A stretch of DNA of 64,000 nt from Bryoerythrophyllum caledonicum (lineage: Eukaryota; Streptophyta; Bryopsida; Pottiales; Pottiaceae): assembly GCA_963971425.1 (NCBI GenBank), contig OZ020514.1, forward strand, positions 24,726,602 through 24,790,601, in the 5' to 3' direction. The notes below the pieces were generated by a model. It saw only the letters and a program-made list of their open reading frames with translations, was not told the origin of the DNA and did no database searches. Both the position numbers and the translations under genes were made by a program. Shown piece after piece: positions 1 to 64,000 of the stretch (position 1 is the first letter of the stretch; every line of letters starts with the position of its first letter).

Positions 1-1214
1 GTGTAACAACTCCTTTGGAACAATCCACAAATTACTCTTCATAACCGTAGGGTCGATGAAATACATATCTTTAAATTGTTGGGGTTATGATTATTTATCA
101 CCTAATTCAATCATAAAGAAAGATGATGCATTTAAAAGCATTCTCTAAAGGCCACAATGTTCCAAAGTCAAAGTGGTTCTCTCACAACACTTCTTATCAA
201 ATGGTGATAATTTAACTTTAAATTGATTAAACCTTGCAAAGGTTAGATGAAACTCCAAAAGGCTTTGCTTCTAAGAGTGACACCTTCGAAAGGTCACATT
301 AAACATGTCTATTGTAAAAGCAATGGATGTAGGGGAGAGACACACGACCAAATGTTTTTTAGTATACATATAGATGTACAAACAATATAAATGTGAATAG
401 AAGCTCTAGTAAAATTTCTAGCAATATAGAACATAACTATTAACTTCTTTCTTGAAATCATGTCTATATACAATAACCACAGAACTTTGTATGGTTTGTA
501 TGAAATTCTTTTTTTAAATAAATATAATTTGGACGTTGTTTTGTAATATATATATGTCGTATTTATAAATTGGGAATGTCAATTTCTTTATGTTCAAATG
601 GAAACTATTACATTTCATTTTTAATATTTGTTGCTCTTCAAATATGTATTATATTTGGAACATAGAGAATTTATTTTTACATCGATGTTAAATGGTTTCA
701 CTTCTAGTTCTCTAACACGTGCAGACTATTTGATTTCAAAATTTCAACCCTTTGAAGGTTGTAGAGGAACAAAGTTGGGCAAACTCCATTCTCGCCTTGG
801 CAAAGGCCTTCCTCCTTCCCATGCGTTGGAGAACTATATTTTTATTGTAAATTTAGTTTTCCTTCCAACTTCTAGAGAAGGATATAATTGCCGTGATGAT
901 TGAGGAATGCCTAGATCTTGTCGGAACCAAATATAGCGGCTATTTGTTTTATATGGTGCCATTGGACTTGCGAAGATGAAGAAGAAGAAGAAGAACTACG
1001 GTCTTATAATGGGACCGGCGTGATTGTAGTGTTTGTTCATTCTCTTCACTAAGCATATGGCCACGGGACATAGGCTAGTGTATATAGAACTACTTCCCCT
1101 TCTTGAGGATAAACACTTTTCTACTCTAAGTGCTTCTCTACACTAATTGCATTAGAGACAACCGAAATTTGATCTGCCCCAAGGACTTTGTGGGTTCCCA
1201 TACAACGGAGCCGT
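1..1214. other. AT-rich non-coding stretch
   Basis: No convincing gene is seen. The only longer reading frame (628-903, +) has no recognisable motif and no support from neighbours. The base composition is AT-rich, like the other gene-free parts of the window. Confidence 0.5.
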
Positions 1215-2100
1215 GGAACCTTCTACTATAATTGGGTGGACTATGGTGGTACTTGAATTAGAATGTTGTATTACGCTGTAAACAACAAAGTATTTTTGAC
1301 ATTTTCAAAGAAGGTAATATTCTTTGCACAAGTAAACCCTCCTTTATTATCGATGGACAAATATCATTGAGCAATATAGTTTTAATTTAAAGATGTGTTC
1401 TTAAATGACTTATCTTAAAGTCATATTCAAATTTATGAAGCGTATTTTTGAATCATCCAATGTCCATATATCCCTTGTGTAACAACACTATAGCTTTAAT
1501 TTACAAAGGAATTACGCAACTTAACTTTAGAAAGGAATTATTTAATTATGCAATGAGAGGGAAATATATAAATCCCCAAACATAAGGGGTTGTGTAAGCT
1601 TCTAACCACGGAGGAAATATACAAGGTACCCAACAATAGAATGTTGCATGAGTGCCCCACAATAAATACCCTCTTTTCATCCATTGAGAAATAGTGAGAA
1701 CCTAAATCAGTAGAATCTACCATTCAAATGTTGTACCTATTTCATGATATTTTGTTTGTACCAATTACATAATTTTTTGACATTATATCTAATTATATAT
1801 TACTTATAACCATATTTCACACTTTAAAAGCAATGTGTGCTACATATAACTTTCTTTATAAAATTTATCCTAAGTGAATATATTTTCCCCTATTTCTTTA
1901 TCATACGTAGTTTCTACAATTTTTGCCAGTGGCCCCTTCGAGATTACATTTTTTTTCCAACTTCTCCAAAAAGTGAAAACATGTTTAACTTGGGTTAAAA
2001 TGTATTTTTACAACAAAGAAAATACTTTGTTGTTTACAGCGTAATACAACATTCTAATTCAAGTACCACCATAGTCCACCCAATTATAGTAGAGGGTTCC
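1215..2100. repeat. 82-bp near-perfect inverted repeat ending at the assembly gap
   Basis: Bases 1215-1296 and the reverse complement of 2019-2100 match over 82 bases with a single difference (T versus C near the outer end). The arms enclose about 720 bp of AT-rich DNA with no gene. The right arm stops exactly where the N run begins, so its true length is unknown. It could be a fold-back element, or an inverted mis-join made during scaffolding. The sequence alone cannot decide. Confidence 0.8.
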
Positions 2101-2300
2101 NNNNNNNNNNNNNNNNNNNNNNNNNNNNNNNNNNNNNNNNNNNNNNNNNNNNNNNNNNNNNNNNNNNNNNNNNNNNNNNNNNNNNNNNNNNNNNNNNNNN
2201 NNNNNNNNNNNNNNNNNNNNNNNNNNNNNNNNNNNNNNNNNNNNNNNNNNNNNNNNNNNNNNNNNNNNNNNNNNNNNNNNNNNNNNNNNNNNNNNNNNNN
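2101..2300. other. Assembly gap (200 N)
   Basis: Exactly 200 undetermined bases, a round number typical of a scaffold gap of estimated or arbitrary size. Any 5' part of the kinase-like gene that starts right after it may be hidden here. Confidence 0.98.
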
Positions 2301-2305
2301 GGCCC

Positions 2306-3785
2306 ATGTATGAAGATTTGGATGCTCCGGAGGCGATGGACCCCATGAGCCGGGTACGATCGGAATCGGGAACTGGTTCAACTCCCTCTTCGAGCTCCGG
2401 GGGGAAGAAGAATAAGAAGAATATTTCCGCCAACGAGAGGGACGAAGGATATCCACCAAATGAATATACAGAGTTCATTAGAGAGGTGACCATCACTTAC
2501 TATCGTATTCGTACACGAGATATGTTGAAGAAATCATTTTTGGATTATGGACATGCGGGGGTTTTAAAGCTACAGGCTGATTTGGAACGTGAATTTTGGA
2601 GCAAACTCGCTCAATCTAAGCAGTTTATGGATTGTATGAACAAGTATTTCCATGCTCCAAAATGGATGGCACAACAAGTCATTACAGCTACAACAAACAT
2701 CACGCATGTGTTTGAATGCGTGGTAAAAATAGCGATGGGAGAAGCGAGGAGCGATGAAGACGCTCAGTTTCTTGAGAAACTAAAGTGGGTTCAAAAGGAA
2801 TGTGGAAAACATTCAAGAGGCAATAAAAAGGGCATGCCTTGGAATGAACAAGCGCTGAAGGCGGCGATGGAACAACACATGCACTCGGAAGTTAGTGTGG
2901 ATTCCAGAGAAGGCAAAGATTGTCCCATTGTCTGGGTTTGATTCTCAAGGAAGATACGGCAAAGTGCGGAAAGTACGAATTGTAGATATGCCAGATATTC
3001 CAATCCACATTGAATTTGCGGGCAAACTTTCAATGGCTAAAACTGAACGTGAGAAGCGTGAGCAACGTTCAATTGAGGCTCTAGTTTGCCCCGTTCAGCA
3101 TCTAGGTGTGATTAAATTTTGGGCTATTAATTCAAATAGCATGGAAGCCTATACATTGTGGTGGAATGGTGATAGCATTCGCAACTTACGAAAATTCAAT
3201 AGCTTGGCGTCTGAGGTAATGAGCAACAAGGAAGTAATGAAAATAAAACATCTCACCATCGAGCAGAGCCAAAAAATTGTTGCCTTTCGAAAGAACAGAG
3301 CAATGTTGGCTTGGGCTCTCATATATGTAATGGACCTAGTCCATAAGGCAAAAATCATCCACAATGATATAACATTGTGAAATGTTCTACTCCACTTTCC
3401 ACCGGAGGATGTGGAGAAAGTATATATTGGAGTGTGTGATTGGGGGATGGCAAGCCGAATTGTTGAAAACAAGGCCTCGTATTTTGGTTTCCAAGATGAA
3501 GATCGATGCCGAGAAATGAAGGAACGGAAGCGATATGTCGCCTCCGAGTTGTTTTTTGTGTTTGGGGGACCAAATGACGAGGAGCGCAATTTGGAACGCA
3601 TGAAGAGGTTGCATCCATATACAATGGAATCGGATGCATATGCGGTCGGTTTTTTGGCAAAAATGATATGGCAAGGCGAGGAGTGTCCAGACCTCTTCAA
3701 GAATACCATGGACGCCATAGCATTCACAACAAAGTTGGATGCTTTGGTTCACGAAGACCCCACGAAGATGCCATCACTTGCTTAA
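2306..3785 (+). pseudogene. Decayed protein-kinase-like gene
   Basis: The frame opens after the gap and reads about 200 residues of a lysine- and serine-rich N-terminus plus a helical region. A frameshift at about 2895-2941 moves to a frame with a glycine-loop-like SGFDSQGRYGKV. Then comes a catalytic-loop-like IIHNDIT, then NVLLHF, and GVCDWGMA at the DFG position. A TGA at 3378-3380 interrupts the catalytic loop just before NVLL. The frame then runs on to the TAA that ends near 3785. The HND and CDWG variants depart from HRD and DFG, so even the intact parent may have been a diverged kinase or pseudokinase. It lies just upstream of, and on the same strand as, a hAT transposase. Whether it was cargo of that element is unknown. 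Confidence 0.6.
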
Positions 3786-4059
3786 GTTGTAGCATATTTC
3801 CTAGGTCCCCCCTACAACTTCATAGTCCCCGAAAATTGTTTTAGATGTACATTGTAGTGGCAAAGTTATAGAGCAATTTTTGAACATTTTGATTGCCTAC
3901 ATGGCATTGTTTGTAAATTTGCATGATAGAAATAAATCTTAATGTTGTTAACTATGTGTTATAGTTGCGATGAAAAGGTTGTATGTCTAGTTTTAGTTTG
4001 GGAGGAATAAAGGGAGGGGAAGGAAGCCCACAATCTATACATTCGCGCCCATTACTCCC

Positions 4060-4222
4060 TCCTAGACGTCCGGGCCCCTGTGAAGACGTCCGCGCCCCCC
4101 CAGACGTCCGCCCTCCCGAGACATCCGCGCCCCCCCCAAGACGTCCGCGCCCCTCCTCTGGAGACGTCCGCGCCCCTCCCGCGGAGATGTCCGGGCCCCC
4201 CCTCGGAGACGTCCGCGCCCGA
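4060..4222. repeat. GC-rich minisatellite, GACGTCCGCGCCCC-type unit
   Basis: About eight imperfect copies of a 17-21 bp unit built on GACGTCCGCGCCCC, with variable C-runs, sit in AT-rich flanks. The same unit recurs at 26.69-26.95 kb. All frames stay open because of the repeat, so the ORFs called across it (both strands) are artefacts. Confidence 0.9.
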
Positions 4223-4435
4223 TGTCTAGTATATATATCACTGAAGATGGGCAATCATCATTATTTCAAGCGTTAACCTCTTGTCCTGGAACTCCATGTC
4301 GGCTCCTTGCTTGAGACTAAGTGGATCACATTGGCCTTTGGTTGATGTCCACACATACCATCAATTGTTTTGCATGTGACATACTAACGCTTGTAGATTA
4401 AGGATTTACATTCAGCTTCTACTGTGGTATGAAAC

Positions 4436-7400
4436 ATGGCGGGTCCACTCCGCCAACCGACGAAATAATGGGCCCCGTGGTAGACGTTCATAGACAAAGA
4501 CCATGTAAAATGTGTGTGGTGCAACGAGACCTTTCGTTACAAACGACAGAGGGCTTTTAAGCACTACGGATACATTACAGGTTCAGATAAGTGTCATTGT
4601 CCGAAGGCCCCGGGAACGGTATTTAGGCACTTTGCTAATTGCGGTGGTGTAATACCCAAAAGAATGACGCATGCGGAAATCTATGGTTCAAATGGTATGT
4701 CATCTGCTGCCACAGTCGCACCGTGTTCTAGTCAGTCTATGCACGGTGGAGAATTTGTAGAAGTGCCGGACTCTACAAATGATGAAAGAACATCCCAGAT
4801 CGAACGATTTCAATCAACGCGGGTCCCCAGTAGAGCTGATTCTTGTACCCCAAGAACTATGCGGCAACAAAGCATGACGGAGGCTTGTCGAATTGCAAAG
4901 CGCAATGAATTGGATGAAAAATGGGCAACATTCTTCTACGAAGCAAATGTGCCATTCAATGTGATAAGACATCCAACCTTTGTCGACGGAGTGGAAGCAA
5001 CCTCGAAATCGGCTTTTGACTATCATCCACCAAGCTATAATGCAGTGCGCACAAGGCACATTGAGCCAAAGAGGAACAATGTGAAGTTGCAAATAGAAGA
5101 GAAAACGAAGCATTGTATAAGCCTATATGGAACAACTATTTGCACAGATGGATGGGACAATGTTGTTCATCGTCCATTGATGAATGTCATGCTTGTGTGT
5201 CTTGTTGGAGATATAATCCTTGGTTCCATTGATACAACGGGAAACAAAAAAGACAAAGGATATATAGCTGGGAAGTTGAAGGAGTACATTGTAGCTGTGG
5301 GACCGCAAAACGTGGTGCAAATTTGCTCAGACAATGCCAGTGCAATGTTGGGAGCTATGGACATGGTGGTAGAGGATTTTCCACACATTTATAAGCAAGG
5401 TTGTGCAGCTCACATCATTGATCTCCTCTTGGAAGATTGGGGCAAGGAAGAAATCCTCAAGGATTTGATTATTTTGGCCAAACGCATATGTGTTTACATA
5501 AGGACTCATCATGTGACGATGGCTTTGTTTCGCCAGTTCAGCCCAAAATTGTCTCTACCCTTGCCAGCACAGACAAGATTTGCCTGCCATTTTTTGATGA
5601 TTAGTCGATTGATGAGGGTGAAAGCAGCACTACTCCAAGTGGTAGTCCATGAGAAATGGGTGGAATACGTGAGTACTTTATTCAATCGCCAAAACGGACA
5701 TCGTGCTCACGCATTGGCATGTTTGGTCAGGAATACTATTCTTGATGAGACGTTCTGGGTGCGTTGTGAGAATTTTGTGCATCTCGTGGAGCCAACTATT
5801 ATGACTCTCAGGACCTTTGATGGACAAACTCCGGCGATGGGGAGGGCATGGTTGGCCATGAATAATTTTAAGAAGCATGTGTTTGGTCTACGTAATGCAC
5901 CATTTTTACTTGACCCTATTATAGCAACCCGCTTCGAGAGGCAATTCAACCGGAGGTGGAAGATGATGTTGACAGATCTTCACTATGCAGCTGCTCTATT
6001 GAATCCATATTTGACGGAGTGCGGAGAACTTCAAAGTGATGGACCTGCAAAGCGTGCACGCAATAGAGTGCTAAGGCACTTAAGTGGGTGCCTTGGATTA
6101 AACCACAACCGTGTGATGGATGAACTAACACACTTTGAGGAGCGAATTCTTTCGTTAACATGCTCGGCATCATCATGTGAGCGGAATTGGAGCATGTATT
6201 CGTTCGTTTACAACAAGGTTTGTAATCGGTTAGGCGTAAAGAAGGCAGAGGACTTGGTGTACATTTACACCAATAGTAAGCTTCTTCGGGAACGACGTGG
6301 AGCAGACCCTGTTATCTGGTACGACAACCAACCGTTTTCTGAGGACTCGGATCCTGAGTTTGTACCAATGGACGTTGATGAAGAAAATGATGACGGTGCT
6401 GATGGCGGATGGCCTGATGGTCATGAAGATCGTGATGGCGGTGAACGCGATGGTGGTGTTGATGTTGGTGATGATGATGCCGATGACCAAGGGGGGGAAA
6501 TTCCCGCGGACAATGTAGGTGCCAATATGCCGCATGATGAACCCCTAAACCAACCGAATGGAGTTTTTGATTGGTCGGAACTTGACGGGGAGTCACCTGT
6601 GGGCACTAACCGTGTGGTTAATGATATGCAAGATGAAGGCATCGTTGCATACGACCGTGCCGATGATGATATAGACGATGAAGAAGGATCTGATGAACAT
6701 CGGAGTGGTAATCATAGCGATAATTATGATGACTATTCCATTCAGAGTGATGACAACAATGACAATGGTGGAGGTAACAATGGTAGGGTGCAAATTCCAA
6801 ATGAAGAAGAAGTTTCTAACGGAGATGAAGTTCATCAACCTCACGAAGCATTTGAACAAAATGTTGAAGAAAGTATCCGTTGTGAAGAATCAAATGAGAC
6901 CGTTCCAAGAAATGTTGGTTCAGGGGGTCCTAACGCTGGGCAGGAGGACGATGTTCCTATTGGCCAATTGTTTAGAACATCGTTGGCAAACAACACACCT
7001 TCAGTAGGTGCAATACTTGCGGGAATTGGGAGGAGTCGTCGATCTCCATCATGTACACCTCTTCGCCATGATTCAACGGACACATAGACTCCAACATCAA
7101 AATCAAAGGCTCCGATCACATCTTCTGGAATGGTTCCTGAAGTTGGACCTTCTATTGCAAAGCGCTGTGTAAAGCGATCGAGAGTAGGTCTAAAGATTGT
7201 TTGCCGATTTTGTTCACTAAATACGGGACGGACTTCCATGTCTTCAGCACCTGTGGTGGGTACACGTGGAATCAATGAGGATGGGATCACCGACCAAAAC
7301 AAAAGAAGAAAGGTGAAGAGAATTGTCACTACAATGGTAGATGGTATAATCGATAACGAAGTGCCCAATATTAATTCAACAATAGAGGAATATGCACCTA

Positions 7401-7576
7401 ATGCTTATGGTGATGAAGATGAAGTTTGTGGAGATGATGAGCGGTCAGATGGATCGGATGATAGTTGTGCAGAGGCACCCAATGACGAAGATGTTGTTGT
7501 GAGAGCACCATTGGACATAGGCGGTACTCGTTTGAATCCAAGACGACACGCCTCGAGAACGAAAAATGATCGATAA
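4436..7576 (+). CDS. hAT-family transposase, nearly intact
   Basis: A cut-and-paste hAT transposase acts in the nucleus on the element's terminal repeats. The uninterrupted frame is 4514-7087 (about 857 codons). Upstream, in the same frame from an ATG at 4436, two stops separate the first residues from HVKCVWCNET, which looks like the start of a BED-type zinc finger. Next come a DUF659-like RNase H core (ICTDGWDNVVHRPLMN, then QICSDNASAML, then GCAAHIIDLLLEDW) and a C-terminal hAT dimerisation motif (SSCERNWSMYSFVYNK, then AEDLVYIYTNSKLL). The tail is an unusually long Asp/Asn/Gly-rich acidic region. After a TAG at 7085-7087 the same frame continues open to a stop at 7574-7576 with the same acidic composition, suggesting a premature stop in a roughly 1,000-residue protein. 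A decayed relative lies at 61.7-64 kb. Confidence 0.85.
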
Positions 7577-8385
7577 GGAGGTCAACATATTACATATAGA
7601 AGTGAAGTAGACATAGAACACCATATTCGTTATAATGGGAGATTTCCATGATTTTGAAGATATATGATCTTTAAAGTATCAATATATATAGACAATTGTA
7701 GGTGCAAAGCATATCAACAATGCACCAAGAATACTATATACCATTACATGGATGGACCAAATTAGCCGAATGTCCCAAAAAATGGTAACGCTAAAAGAAG
7801 CATGTACCATTATTCCAAGCTTTATTTAAAACTTCATGAAAAAAAATCACAAACAACACTCATTCACCCCGAGGCAAAACACAATCGTCCTATCACTAAT
7901 CAAATGGTCTACGGAGTTCCACCATAAGCTTCTATACGCGTCTTCAAAAAAGCCCTCTGATGTTGCCTTGTCCACGTTGCGCCATTCTCTTGCATTAATG
8001 GACTCTCTAGAAGACGCTGCAAACCCCGCCTACGCACCTCGTCATTGTTTGATTTGGGCAGCGAGTGCCGGCGGGTGGGGGAAGGAGAGCATTTGCCTCT
8101 AGTAGCATCCCCAGACAAAGTTCGAGGACGGAGACATTTACCGAATGGTCCCTGCACAATAGGCGCCACACACAATCCAAAGAAATACACTTCAGATCGA
8201 ATACTGCTACACAACACACACGAAAATTTAATCATTGAGATCCATCCTAGCGCACATTAGGTCGGATGGAGCTAAAATGCAGAAGGAAAGATCCATAGAG
8301 CACATTTAACCCCCAACAAAAAAACAAGCTCAAATGAACCAAAACTACATTAGTGCAATGTAGCTCAACAACAAACCAAAATTGT
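7577..8385. other. Non-coding stretch 3' of the hAT gene
   Basis: No gene is recognised. Short frames on both strands overlap one another without motifs. The hAT element's right end may lie here, but no terminal inverted repeat was identified by eye. Confidence 0.4.
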
Positions 8386-8784
8386 CTAGGCCAAAACATC
8401 GCAATAGTGCAATAAATTGGAGGTCATCATAACACGCACCGCAAGCGAGCGTTGGGAAGTACCATCCCTTAAACCGTCGTAGAGAATACGCTTTGCTGGA
8501 GTACAATTATCCGGATTTAAAGGCGGGGACCCAGGAACTAAACGAGGCCACTGCGGCGAAGGCGAGTTGTTCCTATCATGAATTGGCTCCCGCGCAATAG
8601 GGCTTTCAACAACTCCGTCGTCCACTGCCATGGTCGAATAATCCATGGTTGATTGCGCAGTTGCAGCAGAGTGCAACAAAAGCCCTTTACTCCGAAGAGA
8701 AAGGACGAACTCCTCTGGCCCTAGCAAGGAATCCACGGACGCCCGACAGTCACAGTCCTGTAGAAATTTCAACCACAGCGACAC
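8386..8784 (-). CDS. Hypothetical 132-codon ORF downstream of element E1
   Basis: A minus-strand open frame of 132 codons, rich in Ser, Pro and Leu, with no family recognised. A pyrimidine-rich tract ending in AG near 8760 could be a splice acceptor leading into it, so it may be an exon rather than a complete gene. It lies 3' of and on the same strand as the E1 left gene, whose own stop codon is at 9027. It could be an unrelated fragment. Confidence 0.2.
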   Translation of the reverse strand: MSLWLKFLQDCDCRASVDSLLGPEEFVLSLRSKGLLLHSAATAQSTMDYSTMAVDDGVVESPIAREPIHDRNNSPSPQWPRLVPGSPPLNPDNCTPAKRILYDGLRDGTSQRSLAVRVMMTSNLLHYCDVLA

Positions 8785-9026
8785 TCACATACCTTAGAAC
8801 AATAGATGAAAATTCCAATCATTCAAAATAGCATGACATTCCATCAGCAGTAGATATTCAATTCCCACAACAAACAAAGCGGTGAAACATCTCAGTTTCA
8901 TTTATAAAAAAATATATAGACAGAAAATGGTCCAACAAAATTTACAACATCGAGCTGCAGTCAATCGATACAGTTTAGCTCTATGCGACCTAAAGTGTAA
9001 AAGGAATCTAAGCGTTCCCAACGGCA

Positions 9027-9821
9027 TTAAGAGCGGAGATTTTGAAACGCTTGGATTGCGTTCCAGATACTCGCAGACTGACCACACGTCTTCTGATCAT
9101 TATAAAACATCTCCCGGCCAGAGGGATGTTCGGCCCGGTACTGCGCTAGACCACCCGGAAACTGATGAAGGTCAGAGAGATATGGCAGCAATTCCTCCAA
9201 CAATACAGAGTTGTCTCTCGCGCCAACATGTTTGTGCGACCATGAAGGAAGAAGAAGGACGTTCTTCGGCAAATTGAGCATGTGCTTAATCGGGCTGTCG
9301 TCAATGACAAGCGTATTTGCCGGAGTATACTCACGACCCAACCTATTGAAGAGATGGCTCGATAAGGTCTTCAAGAAGATGTCCTTCTTAGTGCCAGATT
9401 CCTTCATGTAGAATGTTCTGCTACCGACTCTACGCTCGGGAACCCTATCGCAACTCTCCTGACCAAAGATCCTGAGAGGGTACGAAGAACTATGCTGAAA
9501 AAGATAATTACATATCTGACGCGTTGTGGATTCCATCATCGAACTCCAGATCGTGATGGTGGCAATCTTAGACAACTTTGTAAGGAACTCAACACAACCA
9601 GGGCGCACTCGAACTAGTTTAGGGCCTACTTCGGCCGGCAGCAAAGCCGAGTGAATGGACGGGATAGAGTCCCTGGATCCTCTGGCCTGCCACGACGGCT
9701 CACACGTGCATAGAATCCCATTGAGGTCCAGCACAATGTTCAACCACGTGCCCTCGATATCTGAATGGACTCTAGGTATTTCTTCTAGATTATTGGCATC
9801 ACTTATTGATGCCTCGCCGAC
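9027..9821 (-). other. FCP1/NIF (HAD-type) phosphatase-like domain exon
   Basis: The last exon of the E1 left gene encodes a recognisable FCP1-homology fold: motif I region LNIVLDLNGILC, then VRPGCVEFLTKL, then TITIWSSMM, a lysine-bearing KKDIFLKTL, and the motif LVIDDSPIKHMLNLPKN followed by an acidic D-x4-LLEELLPYL end. Family members use DxDx(T/V) at motif I. Here the second Asp is Asn (DLNGI), so phosphatase activity is doubtful and a protein-binding role is possible. The frame is uninterrupted, and the acceptor (CAG at 9824-9822) is in phase with the donor at 9966. The stop is TAA at 9027. Confidence 0.75.
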
Positions 9822-9965
9822 CTGGTTCGCAAATGCCAGGAGAACGACCAATATTACTACAGATTCATTAACAACGACGATTCAAAAATACGTAGAACGA
9901 AAGTGATAAATGGGGGGAGGAATGATGGGGGAATGAGTGGAGTTCGAAAAGAGTTAGAAGAATAC

Positions 9966-10228
9966 CTCGAGAACTTCATCGTCCTGCAGCATTTCGTCTC
10001 GGGCACCCATCGATCCCAACGAACCCTGCATGCTGTCAAGGGGCCTGGAGTGCCCGACATCCATTTGGGGGCACGGTTCTGGGACAGGAAGAGGTGGCTC
10101 AGAATCATGATTGATCTCGTCTACGAGCACGGCTGAAACTTGGACGACCTCTTCTATGACTGGGACTGCAGTTTGGACGACCTCTTCTATGACTGGTTGA
10201 GCAATCGCGTCATCACCGAAACTTAGAT
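9966..10228 (-). other. Acidic linker exon of the E1 left gene
   Basis: An 88-codon exon (with the carried base) bounded by a strong acceptor, TTTTTCCAG, and a GT donor after CTCGAG. It encodes a Glu/Asp/Val/Pro-rich linker that contains a near-exact internal duplication of a PVIEEVVQ peptide. No domain is recognised. It joins the coiled-coil exon to the FCP1-like exon in phase. Confidence 0.6.
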
Positions 10229-10309
10229 CTGGAAAAATTCAACAACTTCACACCTATCAGCGGATGGGTACAGAGGACACGGATACAAGTCACAGTGGTT
10301 AGATGTCAA

Positions 10310-10336
10310 GCAGTTTAGCTCGAGTCGAGCTGAAGT
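10310..10336. repeat. E1 palindrome in intron 5 of the left gene
   Basis: One imperfect copy of the E1 palindrome (core 10314-10334) in the intron between exons 10439-11396 and 9966-10228. It has a single mismatch in the right arm. Confidence 0.8.
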
Positions 10337-10438
10337 GCTCGCCGTGCACTGTAATATTAACAAAAAAATACTGGAGTACAAAATTGGACATTTACAAAAT
10401 GTTTTGCCTCTATACACTCGCAACTACGTTACACTAAC

Positions 10439-11396
10439 CTGACGATGACCTGGGGACATCTGCGATAGATTCGTCCCGATCGGGCGACTTTGGAGGGGAA
10501 GAGGGGCGGGCCGACGCGGAAGGGAGAACATGAAGCAATTGAGCCCCACTGGAGACGGGGGAGGTAACCGACGGATATGGAAGCTGCAAATCGCGAGACG
10601 GACTCGCAGACCCGCCGTCCGGTGATGCGGGAGGCTGGGGGATTGCAGCAATAACTACGGGCGGTGATGTGGCGGAAGTAGGCAAATTAGCCGACATGAA
10701 TCTCTGCATCATGAGCATCATCTCGGCATGCCTCTGATCTTGGTCTCTCTTCATTTCATCGTCACGCCTCCGCTGCAGATCCCTGAGCTCCTCACCGCGC
10801 TCCGCAACTCGCTGCTCCATCAACCTCATCCGGGTGGCCTCCTCTTCGAGCTTCTTCTCAAGGGAGATTAACCTGCTGTCATCCTGAGCGTTGCTCGCGA
10901 TAGCCAAAGGAGAGCGCGTGCTCGCGCTAGCAATCTTCCTCTTCTTGGCCGCGGGACGAGCGGTTGAAGCGCCCAAGGTGGGAGCTGAATGAGGCCTGTC
11001 GGAAATCTCCAACGAATCCAACTCCGGGAAGTCGAGTCGTTGTCGCGAGGAAGCAATTGTGTCTCCTGCTTCAGATTGAGATGCACTCTGAAACTCAGGC
11101 GGAGTAGCGTCAACGAAGTCGTCCTGGGACTCATTATCCGGAGTGACGGTGCTCGAGATCGGGCACGCAACCACAGCGCTCGGCTCCGCATCTTCCTCCT
11201 CATCGCCGAGGTCAATAATGGCTTTCCCCTTCCCCTTTCCAACGGCATCTCCAAGCACGGGAAAGATCTCCGAGTTGACGTGATACGCAGAAATATCGAA
11301 ATCGGCCCGATCCAACGTCAAGCCGACCTCGAAGGCGTCGTCAAGATCCTGCTCATCGGTGTCGTGAGAAATGCAGAATGCTTCCAGGTCGAGCAT
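10439..11396 (-). other. Coiled-coil and low-complexity exon of the E1 left gene
   Basis: The exon starts at MLDLEAFCISHD, which continues the end of a methyltransferase fold, then passes into an acidic patch, a Lys/Arg-rich nuclear-localisation-like AAKKRKI and a charged heptad region of about 65 residues (LEKKLEEEATRMRLMEQRV onward) likely to form a coiled coil. A Ser/Pro-rich tail follows. The donor is TCAG followed by GTTAGT. A role in dimerisation or nuclear targeting is inference. Confidence 0.6.
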
Positions 11397-11426
11397 CTGC
11401 ACACCAATGGATTGAACAAGATTCAA

Positions 11427-11659
11427 TTTAGGTCGAGTCGAGCTAAACTCAATACAAACAATTGCTGGTACAAAAACTTGGCTATTATAACTTCAAATGA
11501 TACGAACGAAGTAAATGACATCCATAAAATCATACAAGAAAAAGCCGACACTTTAGGTCGAGTCGAGCTAAAGTTTCACCAAACAGCATAGGCATGACCT
11601 CATTGAAACTATGCATGAGTCAGAAAGGGAACAAACAGTTTAGCTCGACTCGACCTAAA
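11427..11659. repeat. Three E1 palindromes in intron 4 of the left gene
   Basis: Cores at 11427-11447, 11552-11572 and 11639-11659, all within the intron 11397-11675 that splits the methyltransferase-like fold. Each has half-site TTTAGGTCGA or TTTAGCTCGA around one central base. The C/G change in two copies falls at the same position of the half-site. Confidence 0.9.
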
Positions 11660-11675
11660 CTGCAGGGATGCTTAC

Positions 11676-13043
11676 CACACTTGCTGTCAGTAATTTCGTC
11701 CCGCCAAACAGCTGGACAACAGAATCCCCCCTCTTGCAGAACAGCTCCAGGAGCTTGACGAAGAACTCCATCCTCATCTCGTTCAAATACATGGAGTACG
11801 CCAACTCGTTGTACTTGCGCAGCTTCGTGTACAACACATGCTCTGGAGCTGCGTAGATCTTCTTTACGGCTGGGATCACCGTAAGCTCCTTCTTGAAGAG
11901 AAAGAGGAGCCAAACCGGGTCTAGAGCGTTGTTGGTCTTCGGCGCAAATCCTCCGAGGCGCTCGTTCTCGGAGGGAAGATACTTCGACTGCAGCACATCG
12001 TATGCATGGCACAACGACGGGCCCTCAGCAAACGCTGTCACTTGAAGGTGTGACTGCTCGTTGCCGCAAATGAAGAGCCAGGCTGGAAGATCGGTGAGGG
12101 GAGGCTGCCCTTTCGATGCGAACATCGTCATGAACTCGTCGAAGAAGGGCCTCTCCAACGACGACGACGACGTCCCAGAGAACCCGGGGATGTTCCGGAA
12201 GTCGATGATGCCGAGCTTCACATTGCAGCCCAGGTTGCGCCATGAATCCGAAGGCCACGTCCCGAGCGAATTCGTTGCCGCCTTGTAAGAACGGAAGTGC
12301 AGGGCTCCCACTGGTGAAACGAACCGCGACCGCACATCGATGAAGACTCTGAAGAACTCCTTCGCGTACGGAGAGAGATCTTCACATTTGCAGTTGCGAA
12401 ACTGCGTCTGCCTCGAGTTGGCGTAGTACGAATCCGGTGGACCCCAATCCAAGAGGGCACGCTTGGAGGCCTTGCTCACGTTGTAGTTCTTCTTGAACGT
12501 CCGCCAGTTTGAACGTCTGTACGCTCCAGTGCTGTTGAAGAAGGCCAGCTCCGGCCTGATCAGGTGAAGCTCCATCCGAGCGACCTCCTTCCTCTTCCTC
12601 CGATCCACCCAGTCCCGGGCTGTATAGCAATCCTCCAGCGCAGAATTTGGCAGCTTGATGACCACCTTAGGGTAGGGCAGTTTCCGAGATGGCCCTGATC
12701 GATTGAGAATGTGCTTGCACATTTTCGCGTCATCGGCTTCGGTCATGTTGCCGAGAAACTTGAAGAACTCGCGCGTCAGCACCCCATCCTTCTCAGGAAC
12801 CCAAGACTTCGCGTCCTTGAACTTTGCCAAGGGCGTCGAAGTTGAATCGACGTTGATGAGGTCGCCATGCGCCGCAGAAGAGATGACATCGGACCACAGC
12901 TCGAAGGTCTCATCTGTCGCGGTGATTATCTTCACCTCGTTCGTAATTGAAAGCTCCTTCGCCTTCCCGGCTTTCTTGAGCGCAGCCTGGCTCTTCGCAA
13001 CGTCGATCATTGCGAAGTGCTCACGAACCGCGTTGAGAAATGG
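11676..13043 (-). other. Beta-class DNA N6/N4 methyltransferase-like exon
   Basis: A 456-codon exon, open throughout, with acceptor CCCAG and donor GTAAGC. Near its end it reads EFFVKLLELFCKRGDSVVQ directly followed by LFGGTKLLTAS. This matches the 'choose partner, G-D-x-V-L-D-x-F-x-G-x-G-T' SAM-binding block that is C-terminal in beta-class bacterial and phage N6-adenine or N4-cytosine methyltransferases. About 165 residues upstream is a strand of the LPAWLFICGNEQ type, preceded by KLGIIDFRNIPG where DPPY/W would be expected. The catalytic motif is therefore diverged and may be inactive. In prophages, ParB-like domains are known fused to such methyltransferases, the same order as here. The assignment is by motif spacing only. 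Confidence 0.5.
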
Positions 13044-13120
13044 CTGGGCAGAACATAAAAGGGTCGTTTAAGTATACAATAAAGCAAGAATATTATCATG
13101 TCTAGTAGGGTCCAAACACT

Positions 13121-13230
13121 GCAAGTTAGCTCGAGTCGAGCTAACTTGCAACGCAAAAGCAGACAATGAAAGCGATTTCTATACAGATACATCGCGAACT
13201 TGCACTTTAGCTCGAGTCGAGCTAAAGTGC
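13121..13230. repeat. Two perfect E1 palindromes in intron 3 of the left gene
   Basis: Cores at 13125-13145 and 13206-13226. Both are perfect and extend beyond the core: the second is a 29-base perfect odd palindrome (13202-13230), with arm GCACTTTAGCTCGA, one central base, then its complement. Both lie between the ParB-like and methyltransferase-like exons. Confidence 0.95.
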
Positions 13231-14702
13231 ATGACCTTGGTTAAGATATATTGCCTCAAACCTCTTGTCATTGGCCATTTCAACTGCAGTTCTCCGACCT
13301 GACTTGTGAGACCCGCGAACGCCTGTGGCAGAGTGCTTTGGCATTGGTCTCCCAGCTTGGATCCACAAAGCACGGGAGCCGAGGATATTTGTTGCCCACG
13401 TTGGCTTGAACTGGACCAAATGATTCACGCGATTATAATCCGCGGAAATCTTCCTCAGCTTCTTCGGATCTTGCGTCCAGACAATGTAACATTGCCATGT
13501 TCGGAAGTGCCTTCTCATCACCTCCGGAACGTTGCCGTTAATCATCTCTTTTGAGGCAGCAACGCTGTGCTGGCCGTTGATGATGTAGAAGTCGCAGTCG
13601 CTGAGCTCCTCCACAGTCGTCGGCATACTGTCGAGCTTCGGCATGACGCAGAGAGTCTGCTTCTGCGTCTTGTCTGGCATTTGGAGGTAGTAATGCTTCA
13701 ACTCCTCCATGCCCCGAGGCTCGAACGCACGGATCGTCCACTCCGGCGGTGCATTATGCAACCTCATCACGTCAAGCTCGATCTTCATCTCTCTGTCGCC
13801 TTTGAAAAAACAGCTCTGACACTCCGTCCAGAATTTCTAATAAATCTGTTGGACGTTGTTGTAGTCGATTGTCTCTCCGTATCCGAGCGCCTTGGGGAGC
13901 TCCGAGAGTACAGAGGCCATCGAATTGGCTTGCTCCTCCTCCGATACGAGCTTCGACTTCTTTCTTGAAGAGGTCTCCGGCTTCTTGGCAGCTGACCGCT
14001 TCTTGACGGGGGAAGCAGACAGCGTGTTGCGCAGAGTGCTTCGACTTGTTCTTGCACCTTGAGTTCTAACCGGTACCGACGCCTGACTCATGTCTTGGCT
14101 ACCGGTCACGGCCCCCGAAACCGTTGAAAGTTCTATCGGCCGTCTTGCCGCAATATTCTTCGCCTTATTCTAGAGCGGCTAAGGTACTCATTCTAGAGAG
14201 AATGACGCGCAGTTTATTAGCTATAGCCTTTGCTTTCAGCGGCTGTCCGCTACTAGTCTCCCATTTCTTAAGGGAGATCTCATGCTCGACCTGAGTCACT
14301 ATTTCCTCAAATTTGGATGACCTAAGAGAATCGACCAAATCCAAGATACAGAAGGGAGATGAACTATTGTTTACTATTATAGTAAAGAAATACGGATCTA
14401 AGGACTCAGAGGTCGTCTCACACGACAACTTAACGTGATCGTTATCTTCGTGGACTACATCAGTAACTTTGGTCTTGAAGTCGATGTGCTGGGGATCGAC
14501 GATAGCACCAGCGAAGGTCTGACCAAACACTAAATGATCCGTATAGGTCGCCCACAGAAGCATCCACTTCAGTGTCATCGATGGGTCCTTGAGCTCCGAG
14601 CAGTCCAAGTGGTTGTTGTCGTCTCCATCGTCATCGTCAAGGTCGACAGGCTTTGGCTGGAAGAAGTGCTGCAGCTGCGACACCATCCTGTCCCTCTCAG
14701 AT
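13222..14702 (-). other. N-terminal domain plus ParB/DGQHR-like domain exon
   Basis: The acceptor TTTGTGCAG ends at 14703. The first part encodes MVSQLQHFF, an acidic run and a globular domain conserved in E2. Just past 14170 the frame slips by one base, continues through a Ser/Lys/Arg-rich linker, and meets a TAG at 13837. The same frame then encodes KFWTECQSCFF, FYIINGQHSVAASKEM and CYIVWTQDPKKLRKISADYNRVNH. The INGQH-x-VAAS block corresponds to the DGQHR/DGhHR signature of ParB/sulfiredoxin-fold domains. E2 has LINGQHIVEASKRL and YVVWSRDPLMLQRISKFYN at the matching place, so the block is conserved between diverged copies. Confidence 0.6.
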
Positions 14703-14776
14703 CTGCACAAACACAAAATAGAGCAAAGATATTAGATTGCTCTATTGATCATCCGATTAGGACGGCGAGGTCACAC

Positions 14777-15478
14777 ATTAGCTCGACTCAAGCTAAAGTG
14801 TACCGTTATTCAAGTATGTGAGTAATACTCTGCAACAAAATTTAGACATTAAGGACGTTCTCTTAGACGCTTACAATCAACTCATGCCTGCTTCTCGTTC
14901 AACTCTCAAAAATGTGGGAGAGCTTCAGGTCACGCTCAAATCACTCACGAACCTCACTCTTAGAGGTTCTCAAGTGGTTTAAGCGGGACTGAAGCTCTTG
15001 CACGATTTATGAGAGGTGAACGGAAAGAAGACGTGAGTTGAGTTGGGAGACTGCAATTACACCAATGAATCAATGTTGTATTCAAGTTTTAGCTTCATCT
15101 TTAGCTCGACTCGAGCTAAAGTGCTCACGCATGGAATGCATAGCTGAACAGTTCTGACACTTGCAGTATTCATTCAAACGACTTTCCTATACATTTCTAT
15201 TCAAATCATGGCTACTTCTCGTTTAACTCTCAGAACTGCGAAAGAGCTTCAGTTCACGCTTAAATCTCTCACGAACCTCACTCTTTGAGGTTTTCAAGTG
15301 GTTCAAGCCTGACTGAAGTTCTTGCACGCATGTGAGAATTGAACGAGAAGTGGACATGAGTTGGGTCGTCGGTATCATTGGATTACTATACATTTGGAAT
15401 GTTTAAAGTCCGAATAGTGTTGTGTTCGGGTTGTTGTTTATGTTCATTCTCTCACACTTTAGCTCGATTCGAGGTAAT
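14777..15478. repeat. Scattered E1 palindromes in intron 1 of the left gene
   Basis: Cores at 14777-14797 (imperfect), 15100-15120 (perfect) and 15458-15478 (decayed). All fall in the long first coding intron (14703-16212). Around 14880-15010 and 15190-15330 the intron also contains a diverged direct repeat of about 130 bp with the theme CTTCTCGTT-ACTCT-GAGCTTCAG. Confidence 0.85.
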
Positions 15479-15598
15479 GTGTGTAGGCTTTACAGAGAGG
15501 CCATGTTTTATTTTAAACCCAGTGTTTAAGAGTTGGTATTAAGATTTTATTTCGAGTAGTCTCTTTTAGCGCAACCGAAGACGTACGAAGTCGTACAT

Positions 15599-16103
15599 TT
15601 TATCTCGAGTCGAGCCATTATGTGACCTCGATAGTGTATTATCGTCCACAATTTAGCTCGAGTCGAGCTAAGTTGGGACTTTTCTGTGCACATTTGGCAC
15701 ACTTACGCTCTTGTTGCGCCAAAGTGCAACTTTGTGTTTTCTTCATTGATCAAACTTTACCTCGAGTCGAGTTAAAGTGTGGCCAAATGTTCACAGAAAA
15801 GGTCCACAGAAAAGGTCCACTTCAGCTCGACTCGAGCTAAAGTGTGGCCAAAGATGCACAGAAAAGGTCCATTTTAGCTCGACTCGAGCTAAAGTGTGGC
15901 CAAAGATGCACAGAAGAGGTCCACTTTAGCTCGACTCGAGCTAAAGTGTGGCCATATGTGCACAGAAAAGGCCCACTTTAGCTCGAGTCGAGCAAATGTG
16001 TGGATATTAGTGCACAGTGGGGGCACACTTTAGCTCGACTCGAGCTAAAGTGTGTTCAATAGTGCAAATATGGATTTCCCACATTAGCTCGACTCGAGCT
16101 AAA
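15599..16103. repeat. 52-bp-period palindrome array in intron 1 of the E1 left gene
   Basis: Palindrome cores start at 15599, 15652, 15756, 15821, 15873, 15925, 15977, 16029 and 16083. From 15821 the spacing is 52, 52, 52, 52 and 54 bp, and 15652-15756 is two periods. Arms extend outward as CAC-TTTAGC and GCTAAA-GTGTGG. Spacers share GGCCAAAGATGCACAGAAAA. It is a tandem array whose unit carries one palindrome, close to five helical turns, so the sites would face the same side of the DNA. It lies between a GTAAAA donor at 16212 and the acceptor at 14703. Confidence 0.95.
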
Positions 16104-16212
16104 GTGTGTTCAATGAATAGCGTATTTATCGCAGATTGTACAGATTAGTCATTCGTTATATGATACTGAAGGCGTAGGGTTCAGGGCTCCTGGGTGAGAG
16201 TATAGATTTTAC

Positions 16213-16270
16213 CTTTCAGCCATTGCTTATGAACCTTAATCCCAGACAAATTCTGCTGGAACTAGACTTC
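16213..16270 (-). other. First coding exon and 5' splice signals of the E1 left gene
   Basis: On the minus strand, an acceptor GTTGTTGCAG (ending at 16271) and a donor GAAAG/GTAAAA (after 16213) bracket 58 bases containing ATGGCTGAAAG. This codes MAE plus two bases, which join in phase to exon 14702. Upstream, TAAAG/GTAAGT near 16738 is a good donor for a 5' untranslated exon. These signals fix the start of the left gene and place the palindrome array in its intron. Confidence 0.65.
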
Positions 16271-16819
16271 CTGCAACAACAATTACAAACCCACACACAA
16301 AATCAATCAAAGTAGCACATGGAAACCAAAACATTGAAATCTTTCACATTGAAATCAACACTTTGAAATGGGCAAATTGAAATTCAGCACTTTGAAATAA
16401 ACACATTGAATTCAGCACATTGAAACAATGACATTGAAACCAGCACATTCAAACTAGCAGAAAGTAGCACACTTACACCAGTTCAAACCAACACATTTAA
16501 ACTAGCACAGACCACCACAAATATCCACAAACCACCACAAAACCACCACATTCAAATCTCCACATTCAAATCACCACATTCAAACCAGCACATTGAAACC
16601 AATATACACTCTCATCTACGTGCTGACACATACATCAAAAGCAATGCTACACATATATTATGTTTCAACACATCATATCAAAAGCAAAACTATACAAATA
16701 TCAAAAGAAATGCAAGACTGAATGAGTGCACTTACCTTTAGAACTGAGAAATCCGACTGGAAAAGCTGGAAGTCTTGTTACTTGATCACGTCAATCCTCC
16801 ACGCACGGCCGTTTCAGAC

Positions 16820-17062
16820 TCTACGTGCTCACAGAAACTCACAGAAACTCACACACACTCACAGAAACTCACACACGCTCATAGAAACTCACACACACTC
16901 ACAGAAATTCACACACACTCACACAAACTCACACACGCTCATAGAAACTCACACACTCACAGAAACTCACACAAACTCCCACAAACTCTCACAAACTCAC
17001 ACAAACTCACACAAACTCTCACAAACTCACACAAACTCTCACAAACTCACACAATCTCACGC
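16820..17062. repeat. CA-rich tandem repeat upstream of the E1 left gene
   Basis: About 20 imperfect copies of a roughly 10-bp CTCACACAAA / CTCACAGAAA unit. It lies just 5' of the predicted untranslated exon of the leftward gene. A CACA-rich tract occupies the equivalent place in E2 (30.18-30.55 kb). The long Thr/His/Ser frames across it are artefacts of the repeat. Confidence 0.85.
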
Positions 17063-18060
17063 AAACAGCCCTAAACTCTATCGCTGCAGTGTACACGAAG
17101 TCACACAACAACAAATCGCACGTCCTACAAACCCTATGCGCATGAAACCCTAGACTCCAGTAAATTGCACACGGAAGCCTATACGCAGCGCTACAGTGTA
17201 CACAAACATAACAATCCCTGTAGATTACGAAACTAACACAAACCAATGCATCAACTCACAAAACGCAGAAAACAACAACGCCTGGAAGTACACGGAAAAC
17301 CTGGACTGCAACAAAAAGAATAGAAAAATGGCTCGCGCCACGACTTCGTGGGGAAGTTTCTGGGCCACCTATAGCCGTGAGGGTCGAAACCCTGTGGCCG
17401 TTTGGTGGTGCCGAGATACCCTCGGGATACCCTTTGCGATATTGGGGTGTAACTCCCGGGTATTATGCCGGATGCTCCACAAATCTTTCACCTTCGTTAC
17501 TAATACCCGGACTTTTAAGAAGCCAATTTAATTTTACCAGAATAAGTTCAAGATATTACGCGCCTGTAGTATTTGTGTACTCGTAAATTTCCAACACAAT
17601 TTTTCGGAGCCACTAACACTACAATTTTGGATATTTTGGGGCAACGAACAGGTAGCAAAAGGAAAGTTATTATTTCCAATTTCTTTCGTATGATCTCAAT
17701 TAAAACTTCTAAATTGACATTTTCTCAATAATACACAAATTTAAATTGGACGAAAGTGAACGTTTATGGTATTTAGTGTTTAGTTTTCTTTCATGGTTTT
17801 AGTGGATCAGCTGGCTTTCACTTCACTCGATTTCAATTTTTGCATTACACAAGGAGTAAATTCATTACCATCGATATATATAAGTTCCTCCTACAGCAAT
17901 TATTAGGTGAAGCACAGTTAAGAGAGTTTTAAAGCTACGATTTTAAGATTCTATTACTTTGAATTCAAGTTTTGCTTTTTTATGAGTTTGATATTATTTT
18001 CTATGACAATCGAATAGACAATAAGTATGTTAAGACCACATCTTGCAATTGTATAATTAT
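17063..18060. other. Intergenic spacer of element E1
   Basis: Between the two divergent E1 genes. No coding sequence was recognised. It becomes AT-rich after about 17580. Confidence 0.45.
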
Positions 18061-18077
18061 AAAATAAATGCCAGTGG

Positions 18078-18180
18078 ACACTTTAGCTCTAATGGAGCTA
18101 AAGTGTGCGTATTAGCTTTATAGTTTCCTACATTTACTGATGGTGTACACTTTAGCTCTAATAGAGCTAAATTGTGAATT
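18078..18180. repeat. Variant palindromes, 69-bp spacing (first block)
   Basis: Cores at 18082-18102 and 18151-18171, 69 bp apart. They keep the outer TTTAGCTC...GAGCTAAA arms, but the bases next to the centre are T..G or T..A instead of G..C, so the CpGs are gone. This is the same variant as at 19.8 and 25.8 kb. Confidence 0.85.
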
Positions 18181-18189
18181 TTTTCCGTA

Positions 18190-19760
18190 CTTTTCACTTC
18201 ATTTTGCTTTTACTGTAACGGTACAAATACAGTTGTTAGAGCATCTCCCCCCTGACGGAGAATTTTCCACGCCAGCGGGAAGGTGCCCAAGTTTGAGATG
18301 AAGTGGGGGGGTCACCCTTTTCCCCCCGCACCGTCCCCGAATTGGCCACTATGAGGGAACGCCAACGCCCAGCACTAACTCTATAGTAGGCTAATTTTTT
18401 TGGAGGTTTTTATTGATTTCTTTTAATTCCCTCGTGTAATTTCATGCTTGAACACATGCTCTCGGGGAATTTTGGTGTCCCCTGTACTTTTTGTAAATTT
18501 ACTATTTAGAGGAACCGGCGCCGCCACTGCAGTGGGCCGGTACACCGGCCTAGGCCTCACGGAGTCGGCTTTACCGTGTTTATTCTTGCATTCCGGTCAC
18601 TCGGTCCCGGTGGAGATTATCTTTTTCTAGTACACTATTTGTCAACAAGTTGGCAACTAGTTTTAGCCACCATTGTCCTGAATATTATCCCTCATTCGTT
18701 CACCTACTACGATTCATTTCGTAATAGCCCTCTATCAAAACTCTTCCCTAGCACACAATTTTGATACTTGATAAATAGTATAAGCTCAAAGTCTTTAGCC
18801 TACCGGTCGCCATGCATTCATTCTTCGTCTCATCTTCAACCTCAATTTCTTATCCTCTTATCCACAACTATTCTCATTCCCATCTCTTGCATTTTCTTTA
18901 CATTATTTAATATTATCTAATGAATATTTAATGTGTAATCAAATATTTAGCCAATAACTAATGACTTTGTAATGATTTTTTAGAGGATAATTCATGTATA
19001 TTGGTATATCTATAACTTTTATGCACAATTAAAGAATATTGGAATTTTATTTATAGAATGTTGGAAGTTTTAAAAGTATATTTATGATAGTTTATTAATA
19101 TTTATATATTTAATGATTATTTAAAGAGTATTTAATGCACTGTTAATGAATAGTTAATGAATAGTGCATAAATTTCTAATGTAAGATTAATGTGTATTTG
19201 AATATTTAATGAGTATTTAATTAATATTTACTGAATATGTAATGCACATTGAATGCGTATTATGTGATGGATATCTAATGAGTATTTTACTTGTATTCCT
19301 ATATTTATTGTATGTTTAAGTTTTTTCCTTTTCCAATATTCCATTCTTTTCTCATTTTCGTTTCATTTTCCCTCCATATTTTACATTCTACTTTGTCCAA
19401 ATTTTTATATTTTCCTTTTGCTCCATACCTACGTCCGCTTATTTCCAAGCTCTTTCTTGCAAATTCTTCCTTTTCTACATGCACTCAACCCTTCTTTACT
19501 ATGATGCTCAAGATGTAATCAAATCATGATTAAGGTTCCCTACAGTAATTGTCGACAAATAAAAACTTTATGTTCTACTATTTACTAGGATTGACATTTA
19601 GTGTAGTAGTTGGCATTTAGTGTAATATAGTTTTGTCACTACACTTATTGTAAATTTTACAATTACTGTGTGCATTCCTATTTAGTTTCCACTTCTCTAG
19701 AAGCCATCTTCTGTATACTGGAGCTACATAGTGCATTTTTGCTTTCTAATCCACTCCATT
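18190..19760. other. Non-coding, AT-rich spacer
   Basis: No gene is seen. The 18.9-19.3 kb part is a degenerate run of TAATGAATATTTAATG-like words. Short frames here lack motifs. Confidence 0.45.
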
Positions 19761-20070
19761 TAGTGATGGTGCACAATTTAGCTCTAGGAGAGCTAATCTG
19801 TGCATATTATCTTTTTAGTTCACTGCACCTAGTGATGAGGCACACGTTAGCACGAGTGGAGCTAAAGTGTGTGCGCACACTCCTTTTAGTTCACTGCATG
19901 TAGTGATGGTGCACACCTCTGCTAAAAACCGATCTGATGTATGTGCAATGTGTATTTCCACTTCTACAAACAATCATTTTGAACTCCGTACTTCTCTTTA
20001 TGGATAAGTATTTCACAAGTGGAATAGTAATCTTTTGAATTTTAAAAGGATTTTCATAATATGTGGATCT
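19760..20070. repeat. Left member of a ~300-bp direct repeat flanking the E1 right gene
   Basis: Contains variant palindromes at 19777-19797 and 19846-19866 (69 bp apart, spacer TAGTTCACTGCACCTAGTGATG) and a decayed third. Then follows sequence of the type GTATTTCCACTTCT, CAATCATTTTGAACTC, TTTCACAAGTGGAATAG, TCTTTTGAATTTTAAAAGG. The same order of matching segments occurs at 25.82-26.12 kb. Confidence 0.7.
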
Positions 20071-20387
20071 AAATCTCCAATAGTAATATTAAAAAACAAA
20101 AAAATATGACGATCCCCTAGTTTTTAGTGGATATGAAGTCTAAGTATTCTTGGTACCCTAAATCAATAATATGTGACAATGTGAAAAATAGATGAATGAA
20201 TATGTAATCTTATTTTTCACTAGAAAAATAACATATTTTTTCACAATATCATTTGTTCTAATATTACTTCTATGTATTGAAAATACCACATTCCATACTG
20301 TGTCATAGCAAAAGGTTTTTTAGGTTGCTTGATGTGCCGGCAATCGAGAAGTTTCTCTTTTGGCTCGCATAACTTTTAATGAAGACG

Positions 20388-20465
20388 TTCATTGAGAAAA
20401 TAAATTACTTATAAATATGCCTCTCATTGAGAAAATACATTACTTATAAATATGCCTCATTACTT
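20388..20465. repeat. Short tandem duplication
   Basis: Two adjacent copies of a unit of about 35 bp (ATTGAGAAAATA, then ATTACTTATAAATATGCCTC) with a couple of differences. Confidence 0.75.
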
Positions 20466-20469
20466 TTAT

Positions 20470-21300
20470 CATCCTTCTACAAGATTTTGAGAATTTTAAA
20501 TATAATTTGCGACCACTAGAACGTGCTCAAAAACTAATTATTCCATTTTTGCATGTATAAATAAATTCAAAATTACTTACATTACGAACATTAAATTATG
20601 CCTAATGCACTAAGTGATACACTTTGTATTAGTTATATTTTATATTTTGATTATCTTTTTTTTGTCATGAGGAGGTCTCTCCGTTTCTTATTTAAATCTT
20701 TTAATATTGTTCCACTCTCTATGTTTTACAAATGACAAAGTCTTCAATTTCACGTCAAAACATGAAATAAATTGTATATGGTCAAGAATTCTTCCATCTT
20801 TTATGTCATGCTTAGATTGCCACACCCTAAAGTCATGAAAATACAATGTGAACTCAAATATAAGATATTTCAATCCAAAATTAATATTAGTTTGCGCATA
20901 TTTCAAGTCTTTGAGTACCTCTAAGTGGAAAGTAACCAATTTCAATTGCAAATCCAGACCATGGGGACATTGGGATTCTTGCCAAAGAATGCACATTCTA
21001 AATTGATGACGAAATAGTTACATGACGAACATTTTTAAAACCCCAAAGAAATGATGTCCAAAGCATGTTTGAATACATTTGTTTTGGCTAAAAATACACG
21101 TGCACATATAATATGTTTTTTTGTTTTTTAAAATGCTACTCGTCTGTTAAGGTCTTTGATTTAAACATAATAGATAAGTCCTATTTGGATTGTAATAAAA
21201 ACTATTTCTAATCATCTCAATATCTTCTCTACATTTCCCTATACCTTAGTTGAATTGTCAATATCATGAATCTTCAAAGTATTATTATATTGAAATGAAT
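20470..21300. other. Non-coding, AT-rich spacer
   Basis: No gene recognised. The minus frame 20688-20996 has no motif. Confidence 0.4.
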
Positions 21301-21324
21301 TGACATCAAAAGATATCACCTAAA

Positions 21325-21440
21325 TCAAAGATTCTAAACCGTGAACCCTAAACCTGAACCTAAATTCCAAACCCTAAATCCTAACCCTAAACCCTACACC
21401 TAAACCTATCCAAAACCCTGAGCGTTACCCTAAAACCGTG
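21325..21440. repeat. Degenerate CCCTAAA telomere-type tract
   Basis: About ten diverged copies of the plant telomere heptamer (AACCCTAAACC, CAAACCCTAAATCCTAACCC and the like) lie in one orientation just upstream of the predicted 5' exon of the E1 right gene. Interstitial telomere-like (telo-box) tracts are common near plant promoters, so this may be promoter sequence rather than a former chromosome end. Confidence 0.7.
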
Positions 21441-22043
21441 TATATAACTCGCATGTGCGAGTATATTCGAGGTATTGACCTTTCCTTATTTTAGTCAACC
21501 GGGAAATAGTTGATTCAGTTTCCCGCTAAGATTTCGAATTTGCACTTTTTAGGGGCTGTGAAAAAGTCCCCCCCCGCCAATTCTGAAGTTTCATCCCGCC
21601 AATTCTGAAACGGTCGTGTGTCCGTGAGTGACCTCGCCGATACTCGAAAACTTTCTTCATTTGTTTCCTTCTCACTTTGGTTGTTGTGCAAGGTTGTTGT
21701 GGAGAGGCTTGGAGGTAGTACGACTGTCGGAGCTTGAAGAGGGCAACACCTATAGGTTGCGCACGGTTGAGCAGGTAAGGCAACAACGTACCGGTTGTCT
21801 TCTTCATAAGGTACACAATGTATACTTCTTGGATTCTCCGTGCACAGTCTCTAGCAATTAGGATGTGACAGTGTGTAGGGTTATTGCGCTGGTTCCAGCT
21901 GCTACTGTGATTTTGAAGCATCAGTGAGAGTTTCTTGACGACTAACGGAAAGATTTGGGTTGTAGTATACAGAGAGTTTGATTCATAGGCGGAAGAGTTT
22001 TCCCATACGAATCCCGACAAAGGCGCCGAGAATCACGGAAGGA

Positions 22044-22211
22044 CAGTTTAGCTCGACTCGAGCTAATCTGTCTTACGTTCTTTCGAAGGACAGTTTAGCT
22101 CGACTCGAGCTAAACTGTCGGTCAATATCATTATTTTCAGTTTAGCTCGAGTCGAGCTAAACTGTCCTTCGAAAGAACGTAAGACAGTTTAGCTCGAGTC
22201 GAGCTAAACTA
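22044..22211. repeat. Large nested inverted repeat within the 47-bp array
   Basis: The first two palindrome units with their spacer (about 22044-22119) are the near-perfect reverse complement of units three and four (about 22139-22211), with an approximately 20-base AT-rich centre. The DNA or its transcript could fold as one long hairpin or as four short ones. Confidence 0.9.
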
Positions 22212-22397
22212 TCGATTCAATATTGTAGGACAGTGCAGCTCGTATGTAGCTAAACTGTCCTACTATATTGTTTCGACAGTTTAGCTCGACTCGAGATAAA
22301 CTGTCTTACCTTCTTCTGAAGGACAGTTTATCTCGACTCGAGCTAAACTGATCTACCCTATTTTCTATGCCTTTTTATCTCGACTCGGGATAAAATT
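22044..22397. repeat. Eight-site palindrome array with 46-47-bp period, E1 right gene
   Basis: Cores start at 22047, 22094, 22141, 22188, 22234, 22280, 22327 and 22374, giving spacings of 47, 47, 47, 46, 46, 47 and 47 bp. Outer arms read GACAG-TTTAGC, unlike the CAC-TTTAGC arms of the left-gene array. One isolated copy follows at 22529-22549. The array lies inside the predicted first intron (donor GCAG/GTAAGG at 21775, acceptor TTTGGCAG ending at 22675), upstream of the start codon at 22709. Confidence 0.95.
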
Positions 22398-22708
22398 ACA
22401 TTGCGTCATATACTCATTAAATCAGGTCGGATCGGGCCAAATTGTCACTGTCGAGGGTGAGATTATTTCATATTCGGATAAAAACTAATCGCATGAAATT
22501 TTCCACTTGTCATATAATACCGCATCAGTTTACCTCGAGTCGAGCTAAATTTGCCTATTCTTCAATGTCAATTCACTTGTATCAAATGTATTTTCAAGCG
22601 CCAGACTTTACCTCTTCATATGCTTCTTCATTGATGTCTATTCCTACAAGATATTCACCTATTATTATTTGGCAGGGTTATTTAATGTTTACCTCATTGG
22701 AATGCGGA

Positions 22709-25524
22709 ATGTCGTCTTCGGAGGACGACGATGTTCATGTTGACGCTCCCGTGAACCCTGACCTTCCTGAGTTTGATGTTATTCCTCGCCGTCTCTGGGT
22801 CGGGATGACTGTTTCGCTTCACAATGGTTCGGGTGTTCGCGTTGCGGAGGGGTTGGTTCGCAATGTCCGGTCCAGTGCAATTCTAGGTTCCTCTGGTCCT
22901 CTCGGGGATTCGAATGTTGTAGTACAGGTGTCCAGTACTTTTGTTCTGGAGGAAGCTCCTGATGAGTGGAGGTACTCGTTTAAGTCCTGGCCTATTCAAC
23001 AAGTTTTCTTAAACGGTGTGAGTCTCTTCCATCATTGCCTTAGGGACGTTTACAATGTCTGGTTGGTTGAGCGTAACAGACCTCTAGGTGGGAGCTCCCG
23101 TTCTTACGACAATTCCTCAAGGAATACACGTCCAACAGTGTCCAGGAATGCTGAATTTCTCATGACCCCTCTTTCCATTAACGCAGTTGCGAGCAATAGT
23201 TGTTGCAGTGAGAACTGTGTACAACACTATCCTAGAGGTAAAATAAAAGTCCTTCGGATGCGCTTGTACTGTGAGACCATTGTGCAGTTTAGAAATCATA
23301 TCAAACTCGACGTTCATAGACAGTTTCATAGAAACTCTTCGGGTAGGAAGGTTGTGACCCTAGAGGGTGTGGACGTTTGTGCCCATGCTTGGATGAAAAT
23401 CATGGGTGTAAGTTCGAGTACTTTCTATCGGAATGCGAAGGACGCTGCCGCTGGTCATGCGGCTCAACACCATGGGAATACCGGTTTGCGTAAGCCTAGA
23501 GGTCATACGGTTGTGGCTACTGCCGCTCTTGGAGCCATTCTCGATAGACATGCGGACCACATGCCTCACAAGTCCCGTGTTCTCCCATCTGGTGAGAAGG
23601 CTGTGGCAAAGGTCCTTCCTGCAAGTTTTAAGTGGAAGGATCAGATACCGCTTCTTGATGATCATCTCGCTGATTGTGGATTGCCGCAAATCTCAACCTC
23701 AAGCTTGAGTAAGATTCGGCGAGTGAGCTTTCCTGAGTACTATGCCAAGAGAGGTGGGGACAACTTCGCCCGTTGTTCTACATGTGACAAATACCAGGAT
23801 CAGAAGAAGCTTACTCAACCTGGAACACAAGCTTCGCTGCTATGGCAAAAGAAGATGCAGGTTCACATCGATTCTGCCTTCTCACATCGGGACTTGTACT
23901 ACCTGAACCGATTTCGATCAAAGTCGTCGCCCCAGGAGGTTCTTACCATCATGCATGATAAGATGGATCACTCAAAGACCGCGTCCCCGGTTTTTTCACA
24001 TTAAACAAAGCATCTAGATGGGCTTATGAAGTTGCCTCTTGCAATCACAGGCATGCTTGCCCATGGTCATGTAGACCAGCGTTACGCCCATTACGGCCTT
24101 GATTTATACTCCCATGATGCCAATTACACGGTTGGGTCGTTCGCAAAACTATTGCGTGACTTGGAGGCGCCTCCGAAGTCATCGTCCCGGCAACTCTTTC
24201 CTGAATCTTGCTCTCATCCATTGTATGCGGCCGTGTTACGGGGTGCAGAGATGTGTTTGGATCCATTAGGGCAGATTCATGATATCCCAGTTCCTGGGAG
24301 GCCTTTGCCACCAATATTGAACGTGCAAATGGACAATGCTGTTGGTGATAACAAAAATAGATTTGTTTTCTATTTTTGGTCTCTTCTTGTTGCAAAACGC
24401 ATCTTCCACGAGGTATATGTTAACTTTATGCTAGTTGGTCATACACATGATGATATAGATGCATTATTTGGACGTTGGAGTATGACACTGAGGAAGGAGA
24501 GTTTTCCAACCATTCCTTTGCTCATGAAGTCATTCATGAAAAATGAGAGTGTTCCCACAATCCCGCATCTCATTCAAGAGGTTCCTGACTTTAAGAAGTT
24601 CATTGGGGATATGAAGCTTTGCAGGGTCATACGAAGGCTCATCAGTTCAAGTTTTATGTGGACTCAAGTGGTTGTCCGGTAATGAAGTATAAAATCCTTT
24701 GCCATGATGAGGATTGGCTTCCTAAGGGAGGAGAAGGTAGTGGCATCAAATTGTGGAAGGAGGATTCCGAAGGGAGGTCTTTATGGCCTCGCGGAGAACT
24801 TGATGCATTGAAGCCTTCTATGATGGAGCATCTCCATGAGGTGGTGAAGGGACTTTCAGGATTCATCGATCACTGGGAGCAATCATCGCGGGAGTTTGTT
24901 GAAGCCCGTTCGCGTTTTGAGCCGCTATCGTATTATTGGCGCGATGTTAGAGATGCTCTGATACTTCCAATGGATACACCGATATCATTGGAAGACGGCT
25001 TTTGGCCAACGACGCGAATTGTCCATGCCATTGAAGATGAGTTCTCAGCGGAAGGTGAGGTTCGTGAGGAGTACCGTGAAGATGAGCATTTTGTTGGCCA
25101 GAGACGCGATCGTCCACCTCCTTCTTTTAGAGTTTGCCGTGATCTTTTTGCTGGCTATTTTGTTGCATTGCGGCCTTGTGATGGGGACGAGCGCCCATTT
25201 TGGATTGCTCAAGCGATTTCAGATCCTAATTCTAATCCGGATATGCCAAACACCGTGCGTATCCAATTCTACCGCCCTATATCGCGCGATCGGGATGTTG
25301 TGAAGTTCTACAAAGATTAGGATACTGATACCAACCTTCGTTGGACAATTGAAAAGGGGATAGCCATAACGTGGGAGAGTACCGATTCAATCTTGACAGC
25401 ATGGAAACCTAGGTCTTCAAAGAGGGATGGAGGTCATGTGCAAGATTCAACTACAAAAATTCCGAAGGGGCAAGTAGCGATTATCAAGGCCTCTTTAGAA
25501 GCACTTGCCAGGTCCGAGTCGTAG
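22709..25524 (+). pseudogene. E1 right gene: DUF7869-like, DDE-type transposase-like protein
   Basis: Start ATG at 22709 (MSSSEDDDVHVD), after an acceptor ending at 22675. The N-terminal part has a wing-like region conserved in E2 (NGSGVRVAEGLVRNV), then a Cys/His cluster (CCSENCVQHY) and a zinc-finger-like CSTCDKYQ. The central core is the family hallmark: IMHDKMDHSKTASP, VQMDNAVGDNKNRFVFYF and LVGHTHDDIDALFGRWS. These supply conserved acidic residues in the arrangement expected of a DDE/RNase H-type transposase; that reading is inference. Lesions relative to E2: TAA at 24002-24004 (Lys in E2), a small deletion with frameshift at about 24611-24618, and TAG at 25318-25320 (Trp in E2). It otherwise reads to a stop at 25522. 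Confidence 0.7.
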
Positions 25525-25819
25525 TGGACTTAGATCAATGGACTTTCCTTTTCCAAGATTTTGGATTCTGATGCGTAATACTTCATGTAGTATGGTTAGA
25601 TCCATTGGTGCTGAGATTATAGACATTTGTATGACTATTATATGTGATGTCAATGATTGCTATGAAATATTCTCTCCATTATTTTTGCGTATCGGTGATA
25701 TTTTGCAGTATGTTTTATTTTCTTTTTAAAATAACAATATGATAAATTGCTTCTAATCTTGAAACCAATAATACCAGTAATTGTCTTCATGGTGAATGAT
25801 AGAAAGTAGATGTTGAGTC

Positions 25820-26125
25820 GCACTTTAGCTCTAGTGGAGCTAAAGTGTGAGCAAATCTTCTTATTTAGTTCATTGTACTTAGTAATGGTGCGCACTTTAG
25901 GTCAAGTGGAGCTAAAGTGTGTGGAATTGCCTTTTTGAGTTCATTGCACCTCTAAGTGATGGGGACATTTTAGTTCGAAGAGAGGTAGTGTGTATGCAAT
26001 TTTTTTCCCACTTCTGAGCACCATCATTTGAAACTCGTTATATATTTTTAGCCAATGTGTATTCCACAAGGAGAATTGAAATTCTTTTAAATAAAAAAAG
26101 GCTCATCAAAATGTGTTTAGCTAAT
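25820..26125. repeat. Right member of the ~300-bp direct repeat, with variant palindromes
   Basis: Variant palindromes at 25824-25844, 25896-25916 and 25969-25989 (72-73 bp apart) with the same TTCATTG-AC-TAGTGATGG spacer theme as at 19.8 kb. Sequence matching 19.93-20.06 kb follows (CCACTTCT, CATCATTTGAAACTC, TTCCACAAG-GA-AATTGAAAT). It lies just 3' of the E1 right gene in the same orientation as its partner. Confidence 0.7.
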
Positions 26126-26509
26126 TCTCTTACAAGTGGATATTTGTCCGTCATTTAGCTCACTTTTAGCTAAATTGGAGCATGGTGTTAATCCGGGTTA
26201 ATAGGATCGAGTGTGAATATTTAGCTATTCATATTCAATGAACACATGTGGTATAAAAGAAGTGTCGACTAATGTGTTCTTCTTTTCAATATTATAGTTA
26301 GATTCGTAATGCAATGTTATCCGTAGTACTTATTTTTCTAGGGGTTTTTGTAGAAAACATGACCTCCCAATTTAATGGAAACTCATATCCCTCCATATTG
26401 TAGAAATTAGATGTGCACTTTAGCTCTTATGATCTACATGTCTTAATTTGGGAGTTGCTAAATCTCCCAATATAACGAATATGGTGTTATAGAGTTATTG
26501 ATAAATAGT

Positions 26510-26512
<3 letters not shown>

Positions 26513-26541
<29 letters not shown>
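26513..26541. repeat. (TA)n microsatellite
   Basis: About fourteen uninterrupted AT dinucleotides. Confidence 0.95.
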
Positions 26542-26544
<3 letters not shown>

Positions 26545-26689
26545 TTGACCTTAGTCAATGTCCATAAAACATTAACTAAGGTTATTGAATGTATTTTGCA
26601 ATTCCATATATAAAAAATTTGGTTTTACACCATGTAGGTCTATCCCCTATACCTTAGAAATTTTGTGATGTGTTTTGGCCCTCTAGGTG

Positions 26690-26950
26690 TGCGTGCCCTC
26701 CTCCCTCCGAAGACGTCCGGAACCCCCCAATATGTCCGCGCCCCCCTGAGACGTCCGGGCCCCCCCCGGAGACGTCCGTGCCCCCCCCGGAGACGTCTGA
26801 GCCCCCTGGAGACGTCCGTGCCCCCCCCGAGACGTTCGCGCCCCCCCGAGATGTCCGTGCCCCTCTCCCGAGATGTCCGCGCCTCTCCCCCGAGACGTCC
26901 GCGCCCCCCCCAAGACGTCCGCGCCCCTCCCCCGAGACATTCACGCCCCA
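26690..26950. repeat. GC-rich minisatellite, second locus
   Basis: About twelve copies of a roughly 20-bp GAGACGTCCGCGCCCCCC unit with variable C-runs and ACGTCC/ATGTCC variants, the same family as at 4.06-4.22 kb and in the same orientation. It lies between E1 and E2. ORFs on both strands across it are repeat artefacts. Confidence 0.9.
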
Positions 26951-27214
26951 AAATGCCTGCAACCTAAACCTGAAGACCCTAAACCCTCCATGTCAGCTTT
27001 ATCCTTCGAATAATTTGGTGACGTGTCATACGCGTGGCATGCTTCGTGGACGAGGTAAAACAATTTTAACCTTCCAGGTGGTCAATCCTAAGTTGACCCA
27101 TAACGGACCTTCCCTGACCCTTAACGGACGGACGAGCCGACCTCCCGGTCTTTCGGACGGGGAGGTCCCCAGAACAACCCTAGTCGTTTGTGCACCCGTC
27201 TGGCATTACAAAAT

Positions 27215-29298
27215 GCAATGACGGATCAATCGCCACCAATTCCTGCAAGACGATACGCTTTCTCTTACGCCGATCTGCTCACTCCTCGTAGTGATAGCAG
27301 GACCCATGAACCACACTCGTTTTACGGAGCGTGACTTTGGGGTATCCATATGCTCTGTCACTGTCAACAAGGTAGCGGAACAGATCCCTCAAGTCCTTAT
27401 CGGAGAGATGACCCAATCTCTTAAAGAACTCTCGATGAATTGGGGAAGCTCTGAACCCTCTCGCCTCCTTGTAAGGACTTAAGGTGTCGGGGTTGATGAT
27501 CTCGCCCTTGGTATGTCGATCGAGAAAGTCTTCCCACATCTTGAAAATGTCATCAGGAAGCGTAATCACCTTGATCTCGTTGGTGATGTCTGATGACTTG
27601 GTTACCTACTTTCCTTCCTTAGTAGGATCGATGTTTTGAAAGCGGGTAACGATAAGTTTGGAAAATAACTGCAATTCAATACAATGAACATACATTAGTC
27701 AGATTACGAATCCGTATCAATCAAAGACTGATGAGATGATCGCGGACATGGATACAGATCATAGTGTGTGGCATGAATTATCCTCCACCCAAGGATACAA
27801 GATTGAATAAAACACACAATGATTATACTAAACAGGTCTATAAACGATACTGATACTAAACAAGTGTGTTGATTCGTTTATCCTCGACCCGAGGATACAC
27901 TTTATAGGGAGAGCATACCGAGTACTTTTCTTGGTCAAACACGGCACCATTATTTCGGGATGCAGCCTCGCCTAGTTGATAACTTGGACGTCCTGAGTTC
28001 AGCCATCTTCTCCTGCAACTTGAGATCTGGTTACCCCATGTTGGCTGTGCATGGTCCAGGTAATTTGTGTCATTGTAAAACTTAGATATTCTTTGCAGCA
28101 TCAGAGGATCTCTAGACCATACGACATAAGCACCCCAATTCTGAAGGCCGTTCTTTCGACTTTCACCGCAGTCGTCATTCACTTGTAGTCGCTTGGATGC
28201 CTCCACGATGTGCTGTCCATTTATGAGCATGAACTTCCCCTTCTTGATATCGTCCTAGGAGGTTGGCTTGGTCTTTATTGGCTCACCGTCATCATCAACT
28301 GGGCATACACAAATCTTTTGGCGCTGATCGATTTCGCCAAGCTGAACAAGAAAGTCCATCGTGCTTAGCACAATGCCCTCCTCCATGCCACGAATTACGT
28401 ATTGAGCTTTTGCAACAACACATTGTTCGATCTACACATTGTGTGTGGATGATTCGAATGGAAAGCACCCTTTGCACTCCTCCCAGAAAAGCCGCTGTGA
28501 CTCCGTGATCTTCTGGAAGTCAACTTAGGGATCACTCCGCGCCTTACTTGGAGTGACTGCACGCGTTACTGTGAAGGCCGAGCTTGCTCCGGCAGTTGCT
28601 TTCTTTCTTTTCGTGGATGGTTCGCCAACCGTTGCGGCTGTAGTTGTTGGTCGCCTTGGAGGAGGTCGGCTTGATGTTCTTGGAATGGATGAACCCGATG
28701 GATTCGCCACATCTGCAGCACTTGCTTGAGGACGCCGTCGTTGCGTGCCTTCTATTGGTGCTTGACGAGCTTCAAATGCAGACAATAACTGGTGAACTCG
28801 TACCAACCGCCTATTGACCTTCACAGCGTCATTGTTATCCCAGGGAAGGTACTTCTCCAACGCCGCTTTAAGGGACCCTTGACCGTTCCTCACCACACAT
28901 TCAAGTAGTTCTTGGAAATCAAATTCGCCGTATGAAGTTCCCACTTTCACTACAATGGAGTGGCAGTGTGGAAGATCATCTCCATCTTCATTGACAGCCT
29001 GGACTCCAAGTACAATGAACTCCATTTGTTGTTGCTCAATGAACAAAACTCTTTCCTTTCGGTTCAGCGGTACAAACGGAACGTTGTCATTAACTTTGAG
29101 CGTGATTTGGATACACTTTCCAGCTTTTGCGAGGGACCAGCTCTTTACGACATCCTTGAATGCCCATAGACTTCCATAGTTCTCTACGACTTCTTCTATG
29201 AAGGGTGACGGGGCTACAAGATTTATGAACCGCTAGGTGAAATACTCAGCGGATGAGTAGTCGTAGTTGTCATCCCAATCCATTTCGGTTGTCGCCAT
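27215..29298 (-). pseudogene. E2 left gene: truncated ParB-like / methyltransferase-like relative of the E1 left gene
   Basis: The ATG at 29298 directly follows an acceptor (ATATTTCAG) and starts MATTEMDWDD. Exon 29298-27919 stays in one frame for about 1.38 kb with only four in-frame stops: TAG 29233-29235, TAA 28525-28527, TAG 28432-28434 and TAG 28255-28257. It encodes the N-terminal domain, a Pro/Thr/Lys-rich linker, LFWEECKGCF (E1: KFWTECQSCF) and the ParB-like LINGQHIVEASKRL. The donor TCG/GTATGC at 27918 and acceptor TTGCAG (27669) lead to the methyltransferase-like exon (ITNEIKVITLPDDIFKMW; E1: ITNEVKIITATDETFELW), with TAG at 27606-27608 and TGA at 27279-27281 where E1 has Trp. Homology ends near 27.2 kb, so the catalytic and FCP1-like parts are missing. 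Confidence 0.65.
27778..27898. repeat. Two E2 palindromes in an intron of the E2 left gene
   Basis: Cores at 27778-27798 (decayed) and 27878-27898, 100 bp apart. Both lie within the intron 27669-27918, the same position in the gene as the two E1 palindromes at 13.12-13.23 kb. Half-site TTATCCTCGA. Confidence 0.85.
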
Positions 29299-29342
29299 CT
29301 GAAATATCAAAATGAAAGTCAATTTAGTAGTACAATATCAGG

Positions 29343-29716
29343 CTTATCCTCGGCCCGAGGATAAGTCCCCCTGTAATTAATCAGCGTGTTTTAACGGTTG
29401 GCTTATTTTTTATTTCTAGAACATTTGATTAACTACTTTACTGGTTTGCAATTGTTTGATCTAAGTGCATATCGTTGTTTAATCTATTTAATCTATCCTC
29501 GGTTCGAGAATATTTTTTTTACATCTGGTATATTGTTACTTGGGTTAAGGATCATGTCGATTGTTAGTGTATCTTATGACGCTTACGTGACTAGTGATCT
29601 ACATTCTGGACTTTATCCTCAGATCGAGGATAAAACGATGTTTAGTTATGGTTGCTATTAGTCAAATACACAGTAATTGAACCAAGGCAAGGCGGTTATC
29701 CTCGACTCGAGGATAA
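29343..29716. repeat. E2 palindromes in the first intron of the E2 left gene
   Basis: Cores at 29344-29364, 29493-29513, 29613-29633 and 29696-29716, with half-site TTATCCTCGA and some mismatches. They lie between a GTAAGT donor near 29914 (minus strand) and the acceptor at 29299. Confidence 0.85.
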
Positions 29717-30179
29717 AATGATCCCAAGAATGGATGTTTTCCATGTTATGCAACAGTTCATTGCACACAAAAACGCAAGCAGACGAGCACACATACACAC
29801 AGAGATTATGAAAACAAACTCTCAAACAATGTTACAGTACTTCTTCACACACATAAACAATGATATTCTTACAAAAACAAGCAACGCAAAATTGAAAAAG
29901 GTATCATAAACTTACTTTGAGTGTATGGGAAGGAATCCAACGAGAAGATGTGGTATACAAATTTGCAGTCAGTTTCGATGTGTCAGGAAGATCTATAAAA
30001 TTAGGGTTTGGTTCACGTCCAGAACCTGAGAAAACCCTCGCACAATAATCGAAACCCTGGCTAAGAAAATCGGAACCTCCGACACCTACACAGTTTGAAT
30101 ACCTTGCAAAACACTATCAAAACCCTCGCTGGAATGAATCTAATTTCAAAAGCCTTCAAACCCTAAGCGCAAGCAATCA

Positions 30180-30640
30180 CAAACTCACGTGCACATATAC
30201 ACACGTAGGGCTGACACACACACATCTGAGACTCACCTTCACACACCTAAAACTCACCTTCACACACCTTAAACTACACAAACACTCACAAAGATACGCA
30301 CACACACGCGCGCACACACTCACACACTCACACAACGTACAGAACGCACTAACACGCGCACTCACTTCTCACACGCACACAGAAAATGAGATTATACACA
30401 AACCCTAGCGAGCTGTGACTTAGAGAGAGAAAGACACACATACAACGCACACAAAATGCACACAAAACGCACATACAACACAAACAATCGCGCCCTCACA
30501 CGCGCACTCAAACGCGCACTCACTTCCACACGCGCACACAGAAAAGGAGAGTAGACAGAAACCCTAGCGTCCAGTGAGAGAGAGAGGGGGAGAGAGAGAG
30601 AGAGAGACAGAGAGTGAGAGAGAGAGACAAAGAGAGAGAG
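30180..30640. repeat. CACA-rich and GAGA microsatellites upstream of the E2 left gene
   Basis: An irregular CACACA/CTCACACG tract (30.18-30.55 kb) followed by a (GA)n run (about 30575-30640). It occupies the same promoter-side position as the CTCACACA repeat of E1. Frames called here (Val/Cys/Leu- or Ser/Leu-rich) are repeat artefacts. Confidence 0.85.
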
Positions 30641-30649
30641 AGGACGTGT

Positions 30650-31480
30650 CATGCCCTCGTTCACCTTTGAAAAAGTGACGGGATTGGTGGCTTTTCCACT
30701 TTTTCACCACCTTTGGATAGAAACCTAATTTTAAAGCAACACAACGGTTGAATGTCCAATCACTTTCATTTTGGAAATTTCACTGAAATTACTCATTCTT
30801 CACTACGCTCTTCAATGAATTAATTTTTGTTAATTTAAGTGAATTTGTGACGTTTTCATCTGTCCATTTCATTGTTGCAAGAATGATTTGTAAACTACCA
30901 ACTTTGGCATACTCTTGCATGATGAAATTGTTTACTATATTAGTTTATTTGGATAGTTCTTAAAATTTTACTTCATATAATTATATTTAGAGTTTTTAAA
31001 TTATTGTAATCGATGTAAATCATTATATTTTTCATTTTGATTGTATTGTAAATTGTTATTTTTATAACTTTTATATCGTAACTTTGTAAATAACTATTAC
31101 ATTCATTGTCAATCAAATTAGGACTCTTTGAGTGGATCTATATTATATTGGATTTATTGTTTTTTTTTTTTTTCTTGTGTCAATTTTTTAATGTAAATTG
31201 TAAGTTCGTAACTAGTTATGATTTGTAACTAGTTATGATAATTTAGTTTATAATTGGCATAGCTATCCTTGAATCAAAGATAGTCTATAATTAGAAAGTA
31301 AACAAAATGCATGAATTTGCTCAAAATAGCTGCTGAAATTATCGACAAAAAGTCTCAAAATTCTAATACTCTCTCAACATGTTAAACTACAAAAAATCAA
31401 AAACCTAATTATTTTTTTTCAATTCAATTCTATTACACTAGAGTGTTATCCATGTCCTCCGGACACAACATTTTTTGTGT
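30650..31480. other. AT-rich spacer of element E2
   Basis: No gene seen. It contains copy one (about 31246-31380) of a dispersed repeat described at 32.0 and 36.4 kb. Confidence 0.45.
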
Positions 31481-31489
31481 TGAGTCCCC

Positions 31490-31675
31490 ACCTCCCCGTC
31501 CCCTAGCCCTTTCCCTCCAATCCATCGTCCCACCCATCCCCATCCCCCGTCCCCCGTCTCTGTCCCCCGTCCCCCGTCTCTGTCCCCCGTCCCCCGTCTC
31601 TGTCCCCCGTCCCCCGTCTCTATCCCCGTGCCCGTGCCCGTCCCCATCCCCATCCCCATCCCCATTCCCGTCCTG
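31490..31675. repeat. C-rich tandem repeat
   Basis: About four copies of a 21-bp unit (CCCCCGTCTCTGT with CCCCCGTC) followed by a 6-bp CCCCAT/CCCCGT run. Very strand-asymmetric: C-rich on +, G-rich on -. The G-rich strand could form G-quadruplexes. Confidence 0.9.
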
Positions 31676-32259
31676 TCCTTTTATCCAAAACCCTTACTTT
31701 TAGGTTTTCATTTTTATCCAAAACCCTAGCTTTTAACTGTTAACTTTTAGCTTTAAGTGTTTTTCCTCGACGCATCACTTTTTCATCCAAGCTTGATGCG
31801 TTCATCCATCTGCGCGTTCATCTATTCAACGTGTTCTTCATCTTGTATTTTTTTATAGACATAGATTATTAAAATTCATGCAAAGGTATCCAAGATATGT
31901 GTATAATTTATGTAGATTGTCGAGAAAAGTTATTTTTTATTTGTTGTGATATAAAAACTACATTAAAATGGTTGAACTAATGCGTTGCAAAGCAAGCTCC
32001 AACTGCTACTTTTTAGTTAAAATTCTAATTATAATTGGAATAGCTATCCTCGAATCAAAGATATTCTATAATTAGGAAGTAAACAAAATGCATGAATTAG
32101 CTCAAAATAGCTGCGGTAATTATTGGCAAAAAGACTCAAAATTCTAATACTCTCTCAATATAATGAATATGATCATAATTTATTATATTTGATTCTTATC
32201 ATTTGAACTAGTTTAGAAATATACAATTTGTTACAATATGTAAACGTTAAAATTTTCAT

Positions 32260-35200
32260 TTTTTAGGTCTTTTCAATCTAATAGACTAAATAGGATTGAG
32301 TATTGAACTGTTTAGAAAATATCTTGTAAATGGGAACTGAAAAGCTTTGTAGATCCTAAAGTAGAGTCAATTGGAGCCAATCCTGCCCTATAGCTTTTAA
32401 TTTTGAAAGATGTCTTCAAGATAGCATCTCTTTGATTCTGATTGCAAGGATACGTCTATTAGACTGTAAATCCTTAAGTGAAGTTGAAAAAGGAAAGAAA
32501 ACACAACACTACAATAGAAATCAGAATATTTTTAGAGTGATTGTCGAATAGATGCCTGAGTTATAGAAAATTTTCATGTAGCAAGGTTATCGTAGAAAGC
32601 CATGGAATATGTTCAAGTTGAATTGAGGACTGTTGTTCATAAATAAAAAAATATATTATTAAATCAATTTGACAATGTTCTGTATTGGAGTTGGAGTCTG
32701 GCCGAGAGTCTTAAACAATGATTTTGTCTCATTGATGTTTACTTGGGATAAGAAGGTGCTTGAGAATGATGATGTAGGTTACAGTAATTGAAGTCAATTT
32801 GACACAGTTTGGATTATGGTATGGAATTTATGCATACATCCTTCATATATGATCTGAGGGTGTGGTCAATTTGACATACTGTTGAGTGGAACAGATTGGG
32901 TATCGTAAGATGGCACTAGAGATAAGAGGAACAATTGAAACTTGTCCAATTGAGCTATGAATTTGGAGTTATTATTATTGGATTGAGAGAATTATATTTA
33001 AAATTGTGAGCACAATAATTTAATAATAATAAATACGACAAGGTTGGCATAAAATAAAATGTTTTGATGAGTGGCATAGATTGGAACTGCCTTTATAGAA
33101 AGTTGAATTATGGATCTAGAAAAGAGATCATAGTGAGAGAAAAGTTATTATAATTAGTGACCGTAAGTCTATTAGATTGAGTAGAGTAGAAGGGCCCATC
33201 TAATCTACAATAAATCTAGTGAATAAAATTATATGAAATAAAGTAGATATTAGATTGATTACTACTTGAAATTTATAGAGTAAGAATGAATTTTATTCGG
33301 TCACCTATTTGAATTTTCTTAGATGAATGATAATTAAGGAGTGATTACCCTTAACAACTAAGCCTAAAAGATCAAATAGAATTTAAAGGAAGACCTTGAG
33401 TATGTATCAGAATTATTATTGTCATTGTAGTAACATAGAAAAAGCCATATTTTATGAAATTTCTATAAATTGTCCCACTAATTAAGAAGGACTCAAGGAC
33501 TAAAAAAGTGATTATGAAAGAAGAATAAAGTGATGAATTGAACTAGGTGAGTTATGATGGATTTGCAAAAGCAATTATTATAAAAGAGTAAGCGGGAGTT
33601 TGCTTGAGATAAATGATTTTCACTCACCATGCCTCATGCATCATTGCATGCCATAAATTGATAGAAGGAATTCAATCATTAGTAAGTAGTCTCAAGGATA
33701 ATTAATGAATTGCATACAGGGCATGGCTACTGTCTTATTGAATTGGTTACTATCTATTTGAACCGGCTATTAATGCCTAGGAGTTGATACTCCCTGGTTT
33801 ATTGTCAATTTGAACTACCCTTTTTCCCTTAATATTTGAGGAATGTAATAACGGAAAATCAAGAATGAATTTTAGACGAATATACAGAATTATAGCTTTG
33901 GGATTTTGTTTCGGAGAATCTTTTATGATAATAATAAAATCATCTACTTTAACACCTACACATTGTAACCATTAGTTACTTAAATACGCTAAACGAAAAG
34001 ACCATTTCCCGAACCAATGTTATAAATTAGTCTGGAGTAAGATAAGTGATCTTCAACTTTTTATACTACACAATACTTTTTTATTATAAATACCTCTCCC
34101 CAAAGGAAATAATTGCCAAATGAAGATACATTATTCCATCAGAAGTAGTAAATTATATTCAAATTTTTTGTTATTTTAGACAGTCAAATGGCTATTAATA
34201 CGACAGTATTTTGGAGAAATCATGAGAATTGAGATCATTATGATCTAGTTAAATTTGATACTGTTATTCATAATTTGAATTCCTAATATAAATCTTTAGA
34301 ATACAATTTTTTCTTAAATCCTATCTCATAAATGATTATATAATTTATTTCTTACAAAATAAACATTTGTCTTACCAATTTATTTTGAATACTTCAAATG
34401 TTAACCCCAATCTAAATTCCTGATCAATTTCACACCAAAATTGCTTCTAAACTGTTGATTCGAGTGCAATAAGTAACAAGAGAAACAAATACTTGTATTT
34501 CTAAATTTTACCGTAGGATCTTAAAAAATACTTACCAAATAATAAACTTACAAAACTTCATTGGCATTGACCGGACGGATTGAAAGATTTTAGCGTTTGA
34601 AGAAGGAAATTGGTTAAATTTCTTCCCTGCGTTGAGTGGATCAGCAAACTTTCACTTCACTTAATGTTAAACACTTGCACTATTTTTGAGAATCTAAATG
34701 CATTACCATTATGTTTAGCATGATTCTAGTTCCTTGTACACCAATACTTAAAGGTAAAGAAGGAGTGTAGCATATTCAAAAACAGTCTGCAAAGATTTGG
34801 AATTCATAAAAGGTCATTTATTCACGTTGGCAGATTTGGAATCTCAATGTCAATAGAAACTTCTATGAATAATATGAAGTTGCGTAGAGTCTATATTTTT
34901 AATTTTCAGTGGTACTAACTTACGAACCACAAACCAAGAAACATAATAAAAACACCTATACAAAGCGTTGACCAAGGAAAATCTAGTATAAAATTTTAAA
35001 ACACAAAATATAGATATTTTGTATAATAGGTAATAGCCCGAACTCAAGAAATTCCCTCGAAGAAGATTTTTTTCTTTAGGGGTTAAGTATATATTTCCTA
35101 CAAGAGCTAAAACAAGCTACAAAGTTGAATTTCATCTAATATTTTATAAAATCATTTCAGTAAAGTTTTTATATAAGTAGTATGAAATATACATTTTTAA

Positions 35201-35960
35201 AAGCATGGAATGATTCAACATCAATTGGTTGTTTTTTTAATCAAGTCTATAACAATTATGATATTTAGTAATACTGATATCATTTTAAAGTTAAACTCTA
35301 TCTTGGTATAGAAAAGAATACAATGTAAGTTCAGTGAGTTTGAAATAAATTTTTTTGTTTCAAAAATTTGCATGTGATATTATGCTTCCATAAATTTTAT
35401 ATTTGTCTAACGTTTAATTTTTTCATTAATTGATAATTTGATATCTAATTCTTTGGTGTTCTTCTATACCATTCTTATGAAGATATATTGTAGAGGCTTG
35501 GTGTAGATTCTACAACAGTTTCAACCAACATTTAAACAATAATTTAAGTTGTATTCATCATTGATTTTTGTTTAAAAATAAATGAATATTGTATTGAGTT
35601 TTCTTTATTACCTAATTTATAAAGTTGGTAAACAAAAATCTTGACATAAACTCGGTGGACATGGACTTAGTGGTGGAACAAACAATCACTTTATTCACGC
35701 CGGCCCTTTAAACCGAAGTTCTTCTTTTACTTGTATGTGACAGAAAACATTTATCATCTAAATTAAAAGTGATCAAAATTTGAGAAAAGTCTGATTTTTT
35801 TATTAATGAAACATATAATGCTTTAATGAAAATATAATACTTTTACCCTAAACCAAATTAAATTTTCTTCAATTCTTATTCGAAAACAATACTAAACCAA
35901 ATGATGTAGATTGAAACTTTTAATATTCTAAGAGTTATTTTCTTTAAATCGATTCAGATT
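32260..35960. other. AT-rich gene-free stretch
   Basis: About 3.7 kb with no recognisable gene, RNA or tandem repeat. The scattered ATGAATTGAAC, GATTGAG and similar words suggest a much-decayed retroelement, but no domain can be read. Confidence 0.4.
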
Positions 35961-35972
35961 TTACTATGCTTA

Positions 35973-36397
35973 TCATACTACTAAAATCATAATCCGCACG
36001 GTGAACCACACAGCAATAAACCACGCAGTCAGTCGTGCAGTGAACTATACGAACGGTGCAGTCAACCGGTCAGATAATTGCGCAGCCAACCACGCAATGA
36101 ATCATGTTACAATTTTTAAAATATAGTTTGTAATATAAAAACTTCATTAAAATGGTTGGAAGAATGCAACGCAAAGCACTAGCTTGAGTTTTTGGGTGAC
36201 AGTGTGAAATTTGCATTTCTGTGTTGCAATTTGTGCTTATCCAAATATATTTGTAACTCTTTATTACAAATTTTACGTTCAGAACATATTTATGTTTTAT
36301 GTAGATTGTTGTTACCATTGTTTTATATATTTTGTGATATGAAAACTACATTAAAATGGTTGAACGAATGCATTGCAAAGCAAGCGCCAATTGCTAG
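35973..36397 (+). mobile_element. Helitron-like non-autonomous element(s)
   Basis: Starts A/TCATACTACTAAAATCATAATC and has two Helitron-type 3' ends, CTAG at 36179-36182 and CTAG/T at 36394-36397. Each follows a short stem of GTTGCAAAGCAAGC type and lacks terminal inverted repeats or target duplication. This fits Helitron rules (5' TC, 3' hairpin then CTRR, insertion between A and T). Two tandem or nested copies are likely. A short relative is at 52377-52531. Confidence 0.6.
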
Positions 36398-36639
36398 TTT
36401 TTAGTTAAAATTCTAATTCTAATTGGAATAGCTATCCTCGAATCAAGGATAGTCTAGAAAGTATAAAAAATACATGAATTAGCTCAAAAGACTTCTGTAA
36501 TTGTCGGCAAAACTCTCAAAATTCTAATACTTTCTCAATATATTGAATATGATAATAATTTAATATATTTGATTCTTATCATTTGAACTAGTTTACAAAT
36601 ATACTATTTGTTACAATATTTAAATGTTTTTTTTTTAAA

Positions 36640-37030
36640 ATCAATTTTTTTGAAGACTTTTTAGCAGAGTTTTGTTAGTTTTTATTACTTTTTTACATAT
36701 AAACCAAATATAACTTTCAGTTTTTCATTCATTAGAAAATCCGATTTTGTCAAAACGAATATCATTTTGTTTTATTCAGGTTTGTCGCATAACTAAATTG
36801 AAGTGACTCGGAATCCTGAAAAGGTCACCTGAAAAGTTGAGACAAAAGTACATTATTTTCCCGCCCAAAAATGGTGCCGTTGGAAAAAGTCTTTTCCACC
36901 CACCTCCATTTTTTGAGCACCAGAGCTCATCTCGACATTCATACTCCCCCCTGGAATTTCTCATTTCGAACTCTTTCCTCTCTATACCTCGCCTCCGCTT
37001 CCACTTCTGTGTTTCAGTTCTTGCCTCTGC
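36640..37030. promoter_or_regulatory. Likely promoter and 5' untranslated exon of the E2 right gene
   Basis: A CT-rich segment (36.88-37.03 kb) ends at CTCTGCA/GTAAGA, a plausible donor whose partner is the acceptor CTTGAAG directly before the ATG at 38298. It parallels the untranslated exon and donor of E1 at 21775. No TATA box can be called with confidence. Confidence 0.35.
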
Positions 37031-37363
37031 AGTAAGATACTGAATTAAGGTTTATATTGTTCTAGGTCTTTTTTGGGGACACGAATGTCTTGGATAGGTT
37101 TTTGGGGAAGGAGGGTAACTGTATTTCTTATATTGTTGTATTTCTTGCACGTTGGTTGAAGTCATTTTCATTTTCTTTTTGCTTGTGTCACACCGGTCAT
37201 TTCAATGTTTTTTCGTCTGCTCTATGCGCAATAGTAAAGGTCGACTTCCCATCGCACGTTATTAAGTGTTGTTGACCATTGAGCAGTGCAACGGTCCTTG
37301 TTCGCACTTAAACTTAATCTCTATCTATAACACTCCGCATATAAAGGAATCACTGTAGCACTG

Positions 37364-38190
37364 TTATCCTTGTGTCGAGGATAACCTAAACGGATGTAAT
37401 CAGATGAGATGAATAAATAAATAACCAACAATGACTTATCCTCGACTCGATGATAAAACAAAGGAATCATAGTGCTCATGAATTTTAAGTGTAAAGTATT
37501 GTACGAATACGGCGATAATCTCTTTAAATTATAGTTATCCTCGAGTAGAAGATAATGGATGAAAACTTGTTGAATTTCAATGATAATATAATGAGTATAT
37601 TGCATAAGATCATTGGTTGGATGTGGGTTTGATGTATTGTCAGTCTTCGTCCATTATTGATTGTATCCCACCAGGGTGATATCCTCGAGTCGAGAATATC
37701 CGATATCTGTGGAAAGGTACTAAATATTTTGATATTAAAAATTATGATAGTTATTCTTGAATCGAGGATAACTGACTTTGAGTTTGATGTCATCTAAGGC
37801 GTATGTTGAATGTTAATTGTCAAATATCAGATTTATATTTTTTGGTAAATTGCCAATATCATTTATGCTCTCAAATCTTCAAGAAATGTTTTGGAGTTCT
37901 ATCCTCGGTTCGAGGATATCTCTCTGAGGCTTTATGCAATTTATTTTTTAAATCATAACTCGATTAGTTCATGGCAAATTTTAATTTAAGGAGATAATTT
38001 TCTAACTCTGAACTTGATTGATTAATCTTTGAATGTTTTCTCTTTGTTCGGAGTGATGTGTATATGTGGAGTGTTTCTTCGGGTTCAAATCATTAGTGAT
38101 TTGTTAAACCTAACTGTGGATTTAATGAATGATCTCCTAATTCAATATTTAAATTTTTTACATCTGTAATTATCCTCGTATCGAGAATAA
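37364..38190. repeat. Seven E2 palindromes in the first intron of the E2 right gene
   Basis: Cores start at 37364, 37436, 37535, 37679, 37751, 37899 and 38170. Spacings of 72, 99, 144, 72 and 148 bp suggest an older 72-bp tandem unit. Half-site TTATCCTCGA. Several are decayed by one or two substitutions. Short frames here that encode YPRVEDK-like peptides are simply the palindrome read through. Confidence 0.9.
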
Positions 38191-38297
38191 GCGTATCTTC
38201 CCTGTTTCATTCTCCTCTCATTAAAGCTGTTCTTTACAATTATGATGATATAACTGAATGACTCACCCTCTGTCTATTTCATTGTGATATCTTGAAG

Positions 38298-40813
38298 ATG
38301 GAAGATCACTCATACGATGGTGTTGTCCGAGTTCCACCTACCTTGCCTCCAGGTGTTGCTGCATGTGATGGAATTCCTCGCGCGTCGTGGTTCTCAAAGC
38401 GCGTGATCCTTAGAAACACATCTGGGGTTGATGTTGGAATTGGACTTTGCCAGAGTGTTGATTCTGGATTTGTTCCACTAACTGGTGGTCGGCCACTCGG
38501 AGATGATCATGTTGCGATTCTAATCGCTGAATGTTTAGACGAGACTAAAATTCCATTGAACTGGATGTTTGCCCTTCGAGCGTGGCCAACTCGACAGGTC
38601 TTTCTTTGCAACGTCAGCTTGTACGACTAAGAGCAAACTCGCATTTACAATGCTGCTCTAAAAGTATTTCGTCGTGGTCCTAGAGTAGGCGTTCGACAGT
38701 ACGAAACCACTCGTTAGAGAGTTGAGGGTCCTTCCCCACGAAAGAAGGAAGTACTTCTTACTTCACAATCGATCAACTCAGTTGCAAGCACCGTCTGTTG
38801 TCCAAGAAATTGTACTCAACGATTTCCATGGTGTTCAATTTCTGTGCTTCGCTCCCAAGTTTACCGTGACATTGGAGGTGTTTTCTTTCAGAAACATGTC
38901 TGGCTTGATGTACACAGGCAGATCCACATGGATTCCAATGGCAACAATGTGGTGACGCTTGATGGAATTGATGTATGCCAAAATGCATGGTGTACTATCA
39001 TGGGGGTTAGCCAAGCCACATTCTACCGATACAAATGAGAGGCAAAGGACGGGATGCAGGCGGGGGCACACGGCAATACTGGTTCAAAGAAACCCCGGAC
39101 TCATACTCTACAGGAAATTGCTACTCTGCATGATATACTTGATGATGCTGCTGATCACAGTCCTAATAAGATGTGGGCACTAGGGAGAAGGTGCAAAATG
39201 TGGGAAGTCAAGCTGCAGTTACATCAGGCCTCTCAACAGACTCATCAAAATTTATATTATGGAAACCGGAAGAACTCGGAAGAAAAACCGAATGAGGTTG
39301 TGTGCGTCATCCATGATAAAATGGATCATAGCAAAACCGCATCTCCTCATTTTTCTCACAAGAATAAAGCGACAAAGTCCTTCATGAAATTGCATGTGGC
39401 CGTAACTGGAATGATTGCGCATGGATATGGGGATGTTCGTTATGCCCATTATAGTCTTGACATCTTCCCCACCGACTCGAACCACATTGTTGGATTTATT
39501 GCGAAGTTACTTCGGGACTTAGAGAGTCCACCGGCGTATTCATCTCGTGAATTACTTACGGGAGGAAGAGCTTCTCCTCTCTCTCAGGCTGTGTTTGCGG
39601 ATGCTAACGTGTGTCTTGGATTCCTTGCTGCTCCACCAATTGAGCCTGTTCCTGCGAAACAGTTACCACCAATTCTCCAAATGCAGTTGGATAATGCCAC
39701 AGGGGACAATAAAAATAGATTTGTGTTTGCTTTCTTTTCCCTCCTCGTTCATATGGGTATTTTCCGTGAAGTGTATGTCAACTTCTTACTTGTTGGTCAT
39801 ACTCACGAGGATATTGATGCAATGTTTGGGAGATGGAGTTCCAAACTCAAGTCAAATAGCTATCCAACGATTCCACTGTTGATGAAATCATTCATGGATG
39901 CTGAGAAAATGCCAGTTATTCCACACCTCATTGAAGAGGTGCCCAATTTCAAGGGCTTTTTAGAGGGATATTTGTGCATTGGCAAAGAGGCCCTTACGGG
40001 TCACACAAAGGGCCAACAATTCAAGTTCTACAAGGGCTCAGATAGATTGCCAAAGATGCAGTACAAAATTCTTTGTACAGATAGGGATTGGTTGTCCGAG
40101 GAGGATGGAGGAATCTAGCTGTGGAAAGTGACGGCAGATGGTATGCCAATTTTGCCTCGTGGTCAGCCGCTTCCTCTCATTCCGCGACGTCATGAGAATT
40201 ATGATGAGGTTTTGAAGGGTATCTCTGGGTTTCTAAGTCTCATACGTCTCCCTCGACGACCCATCAATCTCTGCATACTCCTCCCTCAACGACCCATCAA
40301 TCTCATATTCATCCACCATAGATGGAGCATATCTAGATAGAGGCCAGAATCCCTCTCGTAGAAGAGGTGATTCTTCCAAAGGCCCCTTGAGGGCAGCCTT
40401 AACACCTCTCCAATAATACATAATATGCTCGTTCTTCCTCCTATATTCACCCGAGAGATGTGTACGAGGGCTATATACTTGCGGTGCGTTCTGCTGATGG
40501 GGATTTGCGCCCATTTTGGATTGCCTTGGCGTTGACTAATCCACATCCGGATCGAGAACATTCTCATGAGATTAAAGTGCAATACTTCAAACCTGCATCC
40601 CAACGTCATGTGGACTTGGAAACGTACCAAGGATGGGATTCTAATCATGGGAATAATTGGATTGAAGAGACTAAATCTGAACCAATCTGGGTGTATACAG
40701 ATTGTATTTTAACGGCTTGGAAGCCTAGGTTGCGTGGAAACACAAGCTCCTCTAGGTTAAGAATTCCAAAATCACAAGTGGACATAATCGAGGCATCTTT
40801 AGCTGAATTATAG
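38298..40813 (+). pseudogene. E2 right gene: decayed DUF7869-like transposase-like protein
   Basis: Homologous to the E1 right gene along its whole length (SPHFSHKNK, QLDNATGDNKNRFVFAFFSLLV, LVGHTHEDIDAMFGRWS, then RPFWIALALTNPHPD, ILTAWKPR). From 38298 to about 40235 it keeps a single frame broken only by TAA 38628-38630, TAG 38715-38717, TGA 39036-39038 and TAG 40116-40118. An in-frame deletion of roughly 80 residues after DHSPNKMW removes the CxxC zinc-binding segment present in E1. A micro-inversion occupies about 40237-40450. The frame then resumes near 40452 and ends at 40811-40813. It is certainly non-functional as it stands. Confidence 0.75.
40237..40450 (-). other. Micro-inversion inside the E2 right gene
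   Basis: Read on the minus strand this block encodes YYWRGVKAALKGPLEES, then LLREGFWPLSRYAPSMVDEYEI. This corresponds to YYWRDVRDALILPMDT, then LEDGFWPTTRIVHAIEDEF on the plus strand of E1. Sequence on both sides matches E1 in the plus orientation, so about 210 bp has flipped in place. The inverted block also holds a 36-bp tandem duplication encoding EIDGS-R-E-Y. Confidence 0.85.
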
Positions 40814-40819
40814 ATTTAA

Positions 40820-41640
40820 AGGAATTTGTGGTTTTTGGAGACTGGAGTTATTTTACCAATATAAAATAGGTGGGGGTGCATGTACTTATTTGATTTTTTG
40901 TTCATGCGTACTGGATATCCTATTAAGTATGTACTGAACTTGTATCTACAGGATGGAATTAAAGACTTTGAATGTGCGCATAGCATATTTGTAGATAGAA
41001 TTTGATTAGTGTTTGTAGTTACATGTAGTGATGTAATGTGTTGCTTTTAATATTATACAATGGAGCCGGGAATTTTGTTACAGTATTGATGTATATATGG
41101 CGGTCCACATTGTGAGTGTCATCAATTGTATATTTATCTTTGATGCATCGATACTTTCTATTGATAGAAATTATTGAATGGATTGCTACAACACATGCTA
41201 ACTTCAATGCTAGGTATTTCAACGACCTTGTTGTTTGGAAATAGTATAACCTCCTGAAATTGGTAATTATTTCTCTTCCAACTGAAAATGTATGGATTTA
41301 GGTGGAATTTAAATGAGTGTATATGTGTACCCCAAATTAATTTTGTTCCCCTTAGAGGGGTTATCAAATTTTCTGCTGCTTATATTTATATGGAGTAATT
41401 TTATCCTTGCAATGGTTTTTTATCGGATGTTCTAGTTTTTCTTAGATAATATGCTCCATTTCTTGGTACATTTTAAGCTATTCACTATAATCGTCATACA
41501 CCCAATTGAATATGATATTCAATTTCATATAAAATGAATTCAACAATCCATGATTTGGCACGATTATTTAGCATTTTCAATCGAGATTGAGTCTCAATTT
41601 AGTACATAGTCTCAAATTAATGAATTTAATAACTGACTAA
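40820..41640. other. AT-rich spacer between E2 and the next gene
   Basis: No gene seen. Short minus frames lack motifs. Confidence 0.45.
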
Positions 41641-41642
41641 AA

Positions 41643-44378
41643 TTAGGCACCATGATAAATTGAGACTCCAAAATGTCCCATTTTAATGAATATGGTGTTT
41701 AACACAGTAATTTGGCTCGATTGCCAATGCATACTTTGAATTTCATTTTGGATCTCAAAAGTGTAGTTTTCCGCAAAATCAACATGCGATAGTATAACGT
41801 CGCGGGGCAGCTCCTTCATGCTCACCCTGCACTGAACATCTTGCCACCTTGCCACGAAATTGTGAGTGATGAACTTGTGCAATCTAGGATGCAAGTAGTC
41901 AAATAATTTACTCGGACTGGTCTCCATGAAAACCTCACTGATTCGCTTTCTTGGTCTTCCATTGTCACCGACGCCCACCACGTGAGTGTCAAAACGCCGC
42001 CACTTCAATTGAAATCCTGACTCTCCACTCTCTAAGGGGCAGACTGGCAAGGTATGCCCACCACAACTTGAACAATCACCCATCAAGCACTCCAGGCGGT
42101 GGAATTCTTTGGTTGCCTCTTTTGGGCACACAACCACTTCCCACATCTTTGTGACTCCATCAAAACCGTTTACATGTGCCGTACACCCCACCTCAACCCC
42201 ATCGGCATACACCAGACATCTACAATAGCACGAGGCCCGAACGTGGAAACCAATTGATACATCCCTCAATGACTGTAGAGCTTGATGTAGCATGTCAAGC
42301 TCCACATGGTACCTACAACAACATACATACCGTTCATTGCACTTCTTCACAAAGTAGGGCTGCAGTCTTTCAAAAGCTCGCATTGAAATGGGCTCGTTTG
42401 GATGCAATGCCCTAAATCGATCGTATAAAGAAGCCTGTGTGACAGAGAAGGGAAGTAAATCTCAGTAAAGTGTATAACAAACAACCACACATGTAGCCTT
42501 ACCAAAGAAGCTTGGCAACCGACAAGAATAGTGCATCCTATGAGATTAAAAGATACCCTCTCGAACTGTATATGAGTATATACCCTGGTATGTATACACA
42601 CTGCTTTGTACTTATGAAGTATCTCACATACTTCTTCGAGGTATACGAATAGACCAGGGTTCTGTTATGGGCACCACTGGATACCTTGCAAAAGTATGTA
42701 AAATTGGGTGTCATGGGACCCAAGTAGTATGTGAATGTCCTCACATAGTATTATGAATACACTAAACTATAGTATGTTTATGAACATAGGAACTATACAT
42801 AAGACCAGTAAGGTCTCTCCATAGGCGACGACTATATACTCCATTAAATACATACGTGTACATTCTATACTATAAGTCTCTTGGGTTCATACTCTATAGT
42901 GTGTACGATACCTACACGTACAATGACTAATGAGTGTCTATTCTATCACGGTATGCTTGGGCACAAACCCTGTTGACGTACCCCATGAAAGACTATGCAT
43001 GCGTGTATATCGGACCTATTCAAGGTATACCAACATACAAAGACTCTTGGGTTAGTACTATCGCAAGGTATATTTAAGAAAAAGCCATGTTGACATACCG
43101 TATGATATATTACTAGAGTATAACTGTATATTGGATACCTCTACAACGTACATCTACATAATATGACTCACGGGTCTATACTCTGTCGAGGTATACATGA
43201 GAACAATCCCTTGTAATTATCGACATGACCAAAGTCTATTAGAGTATATGAAAGACCTCTACGAAGTTTATCAACTCTCGAAGGGGTTGAGGGATTTATA
43301 CCATGTCAAGGTATATAGAGGACAAGCCCTGTTGACTTGTTGTATGATAGATTTCTGGAGTAAATAAACTACCTCTATGACGTATATCAACGTACTAGCA
43401 ATATGCACAAAAACACCTAAAGAGGGATCTCAGAAGTATATGAACTGACCATAGTGCTTGTGGGAAGAGGCCACATACAATATCCAAAAGGCTTCACACT
43501 TGACTTGTGTGTTGGAGAAATTCGTGTCTATCATGATCGACCACATGGAATATACCCAGAGCAGAGGATGTGTTCAGAAGTACCTGGCTTTCTAGACGGA
43601 GGTGGGTTGCATGCGTCTCGTACACCTTGGGCCCCATCTGCCTTCTCCTCACGTCCTTCTTGTTAGGGCTCACACGGGTTTCTGTACACCACCAAGATAT
43701 GACAAGGTCTCTTTTAGCGGCAGAAAGACCGGGCCTCTTCCGTCGCTCAGGCAACATGAAAATGGAGGATCCGTTGGACTGTAGGCTTTGAAGTCCTTGC
43801 ACAGCTGCAGCAATACAATTCGGATTTGCTCCCAAAACCTTAGACAACGCTCGTACGCCCGCCACTTCACTACCAACCGCAGCCTCCAGCAAGGTCTTCT
43901 TTCTCACTAGTTTCTCCTTTGAACAAGGATTTTTTAGCAGCCGCAACTCTTTCTTATACGACTCAAGAAAAGGTGAGTAGCTCTTACATCAGAGTTACTA
44001 TAGTAACACTCCGGCAAGTGCCGAGCTATGTTTCTGTTCGACAACAGCGATTCTAGTACAGACTATCTGAAAGGAGGACTCTCCCCGGCATTCACGAGTT
44101 CCTTGAGAATGAAATCTAAAGTGCGCGATGACACCCGATGGACATCTCGTCGATCAACATTCTCTTCAGCTGGAACCCTAGCCACCAACGCCAACTGAAG
44201 CAAATTCTCCTCAAGTTCCCTTCTTCTCGCTCTAGAACGTCGTTGTCTCTCTGTTGCGTTTTCCCTGACACGCGCAGCGTCCTCTTCATCTCTAGACATC
44301 CCCACGCCTGTTCCTTCACGTAATGCAGGAGGCCGATGCACACCCCTCCGACAATCTCTAGCCCTAGTAGTAACCATT
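41643..44378 (-). pseudogene. DFAENY-motif transposase-like gene, probably truncated
   Basis: Minus-strand exons: 44378-44063 (MVTTRARD, then a very basic Arg-rich helix), 43946-43584 (KKDVRRRQMGPKVYETHATHLRLESQ, donor CAG/GTACTT) and 42411-41643 (HPNEPISMRAFERLQPYFV, a Cys-rich CCCRYHVELDMLHQAL, a CSSCGG pair, and SHVDFAENYTFEIQNEIQSMHW). The 'Q-ALHP..F..L.P', 'C-C-H' and 'DFAENY...E-Q..HW' blocks belong to a transposase-like family I know from many animal and some plant genomes. The Asp of DFAENY probably starts the catalytic core. The frame ends soon after it at 41643, so the rest of the core is missing. The last intron phase is off by one base, so a lesion or a small unseen exon exists. 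Confidence 0.55.
42590..43410. repeat. ~120-bp degenerate tandem array in an intron
   Basis: Diverged units with period about 120 bp. For example, the CCCTGTTGAC block occurs near 42968, 43085 and 43327 (the last being two periods on), and CTCTTGGGTT blocks recur between them. Each unit contains GGTATAC or its complement GTATACC, in contexts such as TCGAGGTATAC and TCAAGGTATACC. It fills most of the intron 42412-43583 of the transposase-like gene. Confidence 0.75.
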
Positions 44379-44439
44379 TCTACAATGCACACATTACCAA
44401 AGTAAGCATCATAATGTACAAAGCATACCAATTTGCCTT

Positions 44440-45120
44440 GAACAACTTAAATAAAGCTAAGCCACCTACATTATGCAGATAGGACTATATATTTATTCTA
44501 AATAACTGAAGTTTAGCTACCAATGCATTATATTCAAGTATATATACTGTATACATGGAGCAGAGACTTTGTTGCACATAGTATGTAGTAGTATATGTCG
44601 TACTAGGTTTAGGAAATCTATCAATTGTTAACCCCAGTGCCATGTGGTTATACCTAAGACCTCAGTATTTCCAAGTTTTATACTAGAGATACTACAACTG
44701 TCCCTTCAAATGTAGTCCACGTCGGTCTTATTGTCGATCATGTCCCCTGGTCCGAACCCTATCTTCATCGCCTTAAGACAAGTATGAGTTGGTATCGATA
44801 TAAGATGACGGTTGTGCTGGCAAGAGTTGCCCTCCCAATCGCACCTCGTTCAGTCTATACCAAAATACAGTCCACACCATATTAAGACATCGACAAATAA
44901 AAGTATGAGTACCAAGAAATCATGTAAGACTTGCAACTCAGCCACTCTAAAACTCGAATCTATTGTACCTGCTCATGATTCGTGGCATTTTTCCCAATTC
45001 TGTCTGATGAAAATATTCGTCGAATGAACCATCGCGTTGTACCCAGACTTTCTGGACCCGGCCAATCAACTCACAAGCGGCTTCTATCTGTTCGGCACCA
45101 ACTTCAGCACCCTACATTGC
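44440..45120. other. Non-coding stretch
   Basis: No gene recognised. Likely 5' flank of the minus-strand gene at 41.6-44.4 kb. Confidence 0.4.
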
Positions 45121-45534
45121 TCAACCGGACCACTGAGGTCTGCTCAATTGGACCATCGAGGTCTTTTCAGCTCTCTCACGAGCATCTTTTCCGTGCAATA
45201 CAAGGCGGCACGAAGTTACTGTTACCTGGAAAACCAAGTGAGGACGTTTCTGAAGATATTCTCGCGCCCATACTATGAAAAAATCCACAAAAAGTGCAAG
45301 AGTTGGTACCTTAAACTTCACGTTGGCATTGTAGTCCCCATGTTTCTCAGTATATGATATATCCGAACTATCACCTATGTTCTGTGTGGAGGAAATATCT
45401 ACATTGATGTATGAAGGCTTTGGAGTGCTAGAACTCGGTTCTTTGCGTATGCAAATTCCTTTGATGTACACTTTATCCTTTCCTAGTGCCTTCTGAAGAG
45501 CCTCGGCAGTCTGAAAAAGCAATACAAACATCAC
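45121..45534 (-). CDS. Hypothetical 137-codon ORF
   Basis: Minus-strand open frame beginning MMFVLLFQTAEALQKALGKDKVYIKG. No family is recognised. It may be an exon of a larger repeat-derived gene. A smaller minus frame at 45922-46179 (starts MAVLYDPDTSTSRSG) lies upstream and might belong to it. Support is only the open frame, so confidence is low. Confidence 0.2.
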   Translation of the reverse strand: MMFVLLFQTAEALQKALGKDKVYIKGICIRKEPSSSTPKPSYINVDISSTQNIGDSSDISYTEKHGDYNANVKFKVPTLALFVDFFIVWAREYLQKRPHLVFQVTVTSCRLVLHGKDARERAEKTSMVQLSRPQWSG

Positions 45535-45921
45535 ATTAGATAAGTTGCAATTTTCTACTCTTCACTACAGGTTTCAAAAATTGAATGAACTACAGCACAC
45601 AGACTTGCCTAATAGTCCCATGGTCCGAACCGTATCTTCATTTCGATGACAGCCTGCATGTTCGAGCACGATGCCCTTAAACCAACACCCATTTCAAGAA
45701 GTATCGCGTATTGCACAACCCCTTCTCACCGACAAGCCGCAACCTCCTTCAACCTGCATGTCATATGCATCTCACCATGAAACTGGTTTCAAACCACTTT
45801 GATGTGCGTTGTAGACCCAACCTCTTATTTTCCATGAGCACATCACGTAGTGGTTAACGACGTCTTTACAGATGAATAGACCTTCTAACTCAGAATAGAC
45901 CCTTAACAAATAGCACCAAAA

Positions 45922-46179
45922 TTACCTCATAGTGTCAAAGGGTAAGAAAACTTGACTACAATGCGACCGTCCTAATGATCGCTTTTCGTAGGTCATGTAA
46001 ACATTCCTCGGCTTGGCGTCTGTAGAGTCATTGAGGAATGACGACCAAGCTATGCGTACTTCACACCCTAAACCGGCGCCCATGTATAGTGGGTTTCTAT
46101 CTATTCGGACAACACGTACTGCAGCGCCATCTTCTCCCGACCTAGAAGTTGATGTATCTGGGTCATACAACACAGCCAA
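45922..46179 (-). CDS. Hypothetical 85-codon ORF
   Basis: Minus-strand frame with mixed composition (DGAAVRVVRIDRNPLYMGAG, then GCEVRIAWSSF). No domain recognised. Possibly an exon associated with the ORF at 45121. Confidence 0.15.
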   Translation of the reverse strand: MAVLYDPDTSTSRSGEDGAAVRVVRIDRNPLYMGAGLGCEVRIAWSSFLNDSTDAKPRNVYMTYEKRSLGRSHCSQVFLPFDTMR

Positions 46180-46659
46180 GAGTGGAAGACGTCATTATCG
46201 ACGACAATCTGGCTTCACCGAAACTTCAACGACATTCAGTAAGTGGAAGAAATTAGAGACTTACCTGGTACCTTTGTATGCGGTCACCGGAGTGCGATTT
46301 TCGTGGACTCGTTGTAGGGCTCTGATTTTTCCTTCAGGCACATGTTGCATGGAGCATGCTCCAAGAAGTTACGCTAGCGCAGAGAACATCTTCACGACCT
46401 TTTGGTGCAAATACCATCTTTCGGCGCAGAGACCATCTTCACCACCGCCGCACACAGTCTACACCCAAGTAATGACGTTACGGCGGCCATGCAACTGTGC
46501 AAAGTTAGAGCGTCGTCCACATTCAAGTCCTGGATACCAGGTAGTTCAACTAAACATTCACTGCCATTCGACTTACAGCGTTTCTGCATTTGAGGAAGGC
46601 ATGTGTTGCGATCTAAGCTGCCCACTCATTTCCCGTGTTTTAGTATATTACATGCCGTA

Positions 46660-49600
46660 GGGTATGGAAAATATACCATATATACAGCGAAATATATCAA
46701 GAAACGCAGACCCCGGAAAACTTGATTTGACCCAAATATATGGATAAAAAACTTTTTTGTAGGAAAAAATTATGCTTGAAGATGGATTACTGTACGATGT
46801 ATCTGATTCGATCAGAAATCAAAGCAGGAAACAACAGTGATCCCTATTTTATGAGCCTTGAAAAAATAGCATGTTTTTTAGCAATAAAAGTGAAAATAAC
46901 TTGCCGATCTGGAATTTCCAATCAAAATATATGAAAACATTGTGGCGTGGATGTGTCATAGAAGATTCAAAGTATTTTACTTCCTAAAACTCTCAAAATC
47001 AGTATATTTGTTGGATTTTATATACCTGTGACAAGTATGTACATCTGAAAGATATACCTAGATTGGCCAAACCGTTAGTCAAAACTGAACTCGCCTATGG
47101 TTTCCACCCTTTTATTCAAGTTACCTTCTACATTCCATCAGTAGAATTCAAAGGTTGGTCCCACATTTCCACTTTTGGGCAGTAGAAGGTTTGTGACTAT
47201 TTCCAAAGCCATTTGTGACACTATTTATATACCACCTTAGTGGACTTTCACCCTTAGATAGCACATAATCCTATTACATCTGATTCTCCGTCAACTGCTA
47301 AAGATATCTTTCTTTGATGGCATACATGTAGCATAAGCGTATTCACCCTTAAAGAGTTCAATCAAGTTGGTGGCCAACAACTCTTAATACCGAGTTTGAA
47401 CCTCAACTTTCTCTAAAAGACTGAGTTTGAACAATTGTGAAAAGATATGGTGGTCGTTCTCCAAATGAATATGGATGGTTTGGCTTTGTAGCTCTCTAAA
47501 TTTAGGGAGCTAAAGGCAAAACATGTATGATACAATCATATGAACATTCATTCCTTTTGTGCCTCAGCACCAATATATGTGTCTCCAAATCCAATAGCCA
47601 ATCATCAAACTTTGTGGTCTCCCCCACCATTCTTGCAGTATTACTGCATGCTACCACGTCTAGTAATTGCTACTTGATAGTAAAGAGCGGATTCATGCTT
47701 CCAAACTTCTCATCTATAAGTTCTAGAAATAACCCCGCTCCATAATGATAGAATCGTAAATAAATGTCTGGACCATTCTTTCGTCCAAAATCCTTAACCA
47801 AAGCAGCAACAACACGTTGGGCTCAAGCTCTTCTTTTGCATGCTTCTTCAAATAAAAAGTAGCTCCAATTCTTTGATCTCTATGAGATGTAGCATTGTTG
47901 CCCCTTAACCGTCAAAGCATGTCTCTACCACACCTCGATGGTCACGTTAATGACTACAAACAACAAAGCAGAGGCCATAAATCCAAACTCGAGTGTTAAG
48001 TGTGAGCCCTAAAGTTGGCTCACATTTAGTTTTAAACCAAATTGTTAGAAAGTAGTGGTTATTGGCAATAAATAGTGAAAGGTCGATGTAGTTAGTGCTG
48101 GAGTTCTAAAAGTAATCATTGAATTACATTTCGATGAGAAATTGGATGCAGTAGGAAAGCTTAGCCTTGGAAGAAGCAAAAGCAACAATAGAAACAAAAT
48201 GTGGTGCAAGTGGGAGAAGCAAGAAAAGTTGGTAGTTGTGGTAGAGACTGGAGTTGAATAAGTCTAATAAGAAGTACAGAAATTAGGAGTTAATCTTTGA
48301 AATGGATAAATTATATTTGGGTAATTTTAGCACAAAAACCTTGTAGCAAGCCCTACTAGCCACCTCGAAAGAAAATAGAATTGTAATGTAGACCATGACT
48401 TAGAGGTGGGAGAAATGGGCATCTATGGGGACCATGGATATGATCATCCGTGCAAACATTGGTGAACTGCACTAATTTCACTGAATTAAGTTCCTAGATT
48501 TTTTGCGGTAAATTGTACCCAAGGTATAGATGTAATTCTGCATGATCTAATAGACTCGTAGAGACTCATTGGCCTTAAAGAGTGAAGGAGGAGTTTTAGA
48601 CACGAAAATTTATTAGTAGTAGAAATAGCATCGAGGTTCAGTAGAAAAAAATATAGCAAACGATTAGAAGTTGAAGAAAGGAAATTGTGGACGAGGAATT
48701 AAAGGAAGTAGTAGAGGAAGAGGAGGGATGAAAGAGAGAAAAAAAAGAAAAAAAAAAGAAAAAAAATGGAATGAAAGGAAAAGCTTGCTATGGCCAACCA
48801 TGGCTGGATTGTATATGGCTGTGGCATCTGGATAGAACTAGGGCATGGCTAGGAGATTGGGTATGAGTCATAGCGGGTCTTTACTTGGTTAGGTACCGGA
48901 TACTGGGAGTAGGAGTTTCTACTTTGACAAAGTATAGCATGGGAAAGGATACCAAGCCGAGTAGATTCTCAAATTAGGGTTTGAAGCTTGTGATCCTAGT
49001 AGGAGCAACGGCATGGAGGAAGTGACGATGGCTGCTTGCGACTATGGCAACACAATAAGCTAGTTTCGTGGCGAGGACCTTGCAATGCGAACAATTAGAG
49101 GCAAGGCTGACTAAGAAAGGATGGCTAGTTATGGCTACAGCATTGCTGCTAAATGAAGGCTTCACAAGATGGGAATTTAGGAGAGGTCCACTTGTAAGCA
49201 AGCGACGTGCATAATTCCTGAGTAGTTGCAAATACGTAGAGCACAAAGGATTAAACAAGATTGATACAAGGTGAGGAAGAGACAAGGAATTGAAAGGATT
49301 ATGCCTACCCAACGTGCACACAACGACAAAAGATGTGAGCTGGAATGATAAGGAAGGGGCGGCGTTGCACAGTTAGCACCGAGTGTAGAAGCATGAAGTG
49401 GCAAAAATAGCAGCGGCGGTGTGCACTAGGGGTTTGGCGCTCAAGATTGCTTAGGTTCACTCTCTGTGATTAGATTTGAGTGAGGAGCTCTAGGCGGAAG
49501 GGGTGCAAAATGACGTATTGTAAGAGAAGTGGTCGTGTATATAGGCACGGTATGAGGAGTGGGCATTGGAGCGATAATGATTGTTGATGTACATGAGCAA

Positions 49601-52376
49601 GGTATAAACTGTAAAATCCACATTCTCAAAACATCCATGATTCACTTTTATTCCAAGTTCATCCTCCTAAGATGGTCTAGCGACTAATGTTAAGTAGTTA
49701 TGCTCTAGTTATGCATTAAAAGATGTCTTCTTATTGAATTACCTATAGCTCCATACTTAGTTTAGTAACTTAAGTCTTTATTACACCACTCTTAGCATCA
49801 CACTCTTAAGACTTATTTTCTAAGGATCAAAATGCCTAGAAAGAGCCTTGCTCTCTGATAGCTGAGCATGTACTTGGTTAGAATCCTAGATCTAGCCATC
49901 TTTGGCTTATGGATTCTATCCATTATACCAACTACTTGATCCTCTATTAATCTTCTTAGAAATCACAAGTTTATCTCGTATAATAAACTCCATTTATCAT
50001 AAACATCCAACGCTTCATTTGCTCATGTCTTCATCACAATCGATAGTATCAAACAACACACAAGTTAAACCAAGTGATAATTGATTATATTTATGAATCT
50101 GACTTAAGTTTATCTTGCCAATTTATCTTTAACACTTTAATGTATGCAGTGTCCTACACTATTATGATTAAATACCTTAAGTTACATCTCACAAACTTAA
50201 GGTTTTTTTCATTTATACTTAAGCTTTTACTCAATGTAGGCTTAAGTCATTCCATTACATATGCATAAGATAACACTCTTAATAATGGCTTTATTCTTAA
50301 GTTTCCATACTAAGACTAAAATTCTTATCCATTACTGATGCATTCCTCTCCTTAACGCATTAAATCGCTTCATCACACCTTAATTTATAAGGTCGCATCA
50401 ATCCCATACATACTTATGATTAGTCTGTTAACACACACAAGGTTGCTCTGACCTAGTTAGAATCTTTCCCTAACTTCGTCAATGAAGATAAAAAAAATGT
50501 GATGCATTTCAACATAGTACTATTATTCACAACTAAATCCTAATGTATACAATTACATTTACAACACACAATTTCTAAATTATTCTATGAAGATCTAATA
50601 TTATTGCAATTATACATATGACTCAAGTCACACACAAGACTTTAAGACATGCAAATACAATAATAAATAAATATTAATATATAAATATTCTTACAACATT
50701 AAGAGTCATTAACTAGCTTTCTCTCCTAAAGCTAGGACTCAATTCAATCTTCCTTGTGATATGGCAATTGCAATGGCAACAAAGTAATTACTTATGCTAC
50801 CTATTTTCTAAAAAGTGCACCTCTTACCAAAAGGTTTTTTCCATTCCCTAACCTATAGGCTTCTTCTAGTCTGTGGAGTGTGTTTTTTATGGAAGAAGTA
50901 CAAGTGATCCGGCAGACGTGCTTGGAAAGAGTTTGGTTGTGAAGGTAGACGTGGTGCAACAAAAGAGCTCCCTATGGTGAGAATGGAGGGTTGTGGTGAA
51001 AGCAAGGCAGTGGCGTGTGAACAATGGTTGAGGAATTAAGGTATAGACAAGCTCGAAAAGTTTGCCGATATTTTGTATTGAGTGGTAGTAATGTCTTCAT
51101 TTGATAGTAGGCATACGAAAGGCCGACTTGAATGGCTTAGCTCCGTCGTCCTCTTGTTATTAAATAGAATACAATTGTTATTTTCAAATATTGCATCACC
51201 ATTGGAAGTGTATATTATGAATGTATATTACCATAGGTCTAAGTTGACGAGGTTGGATACGTTTGCAAGGTCCAGTAAATTGTAAGATTACCGTGGGGAA
51301 TGGTGAGAGGTAAAAAAGAAAAAGAAATAAAAAAATTCAATTTAGCTAATTCAATTTAAGTAATTGTTGAAGTGAAGGTAACTTAGGATAATGTGACATT
51401 TAAAGGCAAATGTTATTTTTGCGTCAATCTTTAAACTTAGAGTTAATTTCCACTAGGTTATTATCTCTTGGAATGGCTGCCACTAAATACCATCACGTTT
51501 TTGTACTATGTTAAAGACATAAAGCAAGATACCTTTCTTGGTATTCAAATTTTTTTGTCTTTAGGTAGAAAAGGTTCCATCGGTGGATCCTCTTATTGAT
51601 TGACATAGGTTCACGCACTACATCATCACGTCTATTAACTTTTTGAATTATTACTATAAATCATCGCCTTACTTTCTATGATTTATTCACCACCTTTGAT
51701 CCATTCAAAGAATCTCTCAAAGCACTTATACGCCAATTTTGCAAAACAAAGCATTTTTATGGTCCTTATTAATTTCGTATTATGATTTTTTGACTAAATA
51801 TCGACTTGGCCGATCTAGACATTAAAGAGTCTGTATTTATTTGAATATGACATCTATATGTACAAACAACTTGAAAGAATCTTACTTCAAAATTCCATAT
51901 ATTTCTTTATAAAAAATATAATCTTGTAATTCATATAGGGTTTCCATTCTTTTTGTAAAAATTATCATTTCCCTTGAATAACAAAAGGTGACTACCATAT
52001 CCAAGGGTCAGATCTAGTGAAAAAAATTCTAAAAATAGCTTCCAAAAAAAATGAAATTTCTTTTACAAAAGCATCATTTTTAACTGGGTGAAAAAAATAG
52101 ATTTTGAAGAACATTCTATTTTCAGAACTCTCTTGGACTTACATTTTTAGAAATAAATCATTATTTGGCACAAAAGTGTTGAATCCAACCTTAGAGTACG
52201 GTATATTCTTGGAGTAATTTGAAAATTTTCATTAAAGAAAATGATGAATAACTCCAAGTTATATCATGCTTTTTACATCACTATTGAATTGTGTATGTTT
52301 TACAGATTACTTTTTGCAACAAGGTCAAATTTGTTTTCAAGATTTTTGTTCTATAGATACAAGTGGCTTTTTCTTA
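46660..52376. other. Long gene-free stretch
   Basis: About 5.7 kb of AT-rich DNA with no recognisable coding sequence, RNA gene or regular repeat. An A/G-rich poly-purine run is at 48.70-48.78 kb. The longest frames are short, overlap on opposite strands and have no motif. Confidence 0.45.
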
Positions 52377-52531
52377 TCATACTACTAAAATCATAATCTA
52401 CGCAGTGAACCACGTAGCGATCGTCAACTGTGTAGTGTATCATGGTACCTTTTTTTTTAAATAGTTTGTAATACAGAAATTACATTAAAATGGTTGGACT
52501 AATGCGTTGCAAAGCAAGCGGCAATTGCTAG
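52377..52531 (+). mobile_element. Short Helitron-like element
   Basis: 155 bp with 5' A/TCATACTACTAAAATCATAATC, a 3' stem CGTTGC-AAA-GCAAGCG about ten bases before the end, and CTAG/T at the terminus. The ends match those of the element at 35973. It sits about 210 bp upstream of the TEDC1-like start codon and may affect that promoter. Confidence 0.65.
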
Positions 52532-52742
52532 TAAAATATGTAAAATGAAAGTACCGTGACTGTACAGTACAGTCTAAAGCGCGCATTACTCTGTCAAGAA
52601 ACTTCATCCGGACAATAACTGCCAAGATGCGATTCCAGATTTCGCCCGTTTCGAAATTTCATCAAGCATCATTACTTGAAATTTCAAAGACCCTGATCAT
52701 CCCAACTAATCTATTAGGACAGAGAAAGAGTGCCTCACGAAA

Positions 52743-54554
52743 ATGGATAGCAAGGAACAGAGTGGCGGAAAAGTACCTGTGAAAGAGAGCATCAAATACG
52801 TCTACAGTTTACTTACAGGTTTGGGAGTGATCGGAATTTCTACCGAGAATCTGAGGTTGGCCAAGTTCAACAGCATGGAGTCATCAAGATGTCTTCTTCT
52901 GTCTTTGCACAGTATTCTCTCTCTTGTCACTAAGAGCTGTGATCGGTCCCGGGGAAGTTCCACAACCAGCAATAACTCTTGGAGGGAACAACTCGAGCCC
53001 CAAACGATTCGGCCATCTTTAGACGATATTTGCGAGGCTTCACTGGATGCAGACACACCGGTACTGGAGGTTGTAAAATTCTTTTTGGCTTTGTGGAGAT
53101 ACCCGCCACACTCGCCATTATTCACTCTGCACTCTGGCACGCATGAAAGCAGGCATATCTTGCTTGCACTAGGCTGGGTACTCTCGCGTTGTAACTTGAT
53201 AGAGAGGGCTCTGGAGTGCAGGTTGCAGCCGCTGCTTGCTACGAGAAATGTGGCACCTTTGCCTCACAATTACCCTTTCGAAATGTCCCCTTGTCCTGAG
53301 GCACTGGCGAGGGCAAAGATAGACGAATGCATAGCGCTGGACTGTGTGCGGCGGATGTTGGCGGCGACTGATCGAGTGGAAGATAAGGTCCTACGCATGG
53401 AGATGCGAGCAGATCAAGTTCTGATGTTACATGGCCAGGTATGATCATCTCTAGGCCATCCATTTAAAACACGCGCTTGCCTTACGAAATGTGTACTGCT
53501 TGTAGGAGAATTGGGTGAACATCAATATTTGTTTTTAGGCATTTGGTCGTGAAGGTCGACGATCACAGCGGTGACGCAATCAACGAACTCATTATACGTG
53601 GGAGATTAAGTGAATGGACTAGGTAATTCAAAAGCAGGCAAGGTTATGGGGTATAACTGTAGTTCAGTACCTCCAATTCAAGAAAATCTCTCAGCATTTT
53701 GATCATCATTGCGGCGTCGCTAAATGGAAAACGTGTGTCAAAGGTGCGGGCATGCCTGAACGCGACTCAGGCACTTCAAAAGACGAAGCTGAAGAAAATG
53801 CACGAACTTCACCTGGCGCAACTGGTCGCCGGAGAGAAAGAAACACAAACTCTTTACCAATTGCACGTTTTGCAGTACAGAAAAAATTTGGACTTGCATA
53901 GTCACGCCATCGCAGCAGTGAGAGTAATTGAAGAAGAGACAAACAACTGCCTAAAGCACGAAGATCTGTTTTGGCAGTGGATGGAAAGCGTTGGAAATGA
54001 ACCGCTGGTAGTGCAAACGCAGTCGTCGTTAGAACGGACGTCTGCCATCAACGTCACAGGTTTCAACGAAACAGAACTTCTCCCCGCAGTAGAACACTGG
54101 AAATTGAAATCGGCACCCATTAAACCACGAGTGGAGGGTGATGTGTCCTCGCCTTGCATGTTCATTTCGCCAAACGATGCCGAAATAGGGCAACTTACAC
54201 TCTCACTGGGAAATAATTCGACACCGGTATATTCTGGTACTAGCGAAGGTTGTGCACCTTTCCAAATTGACAAAGACATAGCGAAATTCTTGTTGAGGCA
54301 GCCGAGATTTGTGTACGATCTTAAGAAGAGACCAGAAACAAGAAATGTCGAGGTCACTCGAAGAAATGAAGAGAATGATCACAGGGGCTTCACGTTTCAA
54401 ATTCATAGGTACTCCATCGGCACTAGTTTCAGGTCAAGTGGGTTTCTGGCTGTTTTATTGCAACTAATGAGTGCTTTTCACGGAATTCAGGGTCATGAAA
54501 GTAGATGAAATGGTGAAAGTCATTTTGACAAGAACCTTCTTAAAAAACAAGTGA
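52743..54554 (+). CDS. TEDC1: Tubulin epsilon and delta complex protein 1-like (TEDC1)
   Basis: In animals TEDC1 acts with TEDC2 and delta/epsilon-tubulin at centrioles to stabilise triplet microtubules. Exon 1 (52743-53438) has the family order: VKESIKYVYSLLTGLGV, then LRLAKFNSMESSRCLLLSLHSIL, then SRHILLALGWVLSRCNLIERAL. A later exon holds KHEDLFWQWMESVGNEP, the LFWxWM signature. Intron 1 starts at GTATGA (53439); in-phase acceptors are at 53662 or, less likely, 53743, and a small extra exon is possible. Intron 2 is 54409-54490 (GT-AG, phase 2) and leads to a final exon ending FLKNK at TGA 54552-54554, unless an overlapping GTGAGT donor at 54551 extends the gene. No lesion is seen. Codon use and density differ from the transposon genes. 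Retention fits a plant with motile sperm. Confidence 0.7.
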
Positions 54555-54559
54555 GTCTC

Positions 54560-57500
54560 TTGACATTGTCCTTTGCTTAATTATTGAGTGATTTTTAATA
54601 TGATCCAGGAATGTCAAGAAATTTGATTCAAACTTTTAACTTCTTCCATATTTACGATTGTGATAGTGATTATGGCAAGCAAACATAGAAGTAGAAAATG
54701 TGTAGATAAAAAAATCTTGTAGTGTTATATTAATGATCACACCACCATCATTTCCATTACCAAGAAAGGACAATTGGTAATCAACAAAATTTCATCTATA
54801 AAATCACATTAATTGATTTTGATGGAAGAATGTAAGTAAGTTCATGCAAAACATAACGGTAAAGCAAAGTGCTTTACTATTTGAAGAGAAGTCTTAAAGG
54901 TAGTTGCTAATGATACAAAATTTTATATTCTTCAATGTTGATATGATGTTGCTATGATGTTGTAGGCATGTCATTCTGGAGCTTTTAAAATCTACATTCA
55001 AAGATCAAATGTATGCTATCAAAGGTGTGTGTAAATCAGAAGGCAACAAATCTATTTTATAATAAATCTTGTAAAAATCTTTAATGGCATACTTTACCAA
55101 ATAATTGAATTCATCATTAAAAAAAAACCTTAGATATTCAAAAATGTTTCTTCATTATTACAATGAAGAAGTATATATGTTTTGGAAAATAAGGCAAGAT
55201 TTAAAAAGATAACAACTTGAATATGGCACCAACAAAAAGCGGGAATAATTTACATTTATATTTGATACAATGCCAAGAAAACATCTTAACTTTGATATAC
55301 TTATTTTTACCAATTAAATTAGCATATCATATTCAATTTACAAAGGAACATATATCAAAGAAAAATTGAATGGCTATGAAATGCATATTTCAATAAGACG
55401 TTCGTGATTAAAAGCCTATAAAACTAGGTGTTGCAATGGAAAATGATGGGAGTTTAGATACACTAGGTGAAATATCTATGTCCATATCTAGTTTAAACCA
55501 TATGTTTTTTAATTTGATTGTATTAAATGATTTTTAAAAATACACATTTAAAAATATTAAATAAAAAAATAAAAAAATATATTTATGTTATTTTTATAAT
55601 TCAAGAACATATTTAAGAATGTAAGACTAAGAAACATAAATGCAATTATGAAAATGTTGAGATAGATTTTTATGTAATGAAGCAAAAGTTTTATCTAAAT
55701 TCAAATAATAGTGGTTACTAATGCATATACAACCTCATTCACGAAAGTGCATTGTTGGCTCATTTTCAAAGATATGTCAAGCTCAATTTAATGGTGAATC
55801 AAAGACAAGCTTATACATAACTTTGGAAGTAGAAAAATGTAAGCTTGGATTTGAAATCTAATTTTCAAAGCTTTGAAGTAAAAACCAACAGTAGTTATTA
55901 TACAAGCATACGACAACAAAAAAAAACACTCCTTATCACAACCAAGAGGTTTGATGATAAAAAACGAGGACTAGTCCTTGATCTAAATGTAGACATGGGA
56001 GATGCACATAGAAGCCATAGTCAACCAATCCGCGATTGATGCATTGAAATGGTGTGCATGGATTTTGAAGAATTAAAATTTGATCATGCTAATGTTAATC
56101 ATTTTAGAATTTTCAAGTATCATCACCTACCTTAAATAAATTGATTTGCTTTAGTAGAGGAAAGAGTGGTGGGATTGCTAAACAAGTTGTACCTATGAAT
56201 AATTTCTGATGTCTATGTAATAAGAAACCTAAGAAGAGTTCTCAAGCTGAATTGATGAATTGTTGGAATGTACATTTAAACAAAGTGGATGCAACCTAAA
56301 TATAAGAGAATGAGTTTGTCAGAAGAAATTTTGGTATCTAAATTTTGCGATGGAGAGGATCCACATGTAGACATTGGCCACGATATAAAAATAATTATCA
56401 TTGCTATTGAGACGGGGGAGGTTGTAATAGCAAAGACTACCATTATGAAGGAAATTGACGAGGCAACTGAAATATTTTTGGAGATGGGATGAACTTCATA
56501 GGAATTGTAACCCAGAAAACCTAATGGGATTTACAATTCCCGAGGTTGAACAAGTTATATTGTTGGAAAAGGATTTGATTAGTCTAAATGGTTTAGTTAA
56601 GACCTATATTGGTTGGATGGAGGACAAAAGGGTTGGATGAAACTCTTGGTCGATCATCCGTATTTTCTCCAAGCTTTGTATGATGTGCTTAGCTTTGAAT
56701 GAAGTTGGAACGTCTTTTGCAATGATGGTTTATGTCTTTCCAATCTTTTACCATATGTTACACCTTGATTTAACTTGTTTTTGAGATCAATTCCGTGAAG
56801 ACAATGTAAAAGCTTTCAAGGTGAATTGAAGAAGCTTGTTACTTGAAGAAAATGCTTTTGGTGCTAATATTAGAGCACAGGAGTTATTGAAGAAACTCGA
56901 TTTTGTTTTTTTAACTTTGGAAGCATTGATAGTAATGTGTGGATGCTTTGCCTTGGCAAATTTCAATTTTTAAACCTTTGTAAGAGAAGGTGCTATATTG
57001 AAGTTGGAGGGTCTTGGAGGTCATAGAAGGTTGCTAAGAAGAACTTGGGAGAAGCTCTTGAGTACAATGATCTATGCCCAACTTGTTATGCTCGATATTT
57101 ATAAAGATTGCAAAAATATCTTGAACCTTAGTAAAACTACCAAAATCTCATATGTATTTGCCAAACCAGATTCTAGACTAATTTTTCTTGACTAGGTCTA
57201 AAATTTACCAAACCGATTTCTAGAGTACTTTTTTATATTACTCAATCAATTACTCTAGTAATTTTACAGTATTACTAGAATTGTTAGTAAAACTATTTTG
57301 AAATAAATGGATTGATTTCTTAGATAATTTGTAGTTTACATGGATGATTATTAAAATAACCTTGTAGTTCTTTTTTAAATCATGATCATAGTAGTTAGGA
57401 TTCATTTTCATTGATGGTATTTTGGGATTTGTTGTCAATTCTATACATTTGATACTTTATAATCTCATATCTCTACTTTGCAACTTGAACTAACCTATAG

Positions 57501-58780
57501 CCAAAACCTCTTAGGCAATTGAAAGGCATTACAATAATAGTGTAGAAGATTTAACATTTGTAGTTCTTTTATGGAGCAAACGCGCATTCTTAATTACAAT
57601 GCATTGAAAGGATGACAAACTTGATGATCAAGAAGGAAAGGAGCCGTCCCTACCATTCTGAAGGGTTAAAAGAATACCAAAGAGATTAGTGTGAGCTACA
57701 ATTTTGCTTCCCGTTTTTTTTGAAAAAAAACTGTAGAAAATTGTGTTGTTGGGTGGAAATTGTTTTTAGAGTTGGTTAGTTGGTGTTGTAGTTTGAAGAA
57801 TTAGTAGAATAGAGTAAGAAAGAGAAAAAAAGGTTGAGGGAAGAAAATAAAAAATAGGGGCAAAAGTGATAAAATTTAAAAGATTAGTATAATCAATTAG
57901 AAGGAAAGAAGAAGAAAATAGAAGACAAAAAAAGGAGGAACAAATAAATTAGCTTATTAAAGACGAGTGATTATACTAAGATTGGACGGACATGTGAATC
58001 TCCTAGCAAGCGCTACAGATCACCTCCAAGGAAATATGAGGAAAATTAAGAGGCGAGTTAAAATGCCCATCTATTGAGATCGACGCCATTGAAATTCATG
58101 CAAGCATTGGGGAGCTACAATCATTTCCGTGAAATAAAGTCGTAATGAAATGTACTCTCTCTATTCATGATGTTTTGTATGAGCTTTTCTTTTCTGGACT
58201 CTCCCAAGCCTTGTAGTTCATTGACATTTAGAAGCAAAAAAAATGGACACCAATTGATATCACCAGTTGGGCTTATATACCTCAAAATATTGGATATAGG
58301 GCACCAAAGGATAGTTGCAAAGTTTGAGTTGATGGACAAATGTATGGTCTGTCAAGAAAGAAGTGACGTTGTCAACGTTTGGCATTCTCTGCGGCAAATC
58401 AAGCTAGGAGGTCTGGGAGCGGGCCTCAGCCCAAAGGGTGCCTTGGAATTTGTTAGAGATTAGACTTGCTCGTTGTTAATATGCTATTGTAAATAGTTGA
58501 GGTAGATTTAGAAGGGAAAGTAAATGGGAGAAAATGGAGAGAGGTGATACGAACTTAAAGTAGTCCCATATATATTGACAAACCATGTTACCAATTGGTA
58601 CTATAAGTAAAGAACTTCGAAAGAAGGCCATATCTCACTCCAAGCATTGTTTGTATTATTTTATGTGTTTGATTTGCTTGATCAATCATTTCTATACTTC
58701 TTTTGAATCTCAATAGATTATAGGCCCACTCATGTGAGTTGCTCGTGTAGAGTTTTGGTGCAAATTGGTTAGGAAGAGAT
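54560..58780. other. AT-rich gene-free stretch
   Basis: No gene is recognised over about 4.2 kb. Short frames near 55845-56492 and 56998-57195 could be debris of a retroelement, but no motif can be read. Confidence 0.4.
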
Positions 58781-58789
58781 CTTGAGAGT

Positions 58790-59060
58790 CTTTGAGTGTT
58801 GTAGGTGCATAAGATCCAATTTGGGGCATTGGAGGTGTACAAGAGTTGAGTCAAGGTTGTTGGAGCATTAGAGCTGCATAAGGTTCAAATTGAAGCATTA
58901 AGTGCACCAGGTTCAATTTGAAGCATTGGAGGTGCTCAAGGTTCAATTTGAAGCATTCGAGGTGCATAAGTATTGATTCAAGGCCTTTGTAAGCATTGGA
59001 GGTGATTGAAGTCGAGCCAAGGAGTTTCTACAAGCATTGGAGGTGCACATTCAAGGATGT
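58790..59060. repeat. Irregular tandem repeat upstream of a gag remnant
   Basis: About seven copies of a variable 25-45 bp unit around GAAGCATTGGAGGTGCATAAG-GTTCAATTT, ending about 200 bp before the gag-like start. It probably represents the 5' leader of the retroelement below. Confidence 0.7.
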
Positions 59061-59260
59061 CGACTTTGTAAGTATTTACAATTATATTTTTGCACTTTTG
59101 GACTTCGCCCATATACATAGTACAAAATCCACACGGATAGCCCTAAAATTTGAGTGTTGTAGGTGCATAAGTGCACATTGGAGCCTAAAAAAGGCTCATT
59201 CGAGTGATTGAGGTGCACCATTGTACATTGGAAGTTAGAAGTTAGTGTTGGAGTGCAAAT

Positions 59261-59545
59261 ATGGCAACACATGATGGTGGGCGTGCTAGAGTCATTGACT
59301 AATTCAAAGGTGAGAATTTCAATCTTTGAAAGTTCAAGATGGAGATGGTGTTGGCATCCATGGACCTTTGGGAGATTGTGGATGACTTCGAGGAGCCTCC
59401 ATTTGAAGACGTTGATCCAAAGGCGAAGAAGGACTATAGTCCGCATGTAAAGAAGGCCATGTCCATCATTGGCCTCAACTTGGTGGACAACCAACTTGCC
59501 CACATATGTAAATCCGTTCCCACAAGGTTCCGGAAGTTAACATAA
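59261..59545 (+). pseudogene. Copia-type gag (UBN2-like) fragment
   Basis: Frame from ATG 59261 with two early stops. It encodes FKGENFNL-x-KFKMEMVLASMDLWEIVDDF, the N-terminal 'N-W-x-K-M...L.LW..V' pattern of Ty1/Copia gag polyproteins, with the family Trp replaced by a TGA stop. It then reads AKKAMSIIGLNLVD-type sequence and ends. No protease, integrase or reverse transcriptase follows, so this is a truncated remnant. Confidence 0.65.
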
Positions 59546-59781
59546 AAATCTGGCAAAAACAAAAAAAATTAGCACTCGCAAGTTAGAAAGATAGAATTAC
59601 ACAATAGAAAAGTAGAATCAACAAACAAGACATAAGGGGCAGACGAGTTCCTTAAATTTTTTAACAAAATGCTAAATCCGGAGGTCCGGATCCAACTGGA
59701 TCCGAAAAGACCGTCACGATCGGAACGCTCCGGAAGCATCCGGAACCATGAGCAATCCAGAATCCGGAAACGCCATCATAA

Positions 59782-60852
59782 TTGCGACGGCACCCACCTA
59801 TCATCCGTATGCCATCAGGAAATAATAATGGGAGTCCATTTTTGTCGTCTTCCACTTCTTTGCTCGCTTTCTCTCTCTCTCATTTTGCTTCCTGCCTTTC
59901 GTCTTCCTATTGTGATAGTCCGGAAGTGTTTCTGATAGAGAGTGTTTTGGTAAGGTCGGTGCGTGCAGGTGTGACCGGAGATATTGTAAGGACTAGGAAT
60001 TCAACTTTCGTAAGGCATGGCGGATGGGGGACCTTCCTGAGGGACCTTTCTGGGCAACCCGGGGGTACCACAATGTTGTTGCCGGTTCAGCAAGTCTCAC
60101 TAGTGATACCCCCGGATCCCGAGGAGCTCGGAGTCCTCGAACACTTCTTCGACGTCATGGAGTGCCACGGACTACTAGATGTCGTATGGGACGTGAAGGA
60201 CGGAAAGCTGGTGGTGGAGCTCCTCGAAAATACGGACAAGCAGTACCATGGCACAATCCGGGCCTACCCATAAACCTGGGGTGAACCGGAATGGCGACGC
60301 ACTTATGCGTTTGCAAGTGGAGTCGTGAAGACGGCGGAGCGGAAGGATGAGATCTTGGAGGACGAATTCACGAAGGCAGCCATCTCGAAGGAAGGATACA
60401 ACACCGACGACTTGCGGCATCAAGACGCCCAGATCGTGGTAAGATTCCTCAATCCCATCTTCCATCCATAAAAGCCAAAGAGGGTGGTTTCTAAATGGGC
60501 AGCAACGATCTTGGGGTCGATGAGGGGGAAGATTTCGGTTGATTGGGCGTCGCTTATGAGCGACATGGTCGACCGGATGGTGAAAGGCCTCCAGAAGGTA
60601 AAGAAATCTTGGACTACCCTACCCTCCTACCTCACTCACCTTTATGCGCGTCATGATGTACTTACGTCGGAGGAGCAAGATACATATGAAGAACTCCTCA
60701 GCATCCAAACCTACGGCGGACCGAAGCCAGCGTGTGACGAAGAAAGTACGAAGGTGACGGAAATTCCACCACCAGAACTAGTTCTCCATCAACGGAAGGG
60801 GAGCTGGTCAGCACAGAGGGAGTCCGCACCCGAATCTGCTGCATCGATCTAG
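59782..60852 (+). pseudogene. Unidentified gag-like ORF with two in-frame stops
   Basis: One plus-strand frame runs 59782-60852, broken only by stops near 60271 and 60469. The first part has a hydrophobic N-terminus that may be non-coding, then a region (LGVLEHFFDVMECHGLLDVVWDV) and a helical part with SKWAATILGSMRGKISVDWASLMSDMVDRM and TYEELLSIQTYGGPKP. Composition is more GC-rich than the flanks. No zinc knuckle or known domain is visible. Position next to a Copia fragment suggests a retroelement structural protein, but this is not established. Confidence 0.35.
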
Positions 60853-61680
60853 CTAGTAGGTACCCGAGAAGCACACGAAACCTCCGGGCCATCTCGCAGA
60901 GAAGGTCGTGTGCCGACAACGAAACCACCGACACTCATAGGGCACACCTAAGTAGATCTTCTCAAGCTCATCCAGCACGTGGCATGGCGGGCTGCCCTCA
61001 TCTGCCAAACGGATGTAGATCACGCAAACATCCTCGACAGAATCGGGCAGGAGCTGGAAGTTGATTCGATGGCCGACATACGAGAGTTGTCAGGATGCTC
61101 GACATCCATGGCGTCCGGTTGTCAAGACGGAGGACCTCCTCAATTTTATGAGGACGTTCGATGACATCACAGACTATAGTCAGTTTACTTGGAGTTAAAT
61201 AGCCGTCTGCTACCCAGGCCAATCGCTCGCTTAGTAGACGGCGCCGAGCGTCCACCACCAAAGGCGACCGCGCTGCGGACAGCCATTCCAACCGTAGTGG
61301 CAACTGCATGGCTGTCCATTTGCGCGGCCGACGGCCTTCTACCGTCTCCTGCGGCCAATCGCCGTCTCCCAATTGCGCTGCTAACTGTGTGGCAATCGTT
61401 GTTTCACCGTCCACCCCGACGACCGCTTCGCCAACTTCCTCTGCTCGTAGATTGACATCCTCCCGTCTCCTAATGGTCAAGATCACGATGGTAAAGAAAA
61501 CATTACATGGAGCCTCACTTCACTTGTGAACTTTTGTTTCCCAAAAGCTTCGAGCTGCACTATGCATCCATTGCTTGATAATCATCGAGTTTGGAAGTCT
61601 TTAATATCAAAGTTTCTACAGGAACTCCCGATATGTTTTCCACATACTATCTATCACGTTCGTTCATTTCTAGATATTAT
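60853..61680. other. GC-richer stretch of unclear content
   Basis: Overlapping frames on both strands (for example 60998-61486, minus) show no motif. Probably part of the same decayed element as the ORF at 59.8 kb. Confidence 0.3.
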
Positions 61681-61690
61681 ACCCATTAAA

Positions 61691-64000
61691 ATGGCCACTA
61701 AACCTTGGTCTCCTTGGTATACGGAAATCATTGAAGTACAAAGGAGAAAGTTGGACTCCCTCCAATGCAATCTTTGTCATCGCATTTTCACAAGAAGGCT
61801 AGAATGACAACTTAGTCATCTCGAGTACGAAGAACTCCTTGGCAAGCGCAATAGCGGTGTTGGCCTTTGCACGAAATTGACATCCCGCATACAAACTTTT
61901 TTTAAAAATTGTCGTGGCCACTACCTAAAACATAATGGAGAACTTTTCTCCAAACATTGCCCCACCCCATCATGTCTACCTCAGAAGATAACACGCCCAA
62001 GTACACTGGTGGAGACTCTTGTATAGGGTCCACTCTAGCCCCCATGTGATTTTACCATCAACCATGGTTGAATTGACCCTCACCTTCCACGACTTCACTG
62101 AACAAGGGAGTGTAGGTGCCACCTTCTCCGGATTGGTGAAGCAATCCGTGATCAAAGAGGGCTTTCAAGAAGTGGAGCGGCGGGAGCTAGACAAAGTGTG
62201 GGCGAAGTTTTTCTACGAAGCAAACGTGCCGTTTGCTGTAGCACGGAATGCTACGTTCAAGGAAGCCTTGACGAAGACTGCTTCTTTCAAAAAACCATAT
62301 GTCCCACCTTCTTACCATGACATTTGGACAAGGTTGTTGGGACAAGCAAAGGCTCATTTGGAAGCACAACTTGCTTTCAAACAATCTATGAAAGACATAT
62401 CATTTGGAAGCACAACTTCATAGATTGTTTGAGAGTGTTTGGAAGTTTGAAGGAACTCTAGCTTTGGATGGGTCGTCATCCTTTGTCTAATGCAATGCTT
62501 GTGTCTCCTGCTGGAGAGCTCTTCTTGGGAGCCGTAGATACTACGAGCAAAGGAAAGAACGTTGGGTACCTGACATCTATCATGTTGAAGTTCATTGAAC
62601 AAGTTGGCTGCCACAACATTGTTCAGGTGTGTACTGACAATGCTCCAGTAATGCTTAATGCCTCAGAATTAGTCGTCAAGAAATATCCACACATATACAT
62701 TCAAGGATGTGCCCCGCATGCCATGGACTTATTGTTGGAGGACCGAGGGAAGGCTACATGGTTGAAAGAAACTCTCGACAAGATCAAGTTCTTGGCGAAG
62801 TTTGTCGAGAATCGGCAAATGCCCCTTGTCGTGTTTCAAAAACACGAGGCCAAGTTCAACCTATTGATGCCCGGGCAAACAAGATTTGCACGTAATTTCA
62901 TGATCATAGATCATCTGTTGAAGGTCAAAGAATCATTGGAGCAAACTATTGTTGATCCAAAATGGCGGGCATACGCCTCAAAGAAGTCACTCTTGTCTAG
63001 AGATAAACTAGTGATCTCTCGGAGCATCGAAAGAGTGGTTCTAGATGAGCGTTTTTGGGAGCGGTGCTTAAACTTTCGGGAGATGGTAGCCCCTGTAATA
63101 TATGCGCTTTGGGAATTTGACGCCAAAAAACCTTGTATGCCCAAGGTCTTGCACATCCTTCACGAGCTCGAGAAGCATGTTCTGGCGTTGCGTAAAGAAC
63201 CATTTTGTCTCGATGGGGACTTAGCGGTCATTGTTGAAGACAAGTTCCGCGAATCAGATGATGACAACGAATTTACATTCCGCCGGTGCACTTCTTAATC
63301 TTTAATTACTCAATGACAAAAAGTTGGCCGATGATCCGGATGTCATCACGACATGCAATCGAGTACTATAAAAATTGTGGACTCCTAAGATTTATCCGGA
63401 CGTGGTGAACAAATTCATAGCATTTCAAAACAAGGGTGTACCATTCCATAACACGTTGGATCCTGAGGACCAAAGATATTCTCCATATGCTTGGTGGGAT
63501 TTTGAAGGTGCTTGTGGAAAAATCCTTGCACCAATTGCAAAGAGAATACTGGCGCAGACAGTGTCATCTTCTTCTTGCAAACGCAATTGAAGTAGCTACT
63601 CTTTCGTCCATGACAAGAAACGGAATTGGTTACTACCGGGAAGGGCTGAAGACTTGGTCTTTGTTTATACGAACTCAAAGTTGCTTACGAATGCAAAGTT
63701 GACGGATGAGAAGAGGTGGTACGCAGAGAACTTGAATTTAGAGGATCCACAACCACGTGAATCGGATGACCCGGAATACTCTCACGATTCAAGCATCGGT
63801 GCCCTTGCCAATTACGATGCAAAGCATCTAGACGATGAAATTGACAACAACCCCCGTCTACGTATGGATAATACTCACGATGCCCCAATCACCGAGTATG
63901 ATTTTGTCGAAGGCGACATTCTTGCAGAGAAAGAAGATGACTTGTTGCCCACAGTATGGTACTTGAATGGAGACGGCATGGTCAATAGCGATAATATCCT
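61691..64000 (+). pseudogene. Decayed hAT transposase, runs off the window
   Basis: Same family as the gene at 4.5 kb. From ATG 61691 a zinc-finger-like LQCNLCHRIFTRRLE meets a TGA. A later frame gives ELDKVWAKFFYEANVPFAV. After a break at about 62420-62470 follow RHPLSNAMLVSPAGE, NIVQVCTDNAPVML and GCAPHAMDLLLEDRG, open to about 63298. Another shift leads to KIYPDVVNKFIAF. The dimerisation motif reads SSSCKRN then TGA (Trp in the 4.5-kb gene), then SYSFVHDK and AEDLVFVYTNSKLL, and an acidic tail continues past base 64000. At least three frameshifts and several stops make it a pseudogene. A 15-bp inverted repeat (CAAACAATCTATGAA and its complement) sits at the break near 62380-62433. Confidence 0.75.

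Follow-up and report, generated by a model that had tools for sequence, protein, structure and literature searches.

VANDAL elements encode a Mutator-type transposase and a VANC protein. As described in the passages on VANC, VANC21 binds family-specific short motifs that are repeated in tandem upstream of VANA21 and within VANC21 and VANB21 introns (PMC5735166), and VANDAL motif subtypes differ by subfamily (PMC5735166, PMC10398659). To the extent covered by those passages, the elements reported here resemble this Arabidopsis system in having element-borne short motifs, specific to a family or subfamily and repeated in tandem within introns and non-coding upstream regions; in Arabidopsis the motif was proposed or shown to be recognized by a protein that the element itself encodes. 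In the present elements too, clusters of motifs that differ by family occupy non-coding parts. However, in the ORFs scanned, Pfam identified DUF7869 and NIF and neither a Mutator nor a VANC-type domain; the transposase and the second protein are different, the host is moss-like and the function is putative. In addition, the VANC motif in those passages, where the string "palindrom" has 0 occurrences (PMC5735166), is a 9-base sequence in one orientation, whereas the sites described below are palindromes of 21–27 bp with a common core.

Two other systems are partly similar. In the portion of their description considered, Ginger1 and Ginger2 share with our element E1 a 4-bp target site duplication (TSD) and a cut-and-paste layout with terminal inverted repeats (TIRs), but Ginger termini are TGTNR (AACACC in E1), Ginger1 is about 2.6–7 kb long (18.9 kb for E1), and the Ginger transposase is Gypsy-integrase-like, whereas only DUF7869 was assigned by Pfam here. 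The Ginger transposase also has an H2C2 finger; the DUF7869 protein has a CxxC pair upstream of its first Asp. ParB-parS systems also have clustered palindromic sites, and the leftward protein of E1 contains an NGQHS motif, which we take to resemble the ParB/DGQHR signature. The label ParB-like applies at the level of this motif: of the proteins scanned, none matched a ParB family in Pfam, PHROGs or NCBIfam. Unlike ParB-parS, the present system is a eukaryotic transposon with lineage-specific sites in introns.

Two lineages of a large TIR transposon

E1 and E2, both located in the window (the whole 64,000-nucleotide stretch analysed), are copies of two lineages of one large TIR DNA transposon family with a 4-bp TSD. 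E1, originally placed at about 9–26 kb, is in fact larger and occupies positions 7617–26488 (18,872 bp, 18.87 kb). Its left TIR, AACACCATATTCGTTATAATGGGAGATTT (7617–7645, plus strand), and right TIR (26460–26488, minus strand) were read directly, and its outermost bases are AACACC...GGTGTT. The left TSD, ATAG (7613–7616, plus strand), is repeated at 26489–26492. Two other copies in the same genome, C and E, matched E1 end to end with 97–98% identity. In all three copies, the TIRs are 29 bp long with one mismatch (28/29 identical between ends). Both ends, and hence the TSDs, were visible in these copies: ATAG/ATAG in E1 and CATC/CATC in E are perfect, and copy C has CTCT with one additional base at the left. 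E2 (27240–41699) is a left-truncated relative of E1 that retains only the right TIR, AACACCATATTCATTA on the minus strand (41684–41699, 0 mismatches). As predicted, the two are homologous two-gene mobile elements, and both show the layout of a leftward gene, a spacer and a rightward DUF7869 gene.

The DUF7869 genes are located at 22709–25524 in E1 and 38298–40813 in E2, both on the plus strand, and were matched by Pfam (PF25273) with E-values of 8.5e-39 and 1.1e-45, respectively. Both are disrupted by stops or frameshifts: E1 has an in-frame TAA at 24002–24004 and a frameshift near 24,620, whereas E2 carries stops together with an internal deletion. In a 37-row alignment, D420, D542 and D584 were invariant and D417 and D582 nearly so, with a CxxC pair upstream of the first Asp. 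A model with a pLDDT of 74.7 fits a DDE-like order of strands and helices; no PDB match to the core was found. The DUF7869 protein may be a DDE-like transposase of the DDD/E RNase H-like type. No paper naming DUF7869 was found in the literature searched. The domain is abundant in this genome, with 3,607 first-look candidates, 150 of which were scored and were all above the cut-off, and it also occurs in named moss proteins. A distant DUF7869 lineage with open frames of ~1,074 aa was observed in the same genome.

The leftward ORFs of E1, including the NIF part at 9027–9881, belong by homology to one multi-exon gene on the minus strand (9027–14686), whose exon borders we placed by eye using splice-like signals. 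Its Ceratodon homologues are single proteins of 1,291–1,587 aa, most of which have an FCP1/NIF domain. The gene comprises a part that is ParB-like at the motif level (13240–14686), a part with no recognized fold (11683–13050), a linker (10443–11397) and the FCP1/NIF part (exons within 9027–10216), all on the minus strand. The NIF domain was detected above the cut-off (PF03031, E-value 1.3e-17). FCP1/NIF phosphatases have the catalytic signature DxDx(T/V); it is absent from this NIF part, which has DLNGIL both in the window and in Ceratodon protein P0124. A profile search of PDB with the ParB-like part gave one weak, unrelated match. The gene had also been described as methyltransferase-like, a label we found unsupported: no family of N6/N4 DNA methyltransferases, enzymes with a DPPY-type catalytic motif and a fold that binds SAM, matched it in the family libraries searched, and the model of the exon in question had a pLDDT of 41.6, too low to use. 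In E2, a remnant of this gene (27240–29298, minus strand) contains the NGQHI motif part and the N-terminal part. Genome-wide, the two genes occur together at least often: of the best 150 matches listed, at least 72 form divergent pairs ~10 kb apart, and for either gene the other 78 lacked a divergently oriented partner among the matches listed for its counterpart.

Palindromic sites and their conservation

The palindromes proposed for the two elements are real. Allowing up to 3 mismatches, the E1 palindrome occurs 30 times in the window and the E2 palindrome 10 times, whereas shuffled sequence gave a mean of 0 for both. An unbiased scan for dyads (13-bp arms, at least 11 paired) returned 42 matches, compared to 1–4 in five mononucleotide shuffles: 26 were E1-type, 1 was E2-type, 8 fell within a single AT run and 7 were unrelated. 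Exact sites numbered 3,562 (E1-type) and 356 (E2-type) in the genome, where reversed control patterns of either palindrome had 0 sites. The centre CGASTCG is common to both versions, and the five outer bases change in concert on the two arms (TTTAG in E1, TTATC in E2), as originally noted; outer-base variants such as TTTATC, TTTACC and GTTAG also exist. Half-sites are separated by exactly 5 bp in all pairs with 0–1 mismatches in both elements.

Each element has its own version beside both genes. In E1, core palindromes are located in introns of the leftward gene (10314, 11427, 11552, 11639, 13125 and 13206; range 10314–13226), upstream of this gene (14777–16103, 12 core sites, partly in a 52-bp tandem array) and upstream of the transposase gene (22047–22549, 8 core sites, partly in a 47-bp tandem array that includes a larger inverted repeat). 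In E2, they are found beside or inside the leftward gene (27878, 29344, 29493, 29613 and 29696, with a weaker site at 27778; range 27878–29716) and upstream of the transposase gene (37364, 37436, 37535, 37679, 37751, 37899 and 38170; range 37364–38190). E1 also contains core-less relatives of the TTTAGCTC-taRtg-GAGCTAAA type, with the same half-sites and 5-bp spacing but another centre, within the spacer and near the two ends (8256, 8974, 18082, 18151, 19777, 19846, 25824, 25896 and 26154; range 8256–26174).

None of the 26 E1 core sites overlapped coding sequence (p ~1e-6 if sites were uniformly placed, with exon borders set by eye). Among diverged copies, ten core sites checked outside the arrays were 94.9% identical (897/945) compared to 82.2% for their flanks (5180/6300), a divergence ~3.5 times slower. 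This comparison supports constraint on the core sites; core-less sites were less constrained (91.3%, flank 88.2%). On C1, verified E1-lineage copies contained 57 of the 60 listed E1-type positions and 0 of the 50 listed E2-type positions. These stretches had been chosen by means of that same list of sites, and the test was whether each proved to be an element. The palindrome version was predicted to track the lineage of the leftward gene, and it did on the testable C1 stretch: an E2-type site was present within 12 kb of 12 of 15 E2-lineage genes and 1 of 14 E1-lineage genes (3.2% of random positions).

A possible self-recognition system and its alternatives

Because the sites are element-borne, non-coding, constrained, spaced by 5 bp and lineage-tracking, and with VANC as a precedent, we consider it about 50% probable that the palindromes serve as docking points for a protein encoded by the element, which would regulate its own copies or relieve their silencing. 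This protein would probably be dimeric and would most likely be the second, leftward protein, or else the transposase. It would bind the site clusters in introns and leaders and control the genes of its own element, most likely by keeping or restoring their expression against host silencing, as VANC does for VANDAL. On this view, both lineages might share the contact with the CGASTCG centre, and the variable outer bases would provide a lineage-specific contact that changes along with the binding protein. Against it, no clear protection around the arrays was visible in the CpG observed/expected ratio of E1, and VANC motifs are arrayed in one orientation.

Transposon proteins that bind subterminal repeats are well documented, Spm TnpA being one example, and the DUF7869 transposase itself might bind the palindromes, whose clusters would build or regulate a transpososome. 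Core-less half-sites with 5-bp spacing near the right (25824, 25896, 26154) and left (8256, 8974) ends fit such a role, and these sites could serve transposition instead of docking. However, only core-less relatives occur near the ends, and their constraint is weaker; core sites lie in introns and leaders, beginning 2.7 kb from the left end and stopping 3.9 kb short of the right end. The proposed likeness to transposase–subterminal-repeat pairs fits poorly with core sites at least 2.7 kb from either end, and we regard transposase binding as unlikely. A minor possibility is that the palindromes fold into stem-loops, as RNA or as DNA, within introns and leaders and thereby act in, for instance, splicing, RNA stability or the production of small RNAs. 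All sites are within probably transcribed non-coding parts, folding energies of single E1 sites are about -17 to -22 kcal/mol, and the two arrays reached -163.7 and -227.6 (-82.8 and -80.3 for mononucleotide shuffles). Arm positions 11, 14 and 15 were paired in 95, 76 and 77 of 150 distinct sites, compared to 47, 56 and 39 expected from independence with relatedness of sites ignored. That these positions change yet stay paired also argues against docking, since a plain binding site needs no such pairing. On the other hand, positions 1–10 are nearly invariant and pair at about the level of independence (excess of 0 to 11 of 150), which indicates that a sequence, and not a fold alone, is conserved; the ten non-array sites showed a single pair-keeping two-arm change (23 differences broke pairs, 36 restored them, 9 were other), and no Rfam family matched the element stretch.

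Constraint at the sites could also come from gene conversion among them, and template switching together with gene conversion among repeats might keep the palindromes perfect without selection. The covarying pairs outside the half-site, the tandem arrays, the inverted units in the transposase-side array and the excess of pair-restoring over pair-breaking differences relative to the window (36 vs 23) are consistent with such upkeep. Yet single intron sites keep their sequence, beyond symmetry, in copies whose flanks are 75–90% identical, and absence from coding sequence would need another cause, although purifying selection on coding sequence would provide one; such upkeep appears quite improbable. 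Finally, a host transcription factor might bind the palindromes and drive the element genes, as their location in leaders and introns of both genes would allow. This is very improbable, given that exact sites in the listed C1 stretch lie almost exclusively within elements and that the site version differs between element lineages within one host.

Known plant transposons whose own protein recognizes element copies by a private motif are few. A broader and rather doubtful possibility is a bryophyte superfamily of DNA transposons built on DUF7869, in which every lineage would encode a long ParB-motif/FCP1 protein and carry its private modular palindrome; this would represent a second, independently evolved sequence-specific self-recognition (anti-silencing) system in a plant transposon. 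The modular site would consist of a fixed CGASTCG core and an exchangeable outer half-site changing with the protein. Two lineages in one genome, with swappable outer bases on a common core, would then be a natural swap experiment showing how protein-site pairs change together, and DUF7869 would gain a biological role.

Borders and genes of the transposon

Comparison of the window with eight stretches of the host genome around clusters of exact sites (regions A–H) identified the borders of E1: homology started at 7617 and stopped at 26488, and the full length was matched at 97–98% by two of the copies in these regions, C and E. The termini of the E1 family were AACACCATATTCGTTATA(A/T)TGGGAGATTT, inverted at opposite ends, and were flanked by a 4-bp repeat at E1 (ATAG) and copy E (CATC), with CTCT plus one extra base at copy C. 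E2, a left-truncated relative (27240–41699), matched the terminus perfectly at its right end (41684–41699), and a search around the left border that allowed 3 mismatches found no counterpart. The shared borders, inverted ends, flanking repeats and right end of E2 identify E1 and E2 as copies of one TIR DNA transposon family, whose ends had been cut off in the coordinates originally predicted. DUF659 hAT-like transposase genes were present on either side of E1 and E2 (4484–7087 and 62462–63298), and another copy, D, adjoined sequence matching 61561–62652. A C-rich tandem repeat of 19–23 bp, AGACGTCCGCGCCCCCC, occurred left of E1 (4064–4220) and again at E2's left border (26711–26949). Pieces of a TEDC1 (tubulin epsilon/delta complex) gene on the plus strand (52710–54508) fit a plant with flagellate sperm.

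The rightward genes of both elements were assigned to DUF7869 (PF25273). An alignment of 37 proteins showed three conserved acidic positions (D417/D420, D542 and D582/D584), and in an AlphaFold model (pLDDT 74.7, pTM 0.59) two of these were on strands, a first and a later one, and the third was on the helix that comes next, an arrangement shared with DDD/E transposases. A structural search of the PDB with the transposase core gave no match, so that the assignment as a DDD/E-type transposase is likely rather than certain. At least 139 homologous proteins, with identity up to 86%, were detected when the 7,996 candidates with most shared words were scored (120 proteins listed); Ceratodon purpureus and Physcomitrium patens were the named relatives for both genes among the matches listed, which suggests that the host is a moss. 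A distant DUF7869 lineage (L021–L050) had many copies with intact open frames of ~1,074–1,087 aa, 22–25% identical to protein P0001, which suggests recent activity of that lineage.

Homologs of the leftward gene were found in 18 proteins in all, including one from P. patens without a NIF domain and 15 from Ceratodon (P0121–P0135; 1,291–1,587 aa). Because single Ceratodon proteins spanned the searched region, the leftward ORFs are, judging from homology, parts of a single gene. Nine of the 15 had a precomputed NIF domain. Active FCP1-type enzymes have the catalytic motif DxDx(T/V). In the NIF part of E1 (9027–9881, minus strand) and in Ceratodon P0124, DLNGIL replaced this motif, so both may share a possible pseudophosphatase rather than an active phosphatase. 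For the proteins scanned, searches of Pfam, PHROGs and NCBIfam yielded no support for the methyltransferase-like label in the original prediction and no ParB match; the ParB-like label is a motif-level one, from an NGQHS sequence. Locus tags of 11 of the 15 Ceratodon homologs were those of the U or V chromosome, which may reflect build-up on sex chromosomes.

Gene pairing and palindrome lineage

The best 150 matches were scored for the ParB-motif exons of E1 and E2 (1,730 and 1,507 first-look candidates, respectively) and for the E1 transposase piece (3,212). The expectation that the two genes occur together was borne out in part: at least 72 of the best 150 leftward matches had a divergent transposase partner within 30 kb (at least 75 in any orientation; ~3 expected by chance by our own arithmetic), at a median distance of 10.1 kb among the best 150 of each list, and 78 of 150 matches in each list had no divergent partner in the other. 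Since transposase candidates were also more common than leftward ones, copies or families holding the transposase alone may exist.

In the first 23.71 Mb of contig C1, an exact E2-type site was located within 12 kb of 12 of 15 E2-lineage leftward matches versus 1 of 14 E1-lineage matches (random positions, 3.2%), and this single E1-lineage match adjoined an E2-lineage copy. The predicted tracking of palindrome version with leftward-gene lineage was supported here for E2-type sites; for the converse comparison, of E1-type sites near E2-lineage genes, the E1-type places among the matches listed end at 13.79 Mb of C1, a span with one E2-lineage match. C1 represents 65.18 of 437.36 Mb and had 55 of the best 150 E1-lineage leftward matches, 74 of the best 150 E2-lineage ones (counted by hand) and only 23 of the best 150 transposase matches. 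C1 could represent a sex chromosome or a region where recombination is low.

Distribution and symmetry of the palindromic sites

Palindromes were present in the window at the positions first proposed, far above chance. E1 contained 26 core sites (CTCGANTCGAG, ≤1 mismatch), all in intronic or upstream sequence of the two genes and at least 2.7 kb from the ends. None overlapped coding sequence (~7.65 of 18.87 kb), which has a chance of ~1e-6 under uniform placement with coding borders set by eye. With C and E left aside, identity in the remaining copies was 94.9% at ten non-array sites versus 82.2% in their flanks, and 91.3% versus 88.2% at five core-less sites, which have the same half-sites around another centre. 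Exact matches across the genome (437.36 Mb, 894 contigs) numbered 3,562 for the E1-type site and 356 for the E2-type site, and there were none for either reversed control pattern. Among the matches listed, 57 of 60 E1-type positions were inside verified E1-lineage stretches (one of the other three was just past a fetched end), as were 0 of 50 E2-type positions. The transposase-side array contained a larger inverted repeat (22040–22208) with a ~76-bp stem in the computed fold, and some array units are therefore inverted relative to others.

Arm positions 1–10 were nearly invariant, with pairing close to the independent-arm expectation (excess 0 to 11). Positions 11, 14 and 15 were paired in 95, 76 and 77 of the 150 distinct sites, compared with 47, 56 and 39 expected in statistics that ignore kinship of sites, and several pair types occurred; dyad symmetry thus extends past the conserved half-site. 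A hairpin role of the palindromes or symmetrising template switches may therefore be involved. Much of the excess may instead come from array founders: at the ten sites outside the arrays, a pair survived a double change just once, and pairs were broken by 23 changes and restored by 36 when compared with the window.

Relationship to known systems

VANDAL elements of Arabidopsis have clusters of motifs, differing by family and subfamily, within introns and upstream sequence, and VANC, each element's own protein, binds these clusters and removes silencing (PMC5735166; PMC10398659). VANDAL/VANC is by analogy the closest working parallel to the E1/E2 family, both having family- or lineage-specific site clusters in introns and upstream parts. 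However, E1/E2 differs from VANDAL elements in the families of its transposase and second protein and in having palindromic sites, which rules out a VANDAL element; Ginger was ruled out by the termini. E1 and E2 represent a large DUF7869 transposon with lineage-specific sites that probably serve self-recognition.
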